NCBI GenBank assembly: GCA_026874595.1
Contig: CM049322.1
Coordinates: forward strand, 45,627,340-45,691,339
DNA length: 64,000 bases
DNA from: Sipunculus nudus
Lineage: Eukaryota; Annelida; Sipuncula; Golfingiida; Sipunculidae
Direction of reading: 5' to 3'
Shown one piece after another: positions 1 to 64,000 of the stretch. The number at the start of each line of letters is the position of its first letter. Position 1 is the first letter of the stretch. The notes below the pieces were generated by a model. That model ran no database searches. It saw only the letters and a program-made list of their open reading frames with translations, and had not been told where the DNA came from. Made by a program: the position numbers and the translations under genes.

Positions 1-360
1 CTATATCATCGACTATGAGGGTTTTTATTAAATTGCAATGGATTTATTAGATCATTAAAGAAAATGACCATTCTTTAGCAAAATCCATTATATTATATAT
101 ATATATTTTAAGAGAGAAAAAAAACAAGACATATTAATGTTTTATTTTCATGCGTGTACATTTATTTTATTTCCTCCCCCAGGAGGGTATGCGTTCATTC
201 TCGTTTGTTTGTGTTTTTTGTGTGTACGTGTTTGTGTGTTTGATAAAAATATAACTAGTATGTTCATGGCATACCGGGAATGAACAAAAGAGGAGTCAGT
301 CAGTTATGGGTGTGGATCCCGTTCAAGATCCGGGACCAGGAAAGACGGGTCAAGGAATAG

Positions 361-883
361 AGTAGAGCGCCGTATTTCCGAATGCTGAATTTCCCGATTT
401 TTTTCCGAAATTTAAAATTGGGGACCGAAAATTTATTTATATTTCCGAAATATTTTTTTCAAGCATGTTAATACCTTAAACTGAATTTTGTAAGTACGAG
501 TCACAAAGGCCTGCAGTCAGGTGGTTAAGCCGAGTGGTGACCCTCATTAATTAGTTCTGGGCCGACGCTAGCGATGTCATTTGACCTCTCCTTCCCCGAG
601 GAAGGAAAAATGTTGTAGGAAAAAATGGCACACAAGTATCCTAAGAACACGCTAAAATGTGTTTTACCAATCAAAATCTGCAGTAATTCTGATATTTGTA
701 TAAGCTCCGATCGTAATTTACAGGGATCGAAAAGAATCACGGTGATCCCTCAGTGATATAGCGTTAGGTGAATCATTAACTGTCGTACGAAAATGGCCAT
801 AGACCCCCAACCGAATTTCAGAAAATACGTTTTCCGAAAGAAAAGCCTTTTTTCCGAAGCTATCGGTAAAACGGCGCTCTACT
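361..883. mobile_element. Putative MITE with AGTAGAGCGCC terminal inverted repeats
   Basis: The left end AGTAGAGCGCCGTATTTCCGA and the right end, its imperfect reverse complement, enclose 523 bp rich in TTTTCCGAA motifs. No coding capacity and no clear target-site duplication. Confidence 0.55.
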
Positions 884-1236
884 GCATTTACATATGTACG
901 TTCAATTTTGCGTGAAGAACCTGGGAATATTGAACAAATAGGTAGATGCAAGCTCGTCCGGGGGGGGGGGGGGGTTCTCAAATGAAATAGTCTACCGCCA
1001 CATATGCGGGTAGGAAATATTTGGAATATGGGTGATACGGCATGGGAATACAACCGAAAAGTACTCTAAGGATAGTCGACAGGTGAAATTTATCTGCGAA
1101 GAGAGTTCGTGGCCAAGTATTTTCCAAGTCGTAGCCTGAGCATTGCTTTTGGAATGACTCCTCCAACATTTGCAAATTATATTAGGATGTCTTAAACTAC
1201 TGGAACTTCCCTCTAAAAAATTAGGTGTATACTCAC

Positions 1237-1452
1237 TGACTGTTGCTGCGTTTGGAAACTTGAATTCGTTGGAGAGATAGCAAAGGTACTTCAGAGCAGT
1301 TTTCGTCCATGCTTCAGTAGAAGGAGAAACAATAGGAGCACGACTCCACAGTGTAACCCGAGGGTTCTCACATACATCCTTAGGCTGGCCGTTACAAAAC
1401 CAAACAATAATATAGTTGGTGAGGTCTGTGTCGAAAATGATATTAAGCGTCA
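1237..1452 (-). CDS. Copy A exon 9: lipocalin domain 2
   Basis: 216 nt from a TTTCAG acceptor to a GTCA|GTGAGT donor. It encodes NIIFDTDLTNYIIVWFCNG, then LCYLSNEFKFPNAATV. The TDY tyrosine of copy B is leucine here. Confidence 0.8.
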
Positions 1453-2922
1453 CTGAAAGCAAGAAGACAATAATACTGAGCCTAGCAGTGCCGCCATCTC
1501 CAGAGTGAAGAAAAAACTACACTAATTTTCCATATAAATGTCTAATTATAATTATGTTTAACAATGATTTAATTTAATTGTTAGATTAAGAATATGACTT
1601 CCCCAAATGGTGTAACCCTTTAAGACTAAGATTATTTAGGCTGGTGTTGACCATATTCCTTTTCCGTAGAACTGAAATCAAATATGAAAAGATCATATTT
1701 TTATTTGTTATTTGTAATTTTATACTCTGAAATAACCTCTGCACTGTCACATATTTAAACCAGCAACTTTTTCTGCATGTAGAAGTTCAACTCTCGTGCA
1801 ATATTTTGTAAGAAATAACCTGGATAACATGTGAAAAATCACCTTTCCAGCCTTTGGCAATATTTGATATAAAAGCATATTATATTTCCAATCAATAATA
1901 TTCTTAAATGTTTTTCTTGAATATCTACTACAGTGGCGACAGTGTCCCAAAGGGATACAGTGATGAGGGCGTTGACATTTTGAGATACAGGTCGAGGGAA
2001 GGACAGATACAAGCAGAGAATGGCACCCCCCCCCCCCCCCATCAATTTTAGGGATCGGGATAGAGAAGTCTTTATTCGACGCAGCTGTTAGCGATTAAAA
2101 CCATTATTCATTTATCAATTTCGAGACTAAATCATTAATTAGTGTATAGTTTCGTCACAGTTTTCACAATAATGTTTTATTCTTAGTTAACGAGTTACAG
2201 GAACTAATCTGAACTGATTGAAAACCTATGTTTTGTTTTCTAGCGGTATGCTCATAATTTCGATATGTGATTTGTGAGATCCGAGTTTTAGTGTGTATAC
2301 GGAGACATATGTCTGTCATAAAGCGGAAATACGCTTATTATTGGACCACACTCATTTCAAATTATATTTATATGATACCGTTGTCATGGTTTATGTCCGT
2401 GATCGTTTTTCCTGTTGTCTCCGAGATGTCCAATGTTGCAGGCCCTAGCTGTTGACACTCCTGACCTTGGCTGAAAGAATAATATGAATGTATAGTGTTG
2501 GTTCGAAATTCGTGAGGCTAATCATACTTTATAAATGTTTTGCTAACCTTACAGTGTCTCACGTTTATTACATTTTTAGTTTGATTATTATTCGTACTTA
2601 ATCTTAAGAAGCTAAGAAAACTGGCAGAAAGTCTTGTCCACGGTAGACAGATAAAAACAAAGATAATGTAAGTTTAAACGTTTAACTTTGATTTACAGGA
2701 AACATAAAATATATGTTTTTTTTTTAATATAGCATCATTTTTTTTGCCGTACAACTTTCTAAGCTGCAGGCGTGGTCGGATTGATAATATATATAAAATG
2801 CCAATAATCTTTTTTTTATAAATTGCTGCTTTTATAAGGCATCTTATTCAAGAACAAAACAAAGAAACAAAAAACAACAAAACAAAGAAAGCCAACGACA
2901 TTGATAGTCAATATTGGTCATC

Positions 2923-2969
<47 letters not shown>

Positions 2970-3673
2970 CATGTATAAACACTTGCATATATTCGCTTTA
3001 CCAAGCATGCTAAGGAAACTGTTTATTTTGTATCCGTCAGGGTTCAGTCTTGTTGCTGAGAAGAGTTCTGTATTTTGTAAATTGCATTATATTTTGTTTA
3101 TGATAGCAAAGCATACTTAGCTGACTCCTCATACCATCGAGCCTTGTTTCATCTAGTCGCTTTGCGTCTGTTTCATGAATATTATCAGGGCAATTCAACG
3201 AATCAAATGACTCGTGTACACCTGATTGCGGTGTTACTCTCTCTTTGGGAAAATGGTTTTAGACGAAACGGTGGATCTAGGTGTTTTTTTTTGTGTTTAT
3301 ATAGAGCCACGTAAGAGTGTTCTATTTCTAGTGCATGCATTTTTCTTCAGATGGTGTAAGAACAGTGTATTGTTTTCATTTGGTTCGTTGAATATGATTG
3401 ACATTTGTTCAAACTTGATCATTGGTCATGAATTAGACGTCCGAGGGGCTCGATGCATCAAGGGCTCTGGCAGTGTAGCCGGCAGTGGCTTGATCGAATG
3501 AGAATATGGCAGGAGGATGCGTTCTTGAACATACAGACAAACTCACGCCACGTAATATGTGATGAATCTGGCGTCGTATACTCTCTTAATGTCAGCCGTC
3601 ATCCCCAGGAGATTTCTGTCCGGGCTTTGTCCGTCCGGGAGATACATAACTCTCAGATACCAACGACCAAATA

Positions 3674-3743
<70 letters not shown>

Positions 3744-5406
3744 CAAAGCAATACACATGGAAATTCAATACATCATAGTGAAATGATGTACTACTGAACT
3801 GTTTCGTGAGTATGGCTGACCAAGGCCCTAACAACAACCTCAGCGAACCTAAATACCGCAGATTAATCCTAGCTATCATGACGAACTTCTCCAGCATATC
3901 TGATCACTTCAATTTGTATCTTAAGAGTGAGCCGGCTGATCGGCTGTACTCAACAGTTTTGTCGTACATGAAATAAAACTGTATACGATACATATTAATA
4001 TATTAGAAAAAGAAGTACAGAAAATCCACCCTATTAAAAACAAGAACACAGAACGCCTTGCTATTACCTAAACCAAATTTAGGGACAGATTGAGCTCTTC
4101 CTTTTACGACCAAACTACCCTAGTTATAGAAAACATGCGTTTGGTATTACGTGTGTCTGTTTACAATAATAATGGGATCAGATTTAGCGCGTGCGTGACA
4201 ATCCTCGAACGTGGAGTAGTCCAAACTAGTCCATACATTCACCTCCATGGCCTCAGATACATCTCTACAGCATGTAAAGGTTCAATGAAGAACATGTCGC
4301 AACAGATTTGTTGGAAAGGTCGTGTATCGATGTGTATTGGATGTAAATCGGGTCCTAGGTCCTGAGACATGCGATGTTTTAGCCAGCGGGATTATGTATT
4401 TATTTCTTGGGCTAATTCAGTCAGGGCATATTATGATTGAGGGTGTTATGGCACAGCGATGCTGCGTAGATGTTTACGCCTGTGATCGCGCCCGGTCTGG
4501 TGATTTAAAACTCGCGTAAAGGAACTAGCAAACGGTTTCAGGGCAATATTTTGGTAGCTGCCGATTTATTTTAAAGGAAAAGCCCTATTGTTCCTTTGAA
4601 TTAAATTGGCTTTATAAGTAGTATTCATTTATAATAAGATAAGGCGAATCACGCAGAATGGAAAATAATCATGCAATTCACAGCTGGTCTGAATTATAAT
4701 TACATATGCAGGGAAGTCATGGTAGAATAAATTAAACCGATGAAACAAACGTAACTAACCAAAATACTATCTGAATAAAATAATGCCTGTGGTCAAAATA
4801 ATAATAATGTCTCTATCTCGCATTATCAGTTTAGTTCATACCCATTCTACTCCTGATAATAACCAGGAGAAAGTTGCACGAAATCTCTTGAATATTCATG
4901 CCCTTAAGTAACAGCTAGTCCGTGTTAAATTCACTTGGACGATCACACCCTCATGAGTAACAGATGGCGTTGATCATTAGTGGAACTTTTACCTAAACAC
5001 TCGGTCACTGTGAACTCTTAAAGGGGCCCTATCACTAATCTGACCTTAATAAACTAACGGTAATCTCTTGGAGCTTTTACGAAAAAATAGGCCAGAAAAC
5101 ATGGATATAACCGCACACAGGTTGCTTGTTTTGTTTATATCAATGTGTTTATAATATGAGGGGCCCATCAAAATAATCAAGATAAATTCAATAAAGGCAT
5201 CTAGTGGCAAACCAGATGAGCAAGGGCTTTGCAATGGCGGTTTTGCAACAAGTGACCACTCGACCTCGGCATATATGCGACCTACCCCCTCAAATTATGT
5301 TTGTACACTTTTGTCAACATTGCTGTATTTACAAACACATCGTTGATATACAAGTTCATACATCCGTCATAGAGGCGTTATAAGAATAATTCAAAACCAG
5401 AATTAC

Positions 5407-5479
<73 letters not shown>

Positions 5480-8400
5480 GAGTAAGCCAGAAATCAAATA
5501 CATTGTTTTTCAATAGGTCAATGGGAGGCTTTATTTAAAAATGTTTATTTGGATAAAATATCTTACCCCCATCCTGTCATAGGTGTTGAAGTACGGGATG
5601 AATTTCATGTTGCAAGCATCCGCTGTAACAGTAATGTTTCGCAGACAGTATGACAGAATCAATAATATAAATTCCAATATTTCCATACTGTTACCAAACT
5701 CAAAGTCTTCAGTAATTTTCTTTATATCAGTGGCTGCTATGTATTTGATTTGATTTTTTTTTTAAATAAAATTTCAGCTGAGTAATATGTTCAGTTTGTA
5801 TTGCACACGGTGGGAAGTTGGAAATATGTGTGAATGTATATATTTGTATTCATTGAAACATCATATTATTTCTTAATTTTTATTGCATATTTTGGAGGAA
5901 AAGATAGACATTCTTGACGATGATAACCTATTTTCTTCAAAAAAAGAGTATGAACATACTTGCGGGGTACTCATAATTGTGATATACCACGTGTGACAAA
6001 TCGGTTTAGTTTGTTCCCAAGATGGCAGCCCCAATGAGCGGGTTCGACAATGGCGGAAAAAAGTGCCCTCGGGGATCGATCAAGGCACAGTGATGACATA
6101 AGAAAGTACTTAGGGGCGTAGCTATGATTAACGGAGGGCGTAATCTTTAGAAAATCGAAAACTGCGAAGGGGGGGGGGGGGGACCGCGCAAATATTTGAT
6201 TGGTGTTTAATGGGTATCATGAAAACTAAGTTATTTATTTATATATATTAAGAAATAATATTAGGAAAATAGTTGAATATGCAATGTAAAGAGAACATTG
6301 TCAGGCATTAAAAAATAAATACGAATTTTATTTTCCGAGAAACTCTTCTCTAACGTCTTTGCATCATATAGTCAAACTGTAGTGGGCTTAATTATTTAAT
6401 ATTTCTACTTCTTCAAACTTAGGATAGAAAATTTTAATCGTTTTTAGCATGTTATGTCAATGCCGGAAAGACGCATCTACGTTCATAACTTGCAAAATAC
6501 TATCTTTTTAATGTGCATTTTACCAGGGTCCATGGTCGTGACAGCACAGAATGTGGTTATTTTAAATAATCTCTAATGGATAAATAACAAAATCGAAATC
6601 TGATAATTAAAATGAATAAAAAAATTGGGAAAATATATAGTAAAATGAGAGAAATTGCAGTTCATTTGGGAGGCGCGCCCCGTGTTGGCCCCCTCTGGGT
6701 CCGCCATTGGTAAAATATAGCAAAGGTAATTTGGTGCACTCAATAAATATTTGCAGGATCAAAACTTATGAAATGTAAAAATAAGTCTCAAATCTGAGGA
6801 TACTAATGACAGAAAATTCATGATTGTGTTTTAGAAAATTGAATCAGTATTAGACAAGGGAAATTTCCAGAGGACGGCTTGTACAGGATGCGATGGGGGG
6901 GGGGGGGGGCTTGGCCCTCTGCGACACGCCCCCCCCCCCCCCCCCGCTACGCCCCTGAATAATCAATCTAATTATAGTAACATTACAGTCGGAGTTGGAA
7001 TGTTCAAAAGGATGTAGTACACTTACCGTTTGGTACTTGATCTTCCAGACAGTCTGCGTGATCGAAAAAAAAAAATGATTACTAAATATGCACATTTTTG
7101 GTATTCTTGGTCACACGCCCTTAAAATCGCATTTTTTTTCATAAAAAAAAATAAAACGATTAGAAAGAAATAAGTGTATCAGCGCCCTCAGCGAGCAGCA
7201 GGATAAACTATGCATTCCCTACCTAACGATGGATTTACCCGAAGTTAGCTCTCACATACACATATAGAACTGAACCAAGTATTTCTGACTGAGACAAAGT
7301 CAATTCATTTTCAGGTCTCTTATCGTGCTACGCGGCACGTTCCGAATTTGGCATACAAGGTTCCGTCGGGTTTAGAGGATCTACGGCTTATCTAAGATCT
7401 ACGGAACACCCATTGGTCGGCCCATAATCATTCGTGATAAACAAACTAATTCGGCGACGCTGATCCAAGGAATATTTTATGGTTTTCAATGTGTTTTCTT
7501 GTGTGGTTTTAGGGTTTTTCAACTATGTCTCCGAATAAAACTATATTATATACATATTCATAAATATAGATAAATATGTCAAATCTTCAGTTAAGGATTT
7601 ATCGAAGTGACCAGTTTGAATTATCAAATGTTAAAGTGAACGCTAGAGGACTTCGATCTTCTCCCCCCACACCAAAACACACATACATAGGCCCCTGTAA
7701 CTGGGTATTCCACATAATAACAATGTTATCAGTGCCGTGTGTGTGTTGGGGGGGGGGGGGGGGGGTCGGGGAGAACAAGTGTTTTCAGGGAATCTCCTTT
7801 GTCGAGTGTAGGTACAAGCTGAGGTGTGGGCGTAGGAGGGGCTACTGCGGTGTTGTAATTTTTAAAGTTTGTTCTAAATTCAATATATTGAATATTGAAG
7901 CTATTTCATAATAAAATACAGGGAATAGTATGACTTCTGAAACATACAAGAAGTGATAACGTTTTTCTTAAAAATACCAGTCTATAAAACCTGCATAATT
8001 GTATAGTTGGGCGTTTAATGGCTGAGTGTACAGTGTCGTGGAAACAGAAGAAATCATGTCATATATTATCAGTTGCTATTTTATTCATTTCTTAAACACT
8101 GTATTTCTTCATATTTGAGGATATCTGCGACACTTTGACGCTTTGTTGTTAACAACTTGTACTTTTACTAACTGCAGTTTGAGCCCATGTAAACAGAAAT
8201 ACCCTCATTCGAATACCCCGCATTTTTGTGTGTTTGTGGGGGGTGGGGGCAAAACATGGTATTTCTAGGTTGTTTAAATAAGTAGGCGAGGGGTGGGGGA
8301 CCTGTGGGGGACCTGTCTCCCACCAAATTGAGCCCATGGGGAACGCAATGTGAACGAAATGGGGACCGACCGGAAATATATGTAAAATTTGTCCGGCACA

Positions 8401-11001
8401 TGGTGAACGTGTAACAGAGCGTTTTTGCTGGCCACACATGGGAAAAGACAAACTGTCATATATTGGGCGTAGGTATCCAGTAACCTTGCCTGGATACCCG
8501 CCGAATAGAAATTTTTAAGAAAAAATGCGACCTAAACCCTGTACGGAAAATAAATCTTGTAAAACCGAATATTGTGTGTATGGCAGGGTAACTTATGCAT
8601 TCGGAGGAAAATCTGAATGTATTCGAACGACTAAGAATTTTCGATGATATTAATGCTTGAGTGCCGTAACCGTATTAGCGTCCCTTGACCTAACAGTTGT
8701 TTCTGATGTCGGAGCAATGAACCGATTGTGCTCAATATGCATTATTCTCAATCCAAGAGATTTGTCCTGAATATCAAGGATACACCAAAACAGATCTGGA
8801 CCCTGACGAGTATTACGTTTTATATGGGAGAGCCCAGGGAACTCCACCCACCAGGCATGTTTGTTTTTAACGATTCAAGGGAAAACCTGCCTGATTCAAT
8901 AGTGTACGAGACCTAATGATGGTAAAGTGGTATGCTATATAACTATATGAATTAAAATATGATTTTATTCCTACATCTGACACTTTTAGACTAGATATTA
9001 TAGTTTTATTGCCCATAAAAATGTCTCCAGTCCCTTACATCTTTCACCAGGTCTCTCACCGCGGAGAACGGCGATATGTAGAGAGAGAAAGCAGGAAGGT
9101 AAATTAGTAAACGTTATAGTGAAAGAAAAATTATAATGCTGAACTGATATGTCATATAACACAAAGATGATCGGAAGTATATGAAAAAAAAATCGCCCGG
9201 GACTAAGTACATGAAAGTCAACAGAGCGGGTTTACTGGCCATGCATATAAAAAGGCTAGACCCAGTTGTAGACCCAGTTGTGGCTCGCTGCCATAAAAGT
9301 ACATATTTGTTACTGTCAATGTGTTAAACCAGTCAATTCGTAAATTGCCTGAACTGAAACACTGTCCGATCTTTTGCACTTTTTTTGTCCCACAATTAAT
9401 TATGTTTAAAATCACTTAAGCAGCCGAAATATCTATCCGGGTTTATAATAATTATTAATGATATGCCAAAAATGGACATACTGCTAGTACATGAGTAGGA
9501 AATTAATAAGTTACACAGAGAGACAGTTGAAGGTCACTGGGCTTCGCTTTGTCTCCTTATTGCGTTAAGTCCTTTTAGTTGCAAACTAAGTTGTCTTAGG
9601 TGGACCGTACTTATATAATACTAGTCCTCATGCCGCTGATGAACAAGTGAGGTACCTCCAGACAAATGTATGACTTACACTGCAGACTTCATTATCATAG
9701 GGGTGTATATTAGTTAACCCACATATGTAATGATGAAAGGGTCGGTAAACATGTTATGATATATGGTATATCCTACAAAGTGACCCATAGCACTGGACCA
9801 TCCCCTACGCCTTTCTAGAAAATACTAACAAACTAAAACCTCACAATTACGACCGTTTCGGGGACTGACCGAAGTCGTAATTTGAGAGAGTTTGTATATA
9901 TGAAACACTAAGTTATGAGGATCCTTAATTCGGGACCAAGAGAAGTAGTCGTAATTCTAGGGATGGTCGCAATTGCTGGATGGTCGCAAGGCGGGGTTCT
10001 ACTGAACAATGTTTAGTGGTCATTTCATCATGGAGGACCAGGCGACCCAAAACGTGTCAGTAAAACTGATTGCAGATTTGCCCTCTATAAAAATGTTTAA
10101 ATGCATGTAATAAGCAATCAGTGTAACCGAAAATTAGGTATATTTTACAGGGATGTTTCAGGAATAATGTAAAAAAAAAGCTGACATAATTTATTCATTG
10201 GCAGAGTCAACCCTCGAGAGTGAAAACAGTACAGTTACAGTTATATATTGAAGAACCTTATCCACAAAAAAAGGCAGCAAGAGTGACAGCAAAAGTTTTC
10301 TGGATATATAAAAGCAAAACAAACAGAGGTAATTGGAGGACGGGATACTATACTATACGTTAAAAAACAGACACGTACTATTGTAGGTCGCTGACTTGTA
10401 GACGTAGTTGACGGACGGAATACACAGGCTTTCTCTCAGTGACGTAGCTGTGTCCAGCTCCGCATCTTTCATGGTCATTGTACGACTGATAATGTCAACC
10501 TGAGGCCGTAAGCAAACCCCGTCCTTCATGTACGCCGACGGGCAGAAGTAAGCCACCCAGAATGTGTTGAAACTGCCCCCAGGAGTGTACATGGTGCCAA
10601 CTGCAAAATAACTAATTTCTAATGTTCTAATTATTTTCAAGGTAGTTGTATGTTAAGTAATCAGATAACTTGCTTTAATTTTATTGTGTTTTTTCCTCCA
10701 AAACCGTTGGTGGGCGTATGTGTATCACTTTATTCAGCTTTGTAACCAAGAAAAAAATAGCGGACGAAAATTGAATAAATTGCACATGGTGCACACGTTT
10801 TGACATTTAGAGAGTGAATGAGAATCTACGATTAGATATTACAAAAATAAACATTATTCAGACTATCAACAAGGAAATTGGCATCAAGTAAGGTGATAGG
10901 CGTGCATATACACAATTTTATGAATTTCCAGTGTATTGATGCAATTAATCAGTGTGCTTATGTCCGTTTTTTTAACACTTGTAATATATATATATATATG
11001 T

Positions 11002-11086
<85 letters not shown>

Positions 11087-14000
11087 CTATGAGCATATGA
11101 AAGCTTCAGACCAATGGCGATGATCGATGTTTTTACGTCACTCACTCAATTCTGATCCGTCGTGCAGGGACGCCTCTTCGGGAATATCGGTGTTGAGGGA
11201 AATCCGCCTAGTCCTGGTCTTATTACATTTCCCGTTGGACTCCCTGAAGAACAAAAAACTCAGAAAAAGTCATAACACAAGATATGACCGTTGTCATTTT
11301 CCTGTATAAATCCTATTTTATCGATATGGTGGTAAAAAATGAGTATTCTGTTTCATTAGGATATACGTGGTTAATTAAACAGGCTATAGATGTAAACTCA
11401 AAAACAACAGTGAAAATCAAGTTTTGTGTTCATTTTCTGTGTCGCTTCAAGTTGGTTACAAATAAATGCTTTACGATCTTTCAGAAGAAACATACGGGGG
11501 ATTTACAGACACTCAGTTACAGCGGTATTTCTCTCACACATGGTAGGTGATGTCACAGAGTGTATATAAACATCGAACGATAGGTCTGGTTGATAAAAAA
11601 ATTTGCATATGTAAAGGAGTGGAGTCTGAGCTAGTTTTGTAATATGCTAATTTGTAAGTCATCTTTTCGACATGAATTTATATGACACTATCACACACCC
11701 ACACACACATATATATACATATGTGTATATATGTAAGCATACATAGGTGTATTTAGAGATTATACCTACAGGTCAGTGACGTTGAGGAACAGCACTCCTT
11801 TAACATCATACATGTCATAAATTGTACCATGCCATTCTCCATCGAGGGTCGTCATCCTCTCTACTGAATACCACCGCCCAATACACTAAAATAAAAATAT
11901 ATGACGTGTTTACTTTGGAGTCGGGGGTGGCAGATTACACGGTATTCGGATGGAGCACTGCACGGGGCTTGTTCTAAATACACACGTGCAAAATTCTCCA
12001 GTCAGCGGTTTTAACAACCAAAGGTTTAACCATTATCTCGACATGCAACCTGTGACATCTTTGTTTTAGTGTGTATGCAAGTTGGCAACCGCCTTGATCG
12101 GTTTAAAGAAACTGAGAACCTATCTGCGGAGTATCTGTTAATTAGGAGACGTATCTTTATTTAAGGTTGGAGAGGAATAAAGGTATTTTAACACTCCCGA
12201 ATCCTCAAATTATATAAGAATATACTATACTGTAATTTCCACCCTCTGTTTATGGAGATCCTCTGATCAGTGCTTTTTAACCTTGTATTCAGGGCAATAT
12301 TACTTCGCTTCATTGCCCCTCACTTTAAATTAAAAAAAAACTTAGAAATGTCTGTGTACATTCATACAACAGCTGGCATGTGTAAGAAAAAAATAGCATT
12401 TTGACTAAGGATATTGGTAAATACCCATGCATGTTTATTGCATTTCCGTATGCATGGACACCAGCATATTCCAAATGGGTTACTGGAAAATAACCAAATT
12501 GTTCCCCACACAGATGTTGACCTGTTACCAAAAAAATTGTATGCTCACATGTATTCTTTTTGTTATTACTCGTAGCCTAAGGTTAAGAACTGCCGACTGT
12601 TTAAAACAGTAATGATGCAACAGGATGGATGATCGCTGCAAACCGTTCCCGGGTATGACTCGTGTTACCACTCAAGTACAAGGTTATCTCCATAGTGAGT
12701 CAAGTATTATCGATATAGGATATAGGCTTGATATGAGAGTGTCCTAACTTTAAAATAAGTCTTAAATACGGTTTAAAGCAAGGACAATGACAATGGGACC
12801 TCCCGTTTCGCAAAACTGAAAAAAACATCATTTTTTTACAAAATGAGCTTTAGTTTATGTACATAAGCCACTTTCAAATTTCATCGACCTATTTTCGATG
12901 ACACTGACCTTGAACCTAAATTGACAAAAAAAAAAAAATAGGCTTACCGCATAATTGATAATCAATAAACTGTGTACGTTCAGATCGATTCCAACACAAA
13001 TGTGGTCGGTTGAGTGCTCACAAATAGTCTAGTCAATGAACGATTTTTATCAAAGGAAGTTGGACAAAATCGTAATCATTGGTTTTTTATCTGAAATGGA
13101 TTCATTTATGGTGTCTTTGTGCAAAAATAAAGCCCAACCCTTGGGAAAGTGTCATTTTCACACAAAATCCAAAATGGCCGACTTTATAAGGGGTGAAATA
13201 TTTAAATGGCCATAATTCCTTCACTAACTGACATAAAACCACATTTAAGGTATCATTTGCAACTGATTTTAGGATGCCTGTTGTTTGATGACACTTCTTA
13301 GGTCCAAAAATTATATATCATGCATAAAGGTCAAGGTCAATAATAATCATTATTATCCGTATATCTGCTCTTAGTTTGTGTTCATTTCATTGAAGCAATT
13401 ACTGTACATTTGTAACATCCTTGTGAAATATATTCACGTCCTCCTAACGATAGGTATATGTTTATTTTTTCCAAAAAAAATACAGTTGCACTTAATTATT
13501 CTGCTGCCAGATGTGTAACCCTGATAGACAAAGGTTAAAGTAAATATGGAATCCGTTCCCCCGAAGCATAAATGACAAGGATAAACCCTAGCGTATATAT
13601 TGGCGGCACCTGGACACATAAAAAAAGTAAAGTGGCACTGTGTGGGAACCTTATCTCATAAGGGTGTACCTGATAAAGTGCTATGTAAAACAGTATGTGG
13701 CTAAAGCAAAAAAAAATGCTTTCACGAATATAATAAAAAAATACGAGAAGGGATACGCATGACGAAGACAATGCTGGAGGTATCCAACTTCATGGAATGT
13801 ACATGAACTATGCATATATCTGGTACAACAGATTCATATTAATCTTTTATTCAAACTAATTATAACATGCGCATGTGAAATTTGTTTTCGTTTTCGATGA
13901 TACGGCATTATCAAAATAGCTACAGTGACAGGCTAGTAGGCCAACCAACATCTCTTTAGTGTCATATTTGTCCAAATTGTACAGTATCTTAGACAGTTTG

Positions 14001-17000
14001 GCTTATTTCAAATTTGACATAAACATGGGACATAATGTATGATATTTTCAATTATGACCTAAGGAATATCACGATTCTATTGTTAGCAGAAAGTGATGCC
14101 CTTATTATTTTCTATGTCCTTTTTTGCAAATGCATGTCGTATCATGGACAGTTTTGCTGTTTTCCTAAGAACTTGACCTAAACCTTAATGCATGATATCA
14201 ACCCTTACTGGCCTGTATTACTAGATCTGTGTTTCAATCAAGTACCCCTTGTTGTTGATTGCGCAATTGGCTGTCCACCCGGGGCAATAAACCTGGAAGA
14301 CCTCTCACTTCGCTATCTCGATCTCATACCGAAGGTGCGATCAGTCATACCTCGGTATCACCATCGGGTTTGCCGAAAGTAAGTGGCTAAAATACGCCAA
14401 AATATTAAACTAGACATGCTTTTACAATTGTAAGGAATACTCCTACAAGGAATCAACTTCACACTAGAGCGGTTCATGAACTTATTTCACGGCAAATGAG
14501 GGGAGCCCTGGATTTTTTTTTTTTCACGCTCTCTACATCTTTCCTGCTTTTTAATAATCTAGGCACTGGCGAATTACAATGCTTTTCAATTTCATGCCAC
14601 TACTTAAATGAACTACTATTTGTCTGCGAAGAGTTTATTAATAAATTCAAGATATTTCTTACTGAAAATTGCTGATAAATACATGACAAGTATATATATA
14701 GGCACTGGGGAATCAGAAAATATGACAAGTATAGCCGTCTTAGTCATTGAAAGTTTTAATAACTGATGCGCACGAAATAATAAGTCGTGCAAACGAAATA
14801 ACAAGTCGTGTGCAGGAATTAATAAGCCGGGCGCGTAATATAATAAGTCGTGCGCACAAAATAATTAGTCGTTCGCACGAAATTTTGAGTCGTCTGCACG
14901 AGATATTTTTCCCAATCGTTGCTCCGTAGATAATCCACCAGGCCAGAAAATTTTTCTTTTGCCCTTGATCTTCAAACTATACATGATTCATCTGTCACTG
15001 CTGAATCTTGCCCGAATAAAATATTAATTTTAAATAAATTATAAACGTAAATTATACAATTTAAGAAAACCTGGTCTTTTGCATAACTAACTTTTACGTA
15101 TTAATTTCGGTATTTTAATTATAAAGTATTAAATTTGTGAACCTGATTATAGTATAATCTTGATTGTAGCTTTCATTATGGCCCCGCTTAAAAAACAGTG
15201 CCCAAAGTCATCACCTTATTTCTTCTAAACATGAATAATCCTAATTTTATGAAAGCAACTTCAATATCATGATAGGTTCTTTCATGAAGCAAGTGTTTTT
15301 TGCAGTATTTGAAAAAAAAAGCACATACATTAGAACCTCGAATATCCGATTGATTTGGGGACATAAAATTTGTTTGGATATTTGAGGTTACGGATACGCA
15401 TATGAAGTTAAAGCAGCTGTATATATTTCTGTCAACCATACCAGAAGGGAGTTGTTCAAATTTTGCTGTTTGATTGAAAGATTAAAGATGATACACCAGA
15501 TGCCAAAGACCCGACGGAGAAAGGTATACAAACCTAAAAGTAAAACATGCTTTGTCTATATTATATATTTTAAAGTAATACAATTAATTCCTATTTGCTT
15601 TGTTTATTTATTTTTTTTTATTTACAAATCATAATTTTTTTATAATAATTCTATTTTTCTCTTCATTCATCAATGTATATATCAAAGCTAGGATTGGCTA
15701 CTCTTGACCAGTTGGTAATGATAGCGGATGGCTTTGAGGATTTTCTGTTATTCAAATACTTGTATCTGTGTTATCTCCTACTTGCAAGAGCAGTTTCCTC
15801 ATTCTTGAGGTATTGTTTATTTGCTGTCTCCCTTTGACAAAGAGGTATCTTAAAAAAATAAACCTGAAATTTTCAGCAAAAGAAATGTTTTCATTAATGT
15901 TTTGATGATGAATGCTTCCCATTCACAAACAGGTATCTAGCTTCTAGCCGAAAGTTGACAGGCCAGAAAAAGAACAATTCTGGAACAAAATATGCAATGC
16001 AGATGAAGACGGTATGTTATTTAATGTAGTGTTAAACTAAACTTGCAATTTAGTGTCTGCTCCTGTGAGTCTTTATTATCCACTTGTGCTCATTATTCTT
16101 CTTTTTCAGTAGAATAGAAATAACGTTATCAACTCCAAGTGTTTATTCCAATTTCAAACATGCAGCAAAGTATAATATAAAAATCAATTATATAGGTATC
16201 CACTTTATATAAAATGTATATTCACAGCCTTCCACGAAAATTGATTGTGAGAACACTTTTAGCATGGGAAAATGAGGTAAAACTTGTTTTATTTTTTTCC
16301 GTAAATCACTAATTGATAAATTTATAAAACACATTTTGGACTATATGAAAGATACAGGAGGGTCTCATAATTACATTTAAAAGTGTCATAACACAACTAT
16401 GTTGCTGTAATATACATGTGAAAATTCCCACTCAGATTGCGTGAAACCAAAAATAAAAGTTGATAAAGGAAGGAATTTAAGTTGAGCTGAAGTAAAGTAA
16501 GGCAGGGCCTTTCATATGTACAAGTTCGGTCCCCTTGATCAATAAGACAAAAGACCATCAGACAAACTTTGTTTTAAGATTAATCACTAACAAACCAGCT
16601 AACATATAATAATATGTCGTGTTTGTTTGATGTAAGGAGCATTTAATATCATTCATATTGATATCAGGCACACAAATATTTAATTCCCTTTATTAGTAAA
16701 TAATAGTTGCTCTAAAATTAGATCCGTTGTAAAAGGCTTTTATGTGGTCATACCATGTTTATCTGCAAAACAATCATAGAGAATATAAACTTTAAACTTG
16801 GAGTTATCCTAGAAATTGTCATATGAGTTAAATATCAGTAATATTTTAGCAAAGCACCCAAGAAACTTGCATATTGATCTGACCAGCTTGAGAAAACTGT
16901 GGACACTACATGGTACAGGGAAGTAGGCCCACCACTGTTACAGATATGTTTGAAGTAAATTTTTATTCACATATGAATTTAAACATACAAATAAACACTT

Positions 17001-17596
17001 TGCAGTTCTACATAATTGACAAATCCCCTTTACTGACATTATCTAATTCTTTTCACATCCAAATCATTTTACAAGCAACACCAAATTACATTACACAATG
17101 ACAAGTGTTTAAGACTTCAAACAAATACTCGACATTTAGGCTCAGCAAACAAAACTTCTGCATTCTGATGAGTACACCCCTCCGCCATTCACTTATTTGA
17201 CCCGTATCCACACGTGCATTCATAAATGTACAATTTCAAATATTCTATGATGACGTTCCTGGATCCGGATTATGTGCTGATTAAGTCGAATCGATTCATC
17301 GTTGGCTCATTTTCCGAAGATCCCTGAATATTTTAACTGATTCCGTTCATGACTGCGAGATTAATGTTATGAACAAATAAAAGACAAACATACAAACACA
17401 ACAAACACACGAACGGGGATGAATGCATACCCTCCTGGCTGAGGCAGTACTATTAAGGCAGTAGTATTAGTATTCTCAAAAGCCAATTGTAGACTTACCC
17501 TAGCAAAAGCAACGTCATCTCTGAATGGCTGGTCCTTATCAAACACTGCCCAGCGCTTTGAACAGCAGTTATCATGACAATTAGAACCCGTATCAT
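1237..17596 (-). CDS. Two-domain secreted lipocalin-like gene, copy A (9 exons, 3' end not found)
   Basis: Nine minus-strand exons matching copy B in order, phase and nearly all lengths; about 351 codons are visible over 16.4 kb. It has a signal peptide (MIRVLIVMITAVQS), domain 1 with CIGRWYSVER, linker NCLEDQVPN, then DACNMKFIPYFNTYDRMG, domain 2 with VFGRWYLRV, and FDTDLTNYIIVWFC in place of the FDTDYTNY seen in B. Exon 1 lacks one T relative to B just after the signal peptide (GATAAGG against GATTAAGG), which breaks the frame; all other exons are open and join in phase. The final exon ends in phase 1 at a GTGAGT donor only 1.2 kb from the window edge, so the 3' end probably lies outside. 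It is a lipocalin by motif; its ligand is unknown. Confidence 0.68.
2379..2470 (-). CDS. Copy A exon 8: lipocalin domain 2
   Basis: 92 nt from a TTTCAG acceptor to an AACG|GTATCA donor. It encodes QGQECQQLGPATLDISETT. Same length and phases as copy B. Confidence 0.7.
2935..2966. repeat. (TA)n microsatellite
   Basis: Perfect TA dinucleotides in copy A intron 7. Confidence 0.95.
3547..3674 (-). CDS. Copy A exon 7: lipocalin domain 2 GRWY exon
   Basis: 128 nt encoding VFGRWYLRVMYLPDGQSPD, then LLGMTADIK, ending GTGGC|GTGAGT. Its acceptor AG lies directly at the end of a (TA)n tract (3676-3740), so the usual pyrimidine tract is absent. Confidence 0.75.
3676..3740. repeat. (TA)n microsatellite abutting exon 7 of copy A
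   Basis: About 32 TA units that run into the acceptor AG of exon 7. Confidence 0.95.
5078..5530 (+). repeat. Dispersed repeat R1, copy 1
   Basis: Shares GGCCAGAAAACRTGGATAT, TTGCAATGGCGGTTTTGCAAC and CATATATGC blocks with 39330-39805. It is interrupted by a (TA)n tract and lies beside exon 6 of copy A. A SINE or MITE is possible; no clear ends. Confidence 0.6.
5409..5477. repeat. (TA)n microsatellite
   Basis: About 34 TA units inside R1 copy 1. Confidence 0.95.
5567..5622 (-). CDS. Copy A exon 6: start of second half (intact)
   Basis: 56 nt from a GTTACAG acceptor to a GGGG|GTAAGA donor, phase 1 in and phase 0 out. It encodes ADACNMKFIPYFNTYDRMG, which corresponds to the mature N-terminus in exon 1 ([10 protein letters not shown]...). 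Confidence 0.75.
6112..6956. mobile_element. Putative non-autonomous element with AGGGGCGTAGC inverted ends
   Basis: It starts AGGGGCGTAGC and ends GCTACGCCCCT, about 845 bp, with internal poly-G and poly-C runs (6171-6182, 6895-6910, 6929-6945). It lies in the copy A intron between exons 5 and 6. No transposase seen. Confidence 0.5.
7027..7053 (-). CDS. Copy A exon 5: 27-nt linker exon
   Basis: 27 nt between a CACGCAG acceptor and a GTAAGT donor, phase 1 on both sides, encoding CLEDQVPN between split codons. It matches copies B and C. Confidence 0.7.
9820..10010. repeat. Dispersed GTCGTAATT-type repeat
   Basis: ACAATTACGACCGTTTCGGGGAC...GTCGTAATTTGAGAG...TTCGGGACCA resembles the blocks at 48600-48830 and 61360-61480. 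An old short mobile repeat is likely. Confidence 0.4.
10379..10600 (-). CDS. Copy A exon 4: lipocalin domain 1, C-terminal half
   Basis: 222 nt from a TTTGCAG acceptor to an AATA|GTACGT donor. It begins [20 protein letters not shown] and ends NYVYKSATYN. Open, with three conserved cysteines. Confidence 0.8.
10984..11083. repeat. (TA)n compound microsatellite, copy A intron 3
   Basis: TA units with two short interruptions. A (TA)n tract occurs at the same intron place in B (46821-46846) and C (59525-59546). Confidence 0.9.
11146..11243 (-). CDS. Copy A exon 3: lipocalin domain 1
   Basis: 98 nt from a CTTCAG acceptor to a TTGA|GTGAGT donor. It encodes [18 protein letters not shown] and an acidic tail. 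A long (TA)n tract lies about 60 bp downstream in intron 3. Confidence 0.75.
11770..11885 (-). CDS. Copy A exon 2: lipocalin domain 1 GRWY exon
   Basis: 116 nt from a TTTTAG acceptor to a CCT|GTAGGT donor. It encodes CIGRWYSVERMTTLDGEW, then GTIYDMYDVKGVLFLN. Open and phase-matched. Confidence 0.8.
12835..14195 (+). repeat. Dispersed repeat R2, copy 3
   Basis: Blocks such as CAATGAACGATTTTTATC, GGCCATAATT and TATGCATATAT.TGGTAC match 23230-24900 in order. A stretch at about 13380-13740 differs. No coding frame. Confidence 0.65.
14764..14910. repeat. 21-bp minisatellite (GTCGTGCGCACGAAATAATAA)
   Basis: Seven units of 21 bp, each centred on a degenerate CGTGCGCACG palindrome. In one frame it encodes a seven-residue repeat (HEIISRA), judged a by-product. 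A related array is at 34838-34955. Confidence 0.8.
14930..17480. other. Copy A intron 1, nothing recognised
   Basis: AT-rich sequence with no credible exon, RNA gene or element ends by eye. Confidence 0.4.
17499..17596 (-). CDS. Copy A exon 1: signal peptide, 1-nt deletion
   Basis: 98 nt where 99 are expected. It begins MIRVLIVMITAVQSAGQCLI and is followed out of frame by KDQPFRDDVAFAR. A single T is missing from the TT of GATTAAGG found in copy B. The donor is AGG|GTAAGT. Confidence 0.65.
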
Positions 17597-18420
17597 CCTG
17601 GTTACATAAATTTAATAGAATCGAATAAATAGTGGCGCTTGGTATCCTCCTGAAGTTTGCTTTTCCTCCTTTGCTAAGTGTTACGTCACTTTTGGTCCTC
17701 TTAAAGAAATAATGAATGATAGTTCCTTTAAACAACTAGACAACCAGATCGCATACGCATGGTCGGATCTAAATAAAAGGCCTGCGTGGTCTTTCTCATT
17801 TTATGAGCGGGGCCGAATTAACAAGTTGTACATGCCGCATACACAAAATGCCAGACCGTATATCTATTTCATCTGAATGAGTCATAAACAGCTGGTCCCG
17901 AGGTACAGTTGCGTGTGTAAACAACTGATTACTTGAGGCCGACGCACGTTCCCTTCACACACGTGTATTATTTTGCCAGTGGAACACCTTTGGCCCAGGG
18001 AGAATTAGTTATTGGATTATTATAGATCTCAGGCGTTTCGTGATAGCTTCGTATGCTCGTAAACCTTTGCCCAACCAGATTAATCTGTTTTAAGTTAAAC
18101 AGATGGCCCTATGAATGAATTTTGTTGAACCTTGCAAATCTTGTTATGAACAAGGTAAAAAAAAGGAATATAAAGCTAATTTAAAGCAATGGCAACTGCA
18201 AGAGCATAATTATATACGTGTATTCTTTTATCCTTTTTTGTCCCCTTAGTAACAGTAAAGGGTAATTTGTGTTATTAATTTATAATTGGAGTCATTTGTC
18301 AAGCATTTGAATCATTGTCACCTGCTTAGTTTCTTAATGTCTGTTTAAACTCTATGCTCAATGCGTATCAGTGTATAATAAAAAACATAAATTCATAAAA
18401 CAACTTAAAAAACATAATTT

Positions 18421-18538
18421 CTATAAATTAAATGCAATCAATAAAAAGTCATACATATGTATGTATATATATAAATATATCATAGTATGATAAAAACAGT
18501 TTCTTTCATTAAATGCAATCAATAAAAAGGCAGATATA

Positions 18539-18582
<44 letters not shown>

Positions 18583-18666
18583 TGTATCAAAGTTTGATAA
18601 AAACAGTTTCTATCAATTAAATACAATCAATGCAAAGGCATATGCATATATATATATATATATATA
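18421..18666. repeat. Short tandem repeat with (TA)n inside
   Basis: AAATGCAATCAATAAAAAG-like sequence at 18430, 18511 and 18619 with ATAAAAACAGTTTCT blocks between, each unit holding a variable (TA)n stretch. Confidence 0.7.
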
Positions 18667-18830
18667 CAAGTTAAATCGTCCACCAACAATGACCTGAAGA
18701 AGTAAAATATGGAGGGGGTGGGCAGGGAAGCATAGTAAACAAAGAGTCATCCAGCTACAGCTCCATCTCACCACTGAACGGTAAACAAAGACCTAGAACA
18801 TTACTATGTATATCTAGTGTGTGTTTGTCT

Positions 18831-18866
18831 GGGGGGGGGGTCAGCCCAACCCCCCCCCCCCCCCTC
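18831..18866. other. Poly-G / poly-C foldback
   Basis: Ten G, a nine-base spacer, then about sixteen C. The runs are complementary and could form a G:C hairpin or a G-quadruplex on one strand. Confidence 0.7.
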
Positions 18867-20305
18867 CCCCATCAAACTTTGCCTAAATTTGAGAACTTTT
18901 TCAGACATTAAATTTGTGAACATTTTATAACGAAAAATATCGTCAACTAAAGACATTCTGTTGCGAACAAGGGTCAACGATTCGGCTTTTATCTTGACCT
19001 AACAAGTCCTAATGAATTTAATCGACCAATATATCAGGTAAATTTCTCTACAATGCTTAACTCAAAAAACATAAAGCATGTCTTTCAGAATTTACTCGAT
19101 CAATATTTCAGGTATATTTCTTTACAGGGAAAAAAACATATAGCAATCGATTGATAAGCGATCTTGAGTCGTTATATATCTTGCAGCTATCAAACTTGTT
19201 TTTGAAATGAAAATATATTTATAGAAAAAGCGTAAAAAGTAGAGAGACAAACAGGCACACAGACATAGATATAGAGAGAGACAAAGAGAGAAAGAGAGAG
19301 GGACAGAGTGAGACAGAATAACAGAGACAAAGGGTTAGACACCCTAGCTGGTTTAAACTAAATCAGATTTTTTTTTAGATTATTTAAATCAAGTTAAAAA
19401 CTTAAAGACTGGACCAATTTATGGAAATCTAAATTTTAATTTAGTGTTAAATATATTTATATACAACAATTCAAAGCCAATTTTTCTGGATGATCAAGAA
19501 GACTTTAAGTTAATCTTATTCAAAGTTACATAAGAAACAACTGTTTTGAAGGAGAAATCTGAAATCATGGGGGTATTCTTGAATCGATCCATATTATCCC
19601 CCGATAATCTGAAGCGGAGGTTATCTGAAGCGTCGGTAATCTTAATCGCTGCACCGGTCCTTACGGAAGATAGTCCTGATCCGGAATCAAGATTCTATTA
19701 AAAACCCATTGAAATACATTATACGTTATTTTATAGTCCCCGTCTAGATGACAGGAGGATGCCCAAAAGTAATTAGCTGCGGAGCATTTTATCATAGAAA
19801 CCAGACACGTCAAGCAAGGATAGCCATTAGTTTGAACAGCTTGTCTGCTAACACTGCCATGTTGAAAATCTGAAAATATGCAAACAGTAAAATCTAAACA
19901 GGTAGTCGTAATGGCTCAAACCTTGGCATTGTCAGACAGATAAATTTGTATCTGCATAATGTACATTCTTCTTCTTTTGTCATGTAAATATTCGTATATC
20001 CTCTATGTGTACACTTTCATGACTGCATTTTTATAATTTGCCGATAAAATAAACCAAGCAAAGCCAATAAATACAGATTTTGCCGTATAATGTTAATGCG
20101 TTTGATTTACTCAAGGAAGGTCTTAATGGACACGCGGTATAGTTAAGACAGGCGGTCTTTCAAACTGTCACAATTGCTTATGAAAACATTTAAATTTTAC
20201 GCTTCCAAACTCGCCCAGGTCGAAGTCTCTGTTGTTTTGATAACCACCGTTTGTAATCGGCGAATACTGTGGCCGATTTTTTTTTTATCGCGAGCGTTTA
20301 TAACT

Positions 20306-20379
20306 AGCAATTCTTAAATAAGGAATTCTTAAATAAGGCAATTCTTAATAAGAATAATTAGCAATTCTTAAATAAGGAT
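20306..20379. repeat. AATTCTTAAATAAGG short tandem repeat
   Basis: Four imperfect copies of a 15-19 bp unit. Confidence 0.65.
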
Positions 20380-21639
20380 ATTTAATAAACATAATAATAT
20401 ACCGAAAAAATTAAACATTCATGAAAACAACTCATCGCCACGGATGAACAGTACTTATAAATTGTCTGTATACTTAACGGCGATTAAGATGATTATTATA
20501 AATAATATTAGGTCTTTTTTGTTACTTTTTATTGAAAGATAAATATCATAAATATACATCTGACGCTTCAGGCATATGATAAACTAAGACCGTTATGAAA
20601 AAAAATTGTTCTTGTTTAATATTCCCTTGCATCTTCCTAATACTTTCACAGCACATTAACACAAATGATTATTATCCCTCTCTCGAAGAAATATTTGATC
20701 CACGAATCAATACTTTTTTGTGGTTAGAATCGTTACCTCGAAAATATATGAAGCTAACCGCATCATAGTTAAGACCATGTAAAGCACTCCTGCTTCACAC
20801 TCAGATCTGTCAGACACCGACCTGTCAATGTAACAGTGTGGTTTGGACTTGTAAATACTCAAATCACCGTTGAATCACGGTCTACTTCCACAACAAGACA
20901 ATGGCCTAAACTGTAACGTGACAGCATACATGGAGGTTGATTGACTCCGGTGTCCAAAACGTGCCATGGGTGGCAACAATTTTACACCTAAACTATACAT
21001 GATGCATCATCCGTAACAGTTTATGATTGTGTACTCTCGATGTAATGAGCGAGTCGTGACTAAACTTTAGTCGTTTTTAAATGTTTACGGGCAATGTTGA
21101 TGATTAAGATACCAAAAGAAATGCATAACACGCGAGAAGACCTTATTTTATTCCAACGAACCATGTAGTCTCAGTTTTTATTGGCCGTGTATGAACATGA
21201 TTAATTCCGTTCCTTTTTAGTATTCACCGTTCTGGATGCATACACTTTGATATACAGTCGTTTTGGATGATGACCATACATATGTTTTACAAACACTTGA
21301 TAATTAACTAGGACATTACTCAGAGAGCACAGACCTCCGCCGAGGCAGCTCATTTACCCCATATGGCATTGCAAGAATGTGTGATTACCACAGCAGGACA
21401 ATCACCGAACATTACAGCCTACTGACTCCTAGCACCATCTATTGGCAACAAATTTCACGCAGCTAATTACCTCGTATGTTACTGACAGATAATTGTACAG
21501 ATCACCCCAAAATTTAATCAATTGTTTCCTGTGTTGTTGCCAAGCTATTCAGAAAACAAATCATCAGAATCCATTATAAATTTTTGAGTTTCGATGTTAA
21601 CTAACAGACAAACAATAGGTCGAGCACTTGCCGGATGTT

Positions 21640-24600
21640 CAAATAAAACAGTCAGACAGAAAGAGTGACAGAAAGATAGGGGAACATGTGAAAAACAGTC
21701 ATTTGAAGATCAATTTGCTGGTTGGGTAAAAACATTTTTATTTACCTTTGGCAGACCAAAAAAAAAAAAAAACAAGGCGGCAGCAAAATTGACAGCTACA
21801 GACGAGCAGACAGACATACTGACATAATGTTACAACCTAGATGCAATTGGCCAGATCTTATAATGGGGAATTCAAAGACGAAGAAAATAAGCAAAAGTTT
21901 GCGTAGATAGTACAATATTTAAAAATTGACCTTGACATTTGACCTGTAGATTAGCTAAATTTAATCTGATCCAATGTTACATTATAAAAAGAAATCTTTA
22001 CCTCTCTAGGTTTAAAAGTGATTACATTTTAATTTTGAATATTATAAATTTTCTCATTATTACTCATATTTTTTTTTCCTGCATACATGAAAAATATCCC
22101 TTTTCACAAGATCAAGTTTTACAACAACCTTTATGTGGAAACAAGTTCATTTTGATTAGAAATAAATAATTATTTTTCAAAAGGTTGTTTAAGGCAGGAT
22201 TTCAGTTTATTTCACACACAGAAGATGCAAATGGAAACATCATAAAAAAGGAGGAGGTTATAAATAAGGAATATGGATTGATTCAAATTGATCATTTGAA
22301 ACTTAGCAAATATATCACGCTATTCTTAAGGAGAGGCTAAATATAATTAAAGAAATACACAAACCTACTAAGAAAGAACGTGTAGATTTTCTGAAAGTAA
22401 ATTCAAAACAATATATATGAGTTTGACTTAAAAGAATTTTGTATTATCATCTGCATTTCTCTGGTGGAAATAAAAATTTTAATATTGATAAAAATTTAGA
22501 TAACATTGATAATAATAAAAAGATTGTTGCATTAGTGTAAAGTGTGAATTGTCTTTGTATGTGTGTGTTATATGACACCGTTGGTGAAAAGACGTAGGTA
22601 GTAATTTTACTGTTGTATTTGTATCGTCGACAAATAACCATAGATGTAAATGATGATACACGAAATAAAATAATAATATCTCTGAGCGATCTGTTGAAAA
22701 AGAAAATCTCCAAAAAAGTGCGTAACCAGGATTAAAGGTAAAGGATAGGGTTTTCATAGCCTGATATAACCGACGATGTCAGTCTCATCCTGGTCTTTCA
22801 GACCTCTTCATTCATGTAGCTTTTCTCGGCTCCCTTGTGAGCATACAACCCAAGCTGCCGTAACATCAGATTGATGCAGCTACACATCAGAGGGAAGGCC
22901 AATGGAATTATAAATACAATAAGTTAAAGTTTACGCGGCTACGATAAATGTAGACAAAGATATGAAAAAAATTGTATTTTGATAACCTTGACTTTTGACC
23001 TTTTGAACCGTGAAGACCTCAGACACTAGGGGTTATTTCAAAAGTATAACATTCAGGAAGATTGCTAAATTTCTGGCCTGTGGGGTGCAATTTGTCAGAC
23101 GAAAGAACAAGCACGGTGGCCAATTTGACGAAAATTGACAAACAGACTGACATAATGACACAGTGACCTACTGAGAGAACAATTGACTAGACCATCTCAT
23201 GGAGTAAACAAAAGGCACAGAATGAGCTATGGTTTATTTAACTAGGCTTCTTTGAAGAATTTTGAAAAATTAAAATGTCGACCTAATTTTGATGACCTTG
23301 ACCTTGAGACTAAATTGACAAAATAATATAGGCCTACCGGATATTTTATTTTCAATCAACTGTGTGAGTTCAGAAGGATTGCTACAGAATTGTGGCAAAT
23401 AGAATGCGCACAAATAGTCCAGGCAATGAACGATTTTTATCAATAGAGATTAGAAGAGATTAGAATAATGTTATTAAAGTTTTTTTTTACCTAAAATGGA
23501 TTAATTTAGTTTCTGAGTGCACAAAAAAAAACATGGCAAAGTGTCATTTCCATTGCAAATGCAAGATGGTCCCATAATAAGTTGTGAAATATTTAAATGG
23601 CCATAATTACATAATTAAACGACAGAAAAACATTTAAGGTATCATTATCTTACTAATAGTAGGATGCCCGTTCCTCTGATTATACTTTTGAGGTAAAAAA
23701 GGTATATATAACGCATAAGGTCAAGATTAAATTTGGCAGTATAAAAGCCAAACTCGCTATAATATGACTTTTTGAACCAAATGTTTTAGAAACCGATCTT
23801 AAGTATTATTTTCAATTGATAATGAGCTGCCAACGGCTAAGTCTGCAAGACGGCGTCATTCTCGGAAAAAGTTCCAAAAAGTTCTTCCAGATTGTTCTGA
23901 TGTATTTAAGTTACACACACCATGCTGACATCACAGGTTATAGTTTTAACCTATCATGATAACAGAAAACAGTCATTCTATATAACTACACTGAAGAAGC
24001 CTCCAAAAATGTCTAATTTATCTCCTTGTAAGTGGATGTGGTGCCCCTCAAAGACACAGTATGGAACACACTGAACTAAATTAAGACGGAGTAATCATTT
24101 CGTGAGGTCAAGATCTAACTACTCTTCCATGTAGTCACACAAAATTTCCGTTTTGATGTTATCATAAGCAGATTTTAACTACATCGAATTACCTGTGGTA
24201 TCAGAATAGTGTCTGTGTGATATAAATGCACCAGCAACCTCTGCAACCACAGATGCTGTCTTTTAGGTAGCAGAAATAAAGGTGATATACACTGTCGTGT
24301 AGATTAGGCATTCTGCATTTTCTTCTGCATGCTCTGAATGTTTAATCTGACCATATTTTCTGCAAAGCATATCACTGATACCTATCAGAAACTGCCATTA
24401 ACAATGATTCTCGGTTTTGACCCTGACAAGGTTAAAAATAAAAATGCTTGCATGAATGTAACAAAAACTGAGAGCAGGACATCCCTTGAAGAAGACATAG
24501 TTGAGGGTTCCCAACTTCACAGAATGTATAAGGACTATGCATATATATGGTACGATAGAGTCACATAAATCTGTAATTTAACATGCGCCTATAGAAGTTC

Positions 24601-25090
24601 GTTGCGTTTTCAACGACTGGGGTTTATCAAAACAGTCACAGTGAAAAGATATTAGGCCTACCTTCATCTCATTAGTGTCACATGCTTAAAAATAAATCAT
24701 ATCATAGCGCGTTTGACTTATTTCCCCTACCAAATTTGATATTATCCTGGAACATAATGCATGATATATAATCCAATTATGACCTAAGCAATATCAACCA
24801 ATGAGTGTGAAGTCTATTGTTAGCTGAAAATTATGCCCTTAATGTTTTTTGTATCATTTTTTGGCAAATTGACGTTAACTGTTTTCAAGAGAACTTGGCC
24901 TTCATCTTAATGCATGATACAGACCATTCCTAAGAACTATCACCACACGAAAGTCCATTCTTAAGTAAGATAGAAACAACAAGTTGAATGTTTTCTGGGT
25001 CAATTTCTTTTTAAATCATGCTATATCATGGACAGTTTGCAGTTTTCCTAAGAACTTCACCTTGACCTTATTAATTTGAACCTTTCCTTG
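21640..25090 (+). repeat. Dispersed repeat R2, copy 1 (longest)
   Basis: Starts near CAGTCAGACAGAAAGAG and includes GACCTTGACCTTGAGAC, the CAATGAACGATTTTTATC block and TACCTGTGGTATCAGAATAG. It is interrupted by a LINE fragment at about 22036-22715. It may be a non-autonomous element; no terminal repeats identified. Confidence 0.65.
22036..22480 (+). mobile_element. LINE fragment inserted in R2 copy 1
   Basis: Translation gives QDQVLQQPLCGNKFILIRNK, a stop, then LFFKRLFKAGFQFIS and NGNIIKKEEVINKEYGL, matching the QPLW-NK...LFFK region of L1/Tx1-type ORF2. The segment of about 22036-22715 is absent from the equivalent place in R2 copy 2 (near 26455), supporting an insertion. Confidence 0.5.
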
Positions 25091-26079
25091 CCTGCCTCAA
25101 CACTTTCACCAAATAATTATGCATATTTAAAATTAAGACGAAATTGACCCTTTTGTATATGTTTTTAAGTCACTTTCCTGCAAAAATATGCTTTAAAATG
25201 GCGATTGTTACTATTTCTCAACCAAGTTTGACTTTGGCCTTATTGTTCGTTAGGTTAACGCAGAAATGGCACTTAAACTCTGTTTCTGTAAAAAGTTGGG
25301 GTGAAAAACTCCATCATAAAGAGTGTTGTTTTTTTTTCCAAATTTTACTTTGACCATGAACTTGATGCCTGCTATAAGCATTTTTGAACCTCAGAATTGC
25401 CATCAAATGCATGGGCATTTTTAAGGTTTGCTAGATATATCAACTTAAATGTATTTCTATGGCACTTCCTGCAAAAACATGTTATATCATTGCGATTGTT
25501 GTCAGTCGATTATGGCACATTTCAAATAAACATTTATTTCCTTATCACATTTCAGATATTTTACAATTAAACATAACATATTAGTTATAAGGTTTTATTT
25601 TTCCAGTGTACATTATAAACCAAGTTTAGCATAGATAATTCATAGTAATCTTATAAATGAAACCTAAGTCTGTTTTCGAAAATTCTAATTATAAACATAT
25701 TTTATTTTCAATATTATAAATGTTCTCTACTGAATAGCGGGGTCATCCCCTTTGTCAAAATTTTGGGGATGGATAAATATTCCAATCCCGCCCTCCCCCA
25801 TATTGACACCTCTGCGGGATCGAGGGGCATAGCTGAAGCTAGATCGAGGCTATCTATTTTTAACAGGCTCATTATCTACCTTATTTCAAATGCTCATGGT
25901 TATTGAACAATTGTAAAGTGTCATAAATCCTTTTAATACTAAGTTAATAAATTTGCCATTAAATAATACATTTCCAGGTTAAATAAATGTATTAACATCG
26001 ATATTTCCAGATGTATAATTAATTGTTCATCCCTGTTATCAATCGTTGTTTATTCCACCCAATGATACTGATGTCGACT

Positions 26080-27590
26080 AAAGCAGTAAGACAGACAGAG
26101 AGACAGGAAGACAGAGGAAAAACAGTCATTTGAATTATCAATATTCTGGTTGAGTAAAAACAATAGCATTTTTATTTATTTATGGCAGACCAAACAACAA
26201 GGGGACGGGCAAAATTTACAGCAACAGACGAGAAGACAGATATATTGACAGACTGATAGAACTGGATGAGAGTTGACCAGATCTTATTATGGAGATTGCA
26301 TAGATGAATAGCATGACCTAAAATTGTGTAGATAGTACTTTTTTTTAATTAACCTTGACGTTTGACCCCTAGATTTGTTAAAAGTCGAGTTAAACTGATC
26401 AAATATTACGTGATACAAAAATACTAACCTCTCTAGCTTTAAAAGTAATTAAGTTAAAGGAGAGACCCTATATTTTGGGATATCAGTGCGTAACCATGGT
26501 AAAAGCAGATTGATGCAGCTTCTCATCAGAGGGGAGGCCATTGAATGGTAAATAAAATAAGTTACAGTTTATGCGGCAACGATAAATGTTGACGAAGATA
26601 TAAGGAAGAAAAAATTGTGTATTTTGATGACCTTGACCCTTTTTAAACTAGAAGACTTCAGACTCCAGAAGTTCTAACATAATGGCACAATGACCTAATG
26701 AGATAACAATTGACTAGACCATCTTATGGGGAAAGCAAAGAACACAAAATGAGCTATAGTGTATACAGATAGGCTCCATTGACGAATTTTCGACAAATTA
26801 AAATTTCGACCTTTTTTCGATGACCTAGGCCTTCAAACTGAATTGAAAAAAAAAACAATAGGCCTACCGGATATTTTGTTATCAATTGACTGTATAAGTT
26901 CAGACCGGTTGCTACAGAATTGTTGCAAATAGAGTGCGCCCAAATAGTCCTGGCAATGAACGATTTTTATCGATGGAGATTGAACAAAATATTATTAAAG
27001 ATTTCTCACCTGGAATGGATCAATTTAAGGTGTCTTAGTGCACAAATAAAACCTAACCCATTGCAAAGTGTCATTTTCTCCGCAAAATCAAAGATGGCCG
27101 CCATTATAAGTTGTAAAAGATTTGAATTGCCATAATTTCATAACTAAATGACATAGAAAAACATTTAAGGTATCATTTCCAACTAAAATTAGGATACCTG
27201 TTCCTCTGATGACACTTCTGAGGTCGATAAAGTACATATAATGCATAAAGTTTAAGGTCAAGATTAAATTTGGCAGATTAAAAGCCAATTCACTATAATA
27301 TTACCTTTTTTACCGAATGTTTTAAAAACATATCTCAAGTATTATTACCATGTGATAATGAGCTGCCGAAACCTTAGTCTGCAAGACGGCGTATTTCTCG
27401 GAAAAAGTTAAAAATGTTTGCAGATTGCTCTGATGTATTTAAGTTACACATATCATGCTTATATTACAGGTTACAGTTTTAACCTATCATGGTTACACCA
27501 AAACAGTCAGTCTATATAACTACGCTGAAGAAGCCTCCACAAAATATCTAATTCATTTCCTTGTAAGTGGATGTGATACCCCTCCAGGAC
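26080..27590 (+). repeat. Dispersed repeat R2, copy 2, left part
   Basis: Matches 21640-24060 without the LINE fragment. Similarity stops near 27590 and resumes at 32562, with foreign sequence between. Confidence 0.65.
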
Positions 27591-29530
27591 ACAACGTATT
27601 GACCACATAAATAAGCCAGCTGCTAACTTCATGTTTCTAAATTTCTAGTATGGCAAACATGTAGATCAAGAAGCTCAAAAAGGTATGATGTAGGGAACAC
27701 AACCGCCCCTGCCCCCCTTTCACACACACACTCCAAACCTCAACGCTCAAGTTGCAAAGTTTATACCCAGAGTCTTAACTTCTACAGGGTATGTGTCACA
27801 AAGTGCCTCGTGACTGTACACCTTTTCAGGTTTTGTTTTGAGACAGTGTGGCATGCGTGATGTCAAAAGGCCTTTCAGACCCCCAACTCCTTGTTTTTGT
27901 TTCCTTAAGCGATACCCGGGGAATGCCCCTTTGGAATTCATTCAGGCAGAACCTTCATTTAGTGAGTGTTCTGTTCTGGTCTCTATTGTAAAGTTTTGTG
28001 GATAAGCCTGTGTAGTTACAGTAACTTTTAAAAGACCACAGATGTCCATACTGGTTATCTGGTAGGAAATTGGTGGAGGCAAACCTTGACCAGTAAAAAT
28101 CCAGTTGGCCAGAATTCCCCAGAGGAGAGAGAAATGTGATATTTAGCTGGACAATGACTAAAAGCCTAAAAGGCAGAAGGTCTCTCTAGAACTGATGATA
28201 AGCCAACTCTGAGAACACTGAAACTAGGTGAATGAACTCTTAAATATGATTTGTTATTTGCCTGAGACGACCCTTCTTCCCAGTACAGCCCAGGATGGGT
28301 TGGTGATGTGTGTGGGAACGCATGGGCACAACTATATTGTGGTTCCTGATGGTATGGCTGAACTGGCAGGAAACACATGGTTACACCAAACCAGTAGAAA
28401 TCATTTATTGTGGTCTGCAGAGTAAATTTTGTTAAGTTTAAGTATAACTTGTGTAAAACAAAACCAAATGTTATTGTGATTGTTGAGCCTATAATCCAAG
28501 GGGAATCCATTGAGTATTTTTCTATTAATCTCCTAGAACCTTTGTTTTATAATAAGTACATTTTTTGTCAATCCTAATAAAAAGGCATAACATTTTTCCT
28601 TCGCTAGAGCTATATTTCATTGTTTCTCTTCATTTCTTTGTTTTATAGGCTTGAGTCTTGGTACATCTGCCCCATATAGAGCTGCCACTAGAGCGCTAAT
28701 CCTCCCCAACTTGGTGACAAATATGAGGAAAGTCTCTTCTGATGTCCGGGTTAACTTTACATTTTGGGCAATTATGAATATTCTAGCTTAACTGGGACTA
28801 TATGCCACTCAGCATATTTATATACTCTTCTTGTATATAGTTAATACATTTATTGTTATATTCTCCAATACATTTGGTATCAATATATGTTTATGTGTCT
28901 AGTCATACGTGTCCATGCTAAAAGAATTCTAGGCAAGGTCCGACCCAGTCTGACCTTGACATTGGCGAGCGTGCCTGGGTGGACATTTTATGATTTTGAC
29001 CATATGCATGCTTGGAAATATCAATCAAATATCTTACAAAACTATTTATCCAAAATAATCGTTCTGAGGTACAGGGTTTTGGCTGTTTTCCTTCAGTTCG
29101 GGGATCAGGTAAAACGCATTGTGATGCGTAAAGTCTTTCTACGGAAAGCGGTCAACTCAAATAATGATGCAGCTACGGCTGGAGTATAGCTAAATTCTGC
29201 TATGGCAGTAGGCTATTTTTTTGTTGAAGATCAATTTATAGTCCAGTAGAAATTGTCAGTTTCTTTTAAGCAATGATTTAGTGTAGGTCGATGTTACGGC
29301 ATCTTTCTTTTGTGCTACACCAACTGAGGTATATGCTACGGCATTTGTTGGATACTATGGTATTTTTTCCCTCGTAGAGTTTAGGAATTTTCTTTGTATG
29401 GTAGGTGTTTAGTAAGCTTGGGGGTTTTAGAAGCTGTTAAGCTAAACACATTCTCTGTTTTGGAGTTATGTCGATGACTACTTGGTTGTTGTTTTTCTTA
29501 CGTTCGGCCAGCGTATTGGAAACTTATCAA
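27590..29530. other. Foreign segment before the gypsy-like element, unassigned
   Basis: Interrupts R2 copy 2. Holds a stop-ended frame at about 28647-28792 (SLGTSAPYRAATRALILPNL) preceded by a TTTTATAG acceptor-like site, not recognised. The 5' end of the gypsy-like element may lie in its last 300 bp. Confidence 0.35.
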
Positions 29531-29531
29531 G

Positions 29532-30236
29532 GTGGAAGATCTTGAAAAACTGCTCCATGTTGGAGAGAAGTTAGGCTATTCTAGAAAAGATCTCCAGTCC
29601 TTTGTTGATCAAGAACTTTTGCGTTTAAATGAGAAACGTGAAAGTGACATTGCTCGTGAAGAAAGAGCTATTGAAAGGGCCGTATTAGCTAAAGAATGTT
29701 ATCAGACCCATGAACATGAAGTTTTAAAACTAAAAGCACAGTTAGCAGAAAATGCCCCTCCTGAAACACGTGAACAGATTCATAATTCAGGTATACCATC
29801 TCTGAAAATGCCAGCGTTCGAGGAGCATCGTGATAGTCTCGATGCTTACCTTGAACGCTTTGAACGTTATGCAGCAGGTCAGAAATGGGTGAAATCAGGC
29901 TGGGGCCTCCGCCTTAGTGCATTTCTCAAAGGTAAGTCAAAGGTATTTTCACAATTGCCACCACAAGATGCATTGAATTATGATCAACTTAAATTGACAG
30001 GTAAGTTTGAGACTTGTGTATTGATAAATGGTACTGTCAGGACTTTCCCGGTGGCTGATGTTGACATTGATACGCCATTTTACACAAATAAAACTCATGC
30101 ATTATGCATGGACAATCCGGTATACGATGTTATAGTGGGAAACATCAAAGATGCTAGGGAGCCACAACATCACGATAGAAAGTGGGTTTCAATCAATTAT
30201 AATGCTTGGCCCATTCTGTCCAGACCAGATCTATGA
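29532..30236 (+). pseudogene. Retrotransposon gag plus protease remnant
   Basis: An open frame of 234 codons. The charged, coiled-coil-like start is followed by LKMPAFEEHRDSLDAYLERF, typical of gypsy gag proteins (a hydrophobic gag-like region). The frame then jumps at about codon 155 into LINGTVRTFPVADVDIDTPF and NPVYDVIVGN, the region after the catalytic aspartate in gypsy proteases. The DTG/DSG active site and any zinc knuckle are missing, implying an internal deletion. Confidence 0.6.
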
Positions 30237-30271
30237 CACTCTAGCAAAATAAGCCATCTAAGCCACTAAAA

Positions 30272-30484
30272 GTGCCTAGTGTAATATCAGAGGTGAGTAA
30301 AACGGAATTTGTTCAAGCTCAAGCTAAGGACAAAACAACTTCTCCTCTCTTCGAGAGAGTCCATGACAATGATGGTAAGCACAAGTTTACACTAAAAAGG
30401 GGTACCTTAGTTAGATTGATTATGTCAGGACAAAAATTTCATAGACCATACACAATTTGTTGTTCCAAAACAGTTCAGACCTGA
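30272..30484 (+). pseudogene. Retrotransposon spacer between protease and integrase
   Basis: A short open frame, including KHKFTLKRGTLVRLI, resembling the segment that precedes the integrase zinc-binding domain in gypsy polyproteins. It is shifted relative to the flanking frames. Confidence 0.45.
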
Positions 30485-30494
30485 TATAATCAAA

Positions 30495-31309
30495 GTGGCC
30501 CATGAAAACATAATGTCTGGACATCAGGGCATTTCCCGAACATTGGAGGGAGTTGCATCACAATTCTTTTGGCCAGGTATGTTTCGAGATGTTTCTGATT
30601 TCTGTAAATCTTGTGACCTCTGTCAAAAGACCATCCTAAAAGGTAGGGTTACCAAAGTGCCATTGGGCAAAGTTCCACTTATAACCGAGCCTTTCCAAAG
30701 ATTAGCAATGGATCTGGTTGGACCAATATTTCCAGCAACAGATAGAGGCCAGAGATTTATTCTTACGGTCATGGACTATGCCACTCGTTATCCAGGGGCC
30801 ATTGCGCTAAGGAATATCGAGACAGAAATATTTGCAGAAGCGCTGTTAGACATATATAATCGTTTGGGCATTACGTCAGAGGTACTCACTGACATGGGTT
30901 CCCAATTTACTTCTGCCATCATGCGAGCATCAAACAGTTGACAACCACCCAATACAATCCAAAATGTAATAGGATGATAGAAAAGTTTAACGGTAACTTG
31001 AAAATGATGCTCAAAAGAATGTGTTCAGAGCAACCAAGAGACTGGGACCGCTATTTAGCACCAGTTCTCTTTGCAATCCGTGAAGCTAAACACGAATCTT
31101 TAGGTGGGTTCTCGCCTTTTGAACTCCTATTTGGCATGTCAGTGAGAGGGCCAATGAGGGTCCTTAAAGAGCTTCTCACTCATGACGACTCTGATTCTGA
31201 TGTTAAAACCACTTACCGGTATGTTATAGACTTAAAAGAGAGGTTGACAGAAACTGTAAGTTTAGCACAGGATATGCATGGTAAGGCCTCAATGAGATAC
31301 AAAGGCTAA
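30495..31309 (+). pseudogene. Retrotransposon integrase
   Basis: The zinc-binding H2C2 domain is visible (HENIMSGH ... CKSCDLC), then the catalytic core with AMDLVGPI (first D), EVLTDMGSQF (second D) and, after a frame change at about 30938, NRMIEKFNG (E). LLFGMSVRGP and an AQDM...RYKG helix follow. It integrates the element's DNA copy in an intact transposon. It is split by a stop at about 30941 and probably inactive. Confidence 0.75.
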
Positions 31310-31530
31310 TTTGACAGGACTGCTAAACCCAGACGTTTGGGAGTAGGTGATCAGCTTTTGGTCCTTTTGCCCACTGATAAAAATAAATTGCTGCTACAGT
31401 GGAAGGGTCCTTTCCAAGTTTTGGAGAAAGTCAAGACTGCGATTACCGGATAAAGGTAAAAGGTAAGGTGAAAACATTTCACATAAACTTGTTGAAACGG
31501 TACCTCACAAGACCGTCAGGCGAATCTGAG
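31310..31530 (+). pseudogene. Integrase C-terminal GPF/Y-like module
   Basis: LLLQWKGPFQVLEK in one frame and DYRIKVKGKVKTFHINLLKR in the next match the GPF/Y module that ends gypsy-type integrases, where WKGPF is the signature. A frameshift splits it near 31440. Confidence 0.6.
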
Positions 31531-31699
31531 CAAAATGGTATGGGGTTATTTGATTTTCCCTGTGATAGTACAATTTTGGCTGGATTACAATCCACGGATG
31601 TAATTTTTTTAGATAAAAGTCAGGATAGGACTGAAGATGTTGATATTGGTAATGAAAAGTGTATTGTTCCAATGCCAAGTGTTAATCGCACACAAGGAC

Positions 31700-32561
31700 C
31701 AGAGCAGGTAAATATGTGTGATGAACTTTCTCCTCAACAAAAAGCTGAGTTGATAGACCTCATAAACAGGAATGAAAGAACATTTACAGATGTACCAAAA
31801 CGGACAAATGTCTTTGAATGTGATGCCCAGCTCACTTCTCACCTTCCTGTTAGGTCTAAACCTCACAACGTACCTCACGCAATGAAAGAAACCATGGATA
31901 ATGAGATAAGTGATATGTTATCTCTAGGGGTGATCGAAAGATCTAATTCAAGATATGCAGCACCTGTGGTCATGGTTCGGAAGCCCGACAATTCGGTTCG
32001 CTTTTCCATTGATTTCCGAAAATTGAATCGTGTTATCATGTTCGATCTGGAACCAATGACAAACCCTGAACATATGTCTGGCCGAGTTGAGAAATAGTAA
32101 ATTTTTTTCCAAAATTGATCTAACTAAAGGATATTGGCAGATCGCCGTGACTGACAGGTCTATGGAGTTGACATCCTTTGTAACCCCAGATGCACAATAT
32201 CATTTTAACTTCATACCATTCGGGTTGGTTGTTGCAGGCGCGGTATTCACCAGAATGATGCGCAAATTGTTTGCTGATGTTCTGGGGGTTACCTGGTACA
32301 TCGATGATGTCCTGTGTCACACTGAAAACTGGCCAGACCATGTGAAACTCCTTGAAAAGGTATTTGGCATACTTCCGTCTGCTAATTTAGCGGCAAAACC
32401 AAAAAATGATTCCTTGGTTACACAAACCTGGGTTTTCTTGGCAATAAAATAGGAATGGGCAGGCTTGGAACTGACCCAGTCTTACTGCAGAAAGTCAGCA
32501 ATGCAACACGACCAACCACCAAGAAAGAGGTTAGGTCCTTCTTAGGTTTGACGGGTTATTG
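31700..32561 (+). pseudogene. Retrotransposon reverse transcriptase (3'-truncated)
   Basis: Motifs in order: VIERSNSRYAAPVVMVRK, FSIDFRKLNRV, FSKIDLTKGYWQI, FIPFGLVVAGAVF, the catalytic YIDD box at 32297-32308, and, after another frame change, TKKEVRSFLGLTGY. Frames change at about 32090 and 32440. Sequence of the R2 repeat resumes directly after LGLTGY, so RNase H is missing. Confidence 0.75.
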
Positions 32562-32880
32562 TCTGTTTTGAAGTTATCGTAAATAGGTTTAAACTACATG
32601 GTCCTACCTGTGGTATCAGCATAGTGTCTGTGTGACATAAATGCATCAGCAACTTCTGCAACAACATATGTTGGCTATTTTGTATAAGAAATAAAGGTTA
32701 TATACACTGCCGTGAAGATTTGGCATTCTGCATTTCCTTCTGCATGCTCATCAGAAATGTTTATTCTGACCTTATCTTCTGCAAAGCATGTCACTGATAC
32801 CAATCAGAACCTGCCGTTGACAATGACTCGAATTTTTAGAACCTGTCAAGAATACATTAGGGGTAAGAAATCAGATTTCC
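32562..32880 (+). repeat. Dispersed repeat R2, copy 2, right part
   Basis: ACTACATGGTCCTACCTGTG and following sequence match 24175-24470. It continues the R2 copy interrupted at 27590. Confidence 0.65.
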
Positions 32881-32883
32881 AGT

Positions 32884-34310
32884 GTCCTTATTAGTTTCGG
32901 CTTATCCTAACAGATGTCACCTAGGTCCCTCTCTAATAGCAAAATCATTCTTGATATCTAAACTACAGTATTTTATATCAAACATAAGGATACCAACATA
33001 TTTAAGTGTGAAGGTTAATAAGCTTTTGTTTTCATTTATATGGAACAATAGAAATGAAAGAATTAAAAGAACAATTCTAATACAGGATATAAGCAAGGAT
33101 GGGTTAAATACACCACATTTGGATTCAGTAATTCATGCCTCAAGAATTTCCTGGATTCAAAGATTCATAAAACCAGAAGACAAACCTTAACCTTTTTGTT
33201 TCAGTTGTTACATGAAATGTTTATGCCCTAACGTGGATTATTTTTTAATAGTAATAAAGAGGTAAAATATTCTTACCTATAATATACAACAGTTTAACAA
33301 AGAAATATTGATGAGTTATGTTGTTCTAAGAAAGCAGTATTTTGAGAATATTCCGATAAGTCAGCAAATAATATGGAAAAACAAGCAATTCAAAGTATCA
33401 GGACACACTTTTTTTATTTGGAAATCGTTGTACAATTAACAGTTATGACAGGGAATGGTCTTTTTCAAGGTGATGGTCAGGCAATACCATTGAATATGGA
33501 CGTACAAAGGAATATCAGGAGCATAATTCTTAAAGTGGTATGCATTGGTTTCAAAGTGTAAGAAGAATGATGTGCCAGCTGTTACATGAGATTATAACCC
33601 TTTGGAATATCAGTTTTATAAAAAGAAAATAATGATTTAATTGATGCTCCTACCATGGTGTTATGTTCTGCTTGTAAAAGAAATGCATTAAATGAAAAGT
33701 TAAGTGTACAAAAAGTTTGTAAATATATCACTAATTTAGATATAGAATGGGAAAATGTATACTTACTACCAACAATAATATTTTAAGACATAAAGTCACC
33801 ATTTCGGTATAAATTTCTCCAAAACATTCTTATTACAAATATTTGTTGTACAAGCGGAATATTAAAGATTGAAATAGATGTACTTTTTGTAAGAGTGGTC
33901 CTGAAACATTGGCCAATCATTTTTGGCATTGTTTTGAAGTAACAGAGTTATGATCAGGATTAGAACATTCGAGTAAGAATCTTGGTAATAAGTAAAATAT
34001 CAGTGTTATTTGGAGATGCAGATTCCTCGGCAATTTGTAACTTGTTCATTCTTTTGACCAATTAATATATATACATTTATTTAACAGGAACTAATGAGGA
34101 AACCCTAAGTTTAACACAATTACAGTTTATTATTTGGAATTATGCAATAATAGAGTTTGTGATTGCACAAAACAGAAATAAAATGGAAAATTTCTATAAA
34201 AGATGGGGATTATATGCCCAAGAAAGGAACATGAAGGTTTATGATATGATAGTGATGCACTCCAGGGGAAAGATTTATCGATGTTGGTCACGGCAGTCCT
34301 AACTCTTATA
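32884..34310 (+). mobile_element. LINE fragment (L1/Tx1-like ORF2 C-terminal region)
   Basis: The first frame reads KLLFSFIWNNRNERIKRTIL followed by GLNTPHLDSVIHASRISWIQ, typical of the region after reverse transcriptase in L1/Tx1-type LINEs. Farther on, in changing frames, comes CTFCKSGPETLANHFWHCFE-like sequence, the cysteine/histidine motif at the C-terminus of these proteins. Many stops mark it as dead. Confidence 0.6.
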
Positions 34311-34837
34311 TAAAATATGTGAAAAGTCCAACCTAAGATCTGCAGTAAAGATGCGCTAGAGTCCAAATTTGGATCGGTAGTTCATTTTAACGTAATTTGG
34401 AACTGGACTTGAGTCGTAGTCAGCCCGAGTCCACCTCAATACACTGAAAAAAACAGGGATCCCTGATTTATACAAAAGTTATCAGAATATTACAAAATAT
34501 AGAAATTTTTTCGTCTGACAGATCTGCCTTTCTGAATTGTTAAGTAGCTACCTTATATCGTTGAAACAGGAAATAATGATGGCAAATATGCGTTCCACTA
34601 CAGTCATGATTTGAAAGTCGACCGGTCTTCATCAGATGCAAAATAACTCTAGACTTAATAAAAAAATAAAACAGATACATTTTGATATTGACAGTGTTAT
34701 CTAAGATTAAATAAGCTTAATATTTTTGTTGGAAAAGGTTAAAAATGAAACCAATAACCAAGTTATTCTTACTTTGTAAGTAAATCTACGTAGTGCGCTC
34801 ATTATTTATTCTCCTTCTACGTCTGTGCCTTTCACGA

Positions 34838-34955
34838 CAAAACTGACATAATAACTCTTGTACACGAAACAATAACTCGAGCGCAAGAAAATAATAAGTC
34901 GTGCGCACAATAAATTATGTTGTGCGGACTACTAACTTTGTCGTGCGCACGAGAT
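34838..34955. repeat. 21-bp minisatellite, second locus
   Basis: Five to six diverged units with AATAATAAGTCGTGCGCAC-like sequence, the same monomer as 14764-14910, about 20 kb away. Confidence 0.7.
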
Positions 34956-35135
34956 TAAATAATTTTTGTTTGTTACCTCAACGATACTCTGCAGGATGTG
35001 ACTCTGTAGCAACCGACTTAAGTCTCCATGTATCATATAAAATGTGTGATTTAATTTTGGGTATTTGCCTTTATTTTTTTAAAAAAACTAGTTAAGTGGC
35101 TGTATATCTAGCACTAAATTGGCTGACACACACGC

Positions 35136-35138
<3 letters not shown>

Positions 35139-35214
<76 letters not shown>
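35139..35214. repeat. (TA)n(GA)n compound microsatellite
   Basis: About 30 TA units followed by about 7 GA units. Confidence 0.95.
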
Positions 35215-35215
<1 letters not shown>

Positions 35216-36699
35216 AAGTGAAAGAGAGAGATGGCGTACGTGATAGTGTGTGTGTAATTTAACTGTGATTTTTAGACTTTACATCGAAAGAAAAGACACT
35301 TCTCGCAAAGAGGCATAGAAAAATTATGCATGTATAATATATAAATTGAAAAAGCATGTATAGGGCACGGTTTAAGATTGCTGATGGATGAGCTAGCTCT
35401 CTCTTTAGAGGACACCCCTGTGTTTCTCTGTCGTTCAGTACTCATACCCATATGTGCATATCTGCTATTTTTGTACTTGGATAGCTTGCAGTCACTCACA
35501 TATTTTATTAAATAAACAAAGACACCGGCGCATGCATCACTGAGGTAGAAGACACGAAGTGTGCCTCAAAAACCGCAACCTAAGCAATGGAATGGAAGTC
35601 TTGGGTGCGTCTCAGTGTTTCAGCAGGGTTCCATTTTTGCGACCTGGTCATAGATTAGGACCATTAATATATGGATGAGTTATATCAAATCCAATGAGCG
35701 CAAAATCTTATAAACAACAAATATTTTACTGATGCAAGAGAAATGTGTTATAATTTAAAACAGAAATCTTTGAACAAACACGATCTATTGTTATGCATAA
35801 TTTCAATTATTCTTTTCTCAATTATTTCTTATTTTTTAACTTTTTTTTGACGATTGAACTTCAGATATACTAAGGATTATAATCCGCGGTAATTACAATT
35901 CAAGAATATCGCAATTTTGTAACCAGGAGTCAATACGGTGTTGTTTTGCTGACATATGTACGTAATTTTGTGTAATCGTTGATAATTAAACATAGATATG
36001 TTTAATTGTGTTCCATGGTCTACAGATTTAAAGGGGAGCCGGGACCAACGGCCGTGTTTCAGTGAAGACCGATTACTCTATGTATTTTAATCCTCGCCAT
36101 TTTCAACGTTCATACTCAACAAATGATACGAAATAAAGAATGGATACAATGAAATGATGAACAGCTCACACACACGCAGACGCACGCAAATTTACAGACC
36201 ACTGATGTATGTCCTGGTGATGAACTGATTTGTTATCTGGTGTGTATCTAATTAATCCCCGTAAAACTTAATTGTATTTAATGTGATATATCAACTGGGG
36301 TCCAGAAGGCATCCGCATAAGGCAACAAGTATGTCATATGAGCCAAAATGATCAGCCGCGAGGAACAGTTATATTGCATGAACACAGGTGCGCGTACTTA
36401 AAATCCCCTATCACTTTTCGGCCAAGGCCGAAAAATCCTAAGTGAAGTACTAATTATTCTTTCCTGTATTTCACTATTACATGAAACGGTAATGAAAGCA
36501 AGATCTCGGGGCCGATTAATTGTATCCGCCAAAAAGAAGTTTTGCGTATACTATGTTTTTGACCGGGTTACGCCACGGCCGCGTTCGTTTCAGGAGAACT
36601 CCTCTGAGACTGCTGGATATTTTTTTTTTCCGAAACTTGCACCAATTATCGGGTAACATGTGAACTGGTGCTTAACCAATTGCCGTTGACCTCTGACTT

Positions 36700-37690
36700 T
36701 TCCTTTCTGCCCAGCGTCCATTTGTTCGTCTGTTTCCACATATATCTCGGGAACCGTTTGACCTATCGGGAAAAACATTTTGTGCAAATGTAGCCCTTGG
36801 TTAGCTTTATAATATACACAAAAAATGGTGGCGCCACCTGCAACCATGTTTGCACAGTGTCCATCTGTTCATCTTCCTTGGGTTAAAATTACCCATATAT
36901 CTGCAGTGGTTTGACTAATTCACCTGAAATTCAGCATGCGTATACATCCTAGATAGCTTTCTTGATTTTATGACAGGTGGCGCCACCTACATTCACGTTC
37001 ACTCTGCAGATATCCATGCTTATATCTCGGGAACCGTTTGACCGAATGGGCTAAAATTTTGCATGTGTATAGATCTCACATAGCTCTTTATCATACGCAA
37101 AACTAGTGGCGCCACCTGCAACCGATTTGGACAGCGTCCGTCTGTTTGTCTGCCATGGAAAAATATCACTCATATATCTGTAGTGGTTTAACATATCTGC
37201 CTAAAATTTTGCAGTTTTATACATCCTGGACATCTTTCTTGATTTTATGACAGGTGGCGCCACCTACATTCTAGTTTACGCTGCAGACATCCAAGCTCAT
37301 ATCTCAGAAACCGTTTGATCAATTGGGCCAAAATTTTGCATGTGTATAGATCCCACATAGCTTTTTATCAAACACAAAACTGGAGGGGCCACCTGCAACC
37401 ATTTTTGTACAGCGTCCATCTGTTCATCTGCCGTGGGCTGAAATCACTCATATCTCCGTTGTGGTTTGACTTATCTGCCTAGAACTTTTGCGTATTTTTA
37501 CATCTTGGATAGCTTTCTCGATTTTATTTTTTTTGGCAGTTGGCGCAACCTACATTTATTTTCACGCTGCAGACTTTCAGGCTTATATCTCAGGAATGGT
37601 TGGGCGTATCCCCCTGAAATTTTGCATGTATATGAGATGTGTATACCTATATATACATTTCGGCTGCAGACATCCACGCTAATATGCAGC
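36700..37690. repeat. Satellite-like array with GGTGGCGCCACC palindromes
   Basis: Palindrome copies start at 36827, 36976, 37105, 37253, 37382 (degenerate) and 37539 (degenerate), giving spacings of 149, 129, 148, 129 and 157 bp. Two alternating half-units make a higher-order unit of about 277 bp. Each half carries an ATCTCGGGAACCGTTTGACC-like or ATATCTGTAGTGGTTTGAC-like block. Confidence 0.8.
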
Positions 37691-38547
37691 ACACCTCACT
37701 CTCTTTCCCCTTGCCACTCAATCCATGCCTCAATTCACCCGTTCCACTCAGATTTTGGCTGATACACATATAGTCGCTTGTCGACTACCCGTATTCTAGT
37801 TATATTTGTTGTTGGTTATATTACCCCTATTGATATTTTTTTAACACACTCTTCTCATCGAAATATTTACAATTAAGTTAACGTATATGTTATATAACTG
37901 TTTCATGTTTTGGAATAATGTTTCTATTGCCGAGGCATTTGAGTGTCTTGATCCTTGACTTTAATGCCCGTGAACCTTGCTATAGTGACAATATAGGAAT
38001 AGAAACTTAATTAAATTAAACCTCTTAATAGCCAGATATACAACAATACCTCGCAAACCTCTCCGTAATATACTATCCATATATTACTAAAATTGTCATG
38101 TTTGTTTGTTTGTTTGTTAAAGAAAACCCGAGTAGACGGACCATGACAGTGGGCTAGTTTTGCTATCAGCGTCAGTCAGATGCCCACACTTACAGAATGC
38201 CCTTCCACTTGCACACTATTGAGTTCCTGGCAGATTGGTTCTGTATGGAGCACCAGACGTCACTACCTTACGAATCTGGGGAGTTCGCTACCTTACGGGT
38301 ACTGGGACACACTACGAGGCAATATACCCTTCCTCTGCAACGGGACACAACAGGTCCAAATCGTTTAGTTATCTATGACACTATGTTTCACCTAAACAAA
38401 CACAGCACGTCATAGGGTCTCTCCCTCTTTCATTCTGTACCCGCTCGATTATGTCGAAACACAGATGCCTTGGAGTTACATTCTTTAATAACAACTAATC
38501 TGTTATGAAGAAAAATATTTTTAGGACGGTAATTATTATTATTATTG

Positions 38548-38600
<53 letters not shown>

Positions 38601-39190
38601 TTGATTACTATTGATCATTATTTATTGGTTGTCTGGAAGCGCTGATATGATTTCATTAAGATTCGTCTTGATCCATTTTACCAAAGTCGGCAGACACTGG
38701 AGCTTAATTATTCTGATTATTAAGTATAATGAGTTTAATTCCACTCTTCCCGCATGAAACAGAACGCGTGTCTTTCCTTGCAGCGAAGTTGTCCTGTTGT
38801 TTTATTAAAATGCCCAGTATGTGACGACAGCTACTGCTGTAATTACATAGGTTCTCACAAAAGCGGATATACCTGGAAGAAAAAATATATATATATTGCC
38901 AGTTACTCAGTAATTTTGATTTGCAAGTTATGCTGAGGCTAGTGTGCATGAACGAAATGTGATTAAATATTAATGAAAATATTGCTATGGAACAATGTAC
39001 GAAACATCATTAATCACTTAATTGGTCTTTATCGCAAGGATAAGAGTATCAAGCAGATCACACAAAAAATGAAATGAATCTTTCAGTATCACTGTAATTA
39101 TAATGTTTCAAACAAATTATCTACACGTATATATCTAGAAAATAAAATTATCTTCTCTATATAAAAATAGGCCAAAAAAGATCAATAACT
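37690..39190. other. Intergenic, only simple repeats recognised
   Basis: Contains a TTTG run at 38098-38117 and the (TTA)n tract. The last exon of copy B, if it exists, may lie in or beyond this area. Confidence 0.35.
38531..38601. repeat. (TTA)n microsatellite
   Basis: About 23 trinucleotide units with one TTG interruption. Confidence 0.95.
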
Positions 39191-39329
39191 CACCACTCGG
39201 TGATCCAGATCCTGAAGTAAATGAAAAATAGGCATTATTTACTTCATCAATAAATATTGATATTAAATAAATTTTTATATTAGATATGCCCAATCTCGTA
39301 TCTGACCTTCATAAACTTAATGTAATCCC

Positions 39330-39805
39330 TTTGGGCGGTTATAAAGAAAGGCCAGAAAACGTGGATATCACTGCACCCAGGCCACTTGTTTGTTTATATC
39401 AACGTGTTGATAAGATTTGGGTGCCCGTCAAAACAAATTCAACAAGGGCATTTGGAAGCAAGTCATATAAGCAAGAGCCTTGCAAATGGCGTTTTGCAAC
39501 AATTGATCCTTCTGCCTCCGCATATATGCATCCTACTATCTTAGCTTATATGGTTTTACCGTATGTCAACATTGCTATGTTGACAAACATGTTGATGATA
39601 AACCAGTTTATACACCCTTCACAGAGGCCTTACAAGAACTTTAATCACCGGAATTACCCTTAGAAACAAGTTTATACAAACTCCACGAAGGCCTTAAAAG
39701 AACTGTTTATTACCAGAACGCTTACACTTTAAATAATACACAGAGGAAGTCAGAAAATCAAATTAATTCTTTTTCAAAAGGTGAATGGGTACCTTTAATA
39801 TAAAT
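39330..39805 (+). repeat. Dispersed repeat R1, copy 2
   Basis: Contains an accidental 125-codon open frame (39286-39663). Because the same sequence recurs, broken, in three other places, the frame is treated as repeat-derived rather than a gene. Confidence 0.6.
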
Positions 39806-40540
39806 AACATAGATTTTAAACAATGCTTTGTCAAATTGTGAAATTTGTGGACATTGGGTGGCATTCGTTAGATGCCTCATGTGTTCGTCGTTAAATATGA
39901 ACCCATTTTTGAATATATAAATACGTTAAATCAGACGTAGATAAGAGCTTATATAGTGATGGATATCGAGGCGATATTATTGTGGTATAGAAAAAATATA
40001 TTTCACAAATATATTTTAAGGATTACCTTCTGGCTGTAATCTAGGGCAGTCTGAAAGTATAAAATGACAAATCCCGGTATCATCAATTATAATCAATAAT
40101 TAAGGTGACATCCTTTAATACAAATTAAAGAAAAATGGTTTCTCATATACTGGGAAAAAAATCCATTTTATTTTGCCATCTAAGGTGTAGGTGTTGTATG
40201 TAGTAAATAGAAAGACACAGTTGCATTATATTCACTGTGGATCTGGCACATGATACGGAGTAAGGAACGCCATCAATTAATATGTACCATTGAACGATCA
40301 CTTATGTATTAATAAACTTGGGGATATTCGCCGAATAAGTGAATGCGAACTCATGGCGGAGGCTTAAGTCGTTAGAAAACAGATTTCTAGTTTGAAGAAG
40401 TATGAATCACTTTTACACTGCAGGCTTTTTTGGGGTACCTTAATTGCTACATGAATAAAACTGACTTATCCAATTTTTATGGCGCTTAAATCTAGAAGTC
40501 ACTCAATAATTACTCGTCCGAGAATAAGACTTGTACTCAC

Positions 40541-40756
40541 TAACTGTCGCTGCGTTTGGAAACTGGAATTCATTGGAGAGATGGCAAAGGAATTTCAGAG
40601 CAGTTTTCGCCCACGCTTTAGTAGTAGGAGAAACCACAGGAACACGACTCCAGAGTCCAACCTGAGGATTCTCACATACGTCTTTTTGCGGTCCATTACA
40701 ATACCAAACAATGAGGTAGTTGGTGTAATCAGTGTCAAAAATGTTCGCATGTGTAA
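40541..40756 (-). CDS. Copy B exon 9: lipocalin domain 2 TDY exon
   Basis: 216 nt from a TTTCAG acceptor to a GTTA|GTGAGT donor, phase 1 in and out. It encodes [18 protein letters not shown], which fits the lipocalin TDY signature, then [16 protein letters not shown]. Same length as copy A. If the donor is skipped the frame stops 12 codons later ([12 protein letters not shown] then stop), so this could be a terminal exon. Confidence 0.8.
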
Positions 40757-41266
40757 CTGAAACATCAGATTATGAAAATGCTGAATCTCACAGTAGTGCC
40801 ATCTAGAGAGTGAAGAGAGAACTACTTTATTCGTAACCCTGAGACTGTCACTGAAAAATGAGACCAAGGCTCTGATTGGTCAGATAGACTGGTTTATTTT
40901 GTTGGTCAAAGTTTACATTTTGTCAATTGCCTGCACCAGGCTGGGCAAGTTTCTTTCCTTTCTCTTACACCCGTATAAGTTATATTAGTTAAATACTTTG
41001 CTGTGGAAAATAGTTTAAAAAATCATTTGTTTTAACAACATGAAAGAAAGTTTACGATGCGATACCGTTATCATTGTATCTGTCCCGTATCAATTTTCCC
41101 TTAATCTCTTGCATTTCCAGTGTGGCTGGACCAAGCTGACGGCACTCCTGTCCTTGACTGAAGGATAGAGGAATACGTTAGCTTTACATAAACACATAAA
41201 TTTAAACTCTTCAATGGCAAACACACAAATACACATACCCCCCACACACATATATATATGTATATG

Positions 41267-41326
<60 letters not shown>

Positions 41327-41551
41327 TACAATCCTATTACTGGCAGTTTACCTTACTGTGATGTCACTTCACTGGTTCATAAAAATGATAATACACAGAG
41401 AGCTGAGGATCTGCGTTAGCTCAGTGTTAGAGCAAACGACCGGCAATCAGAAATTCATGGGTTCGATTTCCTCTCTCGCTCTATAGCCCTTTCTGTCTGT
41501 CTGTCTGTCTGTCTCTCTCTATTTGTCTCTCTCTCTTTCTCTTTCTCTGTA

Positions 41552-41623
<72 letters not shown>

Positions 41624-42554
41624 CAGATATATTCTCCTGCAACTGCTAGAGTGTTCTCACGTAGGACATGGTATATAAGCATATATGTGTACAAGAGTAT
41701 ATAAGCATATATGTGCGTCACTGAAACAACAGATCATGAAAATGCTGAATCTCACAGTCCCGCCATCTAGAGAGTGAGGAGAGAACTACAATATTCGTAA
41801 CCCTGAGACTGTCACTTTTACAATTTGTCACAATTTGATAGCAACTCCCGGGGTTTTAACTATATATTCATATTTAAATGAAAAACATGTGCAATTATGT
41901 TGTAAAGAGGCTATCAATACGTTAAGTTTACAATCAAATACAGTTTATGTTTCTATCATAACCCGAGATAGTATTTTCTTTGGCCCCTATCAGGAAGCAG
42001 CTATATCCTTTTTGATAAAAAGCATTAATGGTTTTAAATTTAATGTATAACATTTGTAAATTATACTGTAACGCTTATTGATCAACGTGCTCCAAGAATA
42101 GGAACAACTTACGCGACATAATATGTGATATGGGCGTTGACGTCTGCTCTCTCTATGTCAGCGGTCATCCCTAAGAGATCTCTGTCCGGGCTGCGACCTT
42201 CTGGGAGATACAGAACTCTCAGATACCAACGACCCATAACCTGATAAAGATAAATACTTAAAATCCTCGTTATTACGAACACCTTTAGAATCAGTGCCGA
42301 TAAATTAAGTATAGCTTTAGCCCTAACACTCGTTCGAATAAAATATGGAAAGATACATGATTAATACTGAAAATTACTGTCTTTGACTTCACAATAAAAC
42401 TGCTATTTACTGGAAGGTTTCCCACACTATTTATTGCTATAATAATAATAATAAATATTATTATTCAAAATTTGTCATTTATTCCACTGGGTTCTGTGAA
42501 CAATTACACATATAAAATAATTGGAAATGTATATAGTTATGAACATACATTTAC

Positions 42555-42604
<50 letters not shown>

Positions 42605-45276
42605 ATGGTGATAAAATATCGAATATTTTGAAGCATATAAAATTAAAACATAAGACATTTTAGTAACTGCGAAGTTTGTGAGTAGGGAAGAAAGAACAGT
42701 ATGATTCCATGTTACTGTGTGTAGTATAAAGGTTTTTAGTAAAAACATAAAAAAAATAAAATCTGATAATTTACAAAATTCTTAACGCTTCGAGTCTTTT
42801 CTACAATAACAGAACTGCTTCGTAGTCATACTGTTGGAGCATCATTTTCTAAAACCCCCTGTCCGCCTTTAATGTTTAGCTTTAGAAAATACGATCACAC
42901 GAAATCCGTTGGGCAATTTACCATCCATGTAAAACACCTCTGTCCTTGTTATAATTATCCTAACTGGTATATAGCCCGTCCAATGGCGGGTGCCTCTTTA
43001 TAAAGATTTGCCTCAAAGAACGAAAACAAATTACACTCGGCATCCCAGTGTAGTTTTTTTGTTGGATGAGGGCACGGTCATGCGTAAAGTATAGGTATAA
43101 TTGACCCAATCTCTCAGGTGATATATTTCTTCCTTGATTTAGTCAAAGGAGTACGTTCGTCTCTTATTTCGGTGGCATTGTTAAACCCTGACCTCGTAAA
43201 TAATTAAAAACCTCACACGGAGACTACCAATTTGCGCATTGACTGCACCGTGAATGAATTTTTGGTATACTGATTCATAGTTAATTTATGTGTACATAAC
43301 AGTCAACACGCATCTACAGTTGACACTCAAATTAATAAAAGAAATTGACGGATTAGATAACTTACCTTCATTATGTCATAGGTATTGAAATACGGATGAA
43401 TTTGGCGTTGCAAGCATCCGCTTTACAAAGAGAAATAAAACGAAATAATAAATAAGACAAAATATATAATTTAACAAAATAAGAACTGAACAATTAATTA
43501 AGCAAATAATAGAATACATATTAAATATTGTAGTCCTTGTTTTGTCACATACGTCTCAGAATTGCATGTGTAACGGAATGTAGAGTTTTTAGTTAAGTTC
43601 CGTTCGAAACCTTAAGATTAATCTGTTTACTGTATATTCTCATTTCTTACAGAAAAAAAGATAAAAAATGTCCATAAATGTTCCGCGTTTCTTATACCCG
43701 GCACTAGGTCGTGTATGTTTGTGACTAAAGCATTTAATCATTGTCATTTTGCTCTTATAAGATAATGTGTTTTTCTTTTAATTACATCACATTCCAGTTT
43801 TGCTCATGTATTAACCAGAAACCGCATCACAAAGTATAAAAAATTTATATTTGATGGTGAACAACACTCCTTCCTAGTATAAATTATACTGCGAAGGTTT
43901 TGGTTTAATAATATGCCTATTGTCAACAGGCTGTATATTTTGCCGTTTGTGAGGTTTGTTGGCGTGGTACATATCAGCTGATAAATGAAATGTCAAGTGT
44001 GCCCTCTAGGCAATATTTACTTTCCAAAATTAAACATTGGATGGCTCGACAACTATTTACGTATGTTTATTTTGTAAGAGAGTAAGCCTCTTGAAATGTA
44101 CATTACACAGAAGATCATAACTAAAAGAAAAAAAAATGATTTTTGTATCGCGATTCTGTGATGATTTTTAATAAATACACCTAATTTGCATCAAAGAACC
44201 TTAACTTTATATGTGACCTCACATTGCTTATACTCCCATCTGTTAAAGCCCGATATTAACCAGGTTTTCTCAAATTCTTGACTTGAGTTAATGACTATCC
44301 TAGCTATATCGTGCAAGGCCAAAACCTTTCTGGGAACGCCAATGTCAATAGATAATAAAGGCTGTTTCAAAATATTGAAATTTTGAAATGAAATAGATGA
44401 AATAGCTATTCGATTTAACATTGTAGATGCTACACCAATCTTAGCGTAAAGAGAACAAGGCGTCGCCCAACGTTGCTTGGAGCCGCCTTTGTCCCTAAAT
44501 GAGAATCCGTATAAACAAGCAGATCAGCAGCACCATTGTTCATCTTTTGACCAACGCCTGAATATCCCGGACACCAGCATACAATCAGTTAATCCCCGTC
44601 TAGAATCCTTACAACGAATGACATGGATGCGAATCATAATTTTCAGAATCAACCACGTGCAAGATCGGTCATACAACGATACATGGTAAATTCTGATCTA
44701 GTATCCGTAGTCGTCGAGAGTATATGACTGATATGTACATTTATGACTGGCATTTCGATTGCTGTAACAGAGCTTAAACCATAACCCAATTCAACTCTGA
44801 TTAAGGCAAGGCGATAATTTGGTAAAATATTGCATTTTAGTATTGGAAGAAAGGAACTAGGGAAAGTGGTAAACTTACCGTTTGGTACCTTGTCCTCCAT
44901 ACAACCTGAGAGATTAAAACAGTAAGGGTTATATATGACGAAATATAATTTGATATCCCAGTGGATAGCTTAAAGTATTTCTTTTAAGTGAACCTAAAAG
45001 GAACTGACATAATATATGATAATCCAGAAATCAAGTATCAGTGATCAGTGAATGTAAATTTACGTAAATTTACCTAACCTCATTATAATTAGAGTTTTTA
45101 GATATAAGTTTAAGCATAAAGGTTATATCATAATAGTAATTAACTCTTATTATTTTATGATAAAATTGGATGTAATTAACAGAGGAGGACAATAAAGGAA
45201 TGATGGAAATAATGATGTTCGGAAATGCACACTAGACGACAGATATTCGGAGACAGAGAAGCACTTGAATGCAGCT

Positions 45277-45330
<54 letters not shown>

Positions 45331-46812
45331 GGGGAGGGGAGGAGTAGGATACTAAATAACAGTTCAGACACACATCCAATATCAACTAACCTGTTGTGAC
45401 AGTTTCGTCCGATTTCCTCAGACTGTGATGACTCATTACCGCTGGCCACTAGGTAGCGCTTTAGGTGCGCGTAGCGAGTCGTAGAAATGCGGCAGGTCTA
45501 TTTTAACCGCTGACGTTAACAACGAAACTGTCACAATATGTGAGCTGATAAAGTATGTGTATTTAACTTAAACTAGCATTCAAATAATTCAGTTGAAGGC
45601 ATCTATATGGAGAGAGGGAGAGAGAAAGACAGAAAGAGAGAGAGCGGAGATAAACATGCGTAGGTAAATATACAGGTATTACACAATTTACAATAATTTA
45701 TCTTGGATATGCCAGAAGTGGACATGGAGGACTGTATACAATATATATGTTGACAGACAGAGAGACACGTACTATCGTAGGACGCTGACTGGTAGACGTA
45801 GTTGACGGACGGCAAACACAGCGTATCTCTGAGTGACGTAGCTGTGGCCAGCTCCGTGTCTTCCATGATCATTATACGACTGACAATATCAACCTGAGGC
45901 CGCGAGCAAACCCTGTCTTTCATGTACGCCGACTGGCAAAAGTAGGCCACCCAGAAAGTGCTGAAACTGCCACCAGGAGAATACATAGTGCCAACTGTAA
46001 ATATACCAATATTCATGTCAATTGAACATTTACCAAGATGTTTGTAATTAGCGGGGGTTACAGGAACCGCAACCCCTCCATCCCCATCCCGCAAACACCT
46101 GCAAATGAGCGATAATTGAAAGTGTGCTACGAATTTAGCTTAATCAAAATAAATTTCAGGTACAATACCTGTCACCTATGGTTATTGTTCTGCGATAAGA
46201 GCAGTCTTATAATATCAACCATGTTTCAGATTTAGCCAGAGCATTGAGAGAAAGAAATAAAAGAGGGGAAAAGAATGATAGAAATTCCTCACACACAAAA
46301 TGATCCAAGTACTAATATAAAAAAATACTCTACTCCTGTAAACCTCCACTCCAGGCGTAGGAGGCTTAGAATGATTTCTTTAAAAATGCTTCAGATTATG
46401 TTCAGGGTGCATGTTTTGTTGGTATTAGAGGATTAGCCTTACATTTCATGTTTAACACTCTAATGCCCTACATTGCCTTAATTATATCACATCTGAAGCT
46501 GTCCTCATGAACAAGATAGGTGGGAAGTGGGTTCACAAAAAAAGTTTTTCAGGAAACGCTACTCCTTTTATGTTTCAGAGAAAATATAACGAGCGATCAT
46601 CACATAGTTATTTTGAATTGTGACGCGATTGTTTTTTCATATCAAATATACACTTAGGGAATAGTACTGTGTATAATTTCTTTTTTCAAAATGCAGCAAT
46701 AGGTACATATATATTCTCACTGTCATTTGACAAACCGACAGCCTTCCTATCTAGAAAAAAAAAGATTTACAAGTGGTGTGTAATTATCGAGTCAGGAAAC
46801 ACATACACACAG

Positions 46813-46846
<34 letters not shown>

Positions 46847-49800
46847 TCATGGGTTGATTCATATGCATTCCGCTTTGCCAGACTGTGCATTGACAGTAAA
46901 TGTCACGTGACCTGATGCCTAGTGTATTAAACGAGGATTGGTATCTGAGAAGATTTGACAAGCGGTGATCAAGATTGTGTTTACGTCACTAACCTAATGA
47001 TGAATCGCCATACAGGGACGCCTCTCTGGGTTCATCTGGGTTTAGAGAAATCCGCCTCGTTCTGGTCTTCCTACATTTTCCGTTGAACTCACTGAATATG
47101 AAAAAATTACGACCATTTTTCACAATCCCAATCCTTTTCTGCTCTTCATATCATACCTTGCTTAAACAACCACCTCCAAAATGCTACAATTTTTATCAAG
47201 GTCCCGTTAGTGGTTATAATTTCGAGGTTCACTGTAATACAGTACATCTTTATTGAATTTTATTTGCATTTCAAAGAGATGGAAACGTACAACGTATGAC
47301 TGCTGACCCCAACCAAATCAAGAAGAAAATCAGAAGAAAATCAATATAATTAATATGTTAGTATACGATGATATAAATAGGAGGTTATGATATTTCCTAA
47401 ATTTGCACAAGCCACTGAACACGACCGAGTTGACTTATCCCATTCAGCCTCTCGCCTGGAGAGCCGGGTGTCCCTTCCGGAAGAAATTCTGATACCGTTA
47501 GAGGAAGAGGCATAACTGATATGAGACCTTGGTATATCATTCCAGGAAAAATGTCACAGGAAATATTATAAATATCAATCCCCTTCCTCCTTTAATTCAC
47601 ATGTGACGCCATACAAGACTGTTAAAACCCAAAAGTGGACATTCAAAGGTGCCCATTCACCTACCTTCTGAAAAAGAATTATGTAATTTCTGGCTCCTCT
47701 TTGTGTAAATTGATACTCTTAGGGTAATTTTAGTTATGAAAACCTCTTATAACTTCTTCGTGAAGGATGTATGAACTTCTTTATCAACAACATGATTGTA
47801 ATCACAGCAATGTTGACAAACAGGAAAAACATGTAACATGTCATTTGTTGTAAAAAGCCAGTTGAAAAGCTCTGGCTTATTTGATTTGGCGCCAGATGCC
47901 CTTGTTGCATTTGTTTTTGCTTATGTTGTCGGGCCCTACACATTATAAACACATTGATATAAACACCACAAGTAGCCTGTGTGCGGTGATATGCACGTTT
48001 CCTGGTCTTTTTTATTAAATATTCATGGAATTAATTTAGTTTATAAAAGTCAGATATAAGATAAAGTACAGTATGCAGTGTCAGCTATTTTGATCCATCA
48101 GGATTGTCGTGCCTAACTGGAGTTTTTTGGCAAACGTGTCAAATTTGGGGTGCTAATTCCAAAAATACCAGGTGCTTTTTTTTAAGACAAGTCTTCAAGC
48201 GACATTTTGAATTTCAAAATGGCTGCCCCTTTAATATAGTTTGCCGTATATCTGGACTTCTGAGCACCGTAGAAGGATACAAATGGTAGAAACATCCATG
48301 TTTGCGATACAAGGAATTCCGTTAGAACCATTCCCATGATTTCTAAATAATTGACTAGATCACCATACTGAATTTCAAAATGACCGCCTTTTTTTATTAA
48401 ACTTTTGCTTATATCAGTTCTTTTGAGCACCGTAGAAGAATACAAGTGGTAGCAACATTGTTTCTGATGCCAACATGTAAATCCAAGCAATTGCCAATTT
48501 TTTTTACAAGTATGGCTTGGTCATCGCCATGTTGAATGTTAAAATGGCCACCATTTTTATCCGCATTTTTTTTTATATTGGAATAAGGTATATACAATGG
48601 ATCCCCACAATTACGACAACATTTAGGACAAACCAAAGTGGTTGTAATTTGAGTGTGGTTGTATTCATAAAGTTCTCAGATACCTGGATCATATATTCGG
48701 GACCAGAAAAGATGGACTTAATTGGCAATCTTTAGGACAAACCAAAGTGGTTGTAATTTGAGGGTGGTTGTATTTATAGAATTCTTAGATACCCGGATCA
48801 TATATTCGGGACCAGAAAACATTGACGTCACTGTGTTAGAGGTCGCAGTTGTGCGGTTGCTGATAGGTAGGGTCCACCTGGACAAGATTTTTAAACAGGT
48901 AGGTTTCATAAAACCCTATCTGTGCTTGTTTTTTTTTATTTGAGTTTGGCATCAGATAGCAACTGTCTGTTGTGCAGGTAGTTCAAGACTCCAATCCATT
49001 GTCAATAAGATGAATAAATTTCCGGTCCTAACTCCTTGTACCAACTGCAAGTTATTGATAATATCATTAAGATGCGGTATGTTTGGTCCTGAATCCTAAT
49101 ACCGTTTGCCAGTTAGCCATTTTGGACATAAACTCCGAATGTGTGGTTTTGATGCACCAAGGCTTTATCAGTTGAATCTGATTAACTTGAAGGTTCATTT
49201 TTGGACTTTTGATTTGCCTGAATACGACATTGTTGACAGCTGACATAAGAAGAATACCATTAGAGGAGAAGGGATATCTTAAGAAACAGAAAACTTGTTA
49301 CTACAAAATGTCTCAAGTCCTGAGCTTAACTTTCTCCATTCGATCCCAAATGGATATCTCTGCTTTGGATACAAGTAATCCTTCTCCCCTATCACTAACT
49401 GGTTGCTGAAGTGAACTGTCCTCCTCTACCGACCTGTCATCTATATACTTTGCGACAACGTGAAGTGAACCAAAAAAAACAATCAAACATATAGCTCACA
49501 AACTCTTACTAGGTTGCCTTTCCATGTTGATGACTGCAGCTAGAATGTCCTATCCTAAAAGTCAGGACCAAGGGTCATTACTGTTATGTTAAAAGGACCA
49601 GGAATTTGGCAAGACACAAAGATGTATAGCCAGTGCTCGTTTGGTTGAAGGTCTCCCTAACAAAGTGGCAATAACTTCACTTTGAATCCATCGCTGTTGT
49701 GACTGCATTATTTCGAATTATGAGTTGGCAAGACACAAAGATGTATAGCCAGTGCTCGTTTGGTTGAAGGTCTCCCTAACAATGTGGCAATAACTTCACT

Positions 49801-52800
49801 TTGAATCCATTGCTGTTGTGACTGCATTATTTCGAATTATGAGTTGCTCTAGCGACAATCCACCAATACCTCAATTATACATTATCAGCAATGTGGCCTG
49901 CTGAAACATCTTTGGAGCATCCTTGCAGCATGCAATTTTGAAAACAATTATCCTGAAGTGCCATGCACTCCGCAGTAAACGAAAAACGAGGTATTCTTAC
50001 TTGGCAGTTGTCTTAAAAGCAGAGCACAATTCCTTGTTACACTTGATCAAGACCTTAAGATTTTAGGCTTAACACAATGTCTCCTCTAAGGAAATGTTTT
50101 CTTAATCGTTGACATTCATTTTCATACAGTTTATTTATTTATAAGTAAGGTGAGGAAATTAGGAAATTTTAAAAATACCTTTACATTGCATTAAATCACA
50201 AGTCAAAGTGATTTGGGATATAGGTCATTTGTAAAATAAGCATTTCGGTTGAATTCACCTTGCAAATGCTAGTCATGCAGTAAACTAGATCCTCTTCACC
50301 ATGAATATGCATGGATTTTAGCATTGATTATAGATATGTATGTTTCTCTAAAGGACTCCCATTGAGAGATACCAGCACAGACCAAAATATATAATCTGAA
50401 ACATGACCAAATTTTTTTAATTTTTAATCAATACAATCCATGATATCACAGGCATATGTAATTACCCTATATTAATTGCTCTAGGTTGCTCACAAAAGTT
50501 TATTTTGAAATCCAATATGTTTTAGATAATAATTTGAAACAAATTTGACCATGGTTTTAATGGATTCGCTGGTATCACAATCATGGATGTTGCTTCCAAT
50601 TTAAAATCTTATCACATGCACATATAAGCAAATTCGGATAGAAAATTGCGGCCGTTTTGAAATTAAATAGGGCGGCCAAACTATACTTCTATATATTACA
50701 AGACATGTTTTGATTTATATGTTAGTATTACAAACACGGATGTTGTAACTACGGCGATTACCGAAAATAAATATAAGCAAAAGTCTGTTAAAAAATGACG
50801 GCAATGTTGAATATCAATATGGCGGCCTAATCAAATTATCGGAACCATGGATGTTCCTACCATTTGTATTCTTCTACGGTGCTCACAAGAAAATATATGA
50901 TCAAAAGTGTGTTAAAAAATTGCGTCCATTTTGAAATTCAACATGGCGGCCTAATAGAATTAGTAGCAAGTATGGCAATGGTTTTAATGGAATCCCTGAT
51001 ATCGAAAACGTGGGTGTCGCTGCCAGTTATACTGCTCCACATTGCTCAGATCTCCAGATTAAAAACAAAATATAAGAAAAATGGCCGCCTATTTGAAATT
51101 CGATAGGCGGCTGAAGACTTGACTGATAAAAATGGCATCTGATTTTTTTTTTTAATCAGCACCCCAAAAAAGACAAAGTTAGTCAATTAAAATTCATTTT
51201 TTGGCACGAAATCCAGTTGGAATGCACAACAGACTGTACTAACAGTTGATTTGGCCCCTTTAAGAAGCCGGGGCACAGTGCAGTTGCGTGACAAAAGTTT
51301 GCAGACCCCACTGCCAAGTATAATATGGATGTACTCACAGGTCAGTCACGTTAAGAAACAACACTCCTTTATCGTCATACATGTCGTAAACTGTCCCATG
51401 CCATTCACCAGGGACCACCGTAAGTCTCTCTACAGCATACCATCGTCCAATGCACTAAAGTAGAAAAAACAATATATACTTTCCCATCATAATCACACAA
51501 AAGACACCTGTTATAAGAGATTGATATAAATGTTCGGGTCAGTTATTGACCGAACAAGATGTTTTTTGTTATAAACCAGAAGGTAAAAATAAGTAAAACA
51601 AAACTTCTAATCACCAAAGCCTTCTTGTCTGAATGCCTGCCCAGTATTTCGGTCATCGAGATTTCCAAATCATTGGGATATTTCAGCCATGTAGCAGAAT
51701 GGACTTAAGACCTGCTATTTAATCTATCTTGGGATAGAGAGTTAAGTGCAAATAGAAAGTGTATCGTTGAAGTTTATACCGGATCTACGGTTTTTTCTAG
51801 ACCATGCCTTTTTCCTAAAAATTATATTATTGTATTTTAAATAAAGACATGATCTGCAACAATGTTCTTATTAAATATTATTTAAAACATGTCCTTTATT
51901 CTTTAAGTCATAATAAACATAATATTTATTTTAAAAAATCCTTTATTGAAATTGTTTTATTAATTAATATTTCATCTCATATAATTTACCAAAATTGATC
52001 ATAAATATGGTTTCAGTAAAACAGCGATATAAAATTTATTTATATGGATATAAAAAAGTATTTATAATTACTTATGCTTAGCGCTCCTTGGCTCTGAGGT
52101 TAGCGTTGGCATGTCTGAAGTGGTGGAGTATATTAATTGTATATTGAAAATACAATATATTAATAATGAAAATCATAGACTTTGATTCCATTCCTGAGAT
52201 GATATATAAAATGTTTGTAAAAATTAGCCAAACTTTGAATACCCTCCTACGACTGCAAGTCACCCCCCTTCTTGAAGATATATTGACACCACTATTCAAA
52301 CACCAGTATAACACATGCTTGCATTAACTAGTTGTTTAAGAACCGTTTAAGCCTTGGGCGGGTGTTTTGCACAGGGACTTTTCGGACTATGACATGCTGG
52401 ACATGACACGATAGTTCGGCCAGGTAAATATTATTATCATGAATAATCAATTCAAAATATTATTATTAATTGAGCATGACAATGTAGATTTTTCGTATAA
52501 GCCTCATATGTATAGGATTTCAAAATGCGAATTTAATATAAAGATTATTTTTAGCAATGGCCATCATAATGTACTTTTAAAATAATACTTCTATTTTTTC
52601 TATTTCATTTGATTGCATTTTATGCTTAGGAATACTTCTTGAAAATAGTGGTATTTTCCCTTTTTTATGACAAATTTTAGCTGAATGATACCGTGTTGTT
52701 TTAGAATTCAACAGTTTCTTGAAATGAGTCAGATACTGACTAATGATAATCATGAGTTTGAACATATTAAATAATGAACCAGTTTAAAACTCCAGACATT

Positions 52801-53174
52801 TTTCCATTGCACAATCTATATAGGATAACATGTAAATGTTGAAAAAAAAAACAATTAAAACAAATAAATAATAAAAACATATTGTAAAGATATCTATGTT
52901 TGAAGGGTCAATAGTGAATTAGAGGCGATATCTGGGTATATTGATCTGACCGAAGTATCCACTCATAAAAAAAAAGCCTGCCGGTAACGTCCTACATTTG
53001 TGTGTAATATATCATTAAGGTAGTGTAAAAATATGATTAAACTTTGCGTCATAGCAGTTTCAGACTTACCCTGGCAAAAGCAATGTCATCTTTGAACGGT
53101 TGGTCCTTAATCAAACACTGCCCAGCGCTGCGAACGGTAGTTACCACGGCAAGTATAAACAGCGCACGTATCAT
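40541..53174 (-). CDS. Two-domain secreted lipocalin-like gene, copy B (9 exons, 3' end not found)
   Basis: Assembled by eye from nine minus-strand exons with GT/AG borders and continuous phase; about 353 codons are visible. The product starts with a hydrophobic signal peptide ([11 protein letters not shown]...), so it should be secreted. Domain 1 opens with [10 protein letters not shown] and domain 2 with VMGRWYLRV, both the lipocalin G-x-W signature. Domain 2 also has [14 protein letters not shown], matching the lipocalin TDY motif. Cysteines recur at equivalent places in both halves (GKC/QEC, YFC/WYC, RVC/DVC, TLC/FLC). Lipocalins usually bind small hydrophobic ligands in a beta-barrel; the ligand here is unknown. 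Exon 6 lacks one base compared with copy A, which breaks the frame. The last visible exon ends in phase 1 at a GTGAGT donor, so a further exon is expected. Lipocalin assignment is fairly secure; the exact family is not. Confidence 0.7.
41066..41157 (-). CDS. Copy B exon 8: lipocalin domain 2
   Basis: 92 nt from a CCTTCAG acceptor to an AACG|GTATCG donor (a weak donor, but conserved in copy A). Phase 2 in, phase 1 out. It encodes [18 protein letters not shown] and is equivalent to exon 3, with the QEC cysteine matching GKC. Confidence 0.7.
41251..41330. repeat. (TA)n microsatellite, copy B intron 7
   Basis: Follows a CACACA stretch, about 95 bp upstream (in gene sense) of exon 8. Confidence 0.95.
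41405..41482 (+). repeat. tRNA-like SINE fragment or tRNA pseudogene
   Basis: TTAGCTCAGTGTTAGAGCA fits an A box (D-arm) and GGGTTCGATTTCC fits a B box (T-arm), about 33 bp apart. Acceptor-stem pairing is poor, so this is not a working tRNA. A TCTG-rich tail and (TA)n follow, as in a SINE. Confidence 0.5.
41487..41618. repeat. (TCTG)n-(TC)n-(TA)n compound microsatellite
   Basis: TCTG, TC and TA repeats in succession, directly after the tRNA-like fragment. Confidence 0.9.
42113..42240 (-). CDS. Copy B exon 7: lipocalin domain 2 GRWY exon
   Basis: 128 nt from a TTATCAG acceptor to a CGC|GTAAGT donor, phase 0 in and phase 2 out. It encodes [19 protein letters not shown] and then LLGMTADIE. It carries the second G-x-W motif and is equivalent to exon 2 of domain 1. 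Confidence 0.8.
42559..42599. repeat. (TA)n microsatellite, copy B intron 6
   Basis: About 20 TA units, 320 bp upstream (in gene sense) of exon 7. Confidence 0.95.
43366..43420 (-). CDS. Copy B exon 6: start of second half, 1-nt deletion
   Basis: 55 nt where copy A has 56. It encodes ADACNAKFI, then loses frame because a CCC run (copy A, ATCCCGTAC) is CC here. Past the break the other frame matches copy A again (YFNTYD). Borders are AAAG| and |GTAAGT. It is either a real frameshift or an assembly error. Confidence 0.65.
44879..44905 (-). CDS. Copy B exon 5: 27-nt inter-domain linker exon
   Basis: A 27-nt exon between a CTCAG acceptor and a GTAAGT donor, phase 1 on both sides, encoding CMEDKVPN between split codons. 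It is present at the same relative place and length in copies A and C, which is why so small an exon is believed. Confidence 0.7.
45279..45330. repeat. (GA)n microsatellite
   Basis: About 20 GA units in copy B intron 4; shorter and broken in copy C near 58100. Confidence 0.95.
45394..45536. mobile_element. Short MITE with TTGTGACAGTTTCGT ends (copy B intron 4)
   Basis: A 143-bp unit bounded by TTGTGACAGTTTCGT and its reverse complement, between exons 5 and 4 of copy B. It has a counterpart in copy C and none at the equivalent place in copy A, so it inserted after A split from B/C. No clear target-site duplication. Confidence 0.55.
45773..45994 (-). CDS. Copy B exon 4: lipocalin domain 1, C-terminal half
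   Basis: 222 nt from a TTTACAG acceptor to a GATA|GTACGT donor, phase 1 in and out. It starts [20 protein letters not shown] and ends near [10 protein letters not shown]. It is identical in length in copies A and C and fully open, with cysteines in YFC, RVC and TLC. Confidence 0.8.
46821..46846. repeat. (TA)n microsatellite, copy B intron 3
   Basis: About 13 units after CACACA, in the same place as in copies A and C. Confidence 0.9.
46994..47091 (-). CDS. Copy B exon 3: lipocalin domain 1
   Basis: 98 nt from an ATTCAG acceptor to a TTAG|GTTAGT donor, phase 2 in and phase 1 out. It encodes [17 protein letters not shown] followed by an acidic stretch. It is conserved in copies A and C and carries a conserved cysteine (GKC). 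Confidence 0.75.
47645..48010 (-). repeat. Dispersed repeat R1, copy 3 (inverted)
   Basis: Reverse complement of the 39340-39800 sequence, in intron 2 of copy B. Confidence 0.6.
48623..48838. repeat. 109-bp tandem duplication, copy B only
   Basis: TTAGGACAAACCAAAGTGG occurs at 48623 and 48732. The unit contains a GTTGTAATTTGAG...ATATTCGGGACCAG motif. Copy C has one unit near 61383. Confidence 0.8.
49606..49843. repeat. 119-bp tandem duplication, copy B only
   Basis: TTGGCAAGACACAAAGATG starts at 49606 and again at 49725, with nearly identical units. Copy C has a single unit near 62275. Confidence 0.85.
51339..51454 (-). CDS. Copy B exon 2: lipocalin domain 1 GRWY exon
   Basis: 116 nt. It follows an acceptor ending TTTAG, encodes [12 protein letters not shown] and then [16 protein letters not shown], and ends at CCT|GTGAGT in phase 2. 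GRWY is the lipocalin G-x-W motif at strand A. Homologues are at 11770-11885 and 63840-63955. Confidence 0.8.
51480..53060. other. Copy B intron 1, nothing recognised
   Basis: Very AT-rich; no credible exon or element. Confidence 0.4.
53070..53174 (-). CDS. Copy B exon 1: signal peptide and mature N-terminus
   Basis: Thirty-five codons from ATG to AGG, then a GTAAGT donor (phase 0). It begins [16 protein letters not shown], a typical signal peptide with likely cleavage just before GQC, and ends [11 protein letters not shown]. The ATG was chosen because it matches the start in copy A (MIRVLIVMITAVQS), although the frame stays open upstream. Confidence 0.75.
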
Positions 53175-53299
53175 ACTGGATACCTTTAAGCCTCCCAAGA
53201 ATATAAAGAAAAATATAGTCACTTCGTTCTTCATACGATTTGCCTCTCCTGTTTGGTAAAAGTGATGCCCCACATAGGTTCGCATTAACTCTACCAAAC

Positions 53300-56200
53300 A
53301 ATTAGACTAGATTGGCCGGACAGAAAAAGCCATTAGTACGATGGCCCCAAATAAAAGCATGTGTACCCATTGTGATTTCAACAGCTTGACTGAGTTAATA
53401 AATTGTGCATGCAATTCATTAAGTACGAGTTTTTTTTTTCTACAGCATTAGGAGCATTAAAATATAATACAGCATCAATGATGTCTTCAAACGGATGAAT
53501 ACAGCAAGCCACGACCCAGAGGCAATCAACCTGATTAAAGACAATTAATGAACGTGACCAAAATAAATGTTGAATGATTCAGCTGACCCGACCTTCTCTG
53601 TTTTGTGAGCCTATTTTCATCCAGTTAACCTGAAAAGCGGACAAGCTTGACAAGCGTAACAATGATAACTGTACCAAGCTGTAGTCAAATATGAAAAAAA
53701 TCAAGTGGCAAACAGACCATGTCCGTCACAAATCAAGCCGAAAAAGCTATATCACATACTTTGAAGATTTATATACAAGTGCGAACCACCAATAGAATAT
53801 TCATGTTAAGATTACACCTGTGCCAAGCTTTAGCTCAGCGTCGGGAGTTTTTTAATAAAAAGTATTTGTTCATCAACAAAAAAAAACAAGTAATTTTTTT
53901 TTTTTAAATTAGCGTTATTCTTGACCCGGAAACCGACTTGGATTTGGTGTGTAAAGAACGATCCCTGGGAACGGAACCTCGGAACTCGGACTTTGAATCT
54001 ATGGTATGGACACGGAGCTTACCCTGGAAGATGTGAAATTGACTGCGCCATTCCCCCGCCCCTCCCCCCCCCCCCGGCCCTTACCGGCATCCAAATTAGT
54101 TATATATCTGAGGATGTCATTTACATTTAGAGACAAGCTACAGCATGCAGGCACCGGAGAGACAAGCCTCTTTCTTTTATGTCCAAAATGATTAACATGG
54201 TATCTCCTGCCGTTTAAAATTAATTTGAAAAGCAGATATTCATTGAGGAATATTCTGCCTGGAGCATTTGCTTGCACAAGCGACCTAAGAAAAAAAAGCG
54301 AGTTCATCTCTCAAATACTTTTTATAATCTGCCATTAAAGCATTGTCCTATATTCTACAATTCAGAATGAATTAAACAACGTGAAATGTATGAAATGAAA
54401 ATTATACTTAGTAATTAATATTTCATCTCATAGCATTAAGCATTTTCATCCACAGACATTTTTTTCAGTTATATTTTTGCCCACTATTGTCACTATTAAT
54501 TACTAGTATATATTTTTCATAATAATCATTATTATTTGTTTATCACATAATTTATTAATTGCTTTAGGCTTCTCATTTTTCTAGTCCATAGTATGATAAT
54601 GCGGAAGTATCATATAATAAAAATATTCGTATTTCCTTTCGTTTCATATACTATGTATTCTCTTTTTTTTTAAGTTTATTTTTTATTTTTCACAGAGCCG
54701 ATGAATGTATACTTATCATTAGTAATAATCAGCAAATGAGAACTACGATACATTGTAATTTTATTTATATGTGCAATAATATAAGCTGTTTAATATTGCA
54801 ATATGAACAGACTCTCCGTCTTGATACGGGTGGTCACTGTCCAAGCGGAAGTGATCCTTCCTTACCAGTGGTCTCCTGACGAATAATTTTTTTGCACAGT
54901 GAATTTCGTTTGAATATTATATACGTATATCACAAATCTGCGTTATGTAATTTTTTTCTGATCTAATAAATTGTTTTGTGTTAAGAGTTCTTTGGATTAT
55001 GTACCACCTCCAGAAGCATAATTTCGTAAAACAGTCACCAGTCAGTTTGACCCATAAATGCATACATTCTGTTAAGGGGGAGAGACATTTAAGACAATGT
55101 TTTGCCCCGGCCAATAAACAAGGCACGTGTTTATTTAAAGTTCGGCGAATCGTCAAGAAAATACTGTATACTGGACAGAGGAAAGTGTAAATATAAAGAT
55201 TAAATTTTACGCACATGCACATAAACAGATAATAATACCTCGGAATACTAATATATTACTCATATTAAAAAAGTATAGAATATACTTCTAGAACCCGGAA
55301 ATGTATTAACCTATGACAATGTGATGCTCATTGGGATTATTATTGAACTAGCACAGGTACCTGGCGTTGCCCGTGGGAAATGTCAGCTCATTGAAACAAA
55401 ATCCAAGAAAAACAGAAACGGGATGTTATAATGTCCGTGTTTTTTCATTGGCTAATTGATGAATAATTTACAAGATGAATTAACTATGTGGTGAAGGGAG
55501 ACTGCATATTTCCTCGTTTGTAAAGGCGTACTCCGTCATATTTTGGTTAGGGTAGAAATGAGAAATAAAGAGCGAAATAAAAAGTCAGACTTTTACATTA
55601 TAGGTCTAGTGCACAGAGGTTAGTGAAATTTACCGACCTGGAGGATGACCGGCTTTTGGTACAGGTGAACGTAATGGCTTCACGTCGTCTGTTTTGGTGA
55701 CCTAATGTAATTAAGGCAGCACGCATTATGTTGCGTCTAAAGTGGAGATCTGCTGCCTATAAAGGAGAAGTGAAAAGAGCTTCTTCTTTTGAAAAGAAAA
55801 CATAAACAGTTATTGATACACCTGCGCTTTTTTTTATAAAATAACAAAAAATACATAGATAACTTATTTCATCGGCCGTTTCACTTTTCACATTTCCCGA
55901 TCACAATTATTCCTTTGGAAGTAATATTCTGTTTAACTTTTAAGTTTTTGGATGCATTTATTAAAATATTTGCAAGAATGAATGATGCACTGAAAACAGC
56001 GGGAATAGGTACAATATATACATATATGTTTGTGTAAACATATTTTTTTTCCTGTTAGAGCTGTGTTAACCACTCGCAGACAGCAGCTCTCTTTCTCTTT
56101 TGTAACTGTGACCTGCTGGAAATTTGGAATAATAATAAGTTAAGTCGGATCCCTACTAACGGGCATACAAAATTCCGTTACGGTCCCCGCATTGTACATT

Positions 56201-56456
56201 TTGGCCGATCATCATGCATGTCCGTTTTGCTTCCTTTGTTATCGGGATATATTATTTGTCAACTTTAGGTTGAGGGAAATACCTCAGAAAATATTGATCT
56301 GCGGATTAGGTGCTGCTACATGTAGTGGATCATTATTTTGTTCACAAAGTCTGTTAAACTCTAATTTGTTTCATTTTGTACCCTGTCTGTGATCTAAGAA
56401 AAGGTGACTTGGTGCACCCACCTGTGGATGAGACGCTTGCAGACACATTGATAAAT
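53300..56456. other. Between copy B and copy C, no gene recognised
   Basis: No match to lipocalin exons 6-9 seen. A C-rich run lies at 54057-54080. GGTACCTGGCGTTGCCCGTG at about 55357 resembles a motif of dispersed repeats. Any promoter of copy B would lie at the left end. Confidence 0.4.
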
Positions 56457-57715
56457 AATGTCCATAAATGTTCCGCGTTTCTTATATCCGGCACTAGTTG
56501 TGTATGTTTGTGACTAAAGCATTTAATAATTGTTATTTTGCTCTTATAAGATAATGTGTTTTTGTTTTAATTACAACACATTCCAATTTTGCGTATTTAT
56601 TAACCAGGAACCGCATCACAAAGTATCAATAATCTTTATTTGATGGTGAACAACACTCCTTCCTTGTATAAATTATACTGTAAAGGTTTCGGTTAAATAA
56701 TATGCCTATTGTCAACAGGCTGTATATTTTGCCATTTTTGTGAGGTTAGTTGGAGTGGTACATATCAGCTCATAAATGAAATATCAAGTGTGCCCTCTAG
56801 ACATATTTAGTTTCCAAACTAAACATCGGATGGCTTGACAACTATTTACGTATGTTTATTTTGTGAGAAAGCAAGCCATCATGCATGTCCATGCAGCCTC
56901 TTAAAATGTACATTACACAGAAGATCATAACTACAGAAACAAATGATTTTTGTATCGCGATTCTGTGATGATTTTTAATAAATACACCGTGTTGGACCTA
57001 ATTTGCACCAAAGAACCTTAACTTTATATGTGACTTCACATTTCTAATACTCCCTCCTGTTAAAGCTCCATATTAACCAGGTTTTTATCAAAATTCTTGA
57101 CTTGAGTTACTGACTATCTTTGTTATATCGTGCAAGGCCAAAGCCTTTCAGACAACGCCAATGTGAATAGATAATGAAGACTGTTTCAAAATATTGAAAT
57201 TTTGAAATGATATAGATGAAATAGCTATTCGATTTAACATTGTAGATGACACACCGATCCGAGCGTAAAGAGAACAAGGCGTCGCGCAAACGTGGCTTGG
57301 GGCCGCCAGCCCTGTGTCGCTAAATGAGATTCATTATAAACCAGCAGAGCAGCAACAGCCACGTCCATCTATTGACGAACGCTTGAACAGCCAGAACACC
57401 AGCATACAATCAGTTAATCCCAGTCTATAATCCTTACAACGAATGATATGGATGCGAATCATAATTTTCAGAATCAAGATCGTGTAAGATCGGTCATACA
57501 ACGATATATGGTAAATTCTGATCTAGTATCCGTAGTCGCCGAGAATATATGACTGATATGTACATTTACATGATATGTATGTTTCGATTGCTTGAAACTA
57601 GCTAAGAGCCAGGGACCATATCACCATTCAGCTCTGATTAAGCCAGGGCGATAGTTTGGTAAATAACGTGTTTTAGTATTGGAAGGAAGGAACTAGGGAA
57701 AGTGGTAAACTTACC

Positions 57716-57742
57716 GTTTGGTACCTTGTCCTCCATACAACC
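57716..57742 (-). CDS. Copy C exon 5: linker exon
   Basis: 27 nt encoding CMEDKVPN between a CTCAG acceptor and a GTAAGT donor, identical in sense to copy B. No downstream partner exon of copy C is visible. Confidence 0.65.
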
Positions 57743-58194
57743 TGAGTGATTAAAACAGTAAGACTTATATATGACGAAATATAATTTGATACCCCAGTGG
57801 ATAGCTTAAAGTTTTTCTTGTGAGCATAAAAGAAACTGACATGGTATATGATAATCCAGAAATCAAGTATCGGTGATCAGTAAATGTAAATTTACGTAAA
57901 TTTGCCTAACCTCATTATAATTAAAGTTTTTAAATATAATTTTAAGCATTAGAATTATACCCTAATTGTAATAAACCCTTATTAATATGACAAAAGGGGA
58001 TAAAGAGGACAATAAAGGAATGATGGAAATAATAATGTACGGTGAAGCACACTTGACGACAGATAATCGGAGACAGAGAAGCACTTCAATGCAAGTGCAG
58101 AGAGAGAGAGACGGAGAGAGACAGAGAGAGAGGAGTAGGATACTAAATAACAGTTCAGACACACATCCACTATCAACTAACCTGTTGTGACAGT

Positions 58195-58327
58195 TTCGTC
58201 CGATTTCCTCAGACTGTGATGACTCATTACCGCTGGCCACTAGGTACCGCCATAGGTGCGAGTAGCGATTAATATAGATGCAGCAAGTCTATTTTACCCG
58301 CTGACGTTATCAGCGAAACTGTCACAA
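58195..58327. mobile_element. Short MITE, copy C counterpart
   Basis: A 133-bp counterpart of 45394-45536 with the same TTGTGACAGTTTCG ends, about 10 bp shorter inside. Carried along by the segmental duplication. Confidence 0.55.
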
Positions 58328-58564
58328 TATGTGAGTTGATAGAGTATGTGTATCGAACTTTTAAATAGTATTCAAATAATTCAGTTGAGGGCATCTATTT
58401 GGAGAGAAGGAGAGAGAAAGACAGAGAGAGAGAGAGCGGAGATGAACATGAGGAGGTGAATATACATGCATCACCCAATTTACAATAATTTATCTTGGAT
58501 ATGCCACAAGTGGACATGGAGGACTGTATACAATATATATGTTGAAAAACAGAAAGACACGTAC

Positions 58565-58786
58565 TATCGTAGGACGCTGACTGGTAGACGTACTTGACGG
58601 AGGGCAAACACAGTGTATCTCTGACTGACGTAGCTGTGGCCAGCACCGTGTCTTCCATGGTCATTGCACGACTGACAATATCAACCTGAGGCCGCGAGCA
58701 AACCCCGTCCTTCATGTACGCCGACGGGCAAAAGTAGGCCACCCAGAAAGTGCTAAAACTGCCACCAGGAGAATACATAGTGCCAA
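58565..58786 (-). CDS. Copy C exon 4: lipocalin domain 1, C-terminal half
   Basis: 222 nt, open, starting [20 protein letters not shown] and ending [12 protein letters not shown]-like. By hand count it differs from copy B at roughly 6% of bases. Borders TTTACAG| and GATA|GTACGT are kept. Confidence 0.75.
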
Positions 58787-59524
58787 CTGTAAATATTAAT
58801 GTCAATTGAACATTTTCCAAGATGTTTGTAAACAGCGGGGTTACAGGAACCGCAACCCCTCCATCCCCATCCCGCAAATACCTGCAAATGAGCGATAATT
58901 GAAAGTGTGCTACGAATTTAGCTTATGGTCAAAATAAATTTCAGGTGCAATACCTGTCAGCTATGGTTATTGCTCTGCGATAAGAGAAATTTTGAAAAGA
59001 ATGATAGAAATTCCTCCCACACAAAATGATCTAAGTATAGTTATAAAATGATACTTTACTTCTGTTAACCTCCACTCCAGACGTTGGAGGTTTAGAATGA
59101 TTTCTTTAAAAATGCTTCAGATTTTGTTCAGGGTGCATGTTTTGTTGGTATTAGAGGATTAACCTTACATTTCATGTTTAACACTCTTATGCACTACATT
59201 GCCTTAATTATATCACATCTGAAGCTTTCCTAATGAACGAGATTGGTGGGTTCACAAAAAAGTGTTTTCAGGAAACGCTACGCCTTTTATGTTTCAGAGA
59301 AATTATAACGAGCGATCATCACATACTTTTTTTTTTCATATCAAATATACACTTAGGGAATTGTAGTGTGTATAATTTCTTTCTTCAAAATGCAGCAATA
59401 GGTACATATATATTCTCACTGTCATTTGACAAACCGACAGCCTTCCTATCTAGAAAAAAAGATTTACAAGTGGTGTGATATTATCGAGTCAGGAAACACA
59501 TACACACAGACTTAAACATATACA

Positions 59525-59546
59525 TATATATATATATATATATATA
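59525..59546. repeat. (TA)n microsatellite, copy C intron 3
   Basis: About 11 units; counterpart of 46821-46846. Confidence 0.9.
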
Positions 59547-59704
59547 CATGTATATGTTCACGGGTTGATTCATATGCATTCCGCTTTGCCAGACTGTGCT
59601 TTGACAGTAAATGTCACGTGACCTGATGCCTAGTATATTAAACGATGATTGGAATCTGAGAGGATTTGACAAGCGGTGATCAAGATTGTGTTTACGTCAC
59701 TAAC

Positions 59705-59803
59705 CTAATGATGAATCGCCATACAGGGACGCCTCTCTGGGGTTCATCTGGGTTTAGAGAAATCCGTCTCGTTCTGGTCTTCCTACATCTTCCGTTGAAC
59801 TCA
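59705..59803 (-). pseudogene. Copy C exon 3: 1-nt insertion
   Basis: 99 nt where A and B have 98. It encodes [20 protein letters not shown] and then shifts frame at an added base in a short C run (minus strand). Splice borders are preserved. Confidence 0.7.
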
Positions 59804-60409
59804 CTGAATATGAAAAACGCACACATACAATAAATACTTGCATAACAACAACCTTTATTCAGAGAATTTCTCAAAATGACGACCATTTTTCACAATCCCA
59901 ATCCTTTTCTGCTCTTTATATTACACCTTGCTTAAGCAACCACCTCCAAAATGCTACAATTTTATCAAGGTCCCGTTAGTGGTTATAATTTCGAGGTTCA
60001 CTGTAATACAGTACATCTTTATTGAATTTTATTTGCATTTCAAAGAGATGGAAACGTACAACGTATGACTGGTGACCCCAACCAAATCAAAACAGAACAA
60101 AATCAATATTTGAATATTTGTTTAGTATACAATGATAAAAATTGGAGGTTTTGATATTTCCTTAATTTACACAAGCCACTGAACACGACCGAGTCGACTT
60201 ACCCCATTCAGCCTCTCGCCTGGAGAGCCGGGTGTCCCTTCCGGATGAAATGCTGATACCGTTAGAGGAAGGGACATAACTGGTATGTGACCTTAGTATA
60301 TCATTCCATGAAAAATGTCACAGGAAAAATTATAAATATCAATCCCCTTCCCCCTTTAAATCACATGTGACGCCATACAAGACTGTTAAAACCCAAAAGT
60401 GGACATTCA

Positions 60410-60775
60410 AAGGTGCTCATTCACCTACCTTTTGAAAAAAGAATTATGTAATTTCTGGCTTCCTTTTTGTGTATATTGATACTTTAAGGGTAATTTTAGT
60501 TATGAAAACGTCTTATAACTCCTTCGTGAAGGATGTATGAACTTCTTTATCAACAACATGATTGTAAACACAGCAATGCTGACAAACGGGAAAAACATGT
60601 AACCTAAGGTCATTTGTTGTAAAAAGCCATTTGAAAAGCTCTGGCTTATCTGACTTGGCGCCAGGTGCCCTTGTTGCATTTGTTTTTGCTTGTCGGGCCC
60701 TACACATTATAAGCACATTGATATAAACACCTCAAGTAGCCTGTGTGCGGTGATATGCACGTTTCCTGGTCTTTT
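60410..60775 (-). repeat. Dispersed repeat R1, copy 4 (inverted)
   Basis: Counterpart of 47645-48010 in the segmental duplication. Confidence 0.6.
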
Positions 60776-60869
60776 TTTTTATTAAATCTTCATGGGATTA
60801 ATTTAGTTTATAAAAGTCAGATATAAGATAAAGTACAGTATGCAGTGTCAGCTATTTTGATCCATCAGG

Positions 60870-63775
60870 ATTGGCGTGCTTAACTGGAGTTTATTGGCAA
60901 ACGTGTCAAATTTGGGGTGCTAATTCCAAATACCAGGTGCTTTTTTTGAAGACACGTCTTGAATTTCAAAATGGCTGCCCCTTTAATATAATTTGCCGTA
61001 TATCTGGACTTCTGAGCACCGTAGAAGGATACAAATGGTAGAAACATCCATGTTTGCGATACCAGGAATTCCATTAAAACCATTCCCATCATTTTTAAAT
61101 AATGGACTAGATCGCCATATTGAATTTCAAAATGGCCGCCGTTTTTTTTTTTTATCAAACTTTTGCTTATATCAGTTCTTTTGAGCCCCGTAGAAGAATA
61201 CAAGTGGTAGCAACATCCGTGTTTCTGATGCCAATATGTAAGTCCAAGCAATTGCCAATTTTTTTACAAGTATGGCCTGGTCATCGCCATGTTGAATTTT
61301 AAAAAAGGCCACCACTTTTATCCGCATGTTTTTTATATTGGAACAAGGTATATACAATGGATCCTCACAATTACGAAAACAATTAGGACAAACCAAAGTG
61401 GTTGAAATTTGAGTGTGGTTGTATTTATAAAATTCTTAGATACCTGGATCATATATTCGGGACCAAAAAAGATGGACGTCATTGTGGTAGGGGTCGCAGT
61501 TGTGCGGTTGCTGATAGGTAGGGTCCACCTGGACAAGATTTTAAACAGGTAGTAACATACGTGCTACAAATCGGGTTAGGCTGCAATATTGAATTTTAAA
61601 ATGGCCGCTATTTTAGCACATGTTTGTTTAAATCATAGACCTAGGAAAAGAAGCTAGAATAAATACATTGTGAATATCAATGTGTTGATACTAGGGGTTT
61701 CATAAAACCCTATCTGTGATTGTTTTTTTTTTTTTTTTTGTTTTTTTTTAGTTTAGCATCAGATCAGCAACTGTCTGTTGTGCAGGTAGTTCAAGACATT
61801 TCTCAAGAGAAGTTTTACCATCTTATGTTTCCTCCAATCCATTGTCAATAAGATGACGAATTTTCGGTCCTAACTCCTTGTACCAACTGCAAGTTATTGA
61901 TAATATCATTAAGATGAGGAATGTTTGGTCCTGAATCCTAATACCGTTTGCCAGTTAGCCATTTTGGACATAAATGTCTCAAGTCCTATGCTTAACTTTC
62001 TCCATACGATCCCAAATGGATATCTCTGCTTTAGATACAAGTAATCCTTCTCCCCTATCACTACCTGGTTGCTGAAGTGAACTGTCCTCCTGTACCGACC
62101 TTGCATCTATATACTTTGCGACAACGTGAAGTGAACCAAAATAAACAATCAAACATTTAGCTCACCAACTCTTACTAGGTTGCCTTTCCATGTCGACGAC
62201 TGCAGCTAGAATGTCCTATCCTAAAAGTCAGGACAAAGAGTCATTACTGTTATGTTAAAAGGACTAGGAATTTGGCAGACAATGATGTATAGCCAGTGCT
62301 CGTTTGGTTGAAGGTCTCCCTAACAATGTGGCAATAACTTCACTTTGAATCCCTTGCTGTTATGATTGCATTATTTCGAATTATGAGTTGCCCTAGCGAC
62401 AATCCACCAATACCTCAATTATACATTATCAGCAATGTAGCCTGCTGAAACATCTTTGAAGCTTCCTTGCAGCATGAAATATTATAAAAAAAATACCCTG
62501 AAGTGCCATGCACTCCGCAGTAAACGAAAAACGAGGTATGCTTACTTGGCAGTTGTCTTTAAAGTAGAGCACAATTCCTTGTTACATCTGATAAAGACCT
62601 TAAGATTCTAAGCTTAACACAATGTCTCCTCTATGGAATTTTTTTCTTAATTGTTGACATTCATTTTCATACAGTTTATTTTATTTGCAAGTAAGGTGAG
62701 GAAATAAAAAAAATACTTATACATTGCATTAAATCACAAGTCAAAGTGATTTTGTAAAATAAGCATTTCGATTACAATTCACCATGCAAATGCTAGTCAC
62801 GCAGTAAACTAGATCCTCTTCGCCATGAATATGCTTGGGTTTTAGCATTGATTATAGATATGTATGTTTCTCTAAAGGACTCCCACTGAGAGATACCAGC
62901 AAAGACCAAAATATATAATCTGTAACATGACCAAAATTTTTGAATTTTTAATCAATACAGTCCATGATGTCTCAGGCATATGTAACTACCCTATATTAAT
63001 TGCTCTAGGTTGCTCACAAAAGTTTATTTTGAAATCCAATATGTTTTAGATAATAATTTGAAACAAATATGACCATGGCTTTAATGGATTCGCTGGTATC
63101 ACAATCATGGATGTTGCTACCAATTTAAAATCTTATCTGATATCGAAAACGTGGCCGCCTATTTGAAATTCAAATGGCGGCTGAAGACTTGGCTGATAAA
63201 AATGGCATCTGATTTTTTTTTTTAATCAGCACCCCAAAAGTGACAAAGTTAGACAATTAAAATTCATTTTTTGGCACGAAATCCAGTTGGAATATATAAC
63301 AGGCTGTACTACTCCCACTGAGAGATACCAGCAAAGACCAAAATATATAATCTGTAACATGACCAAAATTTTTGAATTTTTAATCAATACAGTCCATGAT
63401 GTCTCAGGCATATGTAACTACCCTATATTAATTGCTCTAGGTTGCTCACAAAAGTTTATTTTGAAATCCAATATGTTTTAGATAATAATTTGAAACAAAT
63501 ATGACCATGGCTTTAATGGATTCGCTGGTATCACAATCATGGATGTTGCTACCAATTTAAAATCTTATCTGATATCGAAAACGTGGCCGCCTATTTGAAA
63601 TTCAAATGGCGGCTGAAGACTTGGCTGATAAAAATGGCATCTGATTTTTTTTTTAATCAGCACCCCAAAAGTGACAAAGTTAGACAATTAAAATTCATTT
63701 TTTGGCACGAAATCCAGTTGGAATATATAACAGGCTGTACTAACAGTTGATTCGGCCCCTTTAAGAAGCCGGGGC
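60870..63775. mobile_element. Foldback-like element, copy C counterpart
   Basis: Equivalent to 48100-51250, but most of the right arm is deleted and the remaining end is duplicated in tandem (62879-63310 and 63311-63741, differing at a poly-T run). Confidence 0.5.
62879..63741. repeat. Tandem duplication of about 432 bp
   Basis: ACTCCCACTGAGAGATACC begins both units (62879 and 63311). The units look almost identical apart from one T in a poly-T run, so the duplication is recent. Copy B has one unit only. Confidence 0.85.
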
Positions 63776-63839
63776 ACAGTGCAGTTGGGTGACAAAAGTT
63801 TGCAGACCCCACCGTCAAGTATAATATGGATGTACTCAC

Positions 63840-63955
63840 AGGTCAGTTACGTTAAGAAACAACACTCCTTTATCGTCATACATGTCGTAAACTGTCCCAT
63901 GCCATTCAACAGGGACCACCGTAAGTCTCTCTACAGTATACCATCGTCCAATGCA
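63840..63955 (-). CDS. Copy C exon 2: lipocalin GRWY exon
   Basis: 116 nt, [18 protein letters not shown] then [16 protein letters not shown], donor CCT|GTGAGT. Nearly identical to copy B and open. Confidence 0.75.
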
Positions 63956-64000
63956 CTAAAGTAGAAAAAAAACTATATATACTATCTCATCATAATCACA

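Follow-up and report, generated by a model that had tools for sequence, protein, structure and literature searches.

Lipocalins, which carry small hydrophobic molecules, are mostly single barrels. Bilin-binding protein, insecticyanin, lipocalin Q83 and sandercyanin have one domain each, as do the lipocalins of the mouse Mup cluster. The G-x-W and T-D-Y motifs and the arginine of the third conserved region are the defining regions of kernel lipocalins. Apolipoprotein D is described as monodomain in PMC8530192. According to PMC10145054 and PMC9779611, respectively, the polycalin of Plutella is a midgut protein with fifteen lipocalin-like structures, and tick salivary proteins with two lipocalin domains exist. 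In the mouse Mup cluster, lipocalins have expanded on a single chromosome, with many pseudogenes (PMC6381713). Two- and fifteen-domain lipocalins are already known, and the family described here adds a variant. Text searches of PMC8214410, PMC4532494 and PMC6381713 found nothing on two-domain animal lipocalins, and no account of the present family was found among the literature matches listed.

The Sipunculus genes have several features in common with the PF00061 lipocalins (bilin-binding protein, insecticyanin, lipocalin Q83, sandercyanin and apolipoprotein D), namely the GxW motif, the S-R positions, the TDY motif in the second domain (D2), a leader and cysteines of the extracellular type. 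In contrast to these single-domain proteins, they encode two domains per chain, the first of which (D1) lacks TDY, and carry extra conserved cysteines (VC and LC). Polycalins of Lepidoptera likewise have multiple lipocalin-like domains in one chain, approximately fifteen rather than the two found here. Tick salivary double-lipocalin proteins are described as having two domains as well but come from arthropods. The family resembles the Mup cluster in its expansion on a single chromosome and possibly in its pseudogenes. Most probably, judging from the sequence, it is a lineage-specific family of secreted, cysteine-rich proteins with two lipocalin domains per chain.

Exon layout of the three copies

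The window, i.e. the whole stretch of 64,000 nucleotides that was analysed, contains three adjacent relatives of one gene (copies A, B and C), which are part of a larger gene family on one chromosome of the animal. As originally predicted, all three lie on one strand, here the minus strand. That prediction had also assigned two domains to every copy, which applies to copy B (53174-40541) and copy C (17596-1237), where spliced exons encode both D1 and D2, but not to copy A (63955-57715 within the window), which encodes D1 only. The genes could be reconstructed from splice sites as proposed, and the occurrence of a multi-cysteine two-domain form in a local array is supported. Exon 1 (e1) encodes the leader, e2-e5 encode D1 and e6-e9 encode D2, with constant exon lengths and phases. 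Every modelled intron is of the GT-AG type. The start exon with its hydrophobic leader and both GRWY exons are present in copies B and C, with in-phase joins. In copy C, the frame of e1 is broken. By eye, e1 of A, B and the copies X40, Y and Z elsewhere on the chromosome encodes a hydrophobic leader, a putative signal peptide.

In copy B, e1 (53070..53174) provides the start codon and the hydrophobic leader, followed by AGQC, and ends in phase 0; homologous first exons occur in A, D, X40, Y and Z. D1 is encoded by the GRWY exon e2 (51339..51454, phase 0 to 2), e3 (46994..47091, phase 2 to 1), the second motif exon e4 (45773..45994, phase 1 to 1), in which GGSF replaces TDY, and e5 (44879..44905, phase 1 to 1) with the C-terminal cysteine and the linker. 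D2 begins with e6 (43366..43420), which encodes its N-terminal part and contains a frame break, and continues with the GRWY exon e7 (42113..42240, phase 0 to 2), e8 (41066..41157, phase 2 to 1) and the TDY exon e9 (40541..40756, phase 1 to 1). The intron phases are common to the two domains.

Copy C consists of e1 (17499..17596, leader with a frame break), e2 (11770..11885, GRWY of D1), e3 (11146..11243), e4 (10379..10600), e5 (7027..7053), e6 (5567..5622), e7 (3547..3674, GRWY of D2), e8 (2379..2470) and e9 (1237..1452), where the TDY region reads TDL. Its exons e2-e9 comprise 318 codons with zero stops. A (TA)33 run immediately adjoins the 3′ splice site of e7 in this copy. Copy A is represented by e2 (63840..63955, GRWY of D1), e3 (59705..59803, frame break), e4 (58565..58786) and e5 (57715..57741), and its e1 falls beyond the window, at 65848 in window coordinates.

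Exon e6 was located via a short match adjoining conserved DNA and was not recovered by enumerating splice-compatible frames. Comparison of the DNA past e9 among the copies did not yield a terminal exon (e10); conserved blocks in this region were rejected as candidates, having no common open frame with a common acceptor. Scans with NCBIfam, Rfam and for tRNAs gave no matches. Of five raw frames, read from stop to stop across conserved exons, only one matched anything in Pfam, and these matches were weak and unrelated; the introns hide the domain.

Intact relatives, frame breaks and the putative product

X40, Y and Z, three copies at other sites of this chromosome, are intact, with nine exons of identical size, no stop and a product of 353 amino acids up to e9. 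Their architecture of two lipocalin-type domains is real and uncommon. The D1 exon has at least 32 matches, every one on contig 17. The dN/dS ratio is approximately 0.2 for D1 and 0.4 for D2, and thus both domains are under purifying selection. Between copies B and C, dN/dS amounts to 0.158/0.596 over seven exons (Fisher p 8e-15 on counts). Together with the three stop-free copies of the same nine exon lengths, this places the gene models beyond chance.

In the assembly, every copy of the window shows a single break of the reading frame: in e3 of A, in e6 of B and in e1 of C. We give slightly less than an even chance to the reading that all three are pseudogenes, fossils of a family that is live elsewhere on the chromosome, and yield no functional protein. 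It is favoured by these breaks, by the missing D2 of copy A and by the flanking copies D, E and F, which are likewise broken. Furthermore, one-base indels that arose since the split of A and B are not significantly rarer in coding sequence (1/463) than outside exons (25/6778), and the A-B dN/dS of 0.037/0.066 does not differ from 1 on counts (p 0.34). On the other hand, just one break was found per copy, the sequences otherwise show purifying selection (B-C dN/dS 0.27) and every modelled splice site is retained. Exons also have a lower rate of A-B substitutions (17/463) than the sequence around them (471/6778; p 0.005). The breaks sit, as judged by eye, in short one-base runs; these are frequent error sites in long-read assemblies, and the breaks may be such errors if this assembly is one of them. 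We infer that the array expanded by segmental duplication and that its local members are either decaying or mis-assembled.

For the intact copies, each barrel would be closed by disulfides among the conserved cysteines (N-terminal C, EC/KC, FC, VC and LC) and would bind a small hydrophobic ligand. D2 retains motifs of the apolipoprotein D and bilin-binding type, and D1, having lost TDY, may bind another ligand or serve as a tethered partner. The two-barrel product is a candidate two-site carrier, presumably secreted and diversified through gene birth and death. A structural role in shell, mucus or egg coat instead of ligand carriage, as originally suggested, would fit the leader, the acidic (pI about 5) and cysteine-rich product and the expansion of the family. 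This role is unlikely, as the 353-amino-acid products show no repetitive or low-complexity stretch by eye and the conserved barrel motifs suit a carrier.

Copy A and the duplicated segment

Copy A stems from a tandem duplication of the gene's 5′ half. The duplicated segment (43646..56451, no strand assigned) comprises e1-e5 of copy B with flanks, its left end lying in intron 5, and the second copy of this segment, at 56436 to about 67635, is copy A. Queries with e7, e8 and e9 found no D2 between e5 of copy A and the start of copy B. Since the end of e5 and the start of e6 are both in phase 1, an upstream D1 cassette could splice past the D1 of copy B to a shared D2. Copies A and B might then form one locus, in which the promoter and e1-e5 are duplicated and two interchangeable D1 cassettes precede a single D2. 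We regard this as improbable; if true, the locus would produce alternative two-barrel proteins that differ in the first barrel.

Lipocalin assignment of the two domains

By motifs and profile matches, D2 is a lipocalin. The D2 of copy K11 scored 24.6 bits against PF00061 and passed the cut-off of 23, while those of B (22.4 bits), Y (18.3 bits) and X40 (15.5 bits) remained below it; the D2 of copy C and the intact copy Z gave no match in this search. Three of four proteins searched together, and intact copy Z, had no match in Pfam. A profile search of the PDB with D2 (A5) returned lipocalins in nine of ten matches; in the further PDB searches A1 and A2, lipocalins made up 6/7 and 8/9 of the matches. 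The D2 of B alone retrieved two lipocalins among five matches, and that of C alone retrieved nothing. These counts were made by molecule name, and DigA16 and odorant binding protein 3 were taken to be lipocalins. GxWY is invariant across six D2 sequences (GRWY in both B and C), and FDTDY is present in five of the six aligned copies, with TDL in copy C.

For D1, all three copies of the window carry GRWY, and IGRWY is invariant across seven D1 sequences. The S-R position, which we take to be the arginine of the third conserved lipocalin region, is invariant in both domains. GGSF stands at the place of TDY. Of the motifs named in the original prediction, D2 has both, apart from the TDL of copy C, and D1 has G-x-W but not TDY. 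No D1 exceeded the PF00061 cut-off, the best being the copy at 19.5 Mb (13.1 bits, E 0.12, profile positions 2-142 of 145), and D1 of copies B and C was unmatched in Pfam. We have therefore filed D1 as a homologue of D2 and not as a proven lipocalin member. A comparison of D1 and D2 by hhalign gave an E value of 5.4e-5 over 141 columns. With two sequences in each profile the comparison was weak (probability 8%), and the weak likeness between D1 and D2 of copy C was reached by 17 of 2000 shuffles. Homology to D2, the common GRWY and S-R positions and the common intron phases support D1 as a lipocalin-type domain. Lipocalin membership, as originally proposed, is supported for D2 by Pfam and PDB profiles, whereas D1 is linked to the family via D2 and not by its own profiles.

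It is very unlikely that D2 alone is a lipocalin and that D1 has another fold, similar by chance. PDB searches with the D1 profiles A3 and A4 retrieved no lipocalin (0/2 and 0/4 matches) and TDY is absent, as this reading would have it, but all seven matches to the D1 of copy B alone were the lipocalin sandercyanin, in register, albeit with E values of 0.16-0.44. The hhalign result, the invariant IGRWY and S-R columns and the identical phases also speak against it. 

In the most probable reading, an ancestral single lipocalin gene would have been duplicated in tandem and fused with retention of its intron phases, giving D1-linker-D2. With the phases of both halves kept and D1 freed of TDY, the family may be a clear example of how a fused gene then expands by birth and death.

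Least probable is that D1 and D2 are two separate single-domain genes in tandem, even though each half looks like a whole lipocalin gene and copy A has D1 without D2: in the loci searched with the e1 leader, matches (E < 0.02) always preceded D1 exons and never e6 (an unrelated leader would escape such a query), X40, Y, Z, K11 and C have an in-phase e5-e6 junction with canonical sites, and 10 of the 12 loci inspected, one of them only 36% identical in D1, contain GxW-exon matches for both domains.

Gene structure in the window

Comparison of the window with itself gave matching minus-strand peptides at three places, copies A (63955-57715), B (53174-40541) and C (17596-1237). The original prediction of three same-strand genes for a secreted protein with two GRWY domains held for B and C, where splice-site reading gave nine exons, e1 (the leader exon) to e9, and failed for A, which is a half gene. 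The first GRWY lies in e2 and the second in e7. Exon e4 is the TDY-equivalent exon of the first domain (D1, e2-e5), e5 and e6 form the linker plus the N-terminal part of the second (D2, e6-e9), and e9 carries the motif FDTDYTNY (FDTDLTNY in copy C). GT-AG borders were present at all introns modelled, and the phases 0, 2, 1, 1 of D1 (e1/e2 to e4/e5) are repeated in D2 (e6/e7 to the end of e9). An exon after e9 was sought and not found; e2-e9 of copy C read through for 318 codons.

Of copy A, e2-e5 lie inside the window and e1 just outside, at window coordinate 65848, and no second GRWY was found from its e5 to the start of copy B. Tandem duplication of the 5′ half-gene is the most likely origin of copy A, because segment 43646-56451, which starts within intron 5 and contains e1-e5 of copy B, is repeated at 56436-about 67635 in collinear blocks of 79-94% identity (mostly 86-94%), with gaps such as the unmatched 53677-54998 of B. 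The window therefore holds two copies plus a half.

Three smaller features were seen. A 433-base tandem duplication in the e2-e3 intron of copy A (62879-63742) is probably younger than the A-B duplication, since it is 99.8% identical. In copy C, a (TA)33 run at 3676-3741 abuts the 3′ splice site (3674) of e7, the second GRWY exon, whereas the e7 acceptor of copy B is ordinary. A conserved block of about 70-100 bases lies a few hundred bases past e9 in all seven copies compared (40346-40249 and 952-886 in the window; the other five copies are X40, Y, Z, D and E); it is possibly a repeat, and the seven share no acceptor with an open frame.

Copies elsewhere on the chromosome

When the genome (1.43 Gb, 153 contigs) was searched with the D1 GRWY exon, at least 32 matches passed a threshold of E 0.001; of those recorded, 20 were at least 67% identical and the other 12 were 44-57% identical. 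Every one of the 32 falls on contig 17, which carries the window, on both strands and in clusters at about 10.2-11.1, 19.5, 21, 40.6, 45-46 and 50.9 Mb. Twelve loci, covering 11 of the 32 matches, were studied in detail: A, B, C, the neighbouring copies D, E and F, and X40, Y, Z, K11 and the 19.5 and 46.05 Mb loci. Both GxW exons (e2 and e7) were matched in 10 of the 12, the exceptions being A, without D2, and F, a remnant whose e4 contains a stop and which has no matches to e2 or e7-e9. X40 (40.57 Mb), Y (45.50 Mb) and Z (45.56 Mb) are intact, each with nine exons of identical lengths, canonical sites and 353 stop-free amino acids up to e9. In K11 (11.08 Mb) exons e2-e9 are intact, and no e1 could be placed within the stretch taken around it. 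In X40 the second motif reads GLWY, and at 19.5 Mb it reads GNWY, in place of GRWY.

As judged from these sequences, the D1-D2 fusion predates the split of the 19.5 Mb and X40 clades, because the 19.5 Mb locus, whose D1 shares just 36% identity with that of X40, keeps both domains and the same phases (read by eye); its e8 was not located.

One break was found per window copy in this assembly (A e3, B e6, C e1); D is broken in e4, E in e7, where it is split over two frames, and at 46.05 Mb several of the matched stretches contain stops. That A, B and C are simple pseudogenes is a reading to which we give slightly less than even weight: A-B dN/dS is indistinguishable from 1 on counts (p 0.34) and one-base indels show no significant deficit in exons (1/463) relative to the sequence outside (25/6778), but A-B differences are fewer in exons (17/463) than outside (471/6778; p 0.005), and B-C dN/dS is 0.158/0.596 over seven exons. 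The breaks may be assembly errors or recent decay. Across six copies (15 pairs), mean dN/dS was 0.21 for D1 and 0.37 for D2; both halves are kept as protein.

Domain identity and possible origin

Against PF00061 (cut-off 23 bits), D2 scored 24.6 bits in K11, above the cut-off, 22.4 in B, below it, 18.3 in Y and 15.5 in X40, with no match for Z and C. A six-sequence D2 profile matched lipocalins in 9 of 10 PDB matches (best E 9e-4). For D1, which has no TDY, nothing in Pfam reached the cut-off, and the 19.5 Mb D1 spanned the whole PF00061 profile at E 0.12. D1 profiles found lipocalins in 0 of 2 and 0 of 4 PDB matches; a single D1 sequence gave sandercyanin in 7 of 7, weakly (E 0.16-0.44). Aligned with hhalign, D1 and D2 matched over 141 columns (E 5.4e-5, probability 67%), while profiles of two sequences each compared weakly. 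In shuffle controls on four copy pairings, the real score was reached in 0, 1, 6 and 17 of 2000. On these Pfam and PDB matches, the hhalign comparison and the shuffle controls, we identify D2 as a lipocalin and D1 as its diverged homologue.

An ancestral secreted lipocalin gene would have been duplicated in tandem and then fused in frame through the short e5-e6 linker, gene number rising later through segmental duplication. The product would be one acidic chain (pI about 5) with two disulfide-closed barrels; D2 retains the usual motifs, and D1 may take another ligand or pair with D2. Apolipoprotein D is described as a single-domain lipocalin that has two disulfides and whose pocket takes mostly hydrophobic ligands (PMC8530192), and by analogy the two-domain family might carry ligands likewise. 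Lipocalins with multiple domains are already known, and the present family is a variant of these: polycalins are described with many lipocalin-like domains (PMC10145054) and double lipocalins among those of ticks (PMC9779611).

Other elements in the window

The B-C interval holds retroelement remains on the plus strand (29478-32452). A reverse transcriptase (RVT_1, E 2.5e-17) is preceded there by an integrase in the same orientation (Integrase_H2C2, E 5e-21; rve did not reach its cut-off). Such an order would be unusual in a Ty3-like element, where it would be of the Gmr1-like kind; here it may come from nested fragments. Minisatellite-like tandem repeats occur at 36802-37638 (unit 277 bases), 49606-49846 (119 bases) and 48622-48826 (109 bases).
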